NCBI GenBank assembly: GCA_903813345.2 | Contig: CAIIXF020000002.1 | Coordinates: 23,264,455 to 23,328,454 of the forward strand | Length of the DNA: 64,000 nt | Source: Owenia fusiformis | Taxonomy: Eukaryota > Annelida > Polychaeta > Sabellida > Oweniidae | Direction: 5' to 3' | Shown here: positions 1 to 64,000 of the stretch, in pieces | How the letters are laid out: every line of letters starts with the position of its first letter | Numbering within the stretch: the stretch's first letter is position 1 | Position numbers and translations under genes: made by a program | The notes under the pieces: generated by a model | Database searches by the model: none | Told to the model about the DNA's origin: nothing | Seen by the model: only the letters and a program-made list of their open reading frames with translations

Positions 1-61
1 ACAGCTGTGTTGATTGGTCTATAGCTGTTTGAAGTTCTTTATTTAATGAACGGTTCTCATG
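1..61 (-). CDS. KIF4: KIF4 exon 12 (partial, runs off the left edge)
   Basis: After acceptor TTGTTGCAG the frame reads [20 protein letters not shown], charged and coiled-coil-like, matching the first stalk segment of KIF4. Cut by the window edge. Confidence 0.75.
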
Positions 62-3000
62 CTGCAACAAAAATGTGAGACTAGTTAACTCATAGCAGTA
101 GCAGTATACTATTTTAGTGAAGGGTTCTCACTAGGCTTTTTCCGGAGTCTAATTTTACATTTTTTTCACATTATTTGCAGTAAAACTGTTTAGAAAATAC
201 ATAAAACTGGATACAAACAAGGAATAGGAAGTCAGAAACCTTTTAGAAATAAATATTGGGATTAAAATAGCGAGATAATCTTAAGAAGTATGTTGAAAAG
301 TATATTAATAGGATATCTCTGATCTCACATGGGGGAGAAGTAGTCGCGATACCACGGAAAAAGTAGCCACAATACCGCTAAAAATCCGGGGTCTAAAAAT
401 TTCCTGGTGAGAACCCTGTAGTGGATCTAAACATATGGTCCACTCTTTTTCAAACAAGGCATTCAAAATGTAAAATGTCACCACCTATTTGATACAGACA
501 CCAAAAACAAGAGTTGGAGACTATAACAATATGTCACCACTTTTTGTGGTGACATAAAAACCAAATATGTATTTTGGATGAGTTTACTCACACCAGGGTG
601 AGGCCAATTTAGTTTGTGAACTCAAGGTTCAACGGATGTGTTGTATTTTAGTGTATTTTTATTAGGTAATCCAATAAAAGATAGAGATCAACGATTATTG
701 ATCTTTCTTGTGTCAATTCATTGGATTTACCATAGCTTGTCAGTGCCAGTAATTATTCATACAATAAGAAAATGGCTCTATTTCCATAAAAAAATTAACA
801 GCATTAATGCAACAAAATCCCAAGTCTGATATAGAAAATGTACATATACGAGATGATGTGATCTTTCTCAAGGAGCTCTTACATCCACTCTCCCTTTGCT
901 ATTTTTGTACATACCTCTAATTGGTTATTTCTGTCTCTGAGGGCTCTTACATCCACCCCCTCCAGTGAACCATTCAGCACCCCAACACCAGCACCACCTA
1001 TTGTTTGTAGTTGTAAATTCTGCACCTAAAAATAATAACAAATATCCTCTGTAGATTATTCTTAAAGGACACTTAAACTCATGAATCAGACCATTAGTAA
1101 ATGTTTAAATGAATTTTACAGGTTAGTGAAATTAACTAAGTCTAAACTCGTATTACACCCTATGCAGACAGAGCCTGTGGGAAATATTGGGTGCGGCGCA
1201 AATGAGCGGAGGGTGCGGAGCTAACGGTCATTTTTTAATTTAAAATTGGGATATTTCTGAAACTAAGCCGTTTTGGGACTTCAAATATATCAAGATATGT
1301 GTATTTGACACCAAATATCAATAAAATTGTGAAAATAGTAGTGCAATTCATTTTATAGCGACGCAGTATGCCTTAAACATTTCCCAGACCTATATATTTT
1401 GAGACTATCCTTTTAATACTGCGTCCCCAGCATTCATAATAAAAAATGGTGTTCAAGATACACTACCCATGCAAATTATTTTTGCATCTTGGAAGCCAGG
1501 CAGTATCTGTGTGATTTCATAAAAATTCGGAAATGTTCTTCAGATATGAGCCCCTCTAAATATTGGGTGCGGAGGTACGTTTATGGAGCTCCTCCGCACC
1601 CAATATTTAGAGGGGGCTCATATCTGAAAAACATTTCCGAATTTTTATAAAGTCACACAGATACTGCCTGGCTTCCAAGATGCAAAAATAATTTGTACAG
1701 ATAGTGTACCTTGAACACCATTTTTTATTCAGAGAATATTTCCAACCTTTGATATATTTTTCGGAAACAAAGTTCATTGACAGCAAATTTTGTGGTACAA
1801 GTTGAACATTTTGTGATGTAATTTCATATAATTCAACCCACCAATTGTTTCAGTCTTAAAATCTCAGCAGCCTGGGGATCTCTGTTGACCACTGGTTTAT
1901 TTTTAATTTTCCTTGCTCTGTCAGCATAACGCAGTGTATTTATGGACTCTTCCATGTTGCTATCTGCTGGGCTGACACAGGCAATCATTACAGTGTGGCT
2001 GTTGCCTCCTAGTGAATCTATGGAGAGATTAAAAAAAAATTATAGAGCTACTGGTTTATTCTTAATTTTCCTTGCTCTGTCAGCATAACGTAGTGTATTT
2101 ATGGACTCTTCCATGTTGCTATCTGCTGGGCTGACACAGGCAATCATAACAGTGTGGCTATTGCCTCCTAGTGAATCTATGGAGAGATTAAAAAAAAATT
2201 ATAGAGCTACTGGTTTATTCTTAATTTTCCTTGCTCTGTCAGCATAACGTAGTGTATTTATGGACTCTTCCATGTTGCTATCTGCTGGGCTGACACAGGC
2301 AATCATAACAGTGTGGTTATTGCCTCCTAGTGAATCTATGGAAAGATTAAAACAATTTTATAGAGCTACTGGTTTATTCTTAATTTTCCTTGCTCTGTCA
2401 GCATAACGTAGTGTATTTATGGACTCTTCCATGTTGCTATCTGCTGGGCTGACACAGGCAATCATAACAGTGTGGCTATTGCCTCCTAGTGAATCTATGG
2501 AGAGATTAAAACAATTTTATAGAGCTACTGGTTTATTCTTAATTTTCCTTGCTCTGTCAGCATAACGTAGTGTATTTATGGACTCTTCCATGTTGCTATC
2601 TGCTGGGCTGACACAGGCGATCATTACAGTGTGGCTATTGCCTCCTAGTGAATCTATGGAAAGATTAAAACAATTTTATAGAACTACTGGTTTATTCTTA
2701 ATTTTCCTTGCTCTGTCAGCATAACGTAGTGTATTTATGGACTCTTCCATGTTGCTATCTGCTGGGCTGACACAGGCGATCATTACAGTGTGGCTATTGC
2801 CTCCTAGTGAATCTATGGAAAGATTAAAACAATTTTATAGAACTACTGGTTTATTCTTAATTTTCCTTGCTCTGTCAGCATAACGTAGTGTATTTATGGA
2901 CTCTTCCATGTTGCTATCAGCAGGGCTGACACAGGCAATCATAACAGTGTGGCTATTGCCTCCTAGTGAATCTATGGAAAGATTAAAACAATTTTATAGA

Positions 3001-6000
3001 ACTACTGGTTTATTCTTAATTTTCCTTGCTCTGTCAGCATAACGTAGTGTATTTATGGACTCTTCCATGTTGCTATCAGCAGGGCTGACACAGGCAATCA
3101 TTACAGTGTGGCTATTGCCTCCTAGTGAATCTATGGAAAGATTAAAACAATTTTATAGAACTACTGGTTTATTCTTAATTTTCCTTGCTCTGTCAGCATA
3201 ACGTAGTGTATTTATGGACTCTTCCATGTTGCTATCTGCTGGGCTGACACAGGCAATCATTACAGTGTGGCTATTGCCTCCTAGTGAATCTATGGAGAGA
3301 TTAAAACAATTTTATAGAGCTACTGGTTTATTCTTAATTTTCCTTGCTCTGTCAGCATAACGTAGTGTATTTATGGACTCTTCCATGTTGCTATCTGCTG
3401 GGCTGACACAGGCAATCATTACAGTGTGGCTATTGCCTCCTAGTGAATCTATGGAAAGATTAAAACAATTTTATAGAGCTACTGGTTTATTCTTAATTTT
3501 CCTTGCTCTGTCAGCATAACGTAATGTATTTATGGACTCTTCCATGTTGCTATCTGCTGGGCTGACACAGGCAATCATTACAGTGTGGTTATTGCCTCCT
3601 AGTGAATCTATGGAAAGATTAAAACAATTTTATAGAGCTACTGGTTTATTCTTAATTTTCCTTGCTCTGTCAGCATAACGTAGTGTATTTATGGACTCTT
3701 CCATGTTGCTATCTGCTGGGCTGACACAGGCGATCATTACAGTGTGGCTATTGCCTCCTAGTGAATCTATGGAAAGATTAAAACAATTTTATAGAGCTAC
3801 TGGTTTATTCTTAATTTTCCTTGCTCTGTCAGCATAACGTAGTGTATATATGGACTCTTCCATGTTGCTATCTGCTGGGCTGACACAGGCAATCATTACA
3901 GTGTGGCTATTGCCTCCTAGTGAATCTATGGAAAGATTAAAACAATTTTATAGAGCTACTGGTTTATTCTTAATTTTCCTTGCTCTGTCAGCATAACGTA
4001 ATGTATTTATGGACTCTTCCATGTTGCTATCTGCTGGGCTGACACAGGCAATCATAACAGTGTGGCTATTGCCTCCTAGTGAATCTATGGAAAGATTAAA
4101 ACAATTTTATAGAGCTACTGGTTTATTCTTAATTTTCCTTGCTCTGTCAGCATAACGTAGTGTATTTATGGACTCTTCCATGTTGCTATCTGCTGGGCTG
4201 ACACAGGCAATCATAACAGTGTGGCTATTGCCTCCTAGTGAATCTATGGAGAGATTAAAAAAAATTATAGAGCTACTGGTTTATTCTTAATTTTCCTTGC
4301 TCTGTCAGCATAACGTAGTGTATTTATGGACTCTTCCATGTTGCTATCTGCTGGGCTGACACAGGCGATCATTACAGTGTGGCTGTTGCCTCCTAGTGAA
4401 TCTATGGAAAGATTAAAACAATTTTATAGAGCTACTGGTTTATTCTTAATTTTCCTTGCTCTGTCAGCATAACGTAGTGTATTTATGGACTCTTCCATGT
4501 TGCTATCAGCAGGGCTGACACAGGCAATCATTACAGTGTGGCTATTGCCTCCTAGTGAATCTATGGAGAGATTAAAAAAAAATTATAGAGCTACTGGTTT
4601 ATTCTTAATTTTCCTTGCTCTGTCAGCATAACGTAGTGTATTTATGGACTCTTCCATGTTGCTATCTGCTGGGCTGACACAGGCAATCATAACAGTGTGG
4701 CTATTGCCTCCTAGTGAATCTATGGAGAGATTAACATTTTTTAAAAAAATTTTCAGCATAGCTGAAGTAATTTTTTCAATTTTCAATTTCGTTTTGTTTT
4801 AATTGAATACCAAGTACATGTACATTAAATATTGCTAAATATATGCATCGAGACACCTTCATTTTATTTATGCCTCAGACTGAATCTACCTTATATATCA
4901 GTTCTTATTTTTACATATAAATTATCCAGCAAATTTCAAGTTGAGGCTACTTTCATTAAACGCATTATTGAAGCATAAAAAGTGAAAAAACTATTATTAA
5001 CACCTTGCCGGGCCTGTTCTATACTAGGGGTATTAGTGCTAGTTTAGAAGGCTTTTATTTTACTATATTGACCTGAGCAATATGTGACGTCATAGTGGCA
5101 GGCCAATATTGGATTAACAGCCTGGCAATGTTCCCTTGGAAATTATATATCATTAAGTGCGTATAATTTTCATTCAGTGGCAGTTCGTTCCTGCTTTTTC
5201 AGCCCTGGGCATAAACGGTGGTAATATTACCTTGCAGAAGGCGTGTCAATTTAGAGTCACGGTAAGGTATATGACTTCTCTTTTGTTTCTCATCCCCGAG
5301 GGCACTGATGACATTTCCTAAAGCTAGTAACCCCATGTTAATGTTGACTCCTGTAAACAAAAGAAAGATAGTGTGTATTAATATACTTTCATAGTCACAC
5401 TGCTTTCCACTTGTATTCGTAAATAAATATACATGTACAGCGGTGGCGGTAGGCATATATTTTTGTGAGTCATCATGACTCAGGTAGTTTCAAAAAAGTG
5501 AGTCACAAGAAAAAAACTTGAGTCAAAGCTATAAAAGTGTTTTTCTTGAGTAAAAATGCATACAAAATGTAGAAACCACATACAAAATCTATTTTTTGAT
5601 TTTGTGCATACCTTTTATTGTACTCTTATAGCACATTAACAACTAACAATTAATTAATTAGGCAATTGCAAGAAAAATGTCACTATTAATCATCTGATTA
5701 TCTGGTCCAGCGAGTCATGGGTGTGAATGGAGTGGGAGAGGAGTTTCTCCCTGTGTGGAGTTACACAAATTGGGGTCAAAGCGTTTCATGTTGAAATTCA
5801 ACATTTTTGCAATCATTCCAAAGTCTAAAACGGCAATATAAGTCCGACCACAATACTGGGCATCATTTTTAAATTGAATACGGTAGAATCTTGTAATTAT
5901 AGCTGATCAAATGAAACCGAAAGTAGATTTGTTTTCATACCTAATTTATCATCATTACCCCCCTTAATGTGCGATCGACTGGATTTTCATGTGCCCATTA

Positions 6001-9000
6001 TCTATCTTCATAGGATCAGCTTCAGATCTAGTGAATCGAAGATCTTAACTTGAGGGAGTTAATTGAAAATATTTGGTGAAAACTTACGCTAGATCGGTCG
6101 GAATTTGCGAAGGAAACTAAAGGTTCGTAAATCTAGCGTGTGAACATTCAAGGGAAGATTTTATGCGGTAATTTAGATAAATATACGATCACTAAAATCC
6201 TTAGAAGGGAGTATGAAATTAATAAATTATTGTTCAATGTTATGTTCGTTTTATTGCATTTTTGATACGCCCCCTAGCAACGTGCTTCACGAGATAAACA
6301 AATCGAGGGACCAATCAATGTTTTCAAGTTTATCATTGAATCTGAATCACAGGGCTTTAAAAATTATATGAAATACCGAAATGAGAAAATGATCGGTAGG
6401 AAGGAGGCTCGATTGCGCTGAACGAAATGTTAGATTTCCTGAATTAGCAAAATTATAAATTTGATCCATCATGTATTTTCACGTATAGGGATCAATTTAA
6501 CCAAGTACCAAGCGGGGATTTTGCATGTGAAACAAACGTGCGTCAGAAAGACTCGGTAGACAATGAATATTTGTGTCAGAGTTGCAAAAATGTGAGTAAA
6601 AAACGTAAAAAATTGCGTTAACGCCACCTCTGATGTACGAGGGTTGTCCCAGAAGTAATGCACTATATGTTCTAACTTTATCAATAATGGATATTTTTCC
6701 ATGGATTTTTTCATTATTTGTATTTGGTTAACAACTTAACATCATGCTGAATAAATTTAACAATATCCCTAACATTTTGATCATTTAAAAGAAAGAAATA
6801 TTAATAAAATAACACTTTGGATCTTTCATAATTAGAAAAATTGGAACCTGGTGGAGCACCTGTCAGCCTTGATCTAATTTTTATGCTTATTTCATACTTT
6901 TGTACAATTACTCGGGGTGGAAAATTTTCTAAGAGGCTCCGTTAAGGAAAAAATGACTTTTTGAGCTGGATGGAATTTCTGTGTATTTTCTATTCTATTA
7001 GGGTGTCCTGCATAACGGATTTCGCCTGCGAAGCATAGAACTCTTGCGAACATATCTAAATACTGGTCCGAAGAAGACATACCTTGAATTTTTTAGAAAA
7101 AATTGGCTAAAAATGGAAACTACAAGAAGTCAAAATGTTCAACTCAAACAAAGTTGTAGCTATTCTATATCAATATTTTGTGTTATGCAAGGTTTCTCAG
7201 ATGTTTCAAGACCTTCATTAGTATACTTGTGTCTAGAAATGTGACATTTAAGGACAAAATTTGGCATTTTTAATCATTTTCGCTTTCAGCATTTACATAT
7301 AGTTCCTTATATCTCAAGATTAATGCTGACTGGTTGTTGCTTTTTTAATTAAATCTGTGCTTGTACATGTGTTCTTCCATTTAAGGTATAGAAAATGTAT
7401 AGTGGACAACCAATGCTCGTATGAGAGCTCTCAGATCTCCCCTACCCCATTTATTATGGAAAATTACCGAAAAATATGAAAAAATAAAATAACTTGAAAT
7501 TATAAACTTTAACAAAGTTGTAGCTATTCTATGTCAATATTATGTGTTATTTAATGTTTTTAAGATATTTCAGAACCTATATCAGTATACAAGTGGCTAG
7601 AAATGAGACATTTAAGGACAAAACTTGGCATTTCTTTTTATCATTTTCGCTTTCAGCAGTAATATATAGTTCCTCATATCTTGAGTTTTATGCTTTCTGA
7701 TTGTTGCATTTTCAATCAAATCTTTTCTTGTGCATGTCTTCTTCCATTTAAGGTATAGAAAATGTATAGTAGACAAACAATGTTCATATCAGAGCTTTCA
7801 GATCTCCCCTACCCCATCAATTATGGAAAATAAATGAGAAATATGAAAAAATAAAATAACTTGAAATTATAGACTTTCATAAAGTTGTAGCTATTCTATA
7901 TCAATATTATGTGTTATTTAATGTTTTTAATATTTTTCAGAACTGTTTTTGGTATTCAAGTGGCTAGAAATGAGACTTTAAGAACAAAACTTGGCATTTT
8001 TAATCAATGCTGCTTTCAGCAGTAACATATAGATCCTCATATCTTGAGTTTTATGCTGACTGGTTGACGCATTTTTGATTAAATCTGTTCTTGTACATGT
8101 CTTATTCCATTTATGGTACTGAAAATGTATAGTGGACAAACAATGTTCATATTAGAGCTTTCAGATCTCCCCTACCCCATCTATTAGGGAAGATGACCGG
8201 AAAATATAAAAAAATAACTTCAAACTACCAGTATAAACTTTAACAAAGATGTAGCCATTCTTTATGTGTTATTGAATGCTATAATTATTTTTTCAGGACC
8301 TTCATTGTATACTAGTGTCGAGAAATTAGACATTTAAGAACAAAATTTGTCATTTTTCATCCATTTTTCATCATTTCCACTTTTAATAATAACATATAGT
8401 TCCTTATATCTTGAGTTTTATGCTGATTGGTTGATGAATTCTGGATCAAATCTGTTCTTTTGCCTGCCTACTTTGATTTAAGGTATTTAAAAAAGGTCAT
8501 TATATTAGAGCTTACATATCTCCCCTACTTCATTTATTCTAAAAATAACCAGAAATATAAAAACCAAACAATTCCAAAGTATAGACTTTAACAAAGTTGT
8601 CGCTATTCTAGTTCAATACTATTTTTCAGATATGTCAGGAACTTCATGAGTATACAAGTCTAAAAATTAGACATTTAAAGTTGAGTTGCAAATGGGGCGG
8701 GTATTCTCTATCTTTGTCAATTGGGCTTTTCTGGTTATAATATGTTGCAAACTGCTCATGAATCTATGCAATTATAGTAGAACACTTGGAATATATATAA
8801 AAGTAATGGAGTATAGTAGTGTGATAATGATAACCAGTGATCAAGCCATATTGATTGAATTCCCTCATATCAATTGCAATGTTGTCAAAGGCTTGGTGAT
8901 TTCCATATTACACCTAAGTGTGGTGTAATTAGGAAGTTCATGATGGATATTGGTTACTGTACAGGGTGTCCGGAAAGTAAAGATACAAATGCTCTAATTT

Positions 9001-12000
9001 CAATAGATTTACCTGTTGTAAGATAAATTGCTACAGATTATAGAATGACATTAGAACAATTAATCCTGCAACTGTCATGACAATTTGTTTCAAAATGAAA
9101 AAGTTATGGCTGTTATGGTAACGGTAGTCCCTGGTATGTGGAGCAGCGTCACAATTATGTTTTATAATTTTTTTCTCCTGCTCATATCATCTTGACACTC
9201 CATCATCTGTTGTATTATACATCAAATTATGTACCACAACAGCAAAAGAAGTAGTACTGTAACATTATTTGGTCATTTGACATTACTACTTTTATCCAGT
9301 ATTATGTATTTCCCAACATTATCTAAACATTCATGGTGCATCTTGACCAGAGATTTAAGACCTGACAAAACCGCTGATGTCCATCTTTCAGATTACTGAT
9401 AAAATAGGTTTCAAGCAGTCTCATTTTCTTGTTGAACTTCTAACAAATATTGCTTTAAGATTTTCATTAATGTAGGAGTCCAACGGGACCTTATCAGTGT
9501 AATATGGGCCATTGTACAAAAAGGTTTAATTTCAAGACATTCAATTGTAAGGTTTGTTTTCTTTGCTTTGTGAATTGGTGCATTCAGGAGGTGCACTATT
9601 GACTTTCCTATTAATCCAGGGACCTTTTTTAAGCACTTAAATAATTTTTCTTTGATTATACTGCTTAGTGACTTTATATATTTTTATTTTGTAGTTATGA
9701 TATGCATCAGTGATATCATTAGTCTAAAGAGAATACTATGGCAGCAAGAATCAATATTGAACAAAACAAAACATTGATAGGAAATACAATAATAAACACT
9801 GTTTCAAATGGTTAAATTCTAGCAATTTATGATAATTTAGCGATATCATGGAACTGCTCCGCATACCCCTAACCACCCCTGACCACCGTAATCATGACAA
9901 TCGTAAATTTAACACGTTTATGTTATAAAAGTTGGTAGATGAATTGTAATATAGTTCCTCTATAATCTGAACCTAAATCTATTAAAATTAGAGTGTTTGT
10001 ATCTTTACTTTCCGGACACCCTGTATCTCTATGGGATGAATTTCACTTATGGCAGAGCTGCTATTGAACTTTGCAAAACTGATGGTTGCAACAATCTATC
10101 AAATACTGATCATGAAGAAGTTGACACTCTCCTTATGGCCCATGTCTACTACAGTGCTGCAGACAAGATAAAGGAATTCAATGTTGAGAGAATTTGTATT
10201 CAGTCTGATGATACAGAATGTTGCTTGCAAAGAAGGATGAGAGTTAAAAAGAGCTCTTAAAGTTTCTTATGTCCTTCAAGGTAGCATTCTAAATTACTAT
10301 ATGAATCTCAAAGTGCAATACCTATTTGAAGATATATCAAAGATGGGTGTCTTGTACCAGTACTCACAAACAAACCTTCGTAGCAACACAAGAAACATAT
10401 GTCCTTGGCAATTCGCAAATGTAAAATGGCAAAAGGCAGGGAAAATTGCATATACAAAGTTTCTAGTCAAGGGTGTATTGCTACTTGTCCATGTGGCAAT
10501 AAACAACATAGTGCACATTGTTGGACAACATTTCAGGATGAGTTTCTCAGAACTATAAAAATTATTTAGAGATCTTACATATCTGAATATATAGCTTGTG
10601 GTGTCACGAGCAGCTTAGACCTTCAAAATGACTTAAATGCAGCTCTAACATAGAACCAGGGAGATTTGAAAAATCAGGCTGTTGCTGGATTAAGTTCGAG
10701 AGTTGTGAACAATCATGTAATAGACATATCCTTTGATTCATATGAGAATAAACTGTGAAATAACAAAATTATTTCGCACTATTCTATTTTTGAGTAATCT
10801 TTTAAAAATTTGGTAGTGTAGTAATTTTATCTCTAATATGTATATTTGTGTTTAAAACACATTTCCCATGCTTTGAAGATAACAAGACACATTATTGAAT
10901 ATATATGATCTAAAATATGTCAACTAATCCCCATTCAACGAAAAATATAAACAACTATTGCTGAAAGTGAAATATTGGTCATTTTGCCCATTTATGTGTC
11001 ATTTTTTGATTTTAGTGTGCAAATAAATGTGCTAAACTTTTGAAAAGTTTAAGAATATCAACATACAATAATAACATTTGTGTTGGTTTTCTTATTAAAT
11101 GGTGGAGGGCAGATCTTAGTCCTCTAATAAAAACATTCGTTGTCTTACATACATTTCCTTTAACTTAAATCAAAGAAGACAGATTCAATATATGAATCTA
11201 TCATCAAAGAATTATAATTGTGGAAAATTATATGCTACTGCTAAATGCAGAATGCTAAAAATGCCAAATTTTAGGAACATGTAATCAAATGAAGGTTACA
11301 TTAAATAATACATAGTATTGATAGAGAATAGCCACAATTTTGTTAAAGTTTATGTTTTGAAATTACTTTTTCATTTTACATTATAAATGGGGCAGGGGAG
11401 ACATGAAAGCTCTAATATCAACATTGGTTGTCAAATATACATTTTTTTTTATTATCCTAAATGGAAGAAGACATGTACAAGAACAGATCTGACCAAGAAT
11501 GCACCAACCAATCAGCATAAAACTCAAGATATAAGGACCTATACGTTATTGCTGAAAGCGAAAATGAAAAAAAAAAGTTTTGTCCTTAAATATCTCATTT
11601 CTAGGCACTAAAATACTAATGAGGGTCCTGAAACATCAGAAAAAGATTAAATAATACAGTATTGACATAGAATCGGTACAACTTTGTAAAAGTTCATAAT
11701 TTGAAGTTATTTTACTTTTTATTAATATTTTCCGGTCATTTTTCCTAATAAATGGGGTAGGGGAGATCTGAAAGCTCTACTATGAACATTGGTCATCCAC
11801 TATACATTTTCTATACCTTAAATGAAAGAAGACATCTACAAGAACAAATTTGACTAAGAATGCACGAACCAGTCAGCATTTTACTCAAAATATAAGGTCC
11901 TATATGTTATTGCTGAAAGCGAAAATGGTAAAAAGGCCATGTTTTGTCCTTAAATGTCTCATTTCTAGGCACTAGTATACCAATAAAGGTTCTGAAATAT

Positions 12001-15000
12001 CTTAAAAACATTAAATAACACATAATATTGATATAGAATAGCTACAACTTTATTAAAGTTTATGGTTTCAAGTTATTTTATATTTTCATATTTTTCTTAT
12101 AATTTTTCATTATAAATGGGGTAGGGGAGATCTGAAAGCTCTAATATGACCATTGGTGGTCCACTATACATTTTCTATACCTTAAATGGAAGAAAACATC
12201 TACAAGAACAGGTTTGATTAAAATTGCAACAACCAGTCAGCATAAAGCTCAATATATGAGGAACTATATGTTACTGCTGAAAGGTAAAATGATTTTTAAA
12301 AATGCCAAGTTTTGTCCTTAAATGTCTCATTTCTAGGCACTAGTATACCAATAAAGGTTCTGAAATATCTGAAAAACATTAAATAATACATAATATTGAT
12401 AGAGAATAACTACAACATTGTTAAAGTTTATAAATTCAAGTTATTTTACATTTTCATATGTTTCAGTAATTTTTCATAATAAATGGGGTAGGGGAGATCT
12501 GAAAGCTCTTATATGACCATTGGTGGTCCAATATACATTTTTTGTATCTGAAATGGAAGAAGACATGTACAAGAACAGATTTGATCAAAATTGCAACAAC
12601 CAGTGAACATTAAACTCAAGATATAAGGAACTATATGTTACTGCTGAAAGCGAAAATGATCAAAAATGCCATATTTTGTCCTTAATTATCTTATTTCTAG
12701 ACACTAGTACACTAATGGAGGTCCTTAAACATCTGAAAAACATTAAATAATACATAGTGTTAATATTAAATAGCTAGAGTTTTGTTTGAGTTGAACATTT
12801 TGACTTTTTGTAGTTTCCATTTTTAGCCTATTTTTTCTAAAAAATTCAAGGTATGTCTTCTTCGGACCAATATTTAGATATGTTCGCAAGAGTTCTATGC
12901 TTCGCAGGTGAAATCCCTTATGCAGGAAACCCTAATAGAATGAAAAATACAGAGAAACTCCATCCAGCTCACAAAGTCATTTTTTGCACAATTCTCACAC
13001 CTTCCACCCCGAGTAAATGTATAGTTTATATGCGCATGCATGTATATTCCACATGCTTATTTCTGGTTGATTCGCATAACTAAATAAATGAAGCAATCAA
13101 TTTTTGCTGTTGATGTCTTTTTGAAAAATTAAAAATTTACCTTCTTTGAATCTAGCGCCTTCAGCTCTAGTCCTCTTCACTCGCTCAGAGCCTGCCAAAT
13201 CCACAAGGTGAAATTTGGACTTGCACACGTCATTGCTGAAAAACAACACATAATTTTATACAGCCTGTGTGCATCACTGGAAGCGTTCCTAAGATAATGA
13301 GATAATACTGTTCTTGATTCATATTAGTCATTCTAGGTTTTGAGCGACTAAAATTCAAACTTGGATAATCAGTGACATGGATAAAAATGTACTCTATAAT
13401 ATTGTCAAATATTTAAATCTTAATTCTGCATTTGTATGTACATTGCAAGGAGTGCACTGAAGCATATATGCATTTTAAAACTTGTCAAAAAGGTTCAATT
13501 TGAACCCCATGTTAAAGGAATCTTTCTCAATAGCATGCTAAATAGTCTACCAATTTTGGTCAACATCTCAATTTAGTGATTGTGAATTAAAACTATTTTA
13601 TCGAGGTTTAATCGTAAATAAATGGTCAGATCTCAACTTGAAAGGGGTCACACTTAGAAAAATAGCTTGTTTCCTTTAACATGTTTTTACTGCTTTGTTA
13701 CCAAGTTGACCGATGCTCCCCTGGGAGCGTGTTACTCTGTTCATTTTTGACAGAGTGCAAATAGGGTAATATTTAATCTTTGAATTTTAAATGGGGTGCA
13801 GTACAGTGATCTCCCCAGGATATTTTCTCAAGTCGGTGCAAAATTCTCACTTTCACAATTCAGACCAAAATTGGTCAAAATATGCCAATTTTTCTCATTT
13901 TCAAGTGAGTGCAAATGGATTTCAGGTGGGTGCAAGGCTGTTTTCAAAATCTCAGGTGGGTGCTGCGCCCACTTGCTTTAATCCTGGGGAGACCACTGAC
14001 GTAGTTGCTCTCGTGCTGTACTTGCTGTACTGTATTAATTTACCTGTCTGTTTTATTATGCTTCAGTACACTTATTGTGAAGATGGCATGTGAGCGTGAT
14101 GATGTATTGTTCATGGCAGTACTACCAGTTGTACGTAATAGTGAACCCTGCTCTAACATTGTGATTGTCTCTGTTAAATTGGATACTTGGACCTCAGTAA
14201 GACCAGTCAACTGCAATATCATAATAATAATAATGACAATTTAAACATGTGTCGGCGAACATATGCCATTTAGGTTTATGAATTATATACAACTAATTTA
14301 TTTTTCTCTGAACTATATTTAATTTATTCATCTATTCAATAGATGTTTAAAAGAACATCTGTATCAATGTTTTTCAAATTACTGATGAAGATGGGTGGAT
14401 GCCCACTAGAACTTCTCCAGAAGAAATAATGTTCAAAGAAAAATACTTATTTTTGTTAAACCTGTAAATAGATGTGTCAACATTTAGGAGAAAAGTTTCT
14501 TTCTCTTATATATGTTTATCACGTTTAAGCTTCCAATGACATTTTAAAATTCTCCGATATCTGAAAAAATTCAGAAACCCTGACTCATTCAATATCTCAA
14601 TGCTTAATAGCAAAAATGACGATACATATCCCTAGATTTTTATATTAATTAAGACAATTATTCATGCATGTATTAATCTTACTTACAATGATATCTCCTT
14701 TGACATCTTCCCTTATGGCTACATCTTCTTTCTTACTTGATGACGACAGTAGATCATGTAAGTCTTCATTGTGAATCTGCAACATAAATAATAAAGTAAA
14801 ATAAAATACAGTGAAGCCTGTAAAGAGGAACACCTCTAGAAGTGGAACACTTTTCAAAGTCCCAAAAACCAACTGACTTAATGTAATGAACCTACATAAT
14901 TGGAATTCCTCCCAAGGTATTACTGAATATAAATATATCTGAGTTTTGTTAAAGCTATTCAAATGAAGGGAACAACTTAAAGCAATAAAATAAAAAGATT

Positions 15001-18000
15001 TGATTTATAATGCATCGCCCACTGGACATACTGGACACTGCACATACACCAGCACAAGATGACAGCAATATACAACTTTTTGTGCAATAAAACCATCTGA
15101 CCAATCAAATTACTTACTTCAAGGAACGAGACTTTTATAACAAAGTCATAGTCTGGTTGTTCATTTATTCCCTCAAATAGATCTTGAACAACTCTTGGGA
15201 TAACACCCATATTATCTCCATCTTTCTCAGGGTTCATGTTATATGCACTGCCCATTGTGAATGTCTTGCCGCTGCCTGTCTGGCCATAAGCTAATACTGT
15301 AGCATTGTATCCTACAAACAAGCAGTCACCAGATTTATAAGTAGTAGTTCAATCAGAGTAGTAAATCAGATTACTAATTAATTTTTTTCAGACAGATACA
15401 CTTATTCAAAGTGTCTAGTATATAGTGTTGTAAATGTATATAATTTTAATCATTGAGAATAAAAATTTAAAATTTTTTTATCTTTTAAAATTTTATTTTT
15501 AAATAAAAAATCAAAAAAAAATCAAAACAACATGTGGTTGTGGATACTTTGTGCAAATCTCTCTATTGATTCAATAAAGAGAACTCCTACCTTTAAAAAC
15601 ACCTTTCACTAAGGGCTGTACAGCTTTTGAATAGATGACCTCTTGATCCTGATTGGGGCTGAACACAAAGTCATATGTGAATGCTCTGTTTTTGCCAGCC
15701 TGAACCTGTAGCAGAGGAATTAGAATTTAATTACAATTGGGACAGGAGTTTCATAAGAAGGAGGCAGCTAGTCTCCTTGTTAAACCCCCCCCCCCATAAC
15801 CACCTTCCCAGAAGGTTTGTCAAGATTTGATACGGTATGAAATATAATGCTGACTGAGGTGCTTAAAAACATTAAATAGTGAGGAAATTCCTTTAGTCAG
15901 TACATAAAATGAATGATATTACATACCTGGGGTTCACCTGGTATGAATGTAAGACATGGCTGACACCCCTCTACTGTCTCCTTGGTAATAAGTGGCCTGA
16001 AAACACATCAATCAAAATTATGTGAAAATTAAAAATTAGCCAGAAATTGAAAAAGCATGCAAAGCTGTATGAACACAAATAGATAGATACTAGGATATTT
16101 AAATTGATGACAAAAATTTGGACAATTCGACACCACCTAATTCTTTAAAAAAGAAATAAATGTTTATTTAAAGATTTGCATTCCCCACTGGTATCTGCCG
16201 ATACAAAAAAGCCAATAAAACCTACACTATTTATAAATCATTTAATGCCACTAGGGTAGCCACTCAAGGGGTGAAATGTCTCATGTTTGCTAATGGGTTT
16301 CAGAGTACAGAATTATACATTTCAATCAATCAAAAGTTCATAACAAGTAATGTGCTGAGTACCTGCATCTTACTGCAACTTTCACTGGAATCACTTTATC
16401 TTCAGGCATGGTTTGTAGGATATCTAGAAATAACAGTAAAACAGTATAACATCTTCATTTGAAATCAATAAATTCTTCATCGAAAAGATGAAAAATTCAA
16501 GTTGGAGAACGACTGATATTGGTGAAAATAATTTGCAATATAAACCAACTTCTTCATAGATATGTACCTCAAGAAAATTAATCCCATTTACTCTAGTTCT
16601 GAGTCTTACAGAAACTGAGTTGATGGGTAACAGATAATAAAATGATATAGCTCAAACTAAGGGACAAACACCAGAAAATGAATTGATGAGGACCAAATAC
16701 TGAAATGACGACACTTTTTGTCAAAATTTTGCTGTTAGGAGTGTCGGTTCTATGGACTATTTTAATATTTGAGCTTGAAACTGCATATGAAAGTGAGATA
16801 AAGGAGGTACTGAGTTTATCTAGTTTCAATACCTCCTCTACGTTTCTGGCCTTGCACACATACAATATAACTACTTTATATTTCAAAAGTCAAAAAGTAA
16901 AGGTAGTCACTACGTCTATTTCCAAACACCCCCATCAAAAAATGTAGTTAGCTTGGCTGTACTGCACATCTATGCTATGATTCTATATATATTATGTGTA
17001 TTATCCACTGTAGAATGCATTTGCAGAAAAAATTACGAAAAACTGTAAAAAATATCTGGTTTATTCCATTTTTACTACAAGGTATTTTAGGGGGGTAATT
17101 CAGAACAGGAGTTTTACCGAGTTTTACAGTGTGTTACCGACTTAAGGTTTTCCCCTAGCATGGTGTAATTGTGCATGATAGGGGATTTACCTTTGTGAAT
17201 ATTTAGCACATAGCATTTTGATGGATGGAATTTCATTTGCCATGTTGATGCCCAGGAGACCAGTTTATCAAGATTCTCCTGTAGTGTTAATGCATCTTGC
17301 TTGCTTTCGACTGTCATAAATAAAAGGCTGTCGTCAGCAAAAAGCTTAAGACTGGCTGAGGATGATAGGTTATTGCCCATATCATTGATATAAACAAGGA
17401 AACAGAGTGGTCCAAGAACTGTTCCTTGAGGAACTCCTGATTTTACTGGAGTTTTTGAACTTGATTCACCATCGAGCACTACCTGTTGTGATCTTCCCAC
17501 AAGCCAGGATCTTAACCAGTTCAAGTTATTATTGCGAATTCCATAATAGTCGAGTTTGAGCAAGAGGCGTTCGTGAGCCACCGTGTCAAACGCTTTGGAA
17601 AAGTCTAATACCAACATGTCTGTTTGTTTATTGTTGTCGAGGGCCCGAGCTATATTCTCTATTGTATTGACAAGTGTGTTTCACATGAGTGCTTTGACCT
17701 GAATCCATGTTGGAATTTTACTAGAATTTCATAGAGGTCAAAGTGGGCCATAACATCACCCCTGTCACCCCTGCATATCAAGAAACCCAAATTTAAATCA
17801 TTTATTACTGACATCTATTTATTTAAACGCACAGAGTTTGTGGGGGTAATTCCAAACACTAGCATGGGGGTAATTCCGAACACCTAAAGCATCATAATTG
17901 ATTATTTTATTGTAAGATTGTTGGTATACATCATTATATTGTATCTTTCAGGATATAAATATTATGTAGAGGTATTAGAGGTACTATTATTCAATTCAAT

Positions 18001-18402
18001 GATCTGCTTGCCATTATTTGGAACCCGTTCGTGTTAACCCCCCTGTTTGGATTTGGACGTATTGACTCTACTACATGTACCTTTGCACATATTTCTGACC
18101 CCAATCGATTCTAAACACCAGCCTAAACATTCTCTCAAAGCTATAAAAGTTGTAGTTCAACGTCGTTAAACTCAATAACGGCGTTATTTATTATTAAGAA
18201 TTTTCTTGGGGCCATTATTGAGTTTAACCTCTTTTCTATTCTTTCCATTGATGCAAGTTTTGGATCCACCGAAACCATTTTTTCGCGATAACATGCAACT
18301 GATACTTGACAACAATATAAAAACACATAACATCAAGCGATTCAACACAATATTATTGTATTAAATGGTCATTTATACAAGTAAAATGAGGTTAAACTTA
18401 CC
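1..18402 (-). CDS. KIF4: KIF4-type chromokinesin gene, 5' part (motor domain, neck, start of coiled coil)
   Basis: Plus-end-directed microtubule motor of the kinesin-4 family; relatives act on chromosome arms and the spindle midzone. I assembled twelve minus-strand exons with matching phases: 5'UTR exon ending 18402, then 16423-16363, 15996-15927, 15705-15591, 15311-15118, 14776-14687, 14210-14044, 13235-13141, 5350-5231, 2017-1842, 1025-915 and 61 to beyond the left edge. They encode about 415 residues from ATG at 16409. Visible motifs: P-loop GQTGSGKT (about 87-94), switch I NNTSSRSH (206-213), switch II DLAGSE (240-245), [11 protein letters not shown], and [16 protein letters not shown] before the neck. 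The N-terminus ([18 protein letters not shown]) and the conserved CVSPADSN segment point to KIF4 rather than KIF21, KIF7 or KIF27. The stalk and DNA-binding tail lie outside the window. Exon 10 is preceded by 17 truncated copies of itself. ARMC3 lies head to head about 3 kb away. Confidence 0.9.
62..914 (-). other. KIF4 intron 11 with a dispersed MITE copy
   Basis: I see no exon here. It holds a copy of the TGTCACCACC repeat family at about 470-556. The ORF at 638-829 shows no recognisable similarity. Confidence 0.5.
470..556. mobile_element. TGTCACCACC-family MITE, copy 1
   Basis: Starts AAAATGTCACCACC and ends GTGGTGACAT, with GGAGACTATAACAATATG inside. Related copies occur near 38.0, 44.9, 57.4, 57.75 and 58.2 kb. 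Confidence 0.6.
915..1025 (-). CDS. KIF4: KIF4 exon 11
   Basis: Encodes [19 protein letters not shown], then [16 protein letters not shown], the region after the neck. The donor GAG/GTATGT at 915 gives a smooth phase-0 join to exon 12. A strong internal GTAAGA at 950 could act as an alternative donor. Confidence 0.8.
1438..1729. repeat. 292-bp imperfect palindrome in KIF4 intron 10
   Basis: Left arm AATAAAAAATGGTGTTCAAG is mirrored by CTTGAACACCATTTTTTATT on the right. The tip lies near 1584 around GGAGCTCCTCCG. Arms differ by a few bases. Probably a foldback MITE. Confidence 0.8.
1842..2017 (-). CDS. KIF4: KIF4 exon 10, complete copy (end of motor and neck)
   Basis: Completes [20 protein letters not shown] and [16 protein letters not shown], then continues through [17 protein letters not shown] into the neck, ending at GTGGGT. 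Of the 18 copies here it is the only one that keeps the exon's 3' part and a donor. It lies last in transcription order. Confidence 0.9.
2018..4735 (-). repeat. Tandem array of 17 truncated KIF4 exon-10 copies, each with its own 3' splice site
   Basis: The unit is 159 bp (one is 158). Reading the minus strand, each unit has an acceptor (AATCTCTCCATAG or AATCTTTCCATAG), the first 130 or so bases of exon 10 through KIKNKPV, then an A-L-stop not found in the complete exon, then a short T-rich tract into the next acceptor. The motif CTGGTTTATTCTTAATTTTC recurs at 2051, 2210, 2369, 2528 and so on to 4594. No copy has a donor. The exon-10 frame is intact in all. Differences are mostly synonymous; exceptions are Ser to Asn in the units at 2210 and 3482 and Asn to Tyr in the unit at 3800. 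Joining exon 9 to any of them would stop the protein right after the motor core. Confidence 0.95.
4736..5230 (-). other. KIF4 intron 9, unique part
   Basis: AT-rich sequence between the exon-9 donor and the first truncated exon-10 copy. No further feature seen. Confidence 0.5.
5231..5350 (-). CDS. KIF4: KIF4 exon 9
   Basis: Encodes [19 protein letters not shown] and [13 protein letters not shown], the microtubule-binding loop and helix. Phase 1 at both ends. Its donor GTAATA faces eighteen candidate acceptors downstream. Confidence 0.95.
5351..6904 (-). other. KIF4 intron 8, 3' portion
   Basis: No exon recognised. A short GGGTTGTCCCAGAAGTAATG stretch near 6644 resembles the end of a mariner-type element but has no partner here. 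Confidence 0.4.
8960..10025. mobile_element. Non-autonomous Tc1/mariner-type element nested in the foldback element
   Basis: Terminal inverted repeats of about 50 bp begin TACAGGGTGTCCGGAAAGTA and are mirrored at 9973-10025; the outer TA at each end fits TA target duplication. The 1.07-kb interior shows no recognisable transposase. Confidence 0.75.
10026..10560 (+). pseudogene. Decayed coding fragment in the centre of the foldback element
   Basis: One frame (to 10260) reads [16 protein letters not shown] followed by a hydrophobic strand. This resembles the E-E-A-D-T-x-x-x-x-H-A stretch common in large transposon-borne proteins of invertebrates. The next open frame, 10301-10558, is shifted. 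Assignment is weak; it may be the remnant of the element's own protein. Confidence 0.3.
13141..13235 (-). CDS. KIF4: KIF4 exon 8, switch II
   Basis: Encodes [20 protein letters not shown], including the switch II DLAGSE. It is separated from exon 9 by a 7.8-kb intron filled by a foldback-like element. Confidence 0.95.
13804..13998. mobile_element. 195-bp MITE with CAGTGATCTCCCCAGGAT ends
   Basis: The left end CAGTGATCTCCCCAGGAT is mirrored by ATCCTGGGGAGACCACTG on the right. It sits in KIF4 intron 7. The interior has GGTGGGTGCAA-type repeats and no coding signal. Confidence 0.7.
14044..14210 (-). CDS. KIF4: KIF4 exon 7, switch I
   Basis: Encodes [10 protein letters not shown] through [17 protein letters not shown], the switch I loop that senses the gamma-phosphate. 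Ends in phase 2 at GTAAAT. Confidence 0.95.
14687..14776 (-). CDS. KIF4: KIF4 exon 6
   Basis: Ninety bases encoding [10 protein letters not shown] and [10 protein letters not shown] of the motor core. Acceptor GTTGCAG, donor GTAAGT, phase 0 at both ends. Confidence 0.9.
14812..14920. mobile_element. Degraded MITE of the GTGGAACACC family
   Basis: Contains GCCTGTAAAGAGGAACACC and AGAAGTGGAACAC. Related to copies at 30378 and 55045 that carry the full inverted ends. Confidence 0.5.
15118..15311 (-). CDS. KIF4: KIF4 exon 5, P-loop
   Basis: Encodes [20 protein letters not shown], the nucleotide-binding P-loop, then the [11 protein letters not shown] helix and KVSFLE. Donor GTAAGT; ends in phase 0. 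Confidence 0.95.
15591..15705 (-). CDS. KIF4: KIF4 exon 4
   Basis: Encodes [14 protein letters not shown] and the helix before the P-loop ([10 protein letters not shown]). Flanked by AG and GTAGGA; phase 0 to phase 1. Confidence 0.9.
15927..15996 (-). CDS. KIF4: KIF4 exon 3
   Basis: Completes RPLITKE and encodes the [10 protein letters not shown] stretch of the first motor beta-sheet. Acceptor TTTTCAG, donor CAG/GTATGT, ends in phase 0. Confidence 0.9.
16363..16423 (-). CDS. KIF4: KIF4 exon 2 with start codon
   Basis: The acceptor TTATTTCTAG precedes a 14-nt leader. ATG at 16409 begins [15 protein letters not shown], the family's usual N-terminus. The donor CAG/GTACTC ends the exon in phase 2. 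Confidence 0.9.
17114..17760 (-). pseudogene. Non-LTR retrotransposon reverse transcriptase fragment
   Basis: The minus-strand frame 17617-17114 encodes reverse transcriptase landmarks in order: [36 protein letters not shown] and the catalytic FADDSLLF. Upstream, in another frame, a [16 protein letters not shown] stretch follows, so the element has lost a base there. It also ends abruptly at 17114 after the thumb region. A dead LINE copy in KIF4 intron 1. Confidence 0.85.
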
Positions 18403-18470
18403 AATCTCTAAAATGACATTTCCGCATGTCCTTCATTGTGTCTGTTCGTCCCGGGTTAAAATTTAAACTA
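18402..18470 (-). other. KIF4: Putative KIF4 5'UTR exon (3' boundary only)
   Basis: On the minus strand a strong donor (GATTG followed by GTAAGT) ends at 18402. It lies upstream of the exon carrying the start codon, whose acceptor is directly before its untranslated leader. The upstream limit and transcription start are not visible; 18470 is only nominal. Confidence 0.4.
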
Positions 18471-18997
18471 TTGAAACGAAATTGTTGTCAAATAGATTGA
18501 TAATTATCACGCGATTACTCGGGATAAAATAGCCATTTTTGAGGATAGCAGGTATCTTTGATTGATTTATATAGCGCTTGTATACACACAAAATCGTTAT
18601 TAATTGCAAACCTACTGTTCGTTGATGCAGTGTCGCAATGACGGTTAATTCCTGATACGATTTGCAATTTCGATGTTACCGGAGCTGACCGATATTTTCG
18701 TAAAATTCCAAACCTGTCTCCAATATTTTCGTAATTATGCATCAATATGGTCTAAGGGGGGTACGGGATGGTGTGTATGTATTTATAAGGTATGTATGCA
18801 TGCTTGAATCACATTCTTTATGTAATATTACCATGTTTTCGGAGTTTAATTAGTTCCGCATGTTGAAACCTGCTGAACGATTAAATGATCGCAACAAGGG
18901 CAAAATCATCATGGAAGTTAGACCTAGCCGGGGCCATAAGACATGTCAGATAAGAAACGAGGCCCAGGCTAGGTCTAATGTTGTTGGACTATAAAAG

Positions 18998-19262
18998 TTG
19001 CAGCAATGGTTGTTTCAAATTACAGAGGTATACACTTTAATCTTTAATCGACCAGTATTTCAAAATATCAGCCATCAACTCGAACATTTGTAAACGACCT
19101 GAGCACACTCATCTGGACTTGTAGGCTAGTGTAACAGGAATGTGCTTAGTTCAATGTAGCTTTGTCAGAAATAATTCCTAAAGTCGAGGGCAGATATTTT
19201 GAAATACTAGTCTATTAAGATTGAAGTGTGTACCTCTGCAATTTGGAACAACAACTTTGGCT
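18998..19262. repeat. Imperfect inverted repeat
   Basis: GTTGTTTCAAATTACAGAGG near 19005 is mirrored by CCTCTGCAATTTGGAACAAC near 19232, and CAGTATTTCAAAATATC by GATATTTTGAAATACTAG. The centre is near 19130. Confidence 0.6.
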
Positions 19263-20280
19263 TTGAGAATAAGTGGTCTGAAATCAAGTTCAAAATCAAA
19301 TGATGAATTGAATGAAATTCAGGAAAATTCGATTCTCAATTCAACTGACTTCAGTTCCACAAACTGCATAGCAAATAGGTTTTTAACTCACCTGTTACGT
19401 AAACAAATATCTCAGCATTGACTAGTTTAGACTATAAATCAATAATTCATGTAAATCGACAGAGGAAAACATGTAAATGTCTATATTTTGTCCTGGACGA
19501 TTTTGAATTTGACCCAAAATTCTAACGATCTGATTGGTCTTTTACTAAAATTACGAACATAATTTTGTTCGCTTTTTGTTATTTTCAGTGGATAATGACC
19601 ATTTTGTTCTTTTTCCCAAATCAGCTATTCAATTTCATGACGGTAGAATGTACAAATCATAACAATTTTACATCATTCGTGACTTATTTGCGTACAATAC
19701 AAAACAACAACCTTTATTTCTCTTTCCAAAATATTAATTAAATAATAAATGCGTTCGTAATTTTGATAAAACATGGGCACATCTTTTGATGACGTCATCT
19801 AGCAACTACACAAACAATCTGAAAAACGAGCACTTTGCAGACAACTTTAAGGTACTTTTAGTATACTTACTGCACTTTTAGAATGATTCTGATTTGCAGA
19901 GATATAGGTTATCTATGGTTCTTTCATACATTTCAATGTGTTTAATTTGGTTGCTGTGTAAGTGACAGAATTTCATGTTCAAAATAATTTGATTTTTTAA
20001 AATTTTTCGTTTTTTTAAAAATCTCGCTCATATGATATTGTATACCATTTAGCTAAACGTACAATTTTATGAATATATCTAATCCTATTTCCTAAATTCT
20101 ATATGTAGGCCCTGTCACATCAAAAGTGTGATGGTTTTGATGCTTCCCAGAAACTGAATTTGAAAATGAAACCTTTTTTGAGCTCTCAGGCAGCCGCTCA
20201 GTAGTCACGTCAGCATGAACCATTGAGCGTGTTTGTAATAATTCACTTCACCTCCTTCCACCTTGATTTGAATCAATGGA

Positions 20281-20727
20281 TCAAATTTCCGGAGTTTAAG
20301 GTCAGGGTGCATGATGGGAAATTTTCTGTATTCCTCAATTGAGTCACATGTTATTTTTCAAACAAGAATCACTCCTTCCCCACATTGTCTATATCTTCCA
20401 GTTTTGCACAAAGAGTGCACTTATGTGCCACGAAAAGACTTGTGAGAAGAATGTTTTGATAAAGTGTATAGAAAACAAGAAAATTCAGTGAAAAAAATCA
20501 GAAAAATTTCAGAAATTTTTTTCACTGAATTTTCTCATTTTTTATACATTTTACAAAACAAACCTTCTCACAAGGCTTTTCTAGGCACATAAGTGCACTC
20601 TTTGTGCAAACTTGGAAGATGTAGACAATGTGGGGAAGGAGTTATTCTTGTTTGAAAAATAACATGTGACTCAATTGAGGAATGCAGAAAATTTCCCAAC
20701 ATGCACCCTGTCCTTAACCTCAAATTT
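20281..20727. repeat. 447-bp near-perfect palindrome upstream of ARMC3
   Basis: Arms of about 215 bp face each other around TTTCAGAAATTTTTTTC near 20508. The ends share AAGGTCAGGGTGCAT and its complement. Inner landmarks such as CACAAAGAGTGCACTTATGT also pair. No coding content. Confidence 0.85.
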
Positions 20728-21354
20728 TAACATAAGTATTTTTCTAAAAAAAATACGGACTCATTATTATATTTTTTAAAAGTCCTCTATAAAACATCAA
20801 ATGAAGCCAAAATTAGCTAATCTTTTGCAATGTTGTAAAATGGCGTCATCAATACACATTTCAAATCGTGACTTCATAATCTTGGTAATGAATTCTTGGA
20901 ATATCATCATCTGTGATGTCAGACATGAATTGCCCCATCAACAACTAAACAAAGAAATAATGTAGACTTCACTGATTGGTTAAAAGTTTCTTCACATTGT
21001 TTGTGACACCATAGGCATGTTACCTAACCAACAGCAAAACAAACAAGTGTTGTTCAGTGCCTTGCTTGTTTTTTTTGTACGGTGAATCAGTTAACATAAA
21101 ACAATAGGATAATCAATCGATGTACCTTTTTGAGGTTTGTTCCAATTTCAGTTCATCGACTGTTCCTGCGACAATTTGAAAAATAAGATCGAGACTAAAT
21201 TCAAACTTTTTCCTAAGTGTATACTGGTATTCCACATGCCATGATCTCGGGCTCAAAGAATTGGCAAAAAGTAATTTCTTGATTGTTATAGTTTCTATTT
21301 CTATAACAGTACAGATAGCAATAAAACTAATCATGTTATAAGTCTATAAACTTA

Positions 21355-21741
21355 GTATACTAGTAAGAGGAGGGAAAGCCCCAGAGTTTCAAGATGACAG
21401 ACATAATTACCTCTCTTGCTTACCACCTTCGTTCGTTCGAATTTTCATCGGCTCGTTATCAAATACTACACTTCGATGGGATGTTTTAATTGATATAGGC
21501 ATATTCCGTACACCTTTCTTTATCTTGATGTGAAATGAGAAGCTATGATATTGGTTAACACGCCAGAAATGAACATAATATTATTCGAAGCGTATTTCGA
21601 AAATTTTGAAACCACCATTGATGACGTCATTTGTTTGTCGACTTTTGACCAATCAGCGACCGTGTCATCTCAATACAGATTTACATTATAAGCGTATGTC
21701 ATCTTTGAACCCTGGTGTTTCTCCCCCTCTGTATACTAGTA
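21355..21741. mobile_element. MITE with AAGAGGAGGGAAAGCCCC ends, copy 1
   Basis: The left end TATACTAGTAAGAGGAGGG is mirrored by CCCCCTCTGTATACTAGTA on the right. The inner parts of the ends pair through TTCAAAGATGACATACG. A second copy lies at 62907-63167. It sits just upstream of ARMC3. Confidence 0.65.
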
Positions 21742-22007
21742 TTCGCTGAACTATAATATATTGGCTTCATTGCATGTCAAGAATACTTTCAAATTGTATG
21801 CATGTAAGATTTTGCATCAGTGAATTTTAAAATCCTGACAGATGTTAAGCCTAATGATATATAATCTACGCTACTTTGGATTATAATCCAACCATCAATA
21901 TCCTCAATTTCTAGTAGCGTACATGTTATAACCATTTTCATTTTAGAATGGGTACCCACAAAAGATTTTCAATGAGTTCATTTAATTCCAGAAATTTAAA
22001 AAGCACA

Positions 22008-22055
22008 ATGGGGAAGAAGATCAAGAAAGAAGACAAAGCCCCTCCAGAAGATGTG
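22008..22055 (+). CDS. ARMC3: ARMC3 coding exon 1 (start)
   Basis: ATG opens MGKKIKKEDKAPPEDV, then donor GTGAGT. Length 48, phase 0. The leader upstream is probably spliced. Confidence 0.9.
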
Positions 22056-25000
22056 GTGAGTACTAAATCTCTTGGGAATTTTATATTGAGACTTATTACA
22101 GGCCCGTAGCCAGGATTTGTTGCCAAAAAGGGGTTCACTTTTTGAAAAATTCCAGGGGGGGTTCACTTGAAATAATTCTGGTTCAAAATGGCCAAGATCA
22201 CTAAAAAGGTGCTCAGAATGGTAAAAAACTGTATGTTTTTGAAATTTTTTGCCAGGGGGGGGGGGTTCACTTGAACCCATTGAACTCCCCCTGGCTACGG
22301 GCCTGTATTATGAAAGCATTGTATTTGAATAGGTTGAAGACCACAGTAGAGTTTCCCATAGGTGGCCATTATAACATTTTACCCTGTATCTTATTAACGA
22401 TTAGTATCCAAGCCTAGTGCAATATACCACAGTGTTCGGGAGAGACTCGCCTAGCCTGCTATAACAATCTTACCATGGGTTGTCCACCGAATTTTTGAGA
22501 TAAATAAACTTGAAGACACTAACCCCCTCTATCGTCAGATTTCTCAGAGAATTCTGGTAAAATCACCAAGGTCAAAATCACTCCGCCGCCAGCTTAAAGT
22601 GAGATTTCCCACTGAACTTTGGCATGTTTTCAGATAAATCAGGACCTACCTTATAAATATTTAGTCCCAATTCACATCCCAAACGCCAGATGGCGCTCCA
22701 ATGGGGTAGGAAAGGAGAAAAATGACTTTTTATACAGAAAACCAAATTACTAACGGTAACCGCTAGTGTCCTTACTCAGGACTATATCCTAATAGTAAAC
22801 TGAATTAGTTTGGTTTCTTTCACCATGGTTATATTAGCATTGTAGGCATTATCCCGATCACAATGGTATATAACAATGCTATATTTGAGAAAATGCACGG
22901 GGGAAGATTCAATCCTTATAGACACAGGTCCTTTTAGCAAAATTCAGGAAATTTGATTTTGAGATTTCTTGAAATTTCTTTGGGGTAGGGGTACACCTTA
23001 CAGTTTGCATCACAGATTGAGTACAGCCAACTGAGGGGAACATGGCCATATGGGGTATCATTGGAAAGCGATTTCTACTATCTTTCGAGTGATATCCATT
23101 TCAAGGCGTTCAATTGCATATTATGACGTCATAACGTTAGGGAGAAACAAAGGTTCATTCAAAACTGCCCAGAAGACAATTGAATGGCACGGGAGAATGG
23201 AATTCGGGGTGCTTGGCACAATGGCCTCGCCCCCAAAACACCAAAGTTGCTTCAAAATGTCACGATTTTGGTACCATTGTTCAGCTAAGATACAGTCCTT
23301 TAATATGATATGCGCTATTAGGCTTCTTAATGAACTTAAAAACCTCAAAAGGGGACAAAACCTACAAAATACCCCAAAAATGCGCCTTCTAATAGGTTGA
23401 AGACCACAGTAGAGTTTCCCATAGGTGGCCATTATAACATTTTACCCTGTATCTTATTAACGATTAGTATCCAAGCCTAGTGCAATATACCACAGTGTTC
23501 GGGAGAGACTCGCCTAGCCTGCTATAACAATCTTACCATGGGTTGTCCACCGAATTTTTGAGATAAATAAACTTGAAGACACTAACCCCCTCTATCGTCA
23601 GATTTCTCAGAGAATTCTGGTAAAATCACCAAGGTCAAAATCACTCCGCCGCCAGCTTAAAGTGAGATTTCCCACTGAACTTTGGCATGTTTTCAGATAA
23701 ATCAGGACCTACCTTATAAATATTTAGTCCCAATTCACATCCCAAACGCCAGATGGCGCTCCAATGGGGTAGGAAAGGAGAAAAATGACTTTTTATACAG
23801 AAAACCAAATTACTAACGGTAACCGCTAGTGTCCTTACTCAGGACTATATCCTAATAGTAAACTGAATTAGTTTGGTTTCTTTCACCATGGTTATATTAG
23901 CATTGTAGGCATTATCCCGATCACAATGGTATATAACAATGCTATATTTGAGAAAATGCACGGGGGAAGATTCAATCCTTATAGACACAGGTCCTTTTAG
24001 CAAAATTCAGGAAATTTGATTTTGAGATTTCTTGAAATTTCTTTGGGGTAGGGGTACACCTTACAGTTTGCATCACAGATTGAGTACAGCCAACTGAGGG
24101 GAACATGGCCATATGGGGTATCATTGGAAAGCGATTTCTACTATCTTTCGAGTGATATCCATTTCAAGGCGTTCAATTGCATATTATGACGTCATAACGT
24201 TAGGGAGAAACAAAGGTTCATTCAAAACTGCCCAGAAGACAATTGAATGGCACGGGAGAATGGAATTCGGGGTGCTTGGCACAATGGCCTCGCCCCCAAA
24301 ACACCAAAGTTGCTTCAAAATGTCACGATTTTGGTACCATTGTTCAGCTAAGATACAGTCCTTTAATATGATATGCGCTATTAGGCTTCTTAATGAACTT
24401 AAAAACCTCAAAAGGGGACAAAACCTACAAAATACCCCAAAAATGCGCCTTCTAATAGGTTGAAGACCACAGTAGAGTTTCCCATAGGTGGCCATTATAA
24501 CATTTTACCCTGTATCTTATTAACGATTAGTATCCAAGCCTAGTGCAATATACCACAGTGTTCGGGAGAGACTCGCCTAGCCTGCTATAACAATCTTACC
24601 ATGGGTTGTCCACCGAATTTTTGAGATAAATAAACTTGAAGACACTAACCCCCTCTATCGTCAGATTTCTCAGAGAATTCTGGTAAAATCACCAAGGTCA
24701 AAATCACTCCGCCGCCAGCTTAAAGTGAGATTTCCCACTGAACTTTGGCATGTTTTCAGATAAATCAGGACCTACCTTATAAATATTTAGTCCCAATTCA
24801 CATCCCAAACGCCAGATGGCGCTCCAATGGGGTAGGAAAGGAGAAAAATGACTTTTTATACAGAAAACCAAATTACTAACGGTAACCGCTAGTGTCCTTA
24901 CTCAGGACTATATCCTAATAGTAAACTGAATTAGTTTGGTTTCTTTCACCATGGTTATATTAGCATTGTAGGCATTATCCCGATCACAATGGTATATAAC

Positions 25001-28000
25001 AATGCTATATTTGAGAAAATGCACGGGGGAAGATTCAATCCTTATAGACACAGGTCCTTTTAGCAAAATTCAGGAAATTTGATTTTGAGATTTCTTGAAA
25101 TTTCTTTGGGGTAGGGGTACACCTTACAGTTTGCATCACAGATTGAGTACAGCCAACTGAGGGGAACATGGCCATATGGGGTATCATTGGAAAGCGATTT
25201 CTACTATCTTTCGAGTGATATCCATTTCAAGGCGTTCAATTGCATATTATGACGTCATAACGTTAGGGAGAAACAAAGGTTCATTCAAAACTGCCCAGAA
25301 GACAATTGAATGGCACGGGAGAATGGAATTCGGGGTGCTTGGCACAATGGCCTCGCCCCCAAAACACCAAAGTTGCTTCAAAATGTCACGATTTTGGTAC
25401 CATTGTTCAGCTAAGATACAGTCCTTTAATATGATATGCGCTATTAGGCTTCTTAATGAACTTAAAAACCTCAAAAGGGGACAAAACCTACAAAATACCC
25501 CAAAAATGCGCCTTCTAATAGGTTGAAGACCACAGTAGAGTTTCCCATAGGTGGCCATTATAACATTTTACCCTGTATCTTATTAACGATTAGTATCCAA
25601 GCCTAGTGCAATATACCACAGTGTTCGGGAGAGACTCGCCTAGCCTGCTATAACAATCTTACCATGGGTTGTCCACCGAATTTTTGAGATAAATAAACTT
25701 GAAGACACTAACCCCCTCTATCGTCAGATTTCTCAGAGAATTCTGGTAAAATCACCAAGGTCAAAATCACTCCGCCGCCAGCTTAAAGTGAGATTTCCCA
25801 CTGAACTTTGGCATGTTTTCAGATAAATCAGGACCTACCTTATAAATATTTAGTCCCAATTCACATCCCAAACGCCAGATGGCGCTCCAATGGGGTAGGA
25901 AAGGAGAAAAATGACTTTTTATACAGAAAACCAAATTACTAACGGTAACCGCTAGTGTCCTTACTCAGGACTATATCCTAATAGTAAACTGAATTAGTTT
26001 GGTTTCTTTCACCATGGTTATATTAGCATTGTAGGCATTATCCCGATCACAATGGTATATAACAATGCTATATTTGAGAAAATGCACGGGGGAAGATTCA
26101 ATCCTTATAGACACAGGTCCTTTTAGCAAAATTCAGGAAATTTGATTTTGAGATTTCTTGAAATTTCTTTGGGGTAGGGGTACACCTTACAGTTTGCATC
26201 ACAGATTGAGTACAGCCAACTGAGGGGAACATGGCCATATGGGGTATCATTGGAAAGCGATTTCTACTATCTTTCGAGTGATATCCATTTCAAGGCGTTC
26301 AATTGCATATTATGACGTCATAACGTTAGGGAGAAACAAAGGTTCATTCAAAACTGCCCAGAAGACAATTGAATGGCACGGGAGAATGGAATTCGGGGTG
26401 CTTGGCACAATGGCCTCGCCCCCAAAACACCAAAGTTGCTTCAAAATGTCACGATTTTGGTACCATTGTTCAGCTAAGATACAGTCCTTTAATATGATAT
26501 GCGCTATTAGGCTTCTTAATGAACTTAAAAACCTCAAAAGGGGACAAAACCTACAAAATACCCCAAAAATGCGCCTTCTAATAGGTTGAAGACCACAGTA
26601 GAGTTTCCCATAGGTGGCCATTATAACATTTTACCCTGTATCTTATTAACGATTAGTATCCAAGCCTAGTGCAATATACCACAGTGTTCGGGAGAGACTC
26701 GCCTAGCCTGCTATAACAATCTTACCATGGGTTGTCCACCGAATTTTTGAGATAAATAAACTTGAAGACACTAACCCCCTCTATCGTCAGATTTCTCAGA
26801 GAATTCTGGTAAAATCACCAAGGTCAAAATCACTCCGCCGCCAGCTTAAAGTGAGATTTCCCACTGAACTTTGGCATGTTTTCAGATAAATCAGGACCTA
26901 CCTTATAAATATTTAGTCCCAATTCACATCCCAAACGCCAGATGGCGCTCCAATGGGGTAGGAAAGGAGAAAAATGACTTTTTATACAGAAAACCAAATT
27001 ACTAACGGTAACCGCTAGTGTCCTTACTCAGGACTATATCCTAATAGTAAACTGAATTAGTTTGGTTTCTTTCACCATGGTTATATTAGCATTGTAGGCA
27101 TTATCCCGATCACAATGGTATATAACAATGCTATATTTGAGAAAATGCACGGGGGAAGATTCAATCCTTATAGACACAGGTCCTTTTAGCAAAATTCAGG
27201 AAATTTGATTTTGAGATTTCTTGAAATTTCTTTGGGGTAGGGGTACACCTTACAGTTTGCATCACAGATTGAGTACAGCCAACTGAGGGGAACATGGCCA
27301 TATGGGGTATCATTGGAAAGCGATTTCTACTATCTTTCGAGTGATATCCATTTCAAGGCGTTCAATTGCATATTATGACGTCATAACGTTAGGGAGAAAC
27401 AAAGGTTCATTCAAAACTGCCCAGAAGACAATTGAATGGCACGGGAGAATGGAATTCGGGGTGCTTGGCACAATGGCCTCGCCCCCAAAACACCAAAGTT
27501 GCTTCAAAATGTCACGATTTTGGTACCATTGTTCAGCTAAGATACAGTCCTTTAATATGATATGCGCTATTAGGCTTCTTAATGAACTTAAAAACCTCAA
27601 AAGGGGACAAAACCTACAAAATACCCCAAAAATGCGCCTTCTAATAGGTTGAAGACCACAGTAGAGTTTCCCATAGGTGGCCATTATAACATTTTACCCT
27701 GTATCTTATTAACGATTAGTATCCAAGCCTAGTGCAATATACCACAGTGTTCGGGAGAGACTCGCCTAGCCTGCTATAACAATCTTACCATGGGTTGTCC
27801 ACCGAATTTTTGAGATAAATAAACTTGAAGACACTAACCCCCTCTATCGTCAGATTTCTCAGAGAATTCTGGTAAAATCACCAAGGTCAAAATCACTCCG
27901 CCGCCAGCTTAAAGTGAGATTTCCCACTGAACTTTGGCATGTTTTCAGATAAATCAGGACCTACCTTATAAATATTTAGTCCCAATTCACATCCCAAACG

Positions 28001-31000
28001 CCAGATGGCGCTCCAATGGGGTAGGAAAGGAGAAAAATGACTTTTTATACAGAAAACCAAATTACTAACGGTAACCGCTAGTGTCCTTACTCAGGACTAT
28101 ATCCTAATAGTAAACTGAATTAGTTTGGTTTCTTTCACCATGGTTATATTAGCATTGTAGGCATTATCCCGATCACAATGGTATATAACAATGCTATATT
28201 TGAGAAAATGCACGGGGGAAGATTCAATCCTTATAGACACAGGTCCTTTTAGCAAAATTCAGGAAATTTGATTTTGAGATTTCTTGAAATTTCTTTGGGG
28301 TAGGGGTACACCTTACAGTTTGCATCACAGATTGAGTACAGCCAACTGAGGGGAACATGGCCATATGGGGTATCATTGGAAAGCGATTTCTACTATCTTT
28401 CGAGTGATATCCATTTCAAGGCGTTCAATTGCATATTATGACGTCATAACGTTAGGGAGAAACAAAGGTTCATTCAAAACTGCCCAGAAGACAATTGAAT
28501 GGCACGGGAGAATGGAATTCGGGGTGCTTGGCACAATGGCCTCGCCCCCAAAACACCAAAGTTGCTTCAAAATGTCACGATTTTGGTACCATTGTTCAGC
28601 TAAGATACAGTCCTTTAATATGATATGCGCTATTAGGCTTCTTAATGAACTTAAAAACCTCAAAAGGGGACAAAACCTACAAAATACCCCAAAAATGCGC
28701 CTTCTAATAGGTTGAAGACCACAGTAGAGTTTCCCATAGGTGGCCATTATAACATTTTACCCTGTATCTTATTAACGATTAGTATCCAAGCCTAGTGCAA
28801 TATACCACAGTGTTCGGGAGAGACTCGCCTAGCCTGCTATAACAATCTTACCATGGGTTGTCCACCGAATTTTTGAGATAAATAAACTTGAAGACACTAA
28901 CCCCCTCTATCGTCAGATTTCTCAGAGAATTCTGGTAAAATCACCAAGGTCAAAATCACTCCGCCGCCAGCTTAAAGTGAGATTTCCCACTGAACTTTGG
29001 CATGTTTTCAGATAAATCAGGACCTACCTTATAAATATTTAGTCCCAATTCACATCCCAAACGCCAGATGGCGCTCCAATGGGGTAGGAAAGGAGAAAAA
29101 TGACTTTTTATACAGAAAACCAAATTACTAACGGTAACCGCTAGTGTCCTTACTCAGGACTATATCCATAGGATAAAGAGCATGTATATGGAGATATACT
29201 ATTTTGAAAGAGGTCAAAAGTCAAAAATGTAGTTATAAAAGTTATTAGATTTATTAATGAAGTGAGAGTTAAATATGTACAAAGAACGAAAAAAAATAAT
29301 TTTTAGAATTGTATACTTGGAGAATAATATGCCAATGGGGAATATAATATTTTGGAAGAGTTATGTAAATATCTATGTAAAGTGGTCGGAGAATAATATT
29401 TTCAAAGAGTCATATGGGAAGGGAAAGAGCTGTATGGGGAGAAGGTTTAGGTACAGAGTTCTTAACTTCTGATGCACATAAAACATACCTGATCCACAAC
29501 TTTTAACATTTGTAATGTCACTGCACATTCGCATTTGCAAAGCATACATTGGGCAATCCTCAGCTATGTCAAGGATGCAGATGTCATTGAGCACTGCAAT
29601 GGTTAGATGTTTCAAACACCCCCAATCCATAATACATGTATTATTACTGGGTATGACTACGAGGTGTGAATTTTAATTGTAGTTTGATGCATTACTTGTG
29701 GAGAGCCACCAGGCAGCAACTGTTGTGTTGATGCTGGAGAGCCCAGAAGAAGATGTTTTAGCAAAGGCCTGTGAGGCAATATACAAGTTTGTAGAAAAAT
29801 GTAAGCAATGTGTAATCTAATATACATCCTAAATGCATTATCTTCAGAAAGATCAGTGACATATTATCGAATGGTAAAGTTGTTTGAGATTTAAGTTATT
29901 GAAGTGCAAAAATGTGCAACTTCGCTCAAATTATTCATAACTTTTTGAAGAATTTTTTCCTTTTTAAATATTATATTTTTGTATTTTCTCTGTCCAAATT
30001 TTCTTCATCTCCAATATTTTCAAGCTGTTGCTGTGCTTTAAACTAAATATGTTTTGTACATTTTTGCATGTTATCTTGGCATTGAAATTATTTACTTGAC
30101 ATATTTATATATCTCTAGATGCTGCTTGTTATCTTGGTGTTATGCACTAAACTGAACTTTTCATACAAATATATCTCTAGGTGATGAGAACAAGAAGGTT
30201 CTGCTAGATCTGGGGGCTGTGGATCCACTCTTGAGACTGGCACAATGTGAAGATAGGATAGTACGCAGGAATGCTAGTATGGCATTAGGGGTCATGACTG
30301 CTCATGGTATGTTTAGTATTTTTTACATATTTTACATACATAATGAATGAGATATGAGGTGAACCATATACATTAAAACCTGTAAAGTGGAACACCTTTG
30401 TAATTTGAACATCTCCATAATAAGAGGGACACTTTCCAGAGTCACATGACCATTTAACTTAATTGTTAAATGAACATCTTCCAAGTGGAACATTTTTGTT
30501 GAGGTACCAAAAGTTGTTCCACCTACACAGGTTCTACTGTAATCAGAACACTGTAATTAAGCTACTCGTGAATTAGAAAAAGTGAGGTTGTTCATTTGGT
30601 TTTGAATCATTGGTTTTTTGAGATTTTATCATTTATTTTACACTTTTCATTTTGGTGTCAAAAATTCTCTTCTTGAGGTATATTTTATTTTTTGAGGAGT
30701 ACAAACATAATACGTAATTTTATTCAGTGTTAGGACATTTAATGTATAAACTTTGTTTTATTAATTTTCAGCTGAAGTTCGGAAATGTCTGCGAAAACGA
30801 GAAGAGGCAGTTCCTGCTTTTATAGCACTTCTTGCACCAGAGGGTAAGCACATAGTTTGATAAAAATTCATAGCAGGATACAATTGAAGGAAAAAAATAA
30901 AAATATGTTTCTGTGAATTTATTGTATACCATTTCAACAATGTACTCATATATCTTTTTTATTGACTTTTAGACTCTAAATACAAACTGAACTAATTTCA

Positions 31001-34000
31001 GGATACACGTAATTTGAAATTAGATGATTCTGAGAAAAAGTATCATTAATGATTGAAAAGAAAAAGAAAAAAGCATGATAAGAAAGAATCCAGTTCTCAG
31101 TTTTCCTTTTGTTTATTGCTTGTGTTGAATTTATTTCCGCCACTTTATCACCCATGTGCCTTAAGCAATTACTCTCCATTTTTCAGAAGATACGGTTGTC
31201 CATGAGTTTGCTGCACTTGGTCTCTCCAATATGTCAGCTGACTTCAGTAGCAAGGTGACCATTCAGGAGCAAGATGGTATGGAACCTCTTATCAGATGCC
31301 TTGCCTCACATGATCCTGATGTGCAGAAAAATTCAATTGAGGCTATCGCTCTTATGTTGCAGGTAACTATAAACTTGACTTGGGATTTGTAAAGTTGATT
31401 TTATTAAAGGTAACTTTCATGCGTAATGGAATATAAAAATTAGAGATCATCCTTCTTTTTGATTCTATTTTGTGTATAGAGTATGGCCTGAATCTTTAAT
31501 GTGAACACCTCTCATCCGAACATTTCTCAATTTTGTGAACACTTCACTTTCAGTTCTGTCTTCTCTATTGACTTCCATGCATTGAGAATGTGAACACCTG
31601 CTAATCAGAGAAAATTTGAGAAAATTTGGCTCGCCCCAGTGGTGTTCAAATAAGACAGGTTTAACTGAACATAAATATATGCATTGCAGGATTACCAAAG
31701 TAGAACTGCTGTAAGGGAATGGAATGGTCTTGAGCCAATCATGCATTTAATGAAGTCAGAGTATGCAATAATACAGGAGTTTGCCTTTATATTGTAGGAT
31801 TACCAAAGTAGGACTGCTGTAAGGGAATGGAATGGTCTAGAGCCAATCATGCATTTAATGAAGTCAGATTATGCAATAATACAGGAGTTTGCCTTTATAT
31901 TGTAGGATTACCAAAGTAGGACTGCTGTAAGGGAATGGAATGGTCTTGAGCCAATCATGCATTTAATGAAGTCAGAGTATGCAATAATACAGAGTTTGCC
32001 TTTATATTGTAGGATTACCAAAGTAGAACTGCTGTAAGGGAATGGAATGGTCTTGAGCCAATCATGCATTTAATGAAGTCAGAGTATGCAATAATACAGG
32101 AGTTTGCCTTTATATTGTAGGATTACCAAAGTAGAACTGCTGTAAGGGAATGGAATGGTCTTGAGCCAATCATGCATTTAATGAAGTCAGAGTATGCAAT
32201 AATACAGGAGTTTGCCTTTATATTGCAGGATTACCAAAGTAGGACTGCTGTAAGGGAATGGAATGGTCTAGAGCCAATCATGCATTTATTGAAGTCAGAG
32301 TATGCAATAATACAAGAGTTTGCCTTTATATTGTAGGATTACCAAAGTAGAACTGCTGTAAGGGAATGGAATGGTCTAGAGCCAATCATGCATTTAATGA
32401 AGTCAGAGTATGCAATAATACAGGAGCTGGCCCTGCTTGCACTGATCAGAGCTACGCAAGATGGTATGAAATAGATTATTATAAGTTTTCAGATATTGTA
32501 TGAGTAGGTATTATGAATTGAATGGTGAAAGACACTTTGGTTTGTTCGAAATATTGTTTTCACATTTTCAACATCTTGAGTACCAAAAATGGCACATGAA
32601 TCTGTCACAAATAACATCATCTTGGAAATATGAGTAAGTTACATGCTGTAACCTGTAACTAAGCAACTAAGTAACTAAGCAACAATTTTTAGTTCTATTT
32701 GTGTCATATTGGACCTTTACATGTAAATAAGAGCCAGTGGCCCTATTTTTTTTGATTTGACCTCGTCTTTAGATAGTTGTGTCAGAAATATCACTGGCTG
32801 TTATTGTATAGATGGCACAATAATAAATGATATATATTATATATAACAATTATATTTATTTCAGCTGAAAACAGAGCTGCCCTGAGGGAGTTGGAAGTTT
32901 TGAGAGAGTTTATTGAGTTTGTGGGGAAACCTGAATATAATGATCTTCATGTACATGCTCTACATGTACTCTCAAACTGTCTCGAGGATCCCGAGAGCAT
33001 GGAGGTATGTAAAAAGCTCATTGAAGGCCCTGACAATGGCTGACATATGAAAAGTTTTAAAGTATTTTGATAGCCTGATTTAGATATTACTTTCATTCAA
33101 CTTTGAAAAATGGTTTGCAATCATCACAAATAATTGTGAGGGTTCATGTTTTTATATTTCTTTAATTTTTGATGGTACAATCAATTAAGTGATAAGAACA
33201 AATTGTAGTTCAGAATATATTTAGAATCAGACATCTCAAATTACTTTTTAATTCACTTATTACAGTAGAAATCCATAGTAAACATGTTTTATATCTCAGG
33301 ATTTCTGTTTTAAATACACTGTATGTGCAAATGCTTACAGGGTGAGACATATTCACTGATCTACAGGAGTACATGTTCAATGTGTTTAATAGCTGATTAT
33401 TTTAACATTTACATGTACTTTTTTTTACATGTACATATGTATGTGCAGGGTGCTTGTGCCCCATAAGAATTCCAAGCCTAGTTAATAAATATCAATCAAT
33501 TGTGATTTTTTGAATTTCTTAGCAAATCCGTGAATCCGGAGGTCTACAAAGGTTTGTTGCGTTTATTACTGATGTCACCCCTCCAGAGGAAGAAACCAAG
33601 AAAGAGAAAAAGAAAGACAAAGGCAAGAAGAAAGGAGACGAAGGTAATAAATACGTAATTAAAATTTAATTAGCCAATTATTATCTGTTCATGATTGTTG
33701 GTTATTTATTGTTGAATCTTATGAATCTGTTACATTTAGACAAATAGATATTCGTGTTTTTTTAATGGTTTATTATTATTCAATTCTACGATTTGCGTCA
33801 ATGTCCAATATTGAATTCTGATTGGTTAAGACATTTTCTAATATCATCTCATCTTTCTGTTACCATGGCAACAGGTGTACACATGAAGCATTTTAACATT
33901 TTACTTATGCTATCGTACCATGTGATCCAATACTTCCAGGCCCATAGCTTTTGCCAAAAGGGGTTCACTTTTCAAAAAAGTCCAGGGGGAGTTCACTTTG

Positions 34001-37000
34001 ACAACTTTTGCCCAAAATAAATTGAAAAGTGCCAGAATCTGATAAACTGAGTCAGGGGGGTTAGCTATGGGCCTGACTGCCCCTTTAATTGTACAGAGCT
34101 TGCCAATATTTTAACTAATAAAAAGTGAATGCTTTAAAAGTGCTTTTAAATTTTGATTTCATTAATATTTTATTTTGTCCTGTTTTAGATGACAGTAAGT
34201 TTTTGGTAAAAAGGATTATATTTATATTAGATGTAATTTATTTATATGCTAGGGAAATTAGGTTATTTTTATATAAATTATATTCACAAAAAGTTATGTA
34301 AGCACCATTTTTTGATATTGATACTTACTGTATTTTCAAATCACTTGCTTCGTGTACACTTTATACGTATACATGTTCAGAAAATATCTGCTTTTTCATA
34401 AAAGTAATTTAACAAGAGTTTAAGATTATCTAACCCATTCTGTCTAAGCTTACCATGGTCATTGAATTATGTCACAATACTAATGTTAATTTCCTTTTTT
34501 ATTAAATATTTTAACTTTCACAAAGTTGCACTTGTTGAATATTTTTGATTAAATCGCTGAATGCTTTTCAATACTATTTGCAAATACACGTAAAATGTAA
34601 TGTACTTTACATGTATTTTTATATGTTGTACTTTAACACCTTTTGTTATTTATTCACAATTTCAGGCAAAAAAGGTACTGGAACTCTAAGAATGACTTTG
34701 CTTTCTCTTTAAGAGCTTTGCACAAAACTAAACAAGAAATATTTTCAGATATATTAAGAACTTTTCTCTTTCTATCACTAACAATGGTAAAATATTGAGA
34801 CACTGTAAGCCCCGGTGGTCTGTATGAATGTACTCTATGATTCAGTGTTATTATTTGTACGGCAAGATACATTTATTCATACATCTGGTCAATTCTTGTA
34901 GTCTTACAACAATTACACCCACCCCTTATTCTGAGAAAGTTTGTCAGTCAGAACAGGGAGGGGGGGGCATCCACTTGATAACCCCCATTAACCCCCAGGG
35001 TTGATTTTTCAAATCACCACCACAACGACTTGTGTATTGAAATCTTGTAGTTGAAAATTAAAGCTGAATTGGTGGTTATTTAGACAAAGTTCAGCTTTGT
35101 GTCAAATACTGACAACATTTTTCAACTACAAGATTGCAATACACAATTAGTTGTGGGGGTGATTTGAAAAATCAACCCCACATTTATGGGGGTACCACTT
35201 GATGTAAGACCTAGGAAGATTTTTTGACAAGTTAATTTCTCTCTGATAATTAATCACACCACTAGTTTCATTAATTAAGCGCATTTATACTATATGAGAT
35301 ATAGCAATTGATTAATTAAGGCATACTTAGTTCCTTTGTTAATTTTCTTAAGAAATAACTTAAGCTGAAAACTGCATAAAGCCTCAACTATAGCACAATT
35401 CTAGGCAAATTAGTCACTTTGAGCTAAGATGAAGAAAATATTCTTATTCCTATCTTTGGCTAACTTAGATTGACTCTTGCACATTCTCTGCTTTGAAAGG
35501 TTATGGAAATAATCATATAGATTATAATGTATCATTCTATTCAAATTAGAAATGCAGTTTTATCTCTTGACTTTACCCTTTTATAAGAATAAGAAAATGC
35601 TTTCTTCTTGCTTTTTCTTATGAGGTTGTTGCTTTGGTGCTTTGTTAAATGAAACATCCTGAAAAAAATAACATTTCAACGCTTGCATTGATGCATCATA
35701 ATTTATATGGGGGACTGTTGAAGGAGGAGACAACAATGTATTGGATTTTTGTTATGATTACGTACCACATATGTTATTAACTCATTTTATATTATTTAGC
35801 TGAGCCAAGAATGGCTGCCAGTGTCTTACAGACAATCCCAGGTAGCGTTCTGGGTGGTAAAACTCCATATATAAGTGAAGGTATATACTTGCATGCGGGT
35901 AACGTAAAGCATGTGTATGTTTTACTAAATGTTCTACTTCGGTGTCACCAATTATCACTAGATATCATGCATTTCTAGAAGGGCGTAGAATGTGGAATAT
36001 TACCCATAAGCCTTTATTTTCTTTAGTCACGTTCCCACGTGGCAAAGGAGTAAAATTCTCACACATTAGTGATGGCTTGACTTCATAATAACTTCTAATG
36101 CTGTTCACTATGGAGATTTTTCACTATGCATGAATGATGTTGTATATAGTTTTGATTTAAATCAGTCTACCAGGAAAAGACTCAAGAAATACTTCAATTT
36201 GAGATGGTCCTTGAGTCCTCCTTTCACTTTCATTGATAAGGGGGAGTTGTGCACCATACTGAGAGAAGTACATGCATGGATTTGATACAAAGCATGTAGA
36301 TGTAACATAGTATGTTCAACCCCTTGCATGCTTAGATCTAGTTTGGTACTCAAGTAGGAAACTTCAAGTTTTATCTATGGGGCCCGAGTTTTTTAATGTA
36401 CTAGGCCCCATGTTTTATGTAATAAGCCTCCAGTTTTATACACTAGACCCCTGATTTTATGTACAAGGATCGGGTCCAGATATTTTGTTCAAGATGTCAG
36501 AATTTCTCGTGCTTGTGTATCAGTGTTTAAATTGTCATATAAATACATTAATTGCAATACAAACTTATTTTATCATTTTTAATGAACATATTTGTTCAAG
36601 AAATTATTGAATGATTATGAACTAATTATTATTACTTTGTCATTTCTTTCTACAGGTTCTTGGTTAACAAGGATTGATGTATTAACATTTAAATCATTAC
36701 TTTTCTTATATAACTGATTCATTATTTCACTGCCATATTCCCCCCTCTCTGATTGATCCATACCTTGCGTGTGGGACCTAAAGATATGATTAATTTTTGG
36801 ACTCTGGGGGGGGGGGGCTTGATAGTATCATCGAAAGAGGAACACTTCATATACATAATTGAATATTTTCTATCATTTGTATGATTTTAAGTTGTTTGAT
36901 TGTTTTACTTAGGTAAAGGAGGTCATGATAAAGATGAACCTGGTCCTCCCTCTAACACACTACCAGAGGTGAAACGCCATGCTTGTATAGCTATAGCAAG

Positions 37001-40000
37001 AGCTGCAAAAAATGGTAAGGGTCATTACTGCATTGGAGTTCTCTCAGAGATTCAGTAAAACTTTTGTATAGTGATAACCTATGGAGTCATGAAATGTGTT
37101 CACTGTATGTAGGTGTTCACTATAAATAGGTGTTCACTATATGTAGGTGTTCACTGTAGATAGGTGTTCACTATATGTAGGTGTTCACTATTAATAGGTG
37201 TTCACTATATGTAGGTGTTCACTATAAATAGGTGTTCGCTACATGTAGGTGTTTACTAAAAATAGGTATTCACTATATGTATGTGTTCACTGTAGATAGG
37301 TGTTCACTATATGTAGTTATTCACTGCAGATAGGTGTTCACTATATGTAGGTGTTCACTGTAGATAGGTGTTCACTATATGTAAGTTTTCACTTTATGTA
37401 GATCTTCACTATATGTAGGTGTTCACTATAAACAGGTGTTCACTATATGTAGGTGTTCACTATAAAAAGGTGTTCACTATATGTATGTGTTCACTATATG
37501 TAGGTGTTCACTATCTGTAGGTGTTCACTATAAATAGGTGTTCACTATAAATAGGTGTTCACTATATGTAGGTATTCACTATAAATAGGTGTTCACTATA
37601 TGTAGGTGTTCACTATCTGTTGGTGTTCACTATAAATAGGTGTTCGCTATATGTAGGTGTTCATTAAAAATAGGTATTCACTATATGTATGTGTTCACTG
37701 TAGATAGGTGTTCACGATACAAGAGATGGAAAATCAATCAGAACATAAAGAATTAAAAGAAATATTTTGTGTTATTACAGCTGAAAACCGTAAAATCTTA
37801 CATGAAACAGAGGCGGAGAAGATGTTGATCTTATTGCTAGGTCATGAAGACCCCACGGTCCAATGTGCAGCAGCCCAGGGTCTGGGGGTCATGTGCGAGA
37901 ATCTTCTCAGTAAGGAGTCAATAGGACAATGGGGTAAGTAGGAAAAAGCAACACAACAATTGGTAATTGGTGTTTAGTGGTTTGTGTTTAGCATTTGGTG
38001 TTTGGTGTATGTAACAAATGGCAGGTGGTGATATTTTGCATGTTTATACCTTGTTAAGATGGACTTGAAGTAGGGTCTGACACAACACTGATTTTCCAGC
38101 ATTAATCAATACAAGTGGCAATTGGTGTTTAGCGGTTGGTGTTTAGCATTTGGTGTTTGGTGTATGTAACAAATGGCAGGTGGTGATATTTTGCATGTTT
38201 ATACCTTGTTAAAATGGACTTGAAGTATGGTCTGACACAACACTGATTTTCCAGCATTAATCAATACAAGTGGCAATTGGTGTTTAGCGGTTGGTGTTTA
38301 AAGCATTTGGTGGTTGGTGTCTGTAACAAATGGCAGGTGGTGATATTTTGCATGTTTATACCTTGTTAAAATGGACTTGAAGTACTGTCTGACACAACAC
38401 TGATTTCTGATGTTAAATTAATTGTTAAACACTGATATAGAAAGCGTTATTATTCATTATGTGCAGAATCAGCACTCAAAAATGTACTGATTCAATTCTG
38501 GTGTCATTTAGTTATATAAAGTGTGTACAAATGATACCTTCTTTAATCAACTTTAATCTTTAAAAGTCCATCAAAACAGGATCATAGTATGTTCCAGAGG
38601 TCCTATGAGCAATGCTTTTTCCCATGTGCAATGCTTTTTCCCAAGGTGCATTTGCTTTTTTCCAAAGTGCAATACTAAATAAAGAACAATTTTAATGTCA
38701 GAGGTATATCCCTTTTAAATGACAAGGTCATAGTTCAACATTTTTATAACTTCAGCGCAGTCTGTTATATTTTGTAGATCATATATTTGTGATTTCTTCA
38801 ACTGGTGTGACCATTTGTTCACTGTAGCACTTGAGTTTCGTTTGGTTGATTGTGGGTCATTTAAATCTTTATCATTTGGGCCACCATTATAGTTTGTATT
38901 ATGCTGTATCCACTCTGATATATGATCATCGAATTCTATGTTAAGCTCTTTGTAAATCTCCTTGGCTTTTAAAATTGGATTGTTCGCAACATCTTCATAT
39001 GCGATCTGCTTAATGAGTGGCATCCCTGCTTTTTCACGCCTTGGTAATTTGTTAATTTTTTCTACAAATTTCATGTTTGTCACAAAATTATAACATGTAT
39101 CTTTCATACTATTTAGTCTGTTTTCTCTATTTGTTATATTTTCAAGGGGTTCTACATATAAATGGTTTCTAGAGTTGTATATACCTCGTGGATCTCGTAC
39201 TAATAATAGAATAGCTGTGTCATTCCCAAAATATGAGGAAAGATTTTCCAAATTATCCAGTGAGATAATTTTCACCGTCCTCAATTTCTTTCCTTTACAC
39301 ATTTGGTACGTAGTTTCAAATGTATACTCAGTATAATTGTATCGAACCATCCAATAATGCCAGCCTTTAGCTATGTGTGACAGTATCCCGACATCACAAT
39401 TCAGAATATCTCTCAGTATGATTGCACCATATTTTTGAATTAAATCAGTACGATCCCATGTTCTTATCAGAGGTTTAAGTGGTTCAAAAGCGTAGAATAT
39501 TTTCTCATTTTGTTTGAAGAGTTCGGACAAGAATGTTGATCCGCTCCTATAGGTGGCCATGATTATGATCTTAGTGGTGTTCACACGTTTAGTTAGTAAA
39601 TGTTCCCTCTCATTATTTTGTGACGTAGACGGAACTCCAGTTTGAAATCTCTCTATTTTTGAGGATGTTACGCAATGTTTCCGATTTGTTGTTCTTAGGA
39701 TAAGTGCTATATTGATAGTTCCTGCTACCAAAATTATAAGTAGCAAACATCTCGGACGACGCAATCTTAACATATTATCAAACTAGTTTTCTTGTTCACT
39801 GTTACTGTAATATTTGCTGCTATGATATATTTTCCAATTAAAATCTCAATAAATGTCAGATCAGTTCAGCTTTATAATGAACAGTGTTAATGGCATAGAC
39901 ATATCTGAAGGAATATGGGAATCTCATTTTCAAAGAAGCATTGTTAGTTATACAATGGAAGATTTTGCATAACATATACCCTAATGGTACTTATCTGAAA

Positions 40001-43000
40001 AAAATCTAAAAGGGAAAATAGTGATTTATGCAAACAACGCAATGCAAGAGATGATAACTTACATTTTTTTCATTACTTGTCCTTCTATAAGTATTTTATG
40101 GAAGTAGCCATTTAAACGATAATGAAAAGTAAGTTCTGACTGAAATGAAGCCAGATTTATTTTACGAAACACTCATTATTAAGAAAACTATTTATTATTT
40201 CAAATATAAGAACTGTGAAGGAAATTTATTGTCTTTATACAAGAGCCAAAAAGCTCTCAGATTGTAAATATTTTGTAATGTACGTGTAAATATGTTATTT
40301 GGAATAAAAAATAATGAACAATGTTTCTTTGACAGTATAGGGTGGGTCAGAAAAGTTCGATTTTTTGGTCGGAAAAGTTCAATTTTTTTAAATGTTAGGT
40401 TAACATATTTCCGTATTCCATTATATTTGCTCTGTAAGGTACTGAACATGAACATACCCTTGTCAAACCTATTTTATATTAAGATGTTAGTTTAGTGTGT
40501 AAAAAAGTATGATCTTCCAAATGTTTTAGGCAGAGCACGATTGCTAGATACTATTATATGTGGTTGATAGATCATTTAGTATACTGTATTTAAAGATTGC
40601 AAATGACAGGTTTCACACTTCATTTATGAGAACTTCCATGTGTAGGAAATATGTTACTTTTGTTGTACGATAATAAAATCTCAGATATTGTGTTTGAATG
40701 ACTATCAATGTAAATCTTATGATACTCATTTATTTTGAGCTATTATATAACCAGTGCCAAATGACAGATTTTGTATGTCATGTCTCTGAGAACTTCCAGG
40801 TGTAAAAGGATCCGGAAGATGCATTATCTGTCTGTCGTACAATAAAATCTCAGATACTGTATTGTGTTTGAATGACTATCAATGCCAATCTTATTTTACT
40901 CAATTGTTTTCAACCATTTTCGATGATTCACTTAAACATTAAGGAGCTAAGGAACAAAGGAACTATAGAATCTCTTTTCATTTGCATGGTTGTTTTATCT
41001 GGATTTCACTTGTACTTTCAGCAAACATTTGTTTTATACGTAACTCGTTGCTCGATATTATGATCGTTATCAAAGATTCCATGATATGAAATGTTCATTT
41101 GCATTCAGATATGAATTGCTCAAAACTGAATGCATCACACTGACGCAGGAAATGTTCCATGTTTCAGGATTCTTTTTATAACATACACTGTAGGTTATAA
41201 TTTAACCAATTCCATTTCTTTAGAGTTCAAATTGAACTTTTAAACTATTTGGAAACTCTTGAGCTGAGATCCACTATATATGTTTGGTGTTAGGAAAGTT
41301 AGCAAATGACAAAGGGCTGGATACAATATGCTCCTCATTTTGAGAATTGTCTCTTGAAGGTATTTCACATGACCACAAACCAAACGTTTCTAAGCAGCCT
41401 TTGAGATATGTTGTTGACCATTAAGCATTTGGTTCACATTTTCAATAAGTTGTATTTTAAGGCGGTGCACCATTTGTTTAATTGGAGAGGTCATTCTTAT
41501 ACCGCCAACTTTAAATTCCATAATCATCATTCCGAAAAGCATCACCTGTTTGTATATTAGCCATTGGCAAGTTTAAGAGCATTATATAAATATTAATTTT
41601 GAAATGGCGACTCTGTATTCTTGCCTCACCACTCCAGGGGTTTGTGAGCAATGGGACACTCCGCAAAAGCAAGCAAGATCAAAATGGAAGATACCTATTA
41701 CATGTAGTTTATAGAAATTGTAAATGAATTGTACTCTCTGTTAAACATAATAGCCCGGACAGAATTGTTCAATGGTCACTTTTTCTTTAATAACTTTTTT
41801 AATTTTCAGTATTATCATAGTCTGATCACATATTTGAAAACTAGAGTAAAATTCTGACATACAAAAAAAATATTTAAGGAACATCTCTTAATTTATTGAT
41901 ATTATAGGCGTTCATAGTATGACTGATATAAATACATAATTCATCATTTTGCCTCATATTTGTTCAAAATGGTGGCATATTTTGTGAATTTGAATGTTCA
42001 GTTGAAAGTTAATATACTTTTTATAAACAGTCTATATATAATATGGCTTCAGAAGGTATAGAGCCCCTGTTGAAGCTGATAAAAGTGGACAACCCAGACC
42101 TTAAGGATGCTTGCTCCCTAGCACTAGCAAACCTCACAACAGGAAACATGAACAACTGCCAGTAAGTGCAAGCATTCCTGTAATTTATAGTTTTTTTACA
42201 ATTTCTATAGTTAATCAGTACAAATCTGAAAATGACTTTTTTCTTTGAACTATTTCAATGATGTCTCATGTATAGAAACTGACAGTTTCTTAACTTTTAT
42301 CACCTAAATACAGCAAAAGCTTGCCATTGATGACAGCATCAGGCTTAATATGCTGACATGTATATGTAAGCCTGTTATACTGTTGAGATATAATCTCGTT
42401 GCAACAAACTTCCTGATTGTGTTTGGATTATACTAAGGGGCCTTATTTTATTTCTGTTCAATTTGTTATTCTATTTTTAATTCCTAATTATTAGTTAACA
42501 TTGGAATATCTTGTCACAATGAAACAAAAGGTTTAACCTTCTACATATGCTAGACACTTTCTCCACAAACATACACTACAAACACACATGCTTTACATTT
42601 TCTATAAAAACATGCTTCTTCACAACTTCCCCACAAACTTAGCTACATATCTTCCCTACAAACTTACACTACACACCTTCCCCACAAACTTGCGCTACAC
42701 AACTTTCCACAAACTTATGCTACACAACTTCCACACAAACTTACGCTACACAACTTCCATACAAACTTACACTTCACAACTTCCCCACAAACTTAAGCTA
42801 CACAACTTCCACACAAACTTACGCTACACAACTTCCACACAAACTTACGCTACACAACATCCACACAAACTTATGCTACACAACTTCCACACAAACTTAC
42901 GCTACACAACTTCCACACAAACTTACGCTACACAACTTCCCCAAAAACTTATGCTCACAACTTCCACAAAAACATGCACTTATGAATACCAATGTTGATA

Positions 43001-46000
43001 TTCAAGACAAAGAAATATCATTCAAATATAATAAAGTGTTTGTCAAAGATACCACAGCAAAACATTTTAGAAATATGATTTTGGCAAAAGAATTAGTGAT
43101 TCCCAAAGTGGAAGAAAAATGGAACCAAATTTATCAAAATTTGAGTACACAAAATTTACCCAACAAACATGTTATTATACAAAATGAAAATTTCGGAACA
43201 TGAAAACTGTAAATATTGTATAACTATAAAAGACACATATGAACACTTCTTTGTCAATTGTAAAATGGTTAAAGGATTATGGAAAGTTGTACAAGACAAG
43301 TTCAATGTAAATCAGAACAAAATATTACATTTGTCAACAAGGGATATACTGTTTGGAACGGAAAATGATGTTATAAACAATTTGGTTTTGATAGCCAAAA
43401 ATTGTATAAGCAAAAATAAATACGGCAACTATGCAAACCTAGAAATGTTATATGAAAATGAACTATATGTAAGAAAATTGTATGTAAAATTAACTGTATG
43501 CTAAATATTGTATGTTAAATAAATGAATAAAAAAAAACCAAAAAAAAACTTCCCCACAAACTTACACTACGCAACTTCCACACAAAAACTTACGCAACAC
43601 TATTTCAATATATACATGTATAATACAGAGATTTGATAGAAGAGCATTTATTTCAGTGAGATTGTCAACATGGGAGGTATTGTCCCTCTGATTGATCTAC
43701 TCTCTGAGACAAAAGAGGGCGCCATATCAAATTCTGCAATTATTCTAACAAATATGGCAACAGACGAGGGGATGCGGTCTGAGATTCAACGATTGGGGGT
43801 GATTCCAGCCTTAATAGAGCCACTGAAATCTAGGTAGGAAGTCACATGATCAGTGATCATGAATTATTTTCATGCTCATTTTTGACCAGACTGAAATTCT
43901 CATATATAGTTGTTTTTATCATATAGTGTAATTTTTTATTCTGTACAGTAAGTTGATGGAGTAATGATATGCACACTTTTAGACCAGTAAGAGCTAGTGT
44001 TCTGTTTGTGTTGGGAACATGATTATTTGTCAAAAAGCTAAGATATGATTTCATGTATTAATAAAATGTTCTTCTTAACAAATAACACCCATTTGTTTTG
44101 GTAACATTTGTTTGTGTAGTTGTTTTTTGTTTAAATAAAAGCTTGGATTATTAATTTTTTAGCTCAACTAAAGTACAAAGTAAAGTCTGTTTGGCAGTTG
44201 CCTCCTATGTTGGTGATTATGATTCACGGGTAGAGTTTGTGGAGGCTGGGGGCTTACCTCCTTTGATAGCACTGTTGCAGTCTGGGAATGATGAGGTCAG
44301 GAGAAGTGCATCATGGGCCGTAACTGTGTGCAGTGTGGATGAGAAAACAGCTACTGAGATAATGAAACTAGGGTAGGTGTTGAAGTTGTACTCATTTTAA
44401 TAGTTTGAAAAAAGAGAGCTTCAGAATTTGGGAGATGGAATGTGTTTTAATTAGAGAGAATATTGTATATATATGGAATATGGTAATGCTAAATAGTTAC
44501 AGGTGACCTTTAAATGTTTTTTTGTTAATAAACATGTGTCTCTTTTGAAACAGGGGACTGGACATTCTCCAAGAAATTCAACAGTCAAGCACAAGAAGGA
44601 ATGGTTTTGTAGACGCAGCATTTGAACGATTACTTGACTCAAAATTGTCAGCGAAATATGCACTCACTGGCCAGCTAGGTAAGACTATCAGAAACCGTCA
44701 CTTTAGGTTTACAGTTTATTGTTTAAAGGTTTCCTGTTTCCAGAAAGAGATTGTTGAATAACTGTCTACTTTTGGGTCACCCCTCGTAAACTAAATCAAA
44801 CAAAATTAGACAAGAAGTGGTGATATATTGTTAAAGAAGTGGTGACATATTGTTAAAGAAGTGGTGACATATTGTTATAGTCTCCATCTTTTTGTGGACG
44901 GTGATCGGCATTTGTTAGTGGCTGGTATAACAAATGGCAGGTGGTGACATTTTGCATGTTAATGCCTTGTATACAATTGTATTTTCAGGTTCATCTAATC
45001 TCATATTTGATGGATTTTTTGATGTGGGACAATTAAGACCAGGAACAAAATTCCTGGGACTTGAGGATTATTGTAAACAGGAAGTGAACCAAAAAAGACC
45101 CGTCCTCCTTATCAACGCAGAACCTGAGTAAGTCCCCTTTGTGTGGAGAAAACAGGATGTCAAAAATGAAACCATCCCACTAGACAATTTTGTCGGAAAG
45201 ATGAGTAATACATCATTTAAAAAGCACAAGGATACATTTGTTTTTGGCATCTTGTGAAATGTAAATTTTATGTAAAATAGTCAAGAAAATAGAGAATTGG
45301 CATTTTAATATTGACTGTGCAGGTATATATTTTAGTAAATAGATCTTTAAGTTAAAATCCATAGATTAAGCAATACTGAAGAAAATAAGTTTGAAAAAGA
45401 ACATATTAATGATGTATTTATTCATCTAACATGTGTAGGTAAGATTAATTAAGTAGTTCATGTGCACAGTGAAACTTATTAACTTTGAATCCCTTCCAAA
45501 ATGAACCTCTCTGTTACATGAAAACTTTTTCATGGTCCACAATTGCTTTTTGCTCAGTCCAAGGATTTTTCACCTTAGTATAATGTATACTACATAGTCA
45601 TATACTGTATTATATACTCGTGTATTCAGGCCTATAGTCAGGTAAGCCAGAGGGGACAGGAAACTGAAAAAAATTTGTCAAGCTTGTAACTGAGCTAGCT
45701 GCTTTACAAATAAGCTCTTCCAAGTTTTTATGCACCACTACAATTACATTATTGGTCCCCCTCCCAATTAAGCCTCAGTTTAGAGAAACTGGCTTTTACA
45801 CCATGTGTTCCCCAAACTTTTATGGCCCATTTTTCAAAAATGCAAAAAGTCACAAAAATGCCTATTTTAGGCCATTATTTCATGATTCAAAGTGAGACAC
45901 TTCCCCCTTCTGGCTACAGGCCTGAGAATATGAAAATTGCCATATTTTGAAATTTAATCAAAAAAATTATTTCAGACAAATTAAGGATTTGACACCATCT

Positions 46001-49000
46001 GAAGCAGATATGATGAAAGATTCTTCCAAAACATCAGTGTCAGGGAAAACATCTCGTACAGGTCGAGACTCTAAATCGTAAGTTCAACATTATAATGATA
46101 ATTTATCCAACTACATGTAAGCATTTATATTAGAAGTATTTATATCCTGCACTGCAGCTATCGTGCATGGCTTCTGCAGTATAAATATGCGATGCATGCA
46201 AGTGAAGCATTTATTTTTTTAGAAATAGAATTGTGTATAGCTTTTCCAACTGCTTTTAAGTTGTTAAAATTACATTAATTAAAACAAAATAGGGTAAGAT
46301 TTATACATTTACTGATCACAAATTTACATCTTTCTTTGTGTGCATGTGAGGGTAGAGGGCATGGGGTGGGTTATATCAGTTTCCATATTCTTTATATTTT
46401 TATCCCTCATATTCAACATTCCATACTAGACCACACGACCCTTCATTAAATTGGTGAATTGTTTTCAATCTTATGGGAAATAGCTCAAGGGAACAATTTT
46501 GAATTCTTACATTAATTACTACACTACTGGCCAAAAATGTTGAAATACTAAAGTAAGAAATTAATTGTTTCTGTTTTGATATTTCAGAAGCTCGTAAGTT
46601 GATTATATTTTACACAAAATAACATTTGATGATTTATTTGATTATGTTTAACATTCCCACATTTTGTTTGTTGTCTTTCTGTTAGGCTACACACCTTTAA
46701 CCTCATGTTATATTATTTTCTGCCTCATTTTGCCTCAAATTACACCTCACATTGTTTTATAGCATTTGTCCAACTACTTTTCAGTTACACATCTTTCATC
46801 TTCACATATTTTTTCCTCATATTTTATTTTCACCAGGCACTTTTATTACAGTTATCACTTAGACATTTTTAGCAATTATTTCACACATTTTCACAGTTAG
46901 CAATTATTTCACACATTTTCATAGTTAGCAATTATTTCACTTATATGGCTCTTCCCATGTTCACAATTTGTACATTGAAGTAGATATCTACACATTTTCA
47001 CAGTTATCACATTACACTTAGATATTTTAAGCAATCATTTTTTTATTTTACATACACTGTCACTGCATTTCTACTTTTCACAGTTATCACATATTCTTAA
47101 ACATCTTTGGCAATTTTTCACATATCTACAAATCTTTATGGTTATCACATTACACTTAGATATTTTAGCAATCATTTCACATACACTTTCACATTTTCAG
47201 TTTTCAAAGTTATCACATATTCTAAGACATCTTTTGCAATTTTTCACATATCTACACATTTTTACAGTTATCACATTATATTTAGATATTTTTTGCAATC
47301 ATTTCACATACACTTTCACATTTCCACTTTTCACTATTATCACATATTTAGGCATCTTTAGAACTTTATATTTCACATTTGTACACATATCTGATCACAC
47401 TTTTACAGCTTTTATAGGAAGCAATTGCACTGCCCACAATAACACTTAAGTGAAGTTATTTAATCTTAATGACATTCTACAGGGTGACCCAAAAAAAATG
47501 CAACCCTCCATTTCTTCAATATTTTTCTTAAATGGACGTTAATTGCTCTGAAATTTGACGCACGAAGACTTCATTCAATGTGGGATCCTCTAGCAAAGTT
47601 TCAATAATCATAGTCTTATATTGATAGAGTTATGGTCGTTCCAAAATATGCTCCAATTGTCGTCGATTTCCAATGTTAGGTTTTGGGATGAATCACATTC
47701 CCTTCTTTCTGAACATGTAAACTCAAGAAATAATGTATTCTGGGATCACAAATTCCAGATGAAGTGCTTCAAAGGCCCTTTCATTCTGTTAAATGCATAG
47801 CTTGGGCTGCCAATTTCCAAACATGAAATCATCAGCCCCTTTTGGTTTGAGGTTGATAATGGCAACACTGTTACTGTTAACACACAGCGCAATATTGGCG
47901 TTCCCAGGAAGTTCTAGGCAGTCCTAGAGTGACATAGAGGCTTCAATAGACAAGAACAGTGGTTCTAGAAGGATGGAGCTACTCCTTACACTTCTAATGA
48001 TAGCATAGCCTGATTCACTAGTCATTTCTATGAGAAGATTATTTCTCCTAGGATGGAGAACCCATGGTCATCCCACAGTCTTGATCTCAATGCCCCTGAC
48101 TTCTATATATGGGGTTATTGAAAGGATAATGTGTTTGAAAATAGCCCTACCGCAATTGCAGAACTCCAACAAGCAATGGCTGCAAATTTGAGCCATACCC
48201 ATGGGGCAGAATGCATTCGTGTTATGAACAGTTTTCTTTGAACATTGCAAGTTTGTTTTCAGCGAAATTGACGGCATCTGGAGTATATTTTGAAACAACC
48301 ATAACTCTATCAATATAAGACTACTATTATTAAAACTTTGCCAGAGAATCCCACATTGAATGAAGTCCTTGTGTGCCAAATCTCAGAGCAATTTATCTCC
48401 ATTTAAGAAACATATTGAAGAAATGGAGGGTTGCATTTTTTTTGGGTCACCCTGTATAATATATGTACTGTATGTATATTTTATATAACAACCAATGTTA
48501 CACCTCTTCAAATCATGTTTTAAGAAATATATTTGAAATCACTAATAATTAATGTGCAGCATACTATACATGTTATCAGAGTGTTTTGTTTAACAATTAG
48601 CAACTTATTTTTGAGTGATTTATGTGTATTTGTTATAATGTTGAGTGAAGCACCTAAATTGAAATACCTATAAATGTCAAGTCAAGAAGAGAGAGGTCTT
48701 TGAAAAGTATTATCCTAATTTAATACCTAATATGGTGTTTTTGAATTTTTATGCCTAATATGGTGTTTTTGAATTTGAATGCCTTAAATAAATACATATG
48801 CAATTTAATAATATGAGGGAATCAGCAAGTAACTAAATGTTTAATTCCAAGAAGTTCATTGAGCCAACAATCAAACCAATAATTTATCAATATTTATGCA
48901 TTAATTGGGCAAATTCCAAGCAAATCAAAATCAATAGATATCGAAAATACTTGGTTATGTATTGTCCGTAACTTTGACATTCTGCCATTCTAATTTGGTC

Positions 49001-52000
49001 TTTGAGACCTGCACTTGATTTCACATTTTGCTAATATCATGTGGGTACTAAGGATAGGTATCGATATGGTGAACTGAAATCAACAATGTTTTTCTCTTAA
49101 ACCAATCATTGAAAACATTCTGGAAAAAACATGGTATTTTATGTAATTTTGACTGATTGACAACAATTTGATGCAAAAATGATTTAGAAATATTTTATAT
49201 AACTGTTTTTGTTAACATTTTTTGTTTTTTAGTGCAATTGTTTTTGTTGCTTCTTTCTACCAATTCTTGAGAATGAAATAAAATGTCTTTCCGAACCTTG
49301 TTGGAACAAAATAGCATATACAACATGTTTTTTAAACCTCTAATATTATAGTTATACAAAGGAATTTTTGGTTGATTTTAAAAAAGTATTCAAAAATTAA
49401 AACAAAATCCCCCAAAATAGATAAAAATCAAGATAAACCTTTTATTTTATTAAAAAGATACTTTTTTAAAATCAACCAAAATTTCCTTTATACAACTACA
49501 ATTTTGAGAGACCTAAACATGTTGTGTTTATGTCGTTTTGTTCCAATGAGGTTCGGAAAGATGTTTCATTTCACTCTGGAAACATGATACCAAGAACAAA
49601 ACAAGTGTTTGATGTGTTTTCTAAAACAATATAGATGAAAGTATATATATATATTTTCAAATTATATTGTTACCATTCAAAAGATGACCATTAAATGGAC
49701 GATGTGTCAAATTTTTAGATTTTTTTATGACTGGTTTAAGAGAAACGTCTGTTCAAAAAGTTCACCATATTGATACCACTCCTTTTCTGAAAACTGTGAT
49801 TTCACATTTTGTTATGTGAATTCACATTTTGCTAATGCATGTGATATCATATTGTGCTTAAGCATGACATTTCACATTTTGCTATATACGTTAATTCTTA
49901 TGCTAATTTAAATATTTTGTTCGGCTCATGTCTAGGGGGTAAGTATAAAGAATTTATGTCCCAGTATATAGGCGTTACTTTTATCCTTCCGTAGTCTTAT
50001 AATACTAGGGCATCAAGTATCTGTATCACATTTGTTACAAGCTCCATTGTTAAATCTCCGTAGATTAGTTCTGTCTCATTGTTATATGTTTAGTTCTGCT
50101 GTGGCTATGTATTGCATTGTTACTATGAATTATTATATTTTTTGTATAGTACTGCAATAATAATTTTGTATAGTACTGCAATAATATTTTTGAATAGTAC
50201 TGCAATAATATTGTAGTTTCATTTCCAGTAGGAGCAGTCAATTTTAGATTTTGGTTTTCATAAAAAATTTATTTCTTAAAGATTTCTAAAATCAGATGAA
50301 AGTCAGTTCTGGTTTTGATCAGAAGTTATGGCCCAGTAGCTCAAGTTAAAGGTTGTGTCCAATGAAATGAAATTATTTTGACATAGACTTCTTTGTTATT
50401 ACCAGTACTGTCAACCCCCAAAGATTTTCTCGCGGGACAGATTTTTTAGACCCAGTCCCAAAAATTCGCGGGATTTTGCGGGACATCCGCCTAAATTCGC
50501 GGGATTTTGCATGATATTTAAGGAATTTGAGTGATTGCGCCGAATTTCGATCAAATTCGCGGGATTTCGCAGGACCATTCGAGGGACAAACACGCTAATT
50601 GCGGGACAGTTAACAGGGTAACCACCCTAAGACTTCATAGAGGGGCAATTTCTTTAGACAAAGTGCCCTTTTGCAGGATTGGCGAAACATCCACCTAAAT
50701 TTGCGGGATGTCGCATGACATTCAAGGGATATGCTTGCTAAGGGCATAATGTATACATACTCAAATTAAAATTTCAGATACTGATTTATCACATATAATG
50801 CACTTAACTTAAGTAAATGTCAACACAATTCCACACAATACGCATAGAAATATTATTAAGAGAAACCACACTTGTGAGTACCGTAATCCAACACGAAATT
50901 CAAAAACTCTGAACAATACTTTGCACTTATGGCGTTCGTGACCAACTATGAAACATTTACCCCTCATTGTGTTATATATTAAAATGTACCTTTTCATATA
51001 GGGGTCCGATAGGGGTCAACCCAGTTGTCCGAAACCCAATTCTCCGAATCCGAGCAGTTTTCCGAAACCCAGTTGTTCGAAAATAAGGGGATCTTATCTT
51101 AAAAATACAATTTCTTTAAGCGAATCTTGTCACAACCTCTGCGAGTCACGACAACATAACATTGGAATCACGTTAACATCATTGCAAAATTAGGCTTAAT
51201 ATGCTAAGTCAATACGTTAATTGTTTAATGTTTAGCCTACGAAAGTTCATGGGTAACTTGGGAACTAGAAAATACAACCAAATACTTTTCGAACGTACAA
51301 TAGCAATATTTCTCACCTAACGTCTTCATAATTTTAGGAACGTATTTTAAACACATGATAGCCAAATATATCAAGATACTATATCTGCCTAATGTAGTTA
51401 TGTAGTGTTCACAAAGTTTTGAAACATATTTTATCTAGATCCTTCAGAAATTAACTTATCCAATAAATTGCTTTACTAGTTCTAGTATCTTGCATGACCA
51501 TAAAATTCTTTAATTCTACCTCGTTCCCAATACGTCCTCAGACAGACAAGAAATTGAAGTCACACCCGTTTGTTTGCGTGACAGAATATGCCACGCAAAA
51601 ATACTTATACGCACTTTCTCTGATTATTGTCAAGCAAATACAGTTTAGGAGAAGAAAATAAAAAAACAAATGCCAGAAACGAAGGCCGAAAAACAAATTC
51701 CAAGTGATTAGGTTTAGAATGCTTTGTTCTTTTACGATTTGATAAGAGACAGAGACTAAGAAATTAAATGCGACGAAATATTTTGACAACGTAATATTGT
51801 ATACTGTTTTATGTTTAAAGTTCTATGCATTAACTTATTTTATCTGTTTCAAAATGTTTCATTTTATTTTGCCTATAGAAAGACATTGAAGAAGTTAAGA
51901 TAAACTGTTCCGTAATATATATTGTGTTTTAATAACCGCTTTAAGAGCACAATGTAAAATAAATCCCCCGTTCCTGCCATTCTAGTAGCACCATGTAATG

Positions 52001-55000
52001 GGTGCAATTCTAAGTGAGAAACATCAGAATGCGTCCATCCCATTAATTTGGCCAAATACATTGCATGAAACTGGCGTAAGCTTAACTTGGTACGTCCCCC
52101 TTTCTCTGGTAAATCATGACTATATTTTTCGGAGTAATGGGTTTCGGACAACTGGGGTGTACCCTTAAGATTTGGGGATTGTTACAATTTTGAAAATTCG
52201 CGGAGGTCAAAGCCGACATTTGCGGGACTTCGCGGGACATTGCGGGACACGCGAATTAGACTAATTTTGATCGAATTCGTGGGATAATCCCGCCATTCGC
52301 GGGACACTTGACAGCTCTGTATTACCCACTTCTTACATGTACCATTGATACTGCATTTGTAATAATAACCAGTACTTGTTTTTCCCAGCATGTATTCTTG
52401 TCATTTAAATTAAACCCCCATACTGAGAATTTTCTTGAATTTAATTACCAACACTAGTTGAAACTTAAAAACGGCTCAAAAAGTGCAGAACAACATGTAC
52501 CATGGTATAGTTTTAGTTTTGGATCACCTTACTTGAATCTTTCTACCAGAACAGAGTTTGGGATGTGTCAAATATTTTTTCTCGGTACAGTATCCCATTG
52601 GATTATAATCAGGCCCGTAGCCAGGGGGGGGGTTCGGGGGTTCGGGTTCTGGTAGAAAGATTCAAGTAAGGTGATCCAAAACTAAAACTATACCATGGTA
52701 CATGTTGTTCTGCACTTTGGCCAAATTTGCCAAAGTGAACCCCCCTCCCTAGAATTTTTTGGAAAAGTGAACCCCCCTTGGAAAATTCTGGCTACGGGCC
52801 TGATAATATTGGCCTTAATTAAGTTCCAACTTCCCCTTCCCCACTACCTTTTTTACAAATAGGCTATAACTATTAGCTGTATACTAGTAGGTTACATGCT
52901 AAGTATATATCTATAACTAGACAGCTGTATACTAGAATTTACAATAAACTAGATAGCTATATACATGAGCTAGATAATATATAGTGATAGCTGTATCCTA
53001 GATAGTTACATACTGTGTAGCTGAATACAGAAATATATGTACTAGATATATAGTTACGTATACAGGATGCATGCCTATAAATTTAAATGATTATTTCAAA
53101 ATTTTATATCCCAACTTTTCCAAAGATTGGTTTAGACAATCATATTTTTGTATTGACAAGTTATAATTAATTTGTTTCCCAAATGTTTATGTTTATGCTT
53201 GTACATTCCATCAGCTTTGTGCATATTGTATACATGCAAAGGAATTAAGGAATTTTTGTTAGATTAAGCAGACAAATGAACATCTATATTATGGCACTAA
53301 TGAGATAATTATGGCCTTGTGTGGCCTTGAGCTTATTAGGAAACGTCTAAAATAATTCCATGTCCTTATTAGGAAATCTCTGAAATATTTATTTGTCCTT
53401 ATTAGGAAATCCCGTGCTGCACGTGAGAGAGAAGAACGTCAGAGAGAGGAGGAACTGCGTGCTCAGCTTCTCCGTGAAGAGGAGGCTGCAATGTCATCTC
53501 AACCATTTGTCACTCCCGCTGACCCAACCCTGTGTAAATACATCGAGGATGTTCAAGAGAGAGTTCTGCCTCTGATGAGCACTAAGTATCAAGTCATTGC
53601 TTTGGCAGAGTGAGTAGATATAGCTATCTGGGTTTCTCATAGTAGCACCCATGCTACCATGATTTGGCTGTGTCATTTACTTGCGTTCGTTCCATTCCCA
53701 AGGTTCAAATTCATATGTTCATTGCATTCTTATTCAATCACATACTTTTCGTATCTCCTTCATGGCAATCGTCAATTCCATTACATTATGGAATCTAACT
53801 GTTCGAGCACCATCCACATTATGGCGCTTCAAACAGTTGTGCCATCCACATTATGGCGCAATCGCTCAAGCACCATCCACATTATGGCGCTTTTAGACTC
53901 GAGCACCATCCACATTATGGCGCTCCCAGACTAGCACCATTCACATTATGGTGCATTCCGAACCAAGCACCATCCACATTATGGGGCTAACAGACCTAAG
54001 CACCATCCACATTATGGCGCTTTCAGACTAACGCCGCACCATCCACATTATGGTGCTTTCAAATATAGCACCATCCACATTATGGGGCTACTGATTTCAT
54101 TTGCTATGAAGGAGAATTCAACGTTCATTCACATGTCGCAAACGAAGCGACTTCATACGCAAGAGAGTGTCACAGTCAATTCATGAGATGCCCAGATGCC
54201 AACATGTTTGTATATATTTATATTAAATGATAAATATTCATTATAACATATACATATATTTGTTTGTTTCCTATAAACCCTGTGTAAATACATCGAGGAT
54301 GTTCAAGAGAGAGTTCTGCCTCTGATGAGCACTAAGTATCAAGTCATTGCTTTGGCAGAGTGAGTAGATATAGCTATCTCTATATTTCAATCTCATACCA
54401 AGTTATTGACTGATTCGACATTTAGGGAGTAGAAAATATCTGGCTTAATTTTTGAGAGAGAACTTTAATGGTGAGGAGAGGATATTAGACAGGGTTTCTA
54501 TTCACTTTTGATTATGGTTTGGGATTGTTGGGGTTTTCCTGATGACTGGTGTACACTTTGATGTTTCCTTAATCTTGCTGGGTTTTGTAACAATTTTTGG
54601 TCTTTTCCTTTGGCACTTGTACAAACTGTACATTTTTAGATGTAGCACAGTGTAAGTGAAATATTACATGTAGCTATTGATAATAGTGCTCTCTCCATCC
54701 ATAACTCAACATTTTCCCCTCAGAAAATCTCAGATCTCTAGCCATTTTTTCACACCAGGATTTCAACCTGTATTTATTAACTAACTTTTCCTTATAGATA
54801 CGTCTCAGATAAGATGGGTGGACCAATTGCGCGTGGACAGCTGGCAAATTTCAGCTATGAGCTACCTATCAGTCAAATTAAATATGATCTCAAATCCAAT
54901 GTGATTCCTATAGGACTCATCAAGACTGGGATTCACTATCATAGGGCACTACTGTTTAAGGTAGGGATTCATTTCTATTATCACTTGGCGATATAATTTA

Positions 55001-57335
55001 AGGTAAAAATAGTTTTAGGGAGGTAGTTCTCCTATTTCTAGACAGTAGAACACCTCTGTAAGTGAAACACCTCACAAGTGGAACAGTGTTTTATAGTCCC
55101 ATGGCCTATCTACTCCATGTTAAGTGGAACACCTCCCAAGTGGAACACTTTTTTGTGGCCCCAAGGGTGTTCCACTTACACAGGCTCTGCTGTATTTACT
55201 CGCCTGATTGCTAGCAGTTAAAATTTCCTTAAAAATGTGTGGCTTAAACTATTTATTTTATTATATATTTATAAACTGTATTGTTATTTTATAATGGATT
55301 GGATTTTGAATAATTTTGTCAAAATATATGATACTAAATAATGACCAACATTGATAAATGCTTACTATCAATTTAAATGTTATTTTTCTTATTTTAGGCA
55401 TTAGCTGACAGGATTGCTGTCAGTTGTAGTCTGATGAGAGGGGAATATAACAGATCCTGTTCTAAATCAATTTAAATGTTATTCATCTTATTTTAGGCAT
55501 TAGCTGACAGGATTGCTGTTAGTTGCAGTCTAATGAGAGGGGAATATAACAGGTCCTGGAATGAGGTCATGCTCACTGACGATGATGATACGGTTAGTAT
55601 TGTTTTGATGACTTAAGGTTGTTATACACTGGCAAAAGATGACTCCATGCTGTATAAAACTATTTATCCCATACTTGGACGTGTTACAGGTACATAAAGC
55701 CGGTTTGTAAAAACTTATATTTTCATCAGCGGGCAGATATAGCTTTACGTCCCGCTCCGAGTGGGCAGATATAGTATATCTGCCCGCTACGTCATAATCG
55801 CCGCTCGCATATTTGTTCATAATTTGTAACGTTCGCATAATGACTGTAAACGACAATGGAAAAAACACAGACAATCAAGATTTGTTTGATGGTTTAAAAA
55901 GGGAAGGAGTATCCACTTAATCAATCAAAAATTCGAGAAAATAAATGTGGGAATATTTGTGAGAACAGGAAAATTCGCCCACGGCCAAGAAAACAAAACT
56001 GGACGTGAATATTCTAAAATATTTCCACGATTGAACAATGTGAACCAGATGACCAAGATTGGTATGGGATAAACATATTATCCTATAGTCGGTTCAGGAT
56101 ATTGGGATTATCCCTTGGCCAATATAATATATTTTCCCTCGGGACCTACGGCCCTCGGGCAAATATATTATATTGGCCTCGGGATAATCCCAATATCCTG
56201 AACCTCATATAGGATAATCTCTATGTACATCATTTCTTGTATTTTTTAGAACTTTGGTGTATTCTGCATGTTATTGATTGATGGGTCTTTGATTGGCTGG
56301 ATAACAAATTTTCACATTTTACAGCCAATTAGTTTTTATTTAAAATATTTTCTCTTTCAAAAAATCTGTTTTGTCAATGCAATGTATATCCCTGGATAGA
56401 CAGGATCTAAATAAAAAAAATGTTTAAATAAAATGTTTGATGTGAGCATTTAACAAATTATTATTTCAACTTTTTGTTATGTTTTTAGCCTGGAGCCCCA
56501 AAGTTCCCACCTAAGAGCTACATAGTTGACTTAATACATGAACCTGGCAGACTGATGCTAGCAGATAGCAATGAGGCTGAACAATACAAGAGATTATAGT
56601 GCTCTTTACAAATAATTATGTTGGATGATACAAGGGATTATAGTGGACTATACAGATGATTATGTTGGATTATACAAGTGATTTTACTGAACCATACAAA
56701 TGATTATGTTGGATTATATAAGGGATTATAGTGGACCATACAAATGATTATGTTGGATTATACAAGGGATTATAGGGGATAATATAAGCCGTTGTAATGG
56801 ACAATACATTTGATTATCTCAGACACTTCAAGCAGCTATAGAGGACTAATCAAATAATTCAGAGGTCGATACAAATGATTATAGTGGTCAATCGAAATGA
56901 TTATAGTGGGTGATACAAATGATTATAGTGGTCAACCAATATGATTATAGTGGACGATACAAATGTTTATCGAGTGGCTTATCCTAGTATCAGGATGTTA
57001 TAAAAAGCTATCATAGTCAGATTGTATGAGCTATGTATTTATTATCATATAGAATGGTCATTAACAGGAAATATTTGGTAATGTTTTAAGTTAAATGTAT
57101 ATAGTGTAAATTTATCTTGTATAAAAATAATAGAGAGTGTGCTGGCCATTGCTGGTTTCTACACATTTTGTAGATTTTTACAATTTCATCCGTCCAATAT
57201 TGTGTATTTTTATGATTTCTACTCACTGTTAGGAAGTGTATACAATATTTTCTATTCAGTAACACTCATTGTTTTGGATTATATAATGTGTATAATTTGT
57301 ATATATAGAATAAACTCATTGGAAGTAAGAATACA
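22008..57335 (+). CDS. ARMC3: ARMC3, armadillo repeat-containing protein 3 (complete coding region, 24 coding exons)
   Basis: The spliced coding sequence runs 22008 to 56599 and all phases agree, giving 906 residues against about 870 in vertebrates. The N-terminus MGKKIKKED is the family signature. Residues about 17-630 form armadillo repeats (VVLMLESPEEDVLAKACEAI, VRRNASMALGV, IPALIEPL, LPPLIALLQSGNDEVRRSAS). A lysine/glutamate-rich insert near 290-318 interrupts them. A charged linker (about 700-760) precedes a C-terminal EDR1-like domain (about 770-905) with SNVIPIGLIKTGIHYHRALL, ALADRIAV and GEYNRSWNEVML. ARMC3 is known from sperm and ciliated tissue, probably as a scaffold. Oddities: truncated duplicate exons before coding exons 6 and 23 and after 21, a 1,063-bp satellite in intron 1, and a nested antisense sulfotransferase. 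The 3'UTR ends near AATAAA at 57309. Confidence 0.92.
22099..22315. mobile_element. MITE with CAGGCCCGTAGCCAGG ends, copy 1
   Basis: Perfect terminal pairing of CAGGCCCGTAGCCAGG with CTGGCTACGGGCCTG. The interior repeats GGGGTTCACTT. Other copies at 33937, 45627 and 52610. Confidence 0.8.
22328..29167. repeat. 1,063-bp satellite, 6.4 head-to-tail copies in ARMC3 intron 1
   Basis: Copies start at 22328, 23391, 24454, 25517, 26580, 27643 and 28706 (last one partial). Wherever I compared copies they were identical. Each contains TATTATGACGTCATAACG with a palindromic TGACGTCA and open frames of 116 codons (+) and 103 codons (-) that lack recognisable similarity. No terminal inverted repeat seen at the array ends. 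Either very recent expansion, strong homogenisation, or an assembly effect. Confidence 0.95.
29168..29682 (+). other. ARMC3 intron 1, 3' remainder
   Basis: AT-rich, with loosely repeated GGAGAATAATAT segments. No gene or clear element seen. Confidence 0.4.
29683..29800 (+). CDS. ARMC3: ARMC3 coding exon 2
   Basis: Acceptor AATTGTAG; encodes FDALLVESHQAATVVLMLES and AKACEAIYKFVEKC. Ends in phase 1 at GTAAGC. Confidence 0.95.
30181..30306 (+). CDS. ARMC3: ARMC3 coding exon 3
   Basis: Encodes DENKKVLLDLGAVDPLLRLA and IVRRNASMALGVMTAH, an armadillo repeat. A similar intron end with a decoy ATATCTCTAG lies about 60 bp upstream of the true acceptor. Confidence 0.95.
30378..30542. mobile_element. 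MITE of the GTGGAACACC family
   Basis: Begins AAACCTGTAAAGTGGAACACC-like sequence and ends GTTCCACCTACACAGGTTC, an inverted match. Similar to the copy at 55045. Confidence 0.65.
30772..30843 (+). CDS. ARMC3: ARMC3 coding exon 4
   Basis: Acceptor AATTTTCAG; encodes AEVRKCLRKREEAVPAFIAL and LAPE. Phase 1 at both ends. Confidence 0.95.
31187..31362 (+). CDS. ARMC3: ARMC3 coding exon 5
   Basis: Encodes DTVVHEFAALGLSNMSAD and GMEPLIRCLASHDPDVQKNS, armadillo repeats three to four. Ends in phase 0 at GTAACT. Confidence 0.95.
31690..32336 (+). repeat. Tandem array of six truncated ARMC3 exon-6 copies, each with a 3' splice site
   Basis: Copies begin at 31690, 31798, 31906, 32013, 32121 and 32229 (unit 108 bp, one of 107). 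Each has an acceptor (TGCATTGCAG, TATATTGTAG or TATATTGCAG), then the first 90 bases of exon 6 from DYQSRTAVREWNGLEPI to IIQE, then TTTGCC into the next acceptor. None has a donor. In frame, most copies end in a stop formed by the TAG of the next acceptor. The copy at 32121 instead meets CAG, so it reads through into the next copy. Confidence 0.95.
32337..32463 (+). CDS. ARMC3: ARMC3 coding exon 6, complete copy
   Basis: Encodes DYQSRTAVREWNGLEPIMHL and KSEYAIIQELALLALIRATQ, then donor GTATGA in phase 1. Only this last copy has the armadillo helix after IIQE and a donor. Confidence 0.92.
32865..33004 (+). CDS. ARMC3: ARMC3 coding exon 7
   Basis: Encodes AENRAALRELEVLREFIEFV and LHVLSNCLEDPESME. 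Acceptor TTATTTCAG, donor GTATGT, ends in phase 0. Confidence 0.95.
33005..33522 (+). other. ARMC3 intron
   Basis: AT-rich intron without recognisable features apart from a short ACATGTAC-rich stretch near 33410. Confidence 0.4.
33523..33643 (+). CDS. ARMC3: ARMC3 coding exon 8, lysine-rich insert
   Basis: Encodes QIRESGGLQRFVAFITDVTP, then a charged run of mostly Lys, Glu and Asp. The charged segment has no counterpart in the vertebrate protein I remember. Ends in phase 1. Confidence 0.9.
33937..34075. mobile_element. MITE with CAGGCCCATAGC ends, copy 2
   Basis: CAGGCCCATAGCTTTTG at the left is mirrored by TTAGCTATGGGCCTG. Same GGGGTTCACTT interior as the copy at 22099. Confidence 0.7.
34189..34194 (+). 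CDS. ARMC3: Putative 6-nt ARMC3 microexon 9
   Basis: A good polypyrimidine acceptor (GTCCTGTTTTAG) is followed after six bases by the strong donor GTAAGT. It keeps phase 1 and would add two acidic residues to the charged insert. Confidence 0.45.
34666..34674 (+). CDS. ARMC3: Putative 9-nt ARMC3 microexon 10
   Basis: CACAATTTCAG acceptor, then GCAAAAAAG and donor GTACTG. Phase 1 is kept; adds Ser-Lys-Lys to the lysine-rich insert. The donor is weaker than at exon 9. Confidence 0.4.
34920..35205. repeat. Imperfect palindrome in ARMC3 intron
   Basis: GTTGATTTTTCAAATCACC near 35000 pairs with GGTGATTTGAAAAATCAAC near 35160, and ATCTTGTAGTTGAAAA with TTTTTCAACTACAAGAT. The centre is near 35085. 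Confidence 0.75.
35800..35880 (+). CDS. ARMC3: ARMC3 coding exon 11
   Basis: Encodes AEPRMAASVLQTIPGSVLGG and KTPYISE. Phase 1 at both ends. It belongs to the linker between armadillo repeats, so its protein match is weak. Splice sites are good. Confidence 0.7.
35881..36912 (+). other. ARMC3 intron
   Basis: No exon with matching phase recognised. A TTTCTACAG near 36656 could be an unused acceptor. A G-run lies at about 36807. Confidence 0.4.
36913..37014 (+). CDS. ARMC3: ARMC3 coding exon 12
   Basis: Encodes GKGGHDKDEPGPPSNTLPEV, then KRHACIAIARAAKN, where the armadillo helices resume. Phase 1 at both ends. Confidence 0.9.
37090..37715. repeat. 17-bp minisatellite, about 36 units
   Basis: Runs of TAGGTGTTCACTATATG alternating with TAGGTGTTCACTATAAA variants. 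The array abuts coding exon 13 with about 65 bp to spare. Confidence 0.9.
37781..37933 (+). CDS. ARMC3: ARMC3 coding exon 13
   Basis: Encodes AENRKILHETEAEKMLILLL and VQCAAAQGLGVMCENLL. Acceptor GTTATTACAG, donor GTAAGT, phase 1 at both ends. Confidence 0.95.
37955..38400. repeat. Tandem triplication containing a TGTCACCACC-family segment
   Basis: About 2.5 copies of a roughly 165-175-bp unit share AACAAATGGCAGGTGGTGAT and GACTTGAAGTA. The unit matches the 3' half of the MITE family seen at 57.4-58.2 kb. Confidence 0.75.
38715..39773 (-). CDS. Carbohydrate sulfotransferase, intronless, nested antisense in ARMC3
   Basis: A 352-residue type II membrane enzyme that should transfer sulfate from PAPS to a glycan in the Golgi lumen. 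A basic N-terminus (LRLRRPRC) is followed by one membrane segment (about 9-26). The 5'-phosphosulfate loop is TYRSGSTFL (74-82) with YAFEPL just after; the 3'-phosphate-binding strand is LLLVRDPRGIYNSR (189-202). Layout and length match the GlcNAc/Gal/GalNAc 6-O-sulfotransferase group (CHST1-7); the acceptor sugar cannot be inferred. There are several N-glycosylation sequons. Start chosen as the ATG at 39773, which directly precedes the signal anchor. The whole gene is one exon, complete and unbroken, inside ARMC3 intron 13 on the opposite strand. A retrogene or an old intronless family member are both possible. Confidence 0.88.
   Translation of the reverse strand: MLRLRRPRCLLLIILVAGTINIALILRTTNRKHCVTSSKIERFQTGVPSTSQNNEREHLLTKRVNTTKIIIMATYRSGSTFLSELFKQNEKIFYAFEPLKPLIRTWDRTDLIQKYGAIILRDILNCDVGILSHIAKGWHYWMVRYNYTEYTFETTYQMCKGKKLRTVKIISLDNLENLSSYFGNDTAILLLVRDPRGIYNSRNHLYVEPLENITNRENRLNSMKDTCYNFVTNMKFVEKINKLPRREKAGMPLIKQIAYEDVANNPILKAKEIYKELNIEFDDHISEWIQHNTNYNGGPNDKDLNDPQSTKRNSSATVNKWSHQLKKSQIYDLQNITDCAEVIKMLNYDLVI
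39774..42052 (+). other. ARMC3 intron 13 remainder
   Basis: Upstream flank of the nested sulfotransferase, then AT-rich intron. Contains a diverged tandem duplication at 40601-40915. No other exon seen. Confidence 0.5.
40601..40915. repeat. Diverged tandem duplication, two units of about 155 bp
   Basis: Both halves share AAATGACAG, GAGAACTTCCA, AATAAAATCTCAGATA and TTTGAATGACTATCAATG in the same order. Confidence 0.7.
42053..42161 (+). CDS. ARMC3: ARMC3 coding exon 14
   Basis: Encodes EGIEPLLKLIKVDNPDLKDA and SLALANLTTGNMNNC, a canonical armadillo repeat. Donor CA/GTAAGT, ends in phase 2. Confidence 0.95.
42550..43610. repeat. 26-bp minisatellite interrupted by a LINE
   Basis: Units of CACAAACTTACGCTACACAA plus CTTCCA run from about 42550 to 42980 and resume at about 43549. 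The ACTTCC unit is broken by the LINE insertion. Confidence 0.85.
42979..43548 (+). pseudogene. 5'-truncated LINE with poly(A) tail inserted in a minisatellite
   Basis: Two overlapping frames (42982-43203 and 43169-43504) give the C-terminus of a non-LTR polyprotein. They include EHENCKYC, then TYEHFFVNC, the Cys/His motif that follows the reverse transcriptase. The frames are offset, so it is broken. AATAAATGAATAAAAAAAA closes the element before the minisatellite resumes. Confidence 0.8.
43657..43833 (+). CDS. ARMC3: ARMC3 coding exon 15
   Basis: Encodes EIVNMGGIVPLIDLLSETKE and AIILTNMATDEGM. Acceptor TTATTTCAG, donor AG/GTAGG, phase 2 at both ends. Confidence 0.95.
44163..44372 (+). CDS. 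ARMC3: ARMC3 coding exon 16
   Basis: Encodes SKVCLAVASYVGDYDSRVEF, GGLPPLIALLQSGNDEVRRS and the next helix. Phase 2 at both ends. Confidence 0.95.
44554..44678 (+). CDS. ARMC3: ARMC3 coding exon 17
   Basis: Encodes GLDILQEIQQSSTRRNGFVD and AFERLLDSKLSAKYALTG, the end of the armadillo array. Ends in phase 1. Confidence 0.95.
44825..44960. mobile_element. TGTCACCACC-family MITE, intronic copy
   Basis: Contains AGTGGTGACATATTGTTATA, then AACAAATGGCAGGTGGTGAC. It ends about 28 bp before coding exon 18; a segment duplication precedes it. Confidence 0.6.
44989..45127 (+). CDS. ARMC3: ARMC3 coding exon 18
   Basis: Encodes SSNLIFDGFFDVGQLRPGTK and KRPVLLINAEPE, a conserved segment after the armadillo repeats. 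Ends in phase 2 at GTAAGT. Confidence 0.95.
45128..45975 (+). other. ARMC3 intron with a CAGGCC-type MITE
   Basis: A diverged MITE (45627-45924) occupies the 3' third; the rest is AT-rich without features. Confidence 0.5.
45627..45924. mobile_element. MITE with CAGGCCTATAGTCAGG ends, copy 3
   Basis: CAGGCCTATAGTCAGG at the left is mirrored imperfectly by TGGCTACAGGCCTG at the right. Confidence 0.6.
45976..46077 (+). CDS. ARMC3: ARMC3 coding exon 19
   Basis: Encodes QIKDLTPSEADMMKDSSKTS, then a Ser/Thr/Arg-rich linker. Phase 2 at both ends. Confidence 0.85.
46588..46593 (+). CDS. ARMC3: Putative 6-nt ARMC3 microexon 20
   Basis: TTTTGATATTTCAG, then AAGCTC and the strong donor GTAAGT. Phase 2 is kept and two serines would be added to the serine-rich linker. 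Confidence 0.45.
46850..47400. repeat. Degenerate tandem repeat, about 117-bp period
   Basis: CACAGTTATCACAT, CACTTAGATATTTTAGCAAT and CATTTCACATACACTTTCAC recur in order several times. T-rich, in intron 20. Confidence 0.7.
47478..48456. mobile_element. Tc1/mariner-superfamily element with about 180-bp terminal inverted repeats
   Basis: Ends read TACAGGGTGACCCAAAAAAA and its complement at 48437-48456, flanked by TA. The ends stay paired for about 180 bp. On the plus strand, decayed transposase remnants include SLDLNAPDFYIWGY near 48080, the block before the third catalytic acid. There are stops in between, so it is not active. Confidence 0.8.
48457..49047 (+). other. ARMC3 intron 20, plain stretch
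   Basis: AT-rich, with a short direct repeat of ATGCCTAATATGGTGTTTTT near 48720-48770. No other feature. Confidence 0.4.
49048..49783. mobile_element. Foldback MITE, about 740 bp with long inverted arms
   Basis: The left end GGTATCGATATGGTGAAC is mirrored by GTTCACCATATTGATACC on the right. Inner arms pair through GGTTGATTTTAAAAAAGTAT and its complement. The centre is near 49415. Confidence 0.75.
49784..50404 (+). other. ARMC3 intron 20, plain stretch
   Basis: Contains a short triplication of TAGTACTGCAATAATA (50150-50215) and recurrent TTTCACATTTTGCTA. No exon recognised. Confidence 0.4.
50405..52325. mobile_element. Composite repeat with CGCGGGA-rich ends
   Basis: Both flanks are rich in TTCGCGGGATTTTGC-type repeats (50430-50600 and 52195-52312) and end in TGTCAACCCC and TTGACAGCTCTG. 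A second element (51016-52167) lies inside. GC content is clearly higher than the surroundings. Confidence 0.5.
51016..52167. mobile_element. Element with AGTTGTCCGAAACCCA inverted ends
   Basis: CCCAGTTGTCCGAAACCCAA at 51021 is mirrored by TGGGTTTCGGACAACTGGGG at 52138. The left end carries a second partial copy (TTTTCCGAAACCCAGTTGTT). A minus-strand frame 52151-51873 is open but unrecognised. Confidence 0.65.
52481..52717. repeat. Perfect 72-bp inverted repeat straddling a MITE end
   Basis: 52481-52552 and 52646-52717 are exact reverse complements (from AAGTGCAGAACAACATGTAC to TCTTTCTACCAGAAC). The second arm lies inside the CAGGCCC MITE that begins at 52610. Confidence 0.9.
52610..52802. 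mobile_element. MITE with CAGGCCCGTAGCCAGG ends, copy 4
   Basis: CAGGCCCGTAGCCAGG is paired with TGGCTACGGGCCTG. Unlike other copies it contains 72 bp of inverted flanking DNA. Confidence 0.8.
52803..53405 (+). other. ARMC3 intron 20, 3' end
   Basis: TAGATAGCTATATAC-type low-complexity sequence at 52870-53060, then a short repeated TCCTTATTAGGAAA just before the acceptor (53361 and 53396), giving a decoy TTATTAG/GAAATC-like site. Confidence 0.5.
53406..53609 (+). CDS. ARMC3: ARMC3 coding exon 21
   Basis: Encodes a charged helix (SRAAREREERQREEELRAQL), then PADPTLCKYIEDVQERVLPL and ALAE, leading into the EDR1-like domain. Donor GA/GTGAGT, ends in phase 2. Confidence 0.92.
53808..54093. repeat. 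Minisatellite of short hairpin units, about 9 copies
   Basis: AGCACCATCCACATTATGGCGCT or a close variant recurs with 5-12-bp variable spacers. Each unit can fold: AGC(A)CCAT pairs with ATGG(T/C/G)GCT. Confidence 0.85.
54276..54379 (+). pseudogene. Partial duplicate of ARMC3 coding exon 21 with donor
   Basis: The 104 bp are identical to the last 80-odd bases of exon 21 plus 21 bases of its intron (AACCCTGTGTAAATAC through GAGTGAGTAGATATAGC). No AG acceptor precedes it, so it has a 5' splice site but no 3' splice site. Confidence 0.9.
54798..54960 (+). CDS. ARMC3: ARMC3 coding exon 22
   Basis: Encodes YVSDKMGGPIARGQLANFSY, KSNVIPIGLIKTGIHYHRAL and LFK, the core of the EDR1-like domain. Ends in phase 0 at GTAGGG. 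Confidence 0.95.
55045..55196. mobile_element. MITE of the CAGTAGAACACC / GTGGAACACC family
   Basis: CAGTAGAACACCTCTGTAAG on the left is mirrored by CTTACACAGGCTCTGCTG on the right, with GTGGAACACCTC repeated inside. Confidence 0.75.
55398..55496 (+). pseudogene. Truncated duplicate of ARMC3 coding exon 23 with its own 3' splice site
   Basis: Acceptor CTTATTTTAG, then ALADRIAVSCSLMRGEYNRS, then a junction with an in-frame TAA before the second acceptor. The unit is 99 bp. It differs from the complete exon at four positions, all silent (Val, Cys, Leu, Arg). No donor. Confidence 0.93.
55497..55592 (+). CDS. ARMC3: ARMC3 coding exon 23, complete copy
   Basis: Encodes ALADRIAVSCSLMRGEYNRS, WNEVMLTDDDDT and donor GTTAGT. 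Phase 0 at both ends. Confidence 0.95.
55593..56488 (+). other. ARMC3 last intron with two inverted-repeat elements
   Basis: One element spans about 55663-56073 (TTTATCCCATACTTGG against CCAAGATTGGTATGGGATAAA) with GGGCAGATATAG hairpins inside. A second palindrome is at 56078-56218. Confidence 0.5.
56078..56218. repeat. 141-bp palindrome
   Basis: TCAGGATATTGGGATTATCC pairs with GGATAATCCCAATATCCTGA, and GGCCAATATAATATATT with its complement. The tip is near GACCTACGGCCC. Confidence 0.85.
56489..56599 (+). CDS. ARMC3: ARMC3 coding exon 24 (stop)
   Basis: Encodes PGAPKFPPKSYIVDLIHEPG, then RLMLADSNEAEQYKRL and TAG. This matches the conserved C-terminus of the family. Confidence 0.95.
   Translation, partial: PGAPKFPPKSYIVDLIHEPGRLMLADSNEAEQYKRL
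56586..56960 (+). repeat. 22/44-bp tandem repeat at the ARMC3 stop codon and 3'UTR
   Basis: Units such as ACAAGGGATTATAGTGGACT start at 56586, 56630, 56674, 56718 and 56762; each 44-bp unit is two related 22-mers. The first unit contains the final codons and the stop (ACAAGAGATTATAG). Confidence 0.85.
57309..57314 (+). terminator. ARMC3: ARMC3 polyadenylation signal
   Basis: AATAAA about 710 bases after the stop codon, in an otherwise geneless stretch; the most likely 3' end. Confidence 0.55.
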
Positions 57336-57360
57336 AATATTCTATGTTTCTTCATTTTAA

Positions 57361-57465
57361 TGTCACCACCACAAGTCGTGACATATTGTTATAATCTCCA
57401 AATTTTTTTGTGGATTGTGTTCGGCTGTCTGTAACAAATGGCAGGCGGTGACATTTTGCCTTGTT
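57361..57465. mobile_element. TGTCACCACC-family MITE
   Basis: ATGTCACCACCACAAGTCGT at the left, AACAAATGGCAGGCGGTGAC near the right. Confidence 0.65.
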
Positions 57466-57702
57466 ATGAATATGTTAAAGTTTACAACATTTTTATTCTG
57501 ATCATTCGACGTTGTATCCATTTTCAAAAAAGTCCAAAGTTCTGATAGGCCAATAATTTCATATTCAATAATTTATATTTGATTAATGCTTTTTTCCAAA
57601 AATATCATTTTGAATACATTAATATAAGGAAAACATTGGTATGCTTCTTAATATATGTTACGCTCCACCGCATCTTAGTCTTTTAGTTTGATTATTTTAT
57701 GT

Positions 57703-57815
57703 CACCACCAGAATTGTTGACAATGTTATAGTCTCCAACTTTTTTGCAGACGATGTTCGGTATTTGGTGTTTGGCATCAGTAACAAATGGCAGGTGGTGA
57801 CATTTTGCATGTTAA
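57703..57815. mobile_element. TGTCACCACC-family MITE
   Basis: ATGTCACCACCAGAATTGTT at the left, then GTTATAGTCTCCAACTTTTT and AACAAATGGCAGGTGGTGAC. Confidence 0.7.
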
Positions 57816-58126
57816 ATGTGTTTCATTTACTGAGATGGTAAACACTTCCACAAATGCGAAAAATATTAACACAAAAGACAGTTAAAAATCAAAGTAATAC
57901 ATATATTCTTGGTAGTATACGGAAAATGAACCAAACAGTATTACTTAAAATGCTTTTATATTGATTTTATTAGTTACTCTGGTTTATCTGAGTTTGTTGT
58001 TTGGGCCTTAGGGTCTCCTCACAAACATTTGTCATCCTACAAAACAACATATAGAGCCAACAAAAAGTTCCCATTAACATTAACATGCAAATTAACATGC
58101 AAAATTTCACAACCATTAACAAGGCA

Positions 58127-58240
58127 TTAACATGCAAAATGTCACCACCATTAGTTACAGACGCTTACCGCTGATCGCCAACCGCCGTCCAAAAAGGAGA
58201 CCATAACAATATGTCACCACTTTTTGATGGTGTCATAAAA
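58127..58240. mobile_element. TGTCACCACC-family MITE, inverted copy
   Basis: ACATGCAAAATGTCACCACC at the left, GGAGACCATAACAATATGTC near the right; opposite orientation to the copy at 57703. Confidence 0.7.
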
Positions 58241-58850
58241 GCCAAGACCAATGTCCTGTTAAAGAACCCCATTTCTTACTACTTGAAATCCATAATATCA
58301 ATATTCTACTTGTTGAGACCCAACCAATTTGATTTTTCTGAGATAATGAGGATTTTTATCTCTCAACATCATGACATGATATGATGATATCCCTATGCCA
58401 AATCAATGTATATCCAAATATTAAGTCAATTCACCCTTGCTGAAAACCTCATTATAATCTCAAAAGAACTCAAGTTAATTGAGACTCAACAGGTGGATTC
58501 ATGTGGGAGACTTTTGGTAAAATCAATTTTCAATATAAGAATAGGGGTTCTTAACAGGACTATAGCTTAACTAAGGCCTTTTTGAAATTTTTTGTTGGCT
58601 CAATTAATAATCAAACCCATTCTAATATAAAATTTATTTACAATATCAAACATTTAGAAGTTATTGCTGAGCAAATTATTGTTGATTGTACATATATAGA
58701 GTTATTTAATTATGATATTATATATGTAGGCCAAGTGTCAAAGAGTTAAGGGAGCCAGCTCACTTAAGCTTAAGTCGCACATCATGCACCTGACATTACA
58801 TCAAAATAAATTACAAAAGAGGAAGTGAAGTAAGGCCTATTTCTGTTAAA

Positions 58851-59129
58851 GTTAAAGGGGCAACAAGAACTGTAGAGAGAAAATTCGAAATTTTTTCTTT
58901 TTTCTGAGCTATCAGGTCAATATTTGGCTTAACATCTTCTTTGACATACCTATTTTCTTAAAATGTATGGATAAACGCTCAATTTCAGCATTAAGAAGTG
59001 TAAATTCAGTTCAAAGCTTCTATAAAGGGAGTCCCAATTATAGATCTTTAAGATTCACCACGTGCACGTTTCAGCTGAAATAATGTTATGTTCATCCAGG
59101 GGGGTTGAATTAATTGTTGCACCTTTAAC
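58851..59129. mobile_element. 279-bp MITE with GTTAAAGGGGCAACAA ends
   Basis: GTTAAAGGGGCAACAA at the left is mirrored by TTGTTGCACCTTTAAC at the right. Confidence 0.6.
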
Positions 59130-60066
59130 GTAAGACCAGGGTTCTGCGTATGGCAAACTGACAGGCAAAGATTACAATACTGTTTGAAAAATGACACTTT
59201 AATCACCGTGTTAATGAGGAATTAAACTACCAGTATTACTGTCCTTGGCTCCGACTATTTTACTCGGCTACGAAAAAATGTTTGACAGTTTTATTTTGTT
59301 CCAGACATTCTCGAAATTTATCGAGAGTTAAAATGGTATGGCACTATGGGCGATTAAAAAGGCGCCATCTTTTCATGTAAAAACATGGGGCTAGGGGTAT
59401 AAATGTTTCGGCCCCAAGATAACCCTAATATCCTGAACCCCATTAAAGATAATCTCTGTGTAATTCTCTTAATGTTTTATAAATATATTGGCACTTCCAT
59501 TATGCAAAATATGGTTGCCTTGCGACAGATGAACTTCAAATGAATTAGAAAAAAATCATATTCCATCACGATTATATTTTAGGGAAATAGTATGGAATAA
59601 AAGAGTACATTAAATGATGACGTTGTTTTTCACTGAATGACGATCTTGACCATTCTTCAAATTTTCGTAATTTGAAATCGGATCTACATTTCACCACCAT
59701 TCATTGAATAGAGTTTTCATCTGTTGTATTTTATCAAAACGACTAAAACAATACAATTTGTTATAGCTATAAAAAACAGCGACGTGTCATGAATATAGGC
59801 CCCATATGGTACTGTACATGTACGTGAATTACCCCATAGAAACATGACATTTCTATCTAATGCTACTGCCCACATAATACAAGTTGAATAAAAAATTGGA
59901 CAATTATCTGCATAAACAGTATAAAAATGTATGATATTAGTACCTGCATGGCAGCATTTGATCTAGATAAATGCAAATATGCAAATGTTAAAACTAGAAA
60001 CTACACTAACAAGGAATGGATTCACTGAAGCATTATTGAATTCTCTAAATTTGGGTGTATTCAATG
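59130..60066. other. Intergenic DNA
   Basis: No gene recognised. AACCCTAATATCCTGAACCCC near 59423 resembles the palindrome at 56078. Confidence 0.4.
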
Positions 60067-60255
60067 TACAGGATGTTCCAAAAGTAACAGGACTGGTGCG
60101 GAATTTTGTTAAATCTGCATCGATTGTTTTTAAAAATGTACATAATGTACAAATCAAGTATTGTAACTAAATCTGAAGTTTGTAAAAAATATGAAACTTG
60201 GTGCAGCATTCACAAAATGCCAGCACCAATTCTGTTACTTTTGGAACACCATGTA
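60067..60255. mobile_element. 189-bp Tc1/mariner-type MITE
   Basis: The left end TACAGGATGTTCCAAAAGTA is mirrored by TACTTTTGGAACACCATGTA on the right; TA at both ends fits the target site. Confidence 0.8.
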
Positions 60256-61922
60256 TAGAGTACAACAAGATTCATATCTTTCAAAAAAGCCAATTACAGT
60301 GTTGGAGTCACTCTATAAATTACTTACACTGATAGAATTGTGAGATATCTAAACACATTTTTAACAGAAAAATGAGGGAAAGTGAGTGAAGTCAGTGAAC
60401 CATTTTCAATCATTTTTATCAAAACAAATAGCTAGCTTTCTTTCCTTATACTTCAGCAAGTATTTTTGTAAAAAGTTAAGAAATATGTGAAAACGTCATA
60501 CTCGTGCATGACTTAATTATTTTATTTTATAAAAATATCAGAGGAAGATACCTACCCATGTAACAGATTTCCCCTACCTCCCTTTATAATATACATAATT
60601 AGTAAAGAGCTACGACTCTTGTTAATGTCAAAATAAGATATTCTTTGAGGTAAAAGTGCGATAACAAATGACCATGTAATATTGTAATAATAAACAGTGA
60701 ATTTCAAATTTTGACCTATATTCAATTTTCTGTGCAATCAACCTAAAATAATTCTTTCTCAGTCTACCCTGCTGGGATTCAGCTTACATTTTACCATTAC
60801 ACAATGTTAAAAATACCCCTTCCTCCATGTTCGGAAATGATGGCTCAGAAATAGATACCAACACATAATCACATAAATAGAAAATTCCCACGTTTTCTTC
60901 CACCAAAGATAAATTAAGAAAAGAGAGTGTCTGGAACGAAATGATTGCAACAAACCTTTTTCCAGTTAAACACTGAAATCAGAGCTAGATATAGCAATAA
61001 ATTAAAGCGAATAGCAATTCGATACATTTACAGGCCGTCTAAAGCCAATTGCTACGATTAACAACAAACAATAGCGTGTCAGTATCAAACATTTTAATTT
61101 TTTTAAGTACACAAATATTCTTAATGACACATATATTTTACGTGATAATTTGAACAAAATAAATTTCAAATTGTAAATGATTATTTAAGTTTGAGTATCA
61201 TTCGGTACTGTAAGCTCCGTCTTCCGAAGCAAATGTGTGAGGTACAAATGCAAGCTCGTACAACAGGTGTAAATAACACCCTTTACAGTATCATTGTATA
61301 TCTGCTCAATCTCTCATTTTGTTATATCAGAGGATCTAACGGTTGCAATGCGGAGATTTGATAATCATCAGAATATTATATACACACCTTTCTTACATTG
61401 CAATTGATTATACGAGTGTATCCTCGACTCCCTTTGCATTATTAACAATGATCTCTTCTCAATTTGAATTAACACAAATCCTACAATTGTCGACACCTGT
61501 TAAAATTGTGCGGTGCACATGTGATTAGTGGGTGTTTTTCTGTACTTAATGTTTCTACATACATATACGACCTAACAAGCACTTAAAATCAACATTAACA
61601 AGCTTTACCTAATTCTGCTTCTGATGATCGTCATCCAATGATAAAAAGTAACGTGGGATGGGGTAATCTTACAGTAGGCCTCCACATATATATTGTATTT
61701 TTGGGGTATTTTGGACACTCGAAGAGGCATCTATGTTACAGAACTTATGGTATTCCTGATCAAAGTTTAAATACTACTTTGAAATTACCTCGATAACAGG
61801 AAGTGTCTGGAGAATTGCCCGGGAGAATTGCATTCCCCAAAAGGACACGTTTTCATCGTTTTCCTACATGATTTTAGGATATCATAATAGACCAATTCTA
61901 CAAAGATGTAGAATAGATCAGA
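60256..61922. other. Intergenic DNA / likely 3' flank of the channel gene
   Basis: AT-rich; I found no coding exon and no clear repeat. Part is probably the 3'UTR of the minus-strand receptor gene. Confidence 0.4.
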
Positions 61923-62252
61923 TCACCACAAATACATATATCCTATCCAATAGATCACATTAACTGTTATAAAACTAACGGGGAAAACAATGCGACATAT
62001 TTCGTCGATCTTACTAACGCTGTTGGCGCCGGAAGTATGTTTCATGCGTGACATTGACTCCCGATAGGAGGCGCTACCCTGAAGACAGCGGATGAACATT
62101 AACCAGCATGAATCGCGTTCTTTCTTTTTCACGCTACGACGGCGTGATACCAACGTGTGGCTATGTCCATTTCCACTATTGGCTATGAGATGCTGTTTTG
62201 CGTAACCTGCCCGCAAGAGGGGGCTGTTAGACTGTTGTAATAGATCCTCTTC
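61923..62252 (-). CDS. Last exon of a GABA/glycine-receptor-like Cys-loop channel
   Basis: After acceptor TTTTCCAG the frame stays open for 109 codons to TGA. It begins with a basic cytoplasmic stretch (SRRRSVKKKERDSC) typical of the loop between M3 and M4. It ends with VSKIDEICRIVFPVSFITVN and VIYWIGYMYLW, which match the S-K-I-D-x-x-x-R-I-x-F-P lead-in and M4 helix of anionic pentameric ligand-gated channels. The protein stops a few residues after M4, as in the family. Upstream exons (ligand domain, M1-M3) are not recognisable in the remaining 1.7 kb and should lie to the right of the window. Which subunit it is cannot be told. Confidence 0.75.
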   Translation of the reverse strand, partial: EEDLLQQSNSPLLRAGYAKQHLIANSGNGHSHTLVSRRRSVKKKERDSCWLMFIRCLQGSASYRESMSRMKHTSGANSVSKIDEICRIVFPVSFITVNVIYWIGYMYLW

Positions 62253-62906
62253 CTGGAAAACAAACAGTGTTATTAGGAATAGAAAAAATAAACATTGAAG
62301 TTACACGCATCTACTGATTATGTTGAAGTTGATTACGTCATTGTCAGTTCTGCTTTATAATTTCAAAAATATTCTGTAAAATAAAAGAGCGTCCAATATA
62401 GAACCTTGGGGTACAACGTAAAATACAAAAACCAGTTACAGAAATGAGCATGTACTAACTTTATTTCCTTTTGTGTATCATCATAATGCCGAAACTATCT
62501 GACAATCAAAATAAAACTGTTTTATAATGATATCTCTCTATTACCTTGAAATGAATTCTGACTTATCCTTTTTAGCGAAAACAAAATTTCCACCCACTCA
62601 AGTAAGAAAAATACATTTGAATCAGTGACATGATTGTACAATCAAAGGTGATATGTAAGTGACATGCATATTGGACAAAAATCATCTCGTGCGTCTCTCA
62701 AAATTAATTAAACTGAGCGTTCCAACACCAATGTGTAATATCAAATTATTGACAGTACTAAGTGTTAGTAGGGGGACTAAGCAACATGGGATAGCATTCA
62801 ATTAGTAAATGGATAGGAAGGCTTTTTACACAGCACGTTTCACAGCTCACTGACTGGGAAGGTGGTTAGACTTTTGAACACGTACACGGTATACACAGGT
62901 CCTAGT
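62253..62906 (-). other. Channel gene intron
   Basis: No exon I can support. A possible donor TTCAAG/GTAATA near 62547 on the minus strand has no convincing exon behind it. Confidence 0.35.
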
Positions 62907-63167
62907 ATACGTATGACTAAGAGGGGGAGAAACCCCAGGGTTCAAAGATGACATACGCTTATAATGTAAATCTGTATTGAGATGACATCGTCGCTGATTG
63001 GCTTAGCGAGTCGATCGTTGATTGGTTTAAAACCAGGTCAATTTGAAAACTGAAAGCCAAGATGGAGGGAAGTATAAATATAAGTACTTCCGGAAAAGGA
63101 GGTACGCGAATGAGGAAATCGTATGTCATCAATTGAATCATGGGGTTTTCCCTCCTCTTCGTATGAC
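62907..63167. mobile_element. MITE with AAGAGGGGGAGAAACCCC ends, copy 2
   Basis: AAGAGGGGGAGAAACCCC at the left pairs with GGGGTTTTCCCTCCTCTT at the right. About 100 bp of its left side (62905-63005) matches the right side of the copy at 21355-21741 in inverse, including TACAGATTTACATTATAAGC in that copy's orientation. Confidence 0.65.
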
Positions 63168-63450
63168 TGGACTGATTGATGTGATGTTGTTCACTCCCCT
63201 GCGCATGCGTAAGTTTGACAACCGGAAGTTATCATTTGGATCAAAAAGCCTGTTCATGTTTGGCGATTTCAAAAATCATTAACTTTCGGATTATTGTTAT
63301 TAAGGAAAAACAATGTAAATGTAAACAGGATTCGGAATGCTCTGCAATAAAAACTTTAGGTTGCCAAGCTCATGTATACGTTTTATGCTGCTTAAAATGA
63401 GATTTGTTGACATTCGCTTAATTTTATCCTTGTATTTGCCCAGACGATCA

Positions 63451-63865
63451 TATCCACGCCTAACCATCGACAAGGTACAGTGACAAAATATAACGCCGTA
63501 CACTTTTGATACACGGGGTCACTATTCTAACTGATATGAAGCAAAAACTATGATGCAGGTGTGATGTAGGTTTTAAAAATTAATCTGAGGAATACATAAA
63601 GAATTTCATGTTTGATTTCGTGTGTATTCGATTTGGAAGACTGCTAGCTTTCTGATTACGCTATAAGATTTTTGAGCATTGCTCGAAAATCTTTAAACGT
63701 AATCAGAAAGCTAAAAGTCTTCCAAAGCGAATACACACGAAATTAAACATGAAATCTTTCAAGTACTCCCAAGATTAATTTTTTTTATTAATAGTGACAC
63801 CATACATCTAAAGTGTACAGCGGTATATTTTGTTACTGTACCTTGTCGATGGTTAGGAGTGATAT
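63451..63865. repeat. About 415-bp imperfect palindrome
   Basis: CCTAACCATCGACAAGGTAC at 63459 pairs with GTACCTTGTCGATGGTTAG at 63838. Inner arms pair through TTTCGTGTGTATTCG and AGCTTTCTGATTACG. The tip GAGCATTGCTC is near 63679; the left arm is about 40 bp longer. Confidence 0.85.
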
Positions 63866-64000
63866 CAAATGTTCATATAATATTTATGAAAGTCAAGAAA
63901 GATCTAATACTAGAACCTACATGTATGTGAGACGCGTGTACTCTAAACAATACATTCCAATGGGTTAGTCTATTTTCACTGATCCACAATTAATCGTATC

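Follow-up and report, generated by a model that had tools for sequence, protein, structure and literature searches.

How does an exon come to be preceded by as many as 17 near-identical copies of its own start, each with an acceptor, and which of these copies is used? The question is raised by a 64,000-nucleotide stretch of the Owenia fusiformis genome (hereafter the window; GCA_903813345.2, contig CAIIXF020000002.1, forward-strand positions 23,264,455 to 23,328,454), where two genes lie head to head: a KIF4-like kinesin gene on the minus strand, with its start codon near 16409, and ARMC3 on the plus strand, with its start codon at 22008. An earlier note on this DNA had described the host genes as divergently transcribed neighbours, and both gene models agree. 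The spliced ARMC3 model comprises 23 exons (22008-56599) with an intact reading frame of 904 residues, and was identified as ARMC3 because Pfam returned Arm repeats and an EDR1/CTR1/ARMC3 domain. Its best database match is the Owenia fusiformis protein P0001 (872 residues), identical in 872 of 904 columns, with a 32-column gap that corresponds to predicted exons 9-11 alone. The 411 residues of the KIF4-like gene encoded in the window are 100% identical to Owenia protein P0121 (1273 residues). In the splice model the exon that begins with its start codon encodes the first 16 residues, the Pfam kinesin motor match covers residues 14-337, and exon k8 (5231..5350, minus strand) was placed both by the splice model and by tblastn with a human KIF4A motor sequence as the query. 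We infer that P0001 and P0121 come from the published Owenia annotation, which is reported to have RNA support for 31,678 of 31,903 transcripts (PMC9977687).

The locus is rich in repeats, with 29% of positions 905-57000 lying in local direct repeats, or 19% without a 1063-bp tandem array in ARMC3 intron 1 (22328-29167, 6.4 copies, 100% identical), whose uniformity suggests a very recent origin, homogenisation or an effect of the assembly. ARMC3 intron 12 carries a 17/34-bp minisatellite (37096-37719, 36.7 copies of 17 bp). An inverted pair (6948-8622 and 11312-12985, ~82% identical), each arm of which contains 364-367-bp tandem units, lies between KIF4 exons k7 and k8, and inverted 197-bp ends (47474-47670 and 48264-48460) are 89% identical; judging by a motif, the sequence that they enclose resembles a decayed mariner-type transposase. 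A sulfotransferase reading frame without introns (38715-39782, minus strand) is nested in ARMC3 intron 13, and a reverse-transcriptase fragment (17114-17680, minus strand) lies between the two genes. The ARMC3 model also predicts micro-exons of 6 nt (34189-34194) and 9 nt (34666-34674) and an 81-nt exon (35800-35880), all of which preserve the frame and are missing from annotated P0001.

The largest border array, array A (1891..4734, minus strand), lies downstream of k8 and repeats a 159-bp unit composed of the first 127 bp of KIF4-like exon k9 and 32 bp of the intron end (TRF x17.9, 97%). Its 18 acceptor copies are spaced by 159 bp in 16 of 17 intervals and by 158 bp in one, and consist of 17 truncated copies followed by a complete one, which alone continues to the rest of the exon and the real donor (complete k9, 1842..2017, minus strand, supported by the splice model and P0121). 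Three further arrays of this type are found on the plus strand in ARMC3. In array B (31683..32426), a 108-bp unit of ~90 bp of exon 6 and 18 bp of intron end (TRF x6.9, 97%) provides seven acceptor copies at intervals of 108 bp (5 of 6) or 107 bp (one), six of them truncated and the last complete; the complete exon 6 (32337..32463) is open in the spliced model and identical to P0001 there. Since only 18 bp of intron-like sequence separates these copies, the branch point of the working acceptor of array B probably sits within a truncated exon copy. Array C (55367..55558), at exon 22, has a 99-bp unit (TRF x1.9, 93%) and two acceptor copies, the first truncated, with its exonic start at 55398, and the second complete (exon 22, 55497..55592, splice model and P0001). 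Array E (53332..53411), which is absent from the earlier note, has a 33-bp unit at exon 20 (TRF x2.4) and three acceptor copies with exonic starts at 53340, 53373 and 53406, the last of which begins the complete exon (53406..53609, splice model and P0001).

A fifth event, D, concerns a donor. A segment that runs from the final 84 bp of exon 20 across the donor into 20 bp of intron (53526..53629, plus strand) recurs 750 bp downstream in intron 20 (54276..54379, plus strand) as a partial exon end with an orphan donor at 54359. The two 104-bp copies are 100% identical, their donors score the same (5.6), and the 646 bp between them contain an older minisatellite (75-81% matches). Because the copies diverge immediately on both sides, with no tandem continuation, event D is not a simple tandem duplication. 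Events A to D had been reported in the earlier note with counts of 18, 7, 2 and one extra donor copy, and with acceptor-type units of 159, 108 and 99 bp, all divisible by three; these counts, places and lengths were confirmed, as was the geometry of truncated copies upstream of a complete one in A, B and C.

Reading frames and proteins both bear on which copy is used. Among the 26 truncated copies (A 17, B 6, C 1, E 2), 25 run into an in-frame stop before the complete exon, so that reading-through from them could add nothing to the full protein. The stop comes 45 codons in for all 17 truncated copies of A and after 25 codons in C, and lies ahead of the complete exon for all six in B, where copy 5 traverses copy 6 before its stop and copy 3 is frameshifted by a 1-bp deletion. 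In E the copy at 53340 runs to a stop, while that at 53373 stays in frame through the complete exon and would add 11 residues. At the level of annotation, the segments of k9, exon 6 and exon 22 occur once each in P0121 and P0001, both of which carry the terminal-copy continuation and so agree with the terminal-copy model; for these three segments, no part of an upstream copy was found retained in the annotated proteins via a new donor. The proposal in the earlier note that such arrays may be tolerated is thus borne out in that the annotated proteins are normal.

Splice-site strength was scored with a matrix built from the window's own sites (27 acceptors and 26 donors) rather than a published model; the AG/GT check was passed at 61 of 63 junctions, with two model edges displaced by a single base, and the scores were trained on 53. 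Copies in arrays A, B, C and E keep an intact acceptor AG. Acceptor scores of truncated and terminal copies were 0.9-6.0 and 4.1 in A, 4.0-11.0 and 9.5 in B, and 13.0 and 10.5 in C, so a stronger terminal acceptor was rejected as a general selector; it would fit only E, where the terminal copy is strongest (5.5, against -0.8 and 2.9). Donors separate the copies more clearly in three of the arrays. The best donor-like site in truncated copies scored 2.5-2.8 in A (17 of 17; real donor 5.1), 1.9 in C (real donor 5.3), and -2.7 and -5.5 in E (real donor 5.6), against 5.4 (three copies) or 7.1 (three copies) in B, whose real donor scored 8.0. In k9, exon 22 and exon 20 the real donor is itself weak, close to or below the minimum of the 26 other donors in the window (minimum 5.4, 10th percentile 7.0, median 8.1). 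These scores suggest that the terminal copy is marked by the exon's own donor, which fits exon definition, although B is less clear and the donor argument is weak there.

Array A also retains traces of its turnover. One type of intron tail is found at the edges (units 1, 3, 16 and 17 of 17; P=0.002, for a statistic picked once the data had been seen), with a second type throughout the interior, and all four combinations occur at 7 of 28 site pairs in a four-gamete test. This edge and interior structure, with its recombined variants, is as expected of unequal exchange and minisatellite turnover, in array A only. Against unequal exchange, neighbouring units differ at 2.0 sites compared with 2.2 on average, and no gradient of similarity toward the terminal copy was observed among the units compared.

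The earlier note had taken the local recurrence of these events as a sign of a special process, which the placement test does little to uphold in so repeat-filled a locus. Of the 24 tandem arrays, four have a unit that spans exactly one junction; random placement of the 24 founder units on a collapsed 43-kb sequence with 63 junctions gave 1.78 on average (P=0.093). The arrays had been merged, and their units chosen, by hand from TRF rows plus one BLAST pair; E was counted among them and D left out. P was 0.059 for units of at least 30 bp and 0.022 for units of 30-200 bp; with placements over two or more junctions excluded, the values were 0.115 (all), 0.077 (at least 30 bp) and 0.022 (30-200 bp). 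Similarity of this size is not due to chance, but junction-spanning is just weakly commoner than under random placement, and we take the recurrence evidence as weak because the locus was chosen for this pattern. All 4 border arrays, compared with 5 of the 20 others, have a unit length divisible by three (P=0.012, post hoc; 0.020 with one unit taken as 33 instead of 97 bp). Frame preservation was rejected as the cause, given the 158- and 107-bp intervals and the stops in 25 of 26 copies; with such indels and stops, the frame is not kept.

Variants among the copies carry the least expected signal. In A and B together, 8 of 9 variants carried by two or more copies are silent (P ~7e-5 against 0.235), whereas those private to one truncated copy comprise one silent change in five, three non-silent changes and one frameshift (Fisher P=0.023 for the silent proportions of the two classes); both variants private to the terminal copy of A are silent. 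The bias toward silent changes claimed in the earlier note holds for the truncated copies of A before this split (6 of 8 silent, P=0.0035; 0.011 when two linked sites count as a single event) and for C (4 of 4, P=0.004; 0.026 if one copy is constrained), and does not reach significance in B alone (3 of 5, P=0.065; 3 of 6 with the frameshift, P=0.11). Recent changes in truncated copies thus seem free of constraint, and old ones look as if they derived from a constrained exon; non-silent changes may also be scarce because the copies themselves are weakly constrained.

Exchange with a selected terminal copy was considered as a sufficient cause of the silent bias and rejected, since simulations in a single lineage and in populations of 200 fell short. 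With selection on the terminal copy only, single-lineage runs gave silent proportions of 0.23-0.31 with exchange and 0.22-0.26 without for all variants, and 0.25-0.29 for shared variants without forced conversion. Forced one-way conversion raised the shared proportion to 0.35-0.48 but left only one to two variable sites. In a population of 200 with each variant counted once, 0.28 of shared variants were silent with selection and 0.22-0.24 without, and this value of 0.28 indicates that the simple version of exchange is not enough. Other population runs (N=200, 300 and 1000), in which each variant entered the tally repeatedly, were set aside as too noisy: the silent proportion of shared variants ranged over 0-0.63 under selection and 0.16-0.53 in its absence. 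Seeding of the arrays from diverged functional alleles in a variable marine species is a plausible conjecture. The contrast between shared and private variants, which the simulations did not reproduce, is an unexplained residue.

Taken as a whole, the observations are probably best explained by ordinary tandem duplications across one splice junction, tolerated since the last copy alone is used. A small duplication unit would happen to straddle one junction, and each further duplication would leave acceptors with partial exon copies upstream of one complete exon, the geometry seen in these arrays. Judging from the annotation and the splice scores, the cell would use the complete copy only, since no other acceptor has the exon's own donor within a normal exon distance, as under exon definition, and the truncated copies would be orphan acceptors read as intron. 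Duplications that are harmless in this way could grow and turn over by unequal exchange like minisatellites, as the structure and variants of array A suggest, while event D may have arisen separately, as a repair-type copy of an exon end with its donor. The silent bias would most likely record descent from, and exchange with, functional exon alleles in the population rather than use of the truncated copies, and this is the weakest step. Counting against the account as a whole are the 8 silent variants among 9 shared, the excess of units divisible by three and the slight excess of border arrays with units of 30-200 bp (P=0.022).

Several explanations would give the truncated copies a function. 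They might tune expression as decoys that bind early splicing factors and slow intron removal, or divert transcripts to stop-containing products, and be kept for that. Such a role would fit the intact AGs in arrays A, B, C and E, several of whose acceptors outscore the terminal one, and the silent bias among shared variants; a known precedent is OGT, where splicing decoys detain an intron (PMC12017769). The OGT decoy exon, however, is described as also having weak donors whose mutation abolishes the effect (PMC12017769), whereas no donor above 2.8 is present in the copies of A, C and E (10th percentile of genuine donors 7.0), those of B reaching 5.4 or 7.1; moreover, intact AGs are expected anyway at 93-97% identity, and the decoys carry a frameshift and private non-silent changes. 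We regard this reading as improbable. A narrower form, in which the orphan acceptors (17 in KIF4, 6 in ARMC3) are kept to regulate splicing of the host intron and need enough exon that spreading variants are mostly silent, seems about as improbable, but, if true, it would define a class of regulatory 'orphan acceptor arrays' made by tandem duplication, perhaps common in Owenia. The copies could instead be a nursery of introns or mini-exons, as in potato RdRp (PMC4974935), with a cryptic donor in a truncated copy pairing with the next acceptor to yield short exons. Array B has a site, GCT/GTAAGG (the stroke marking the cut), 21 nt in, that would yield in-frame exons of 7 residues. Its score of 5.4, taken from one copy, is close to those of the genuine k9, exon 22 and exon 20 donors; a site of 7.1 is present in three of the six B copies, but it lies just 10 nt in and is out of frame. 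This, too, is improbable: the segment is present once in the annotated protein, identical sites lie inside the working exon, where splicing must ignore them, and A, C and E hold no comparable donor.

Constraint on the truncated copies as coding sequence, for example in a motor-only KIF4 product, would suit the position of the stop in A, since a reading frame entered from a decoy stops 45 codons into the exon, beyond the Pfam kinesin match, and the rarity of non-silent changes among shared variants (8 of 9 silent) could reflect weak constraint. The frameshift and stop structure of array B and the single silent change among five private decoy variants make it highly unlikely, as does P0121, in which the truncated ending is absent (matches within one protein length range). 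A process acting genome-wide in Owenia and favouring duplications across splice sites would account for five events, four of them acceptor-type, at 63 modelled junctions of two genes (a junction scan flagged 4 of 63 and missed E). Set against P=0.09 for the 24 arrays (0.02-0.12 by subset), at a locus selected for its pattern, it is very unlikely. An assembly artefact is hardly credible. The 1063-bp array, 100% identical over 6.4 copies, is unusual in this respect, but the published assembly, if it is this one, is reported to have used PacBio reads with an N50 of ~26-31 kb and optical maps (PMC9977687), a read length that far exceeds array A (2.8 kb), and the copies differ by shared and private variants.

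If tolerated duplication with use of the last copy is the right account, the KIF4 exon is a natural extreme of acceptor choice, with 18 nearly identical acceptors within 2.7 kb, in which acceptor strength does not favour the copy used and the presence of its own donor does. Copies of an exon start can, moreover, accumulate in genes whose annotated proteins look normal. Among the papers that literature searches listed, no title or opening of an abstract concerned multi-copy arrays of this kind, and narrower searches returned nothing; this is not a claim that such arrays are absent in print.

Among known systems, splicing decoy exons (OGT and others) resemble these arrays in having intronic splice sites that are rarely or not used in mRNA, but they are described as holding both a 3' and a 5' site and going with intron retention (PMC12017769), whereas the copies of A, C and E offer no plausible 5' site. 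Event D is closer to two other cases. In OCT1 an 8-bp donor duplication (rs35854239) is reported to give 0.3-0.6% alternative transcript in liver (PMC8137991) and, like that of event D, the duplicated donor is largely tolerated; minigenes gave 38-52% alternative transcript and liver expression fell (PMC8137991), so a duplicated donor is not always silent. The OCT1 copy is 8 bp and adjacent, while that of event D is 104 bp and 750 bp away. Short copies placed nearby are also characteristic of the repair-mediated duplications of vertebrates described by Pace et al. 2009, 4 of 824 of whose donor sequences were partial exon/intron (PMC2671141). Event D, with 104 bp at 100% identity and no tandem continuation, fits that description, though these duplications were described in vertebrates and event D is known from this one sequence. 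For the acceptor arrays, the duplicate in potato RdRp crosses the same kind of border, with the 3' side of an intron and the 5' side of an exon, but there a cryptic donor made a new intron (PMC4974935), of which the annotated Owenia proteins give no sign.

The closest likeness is to human CBS 844ins68, whose unit, as in A, B, C and E, is an intron end, a splice site and the first part of an exon. The distal site is reported to be strongly favoured there and carriers to be normal (PMC2630376), with traces of another transcript (PMC1334203); the source speaks of duplicated 'donor' sites, which by geometry are acceptors (PMC2630376). Use of the distal copy with a normal protein is likewise what P0001 and P0121 agree with, at the level of annotation here, while RNA was measured for CBS. 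The upstream CBS copy also hides a harmful variant, which the authors propose is passed to working exons by conversion (PMC2630376). CBS carries one extra copy, compared with up to 17 here, and its 68 bp are not divisible by three. The Owenia arrays look like a known kind of tolerated border duplication, here scaled up.
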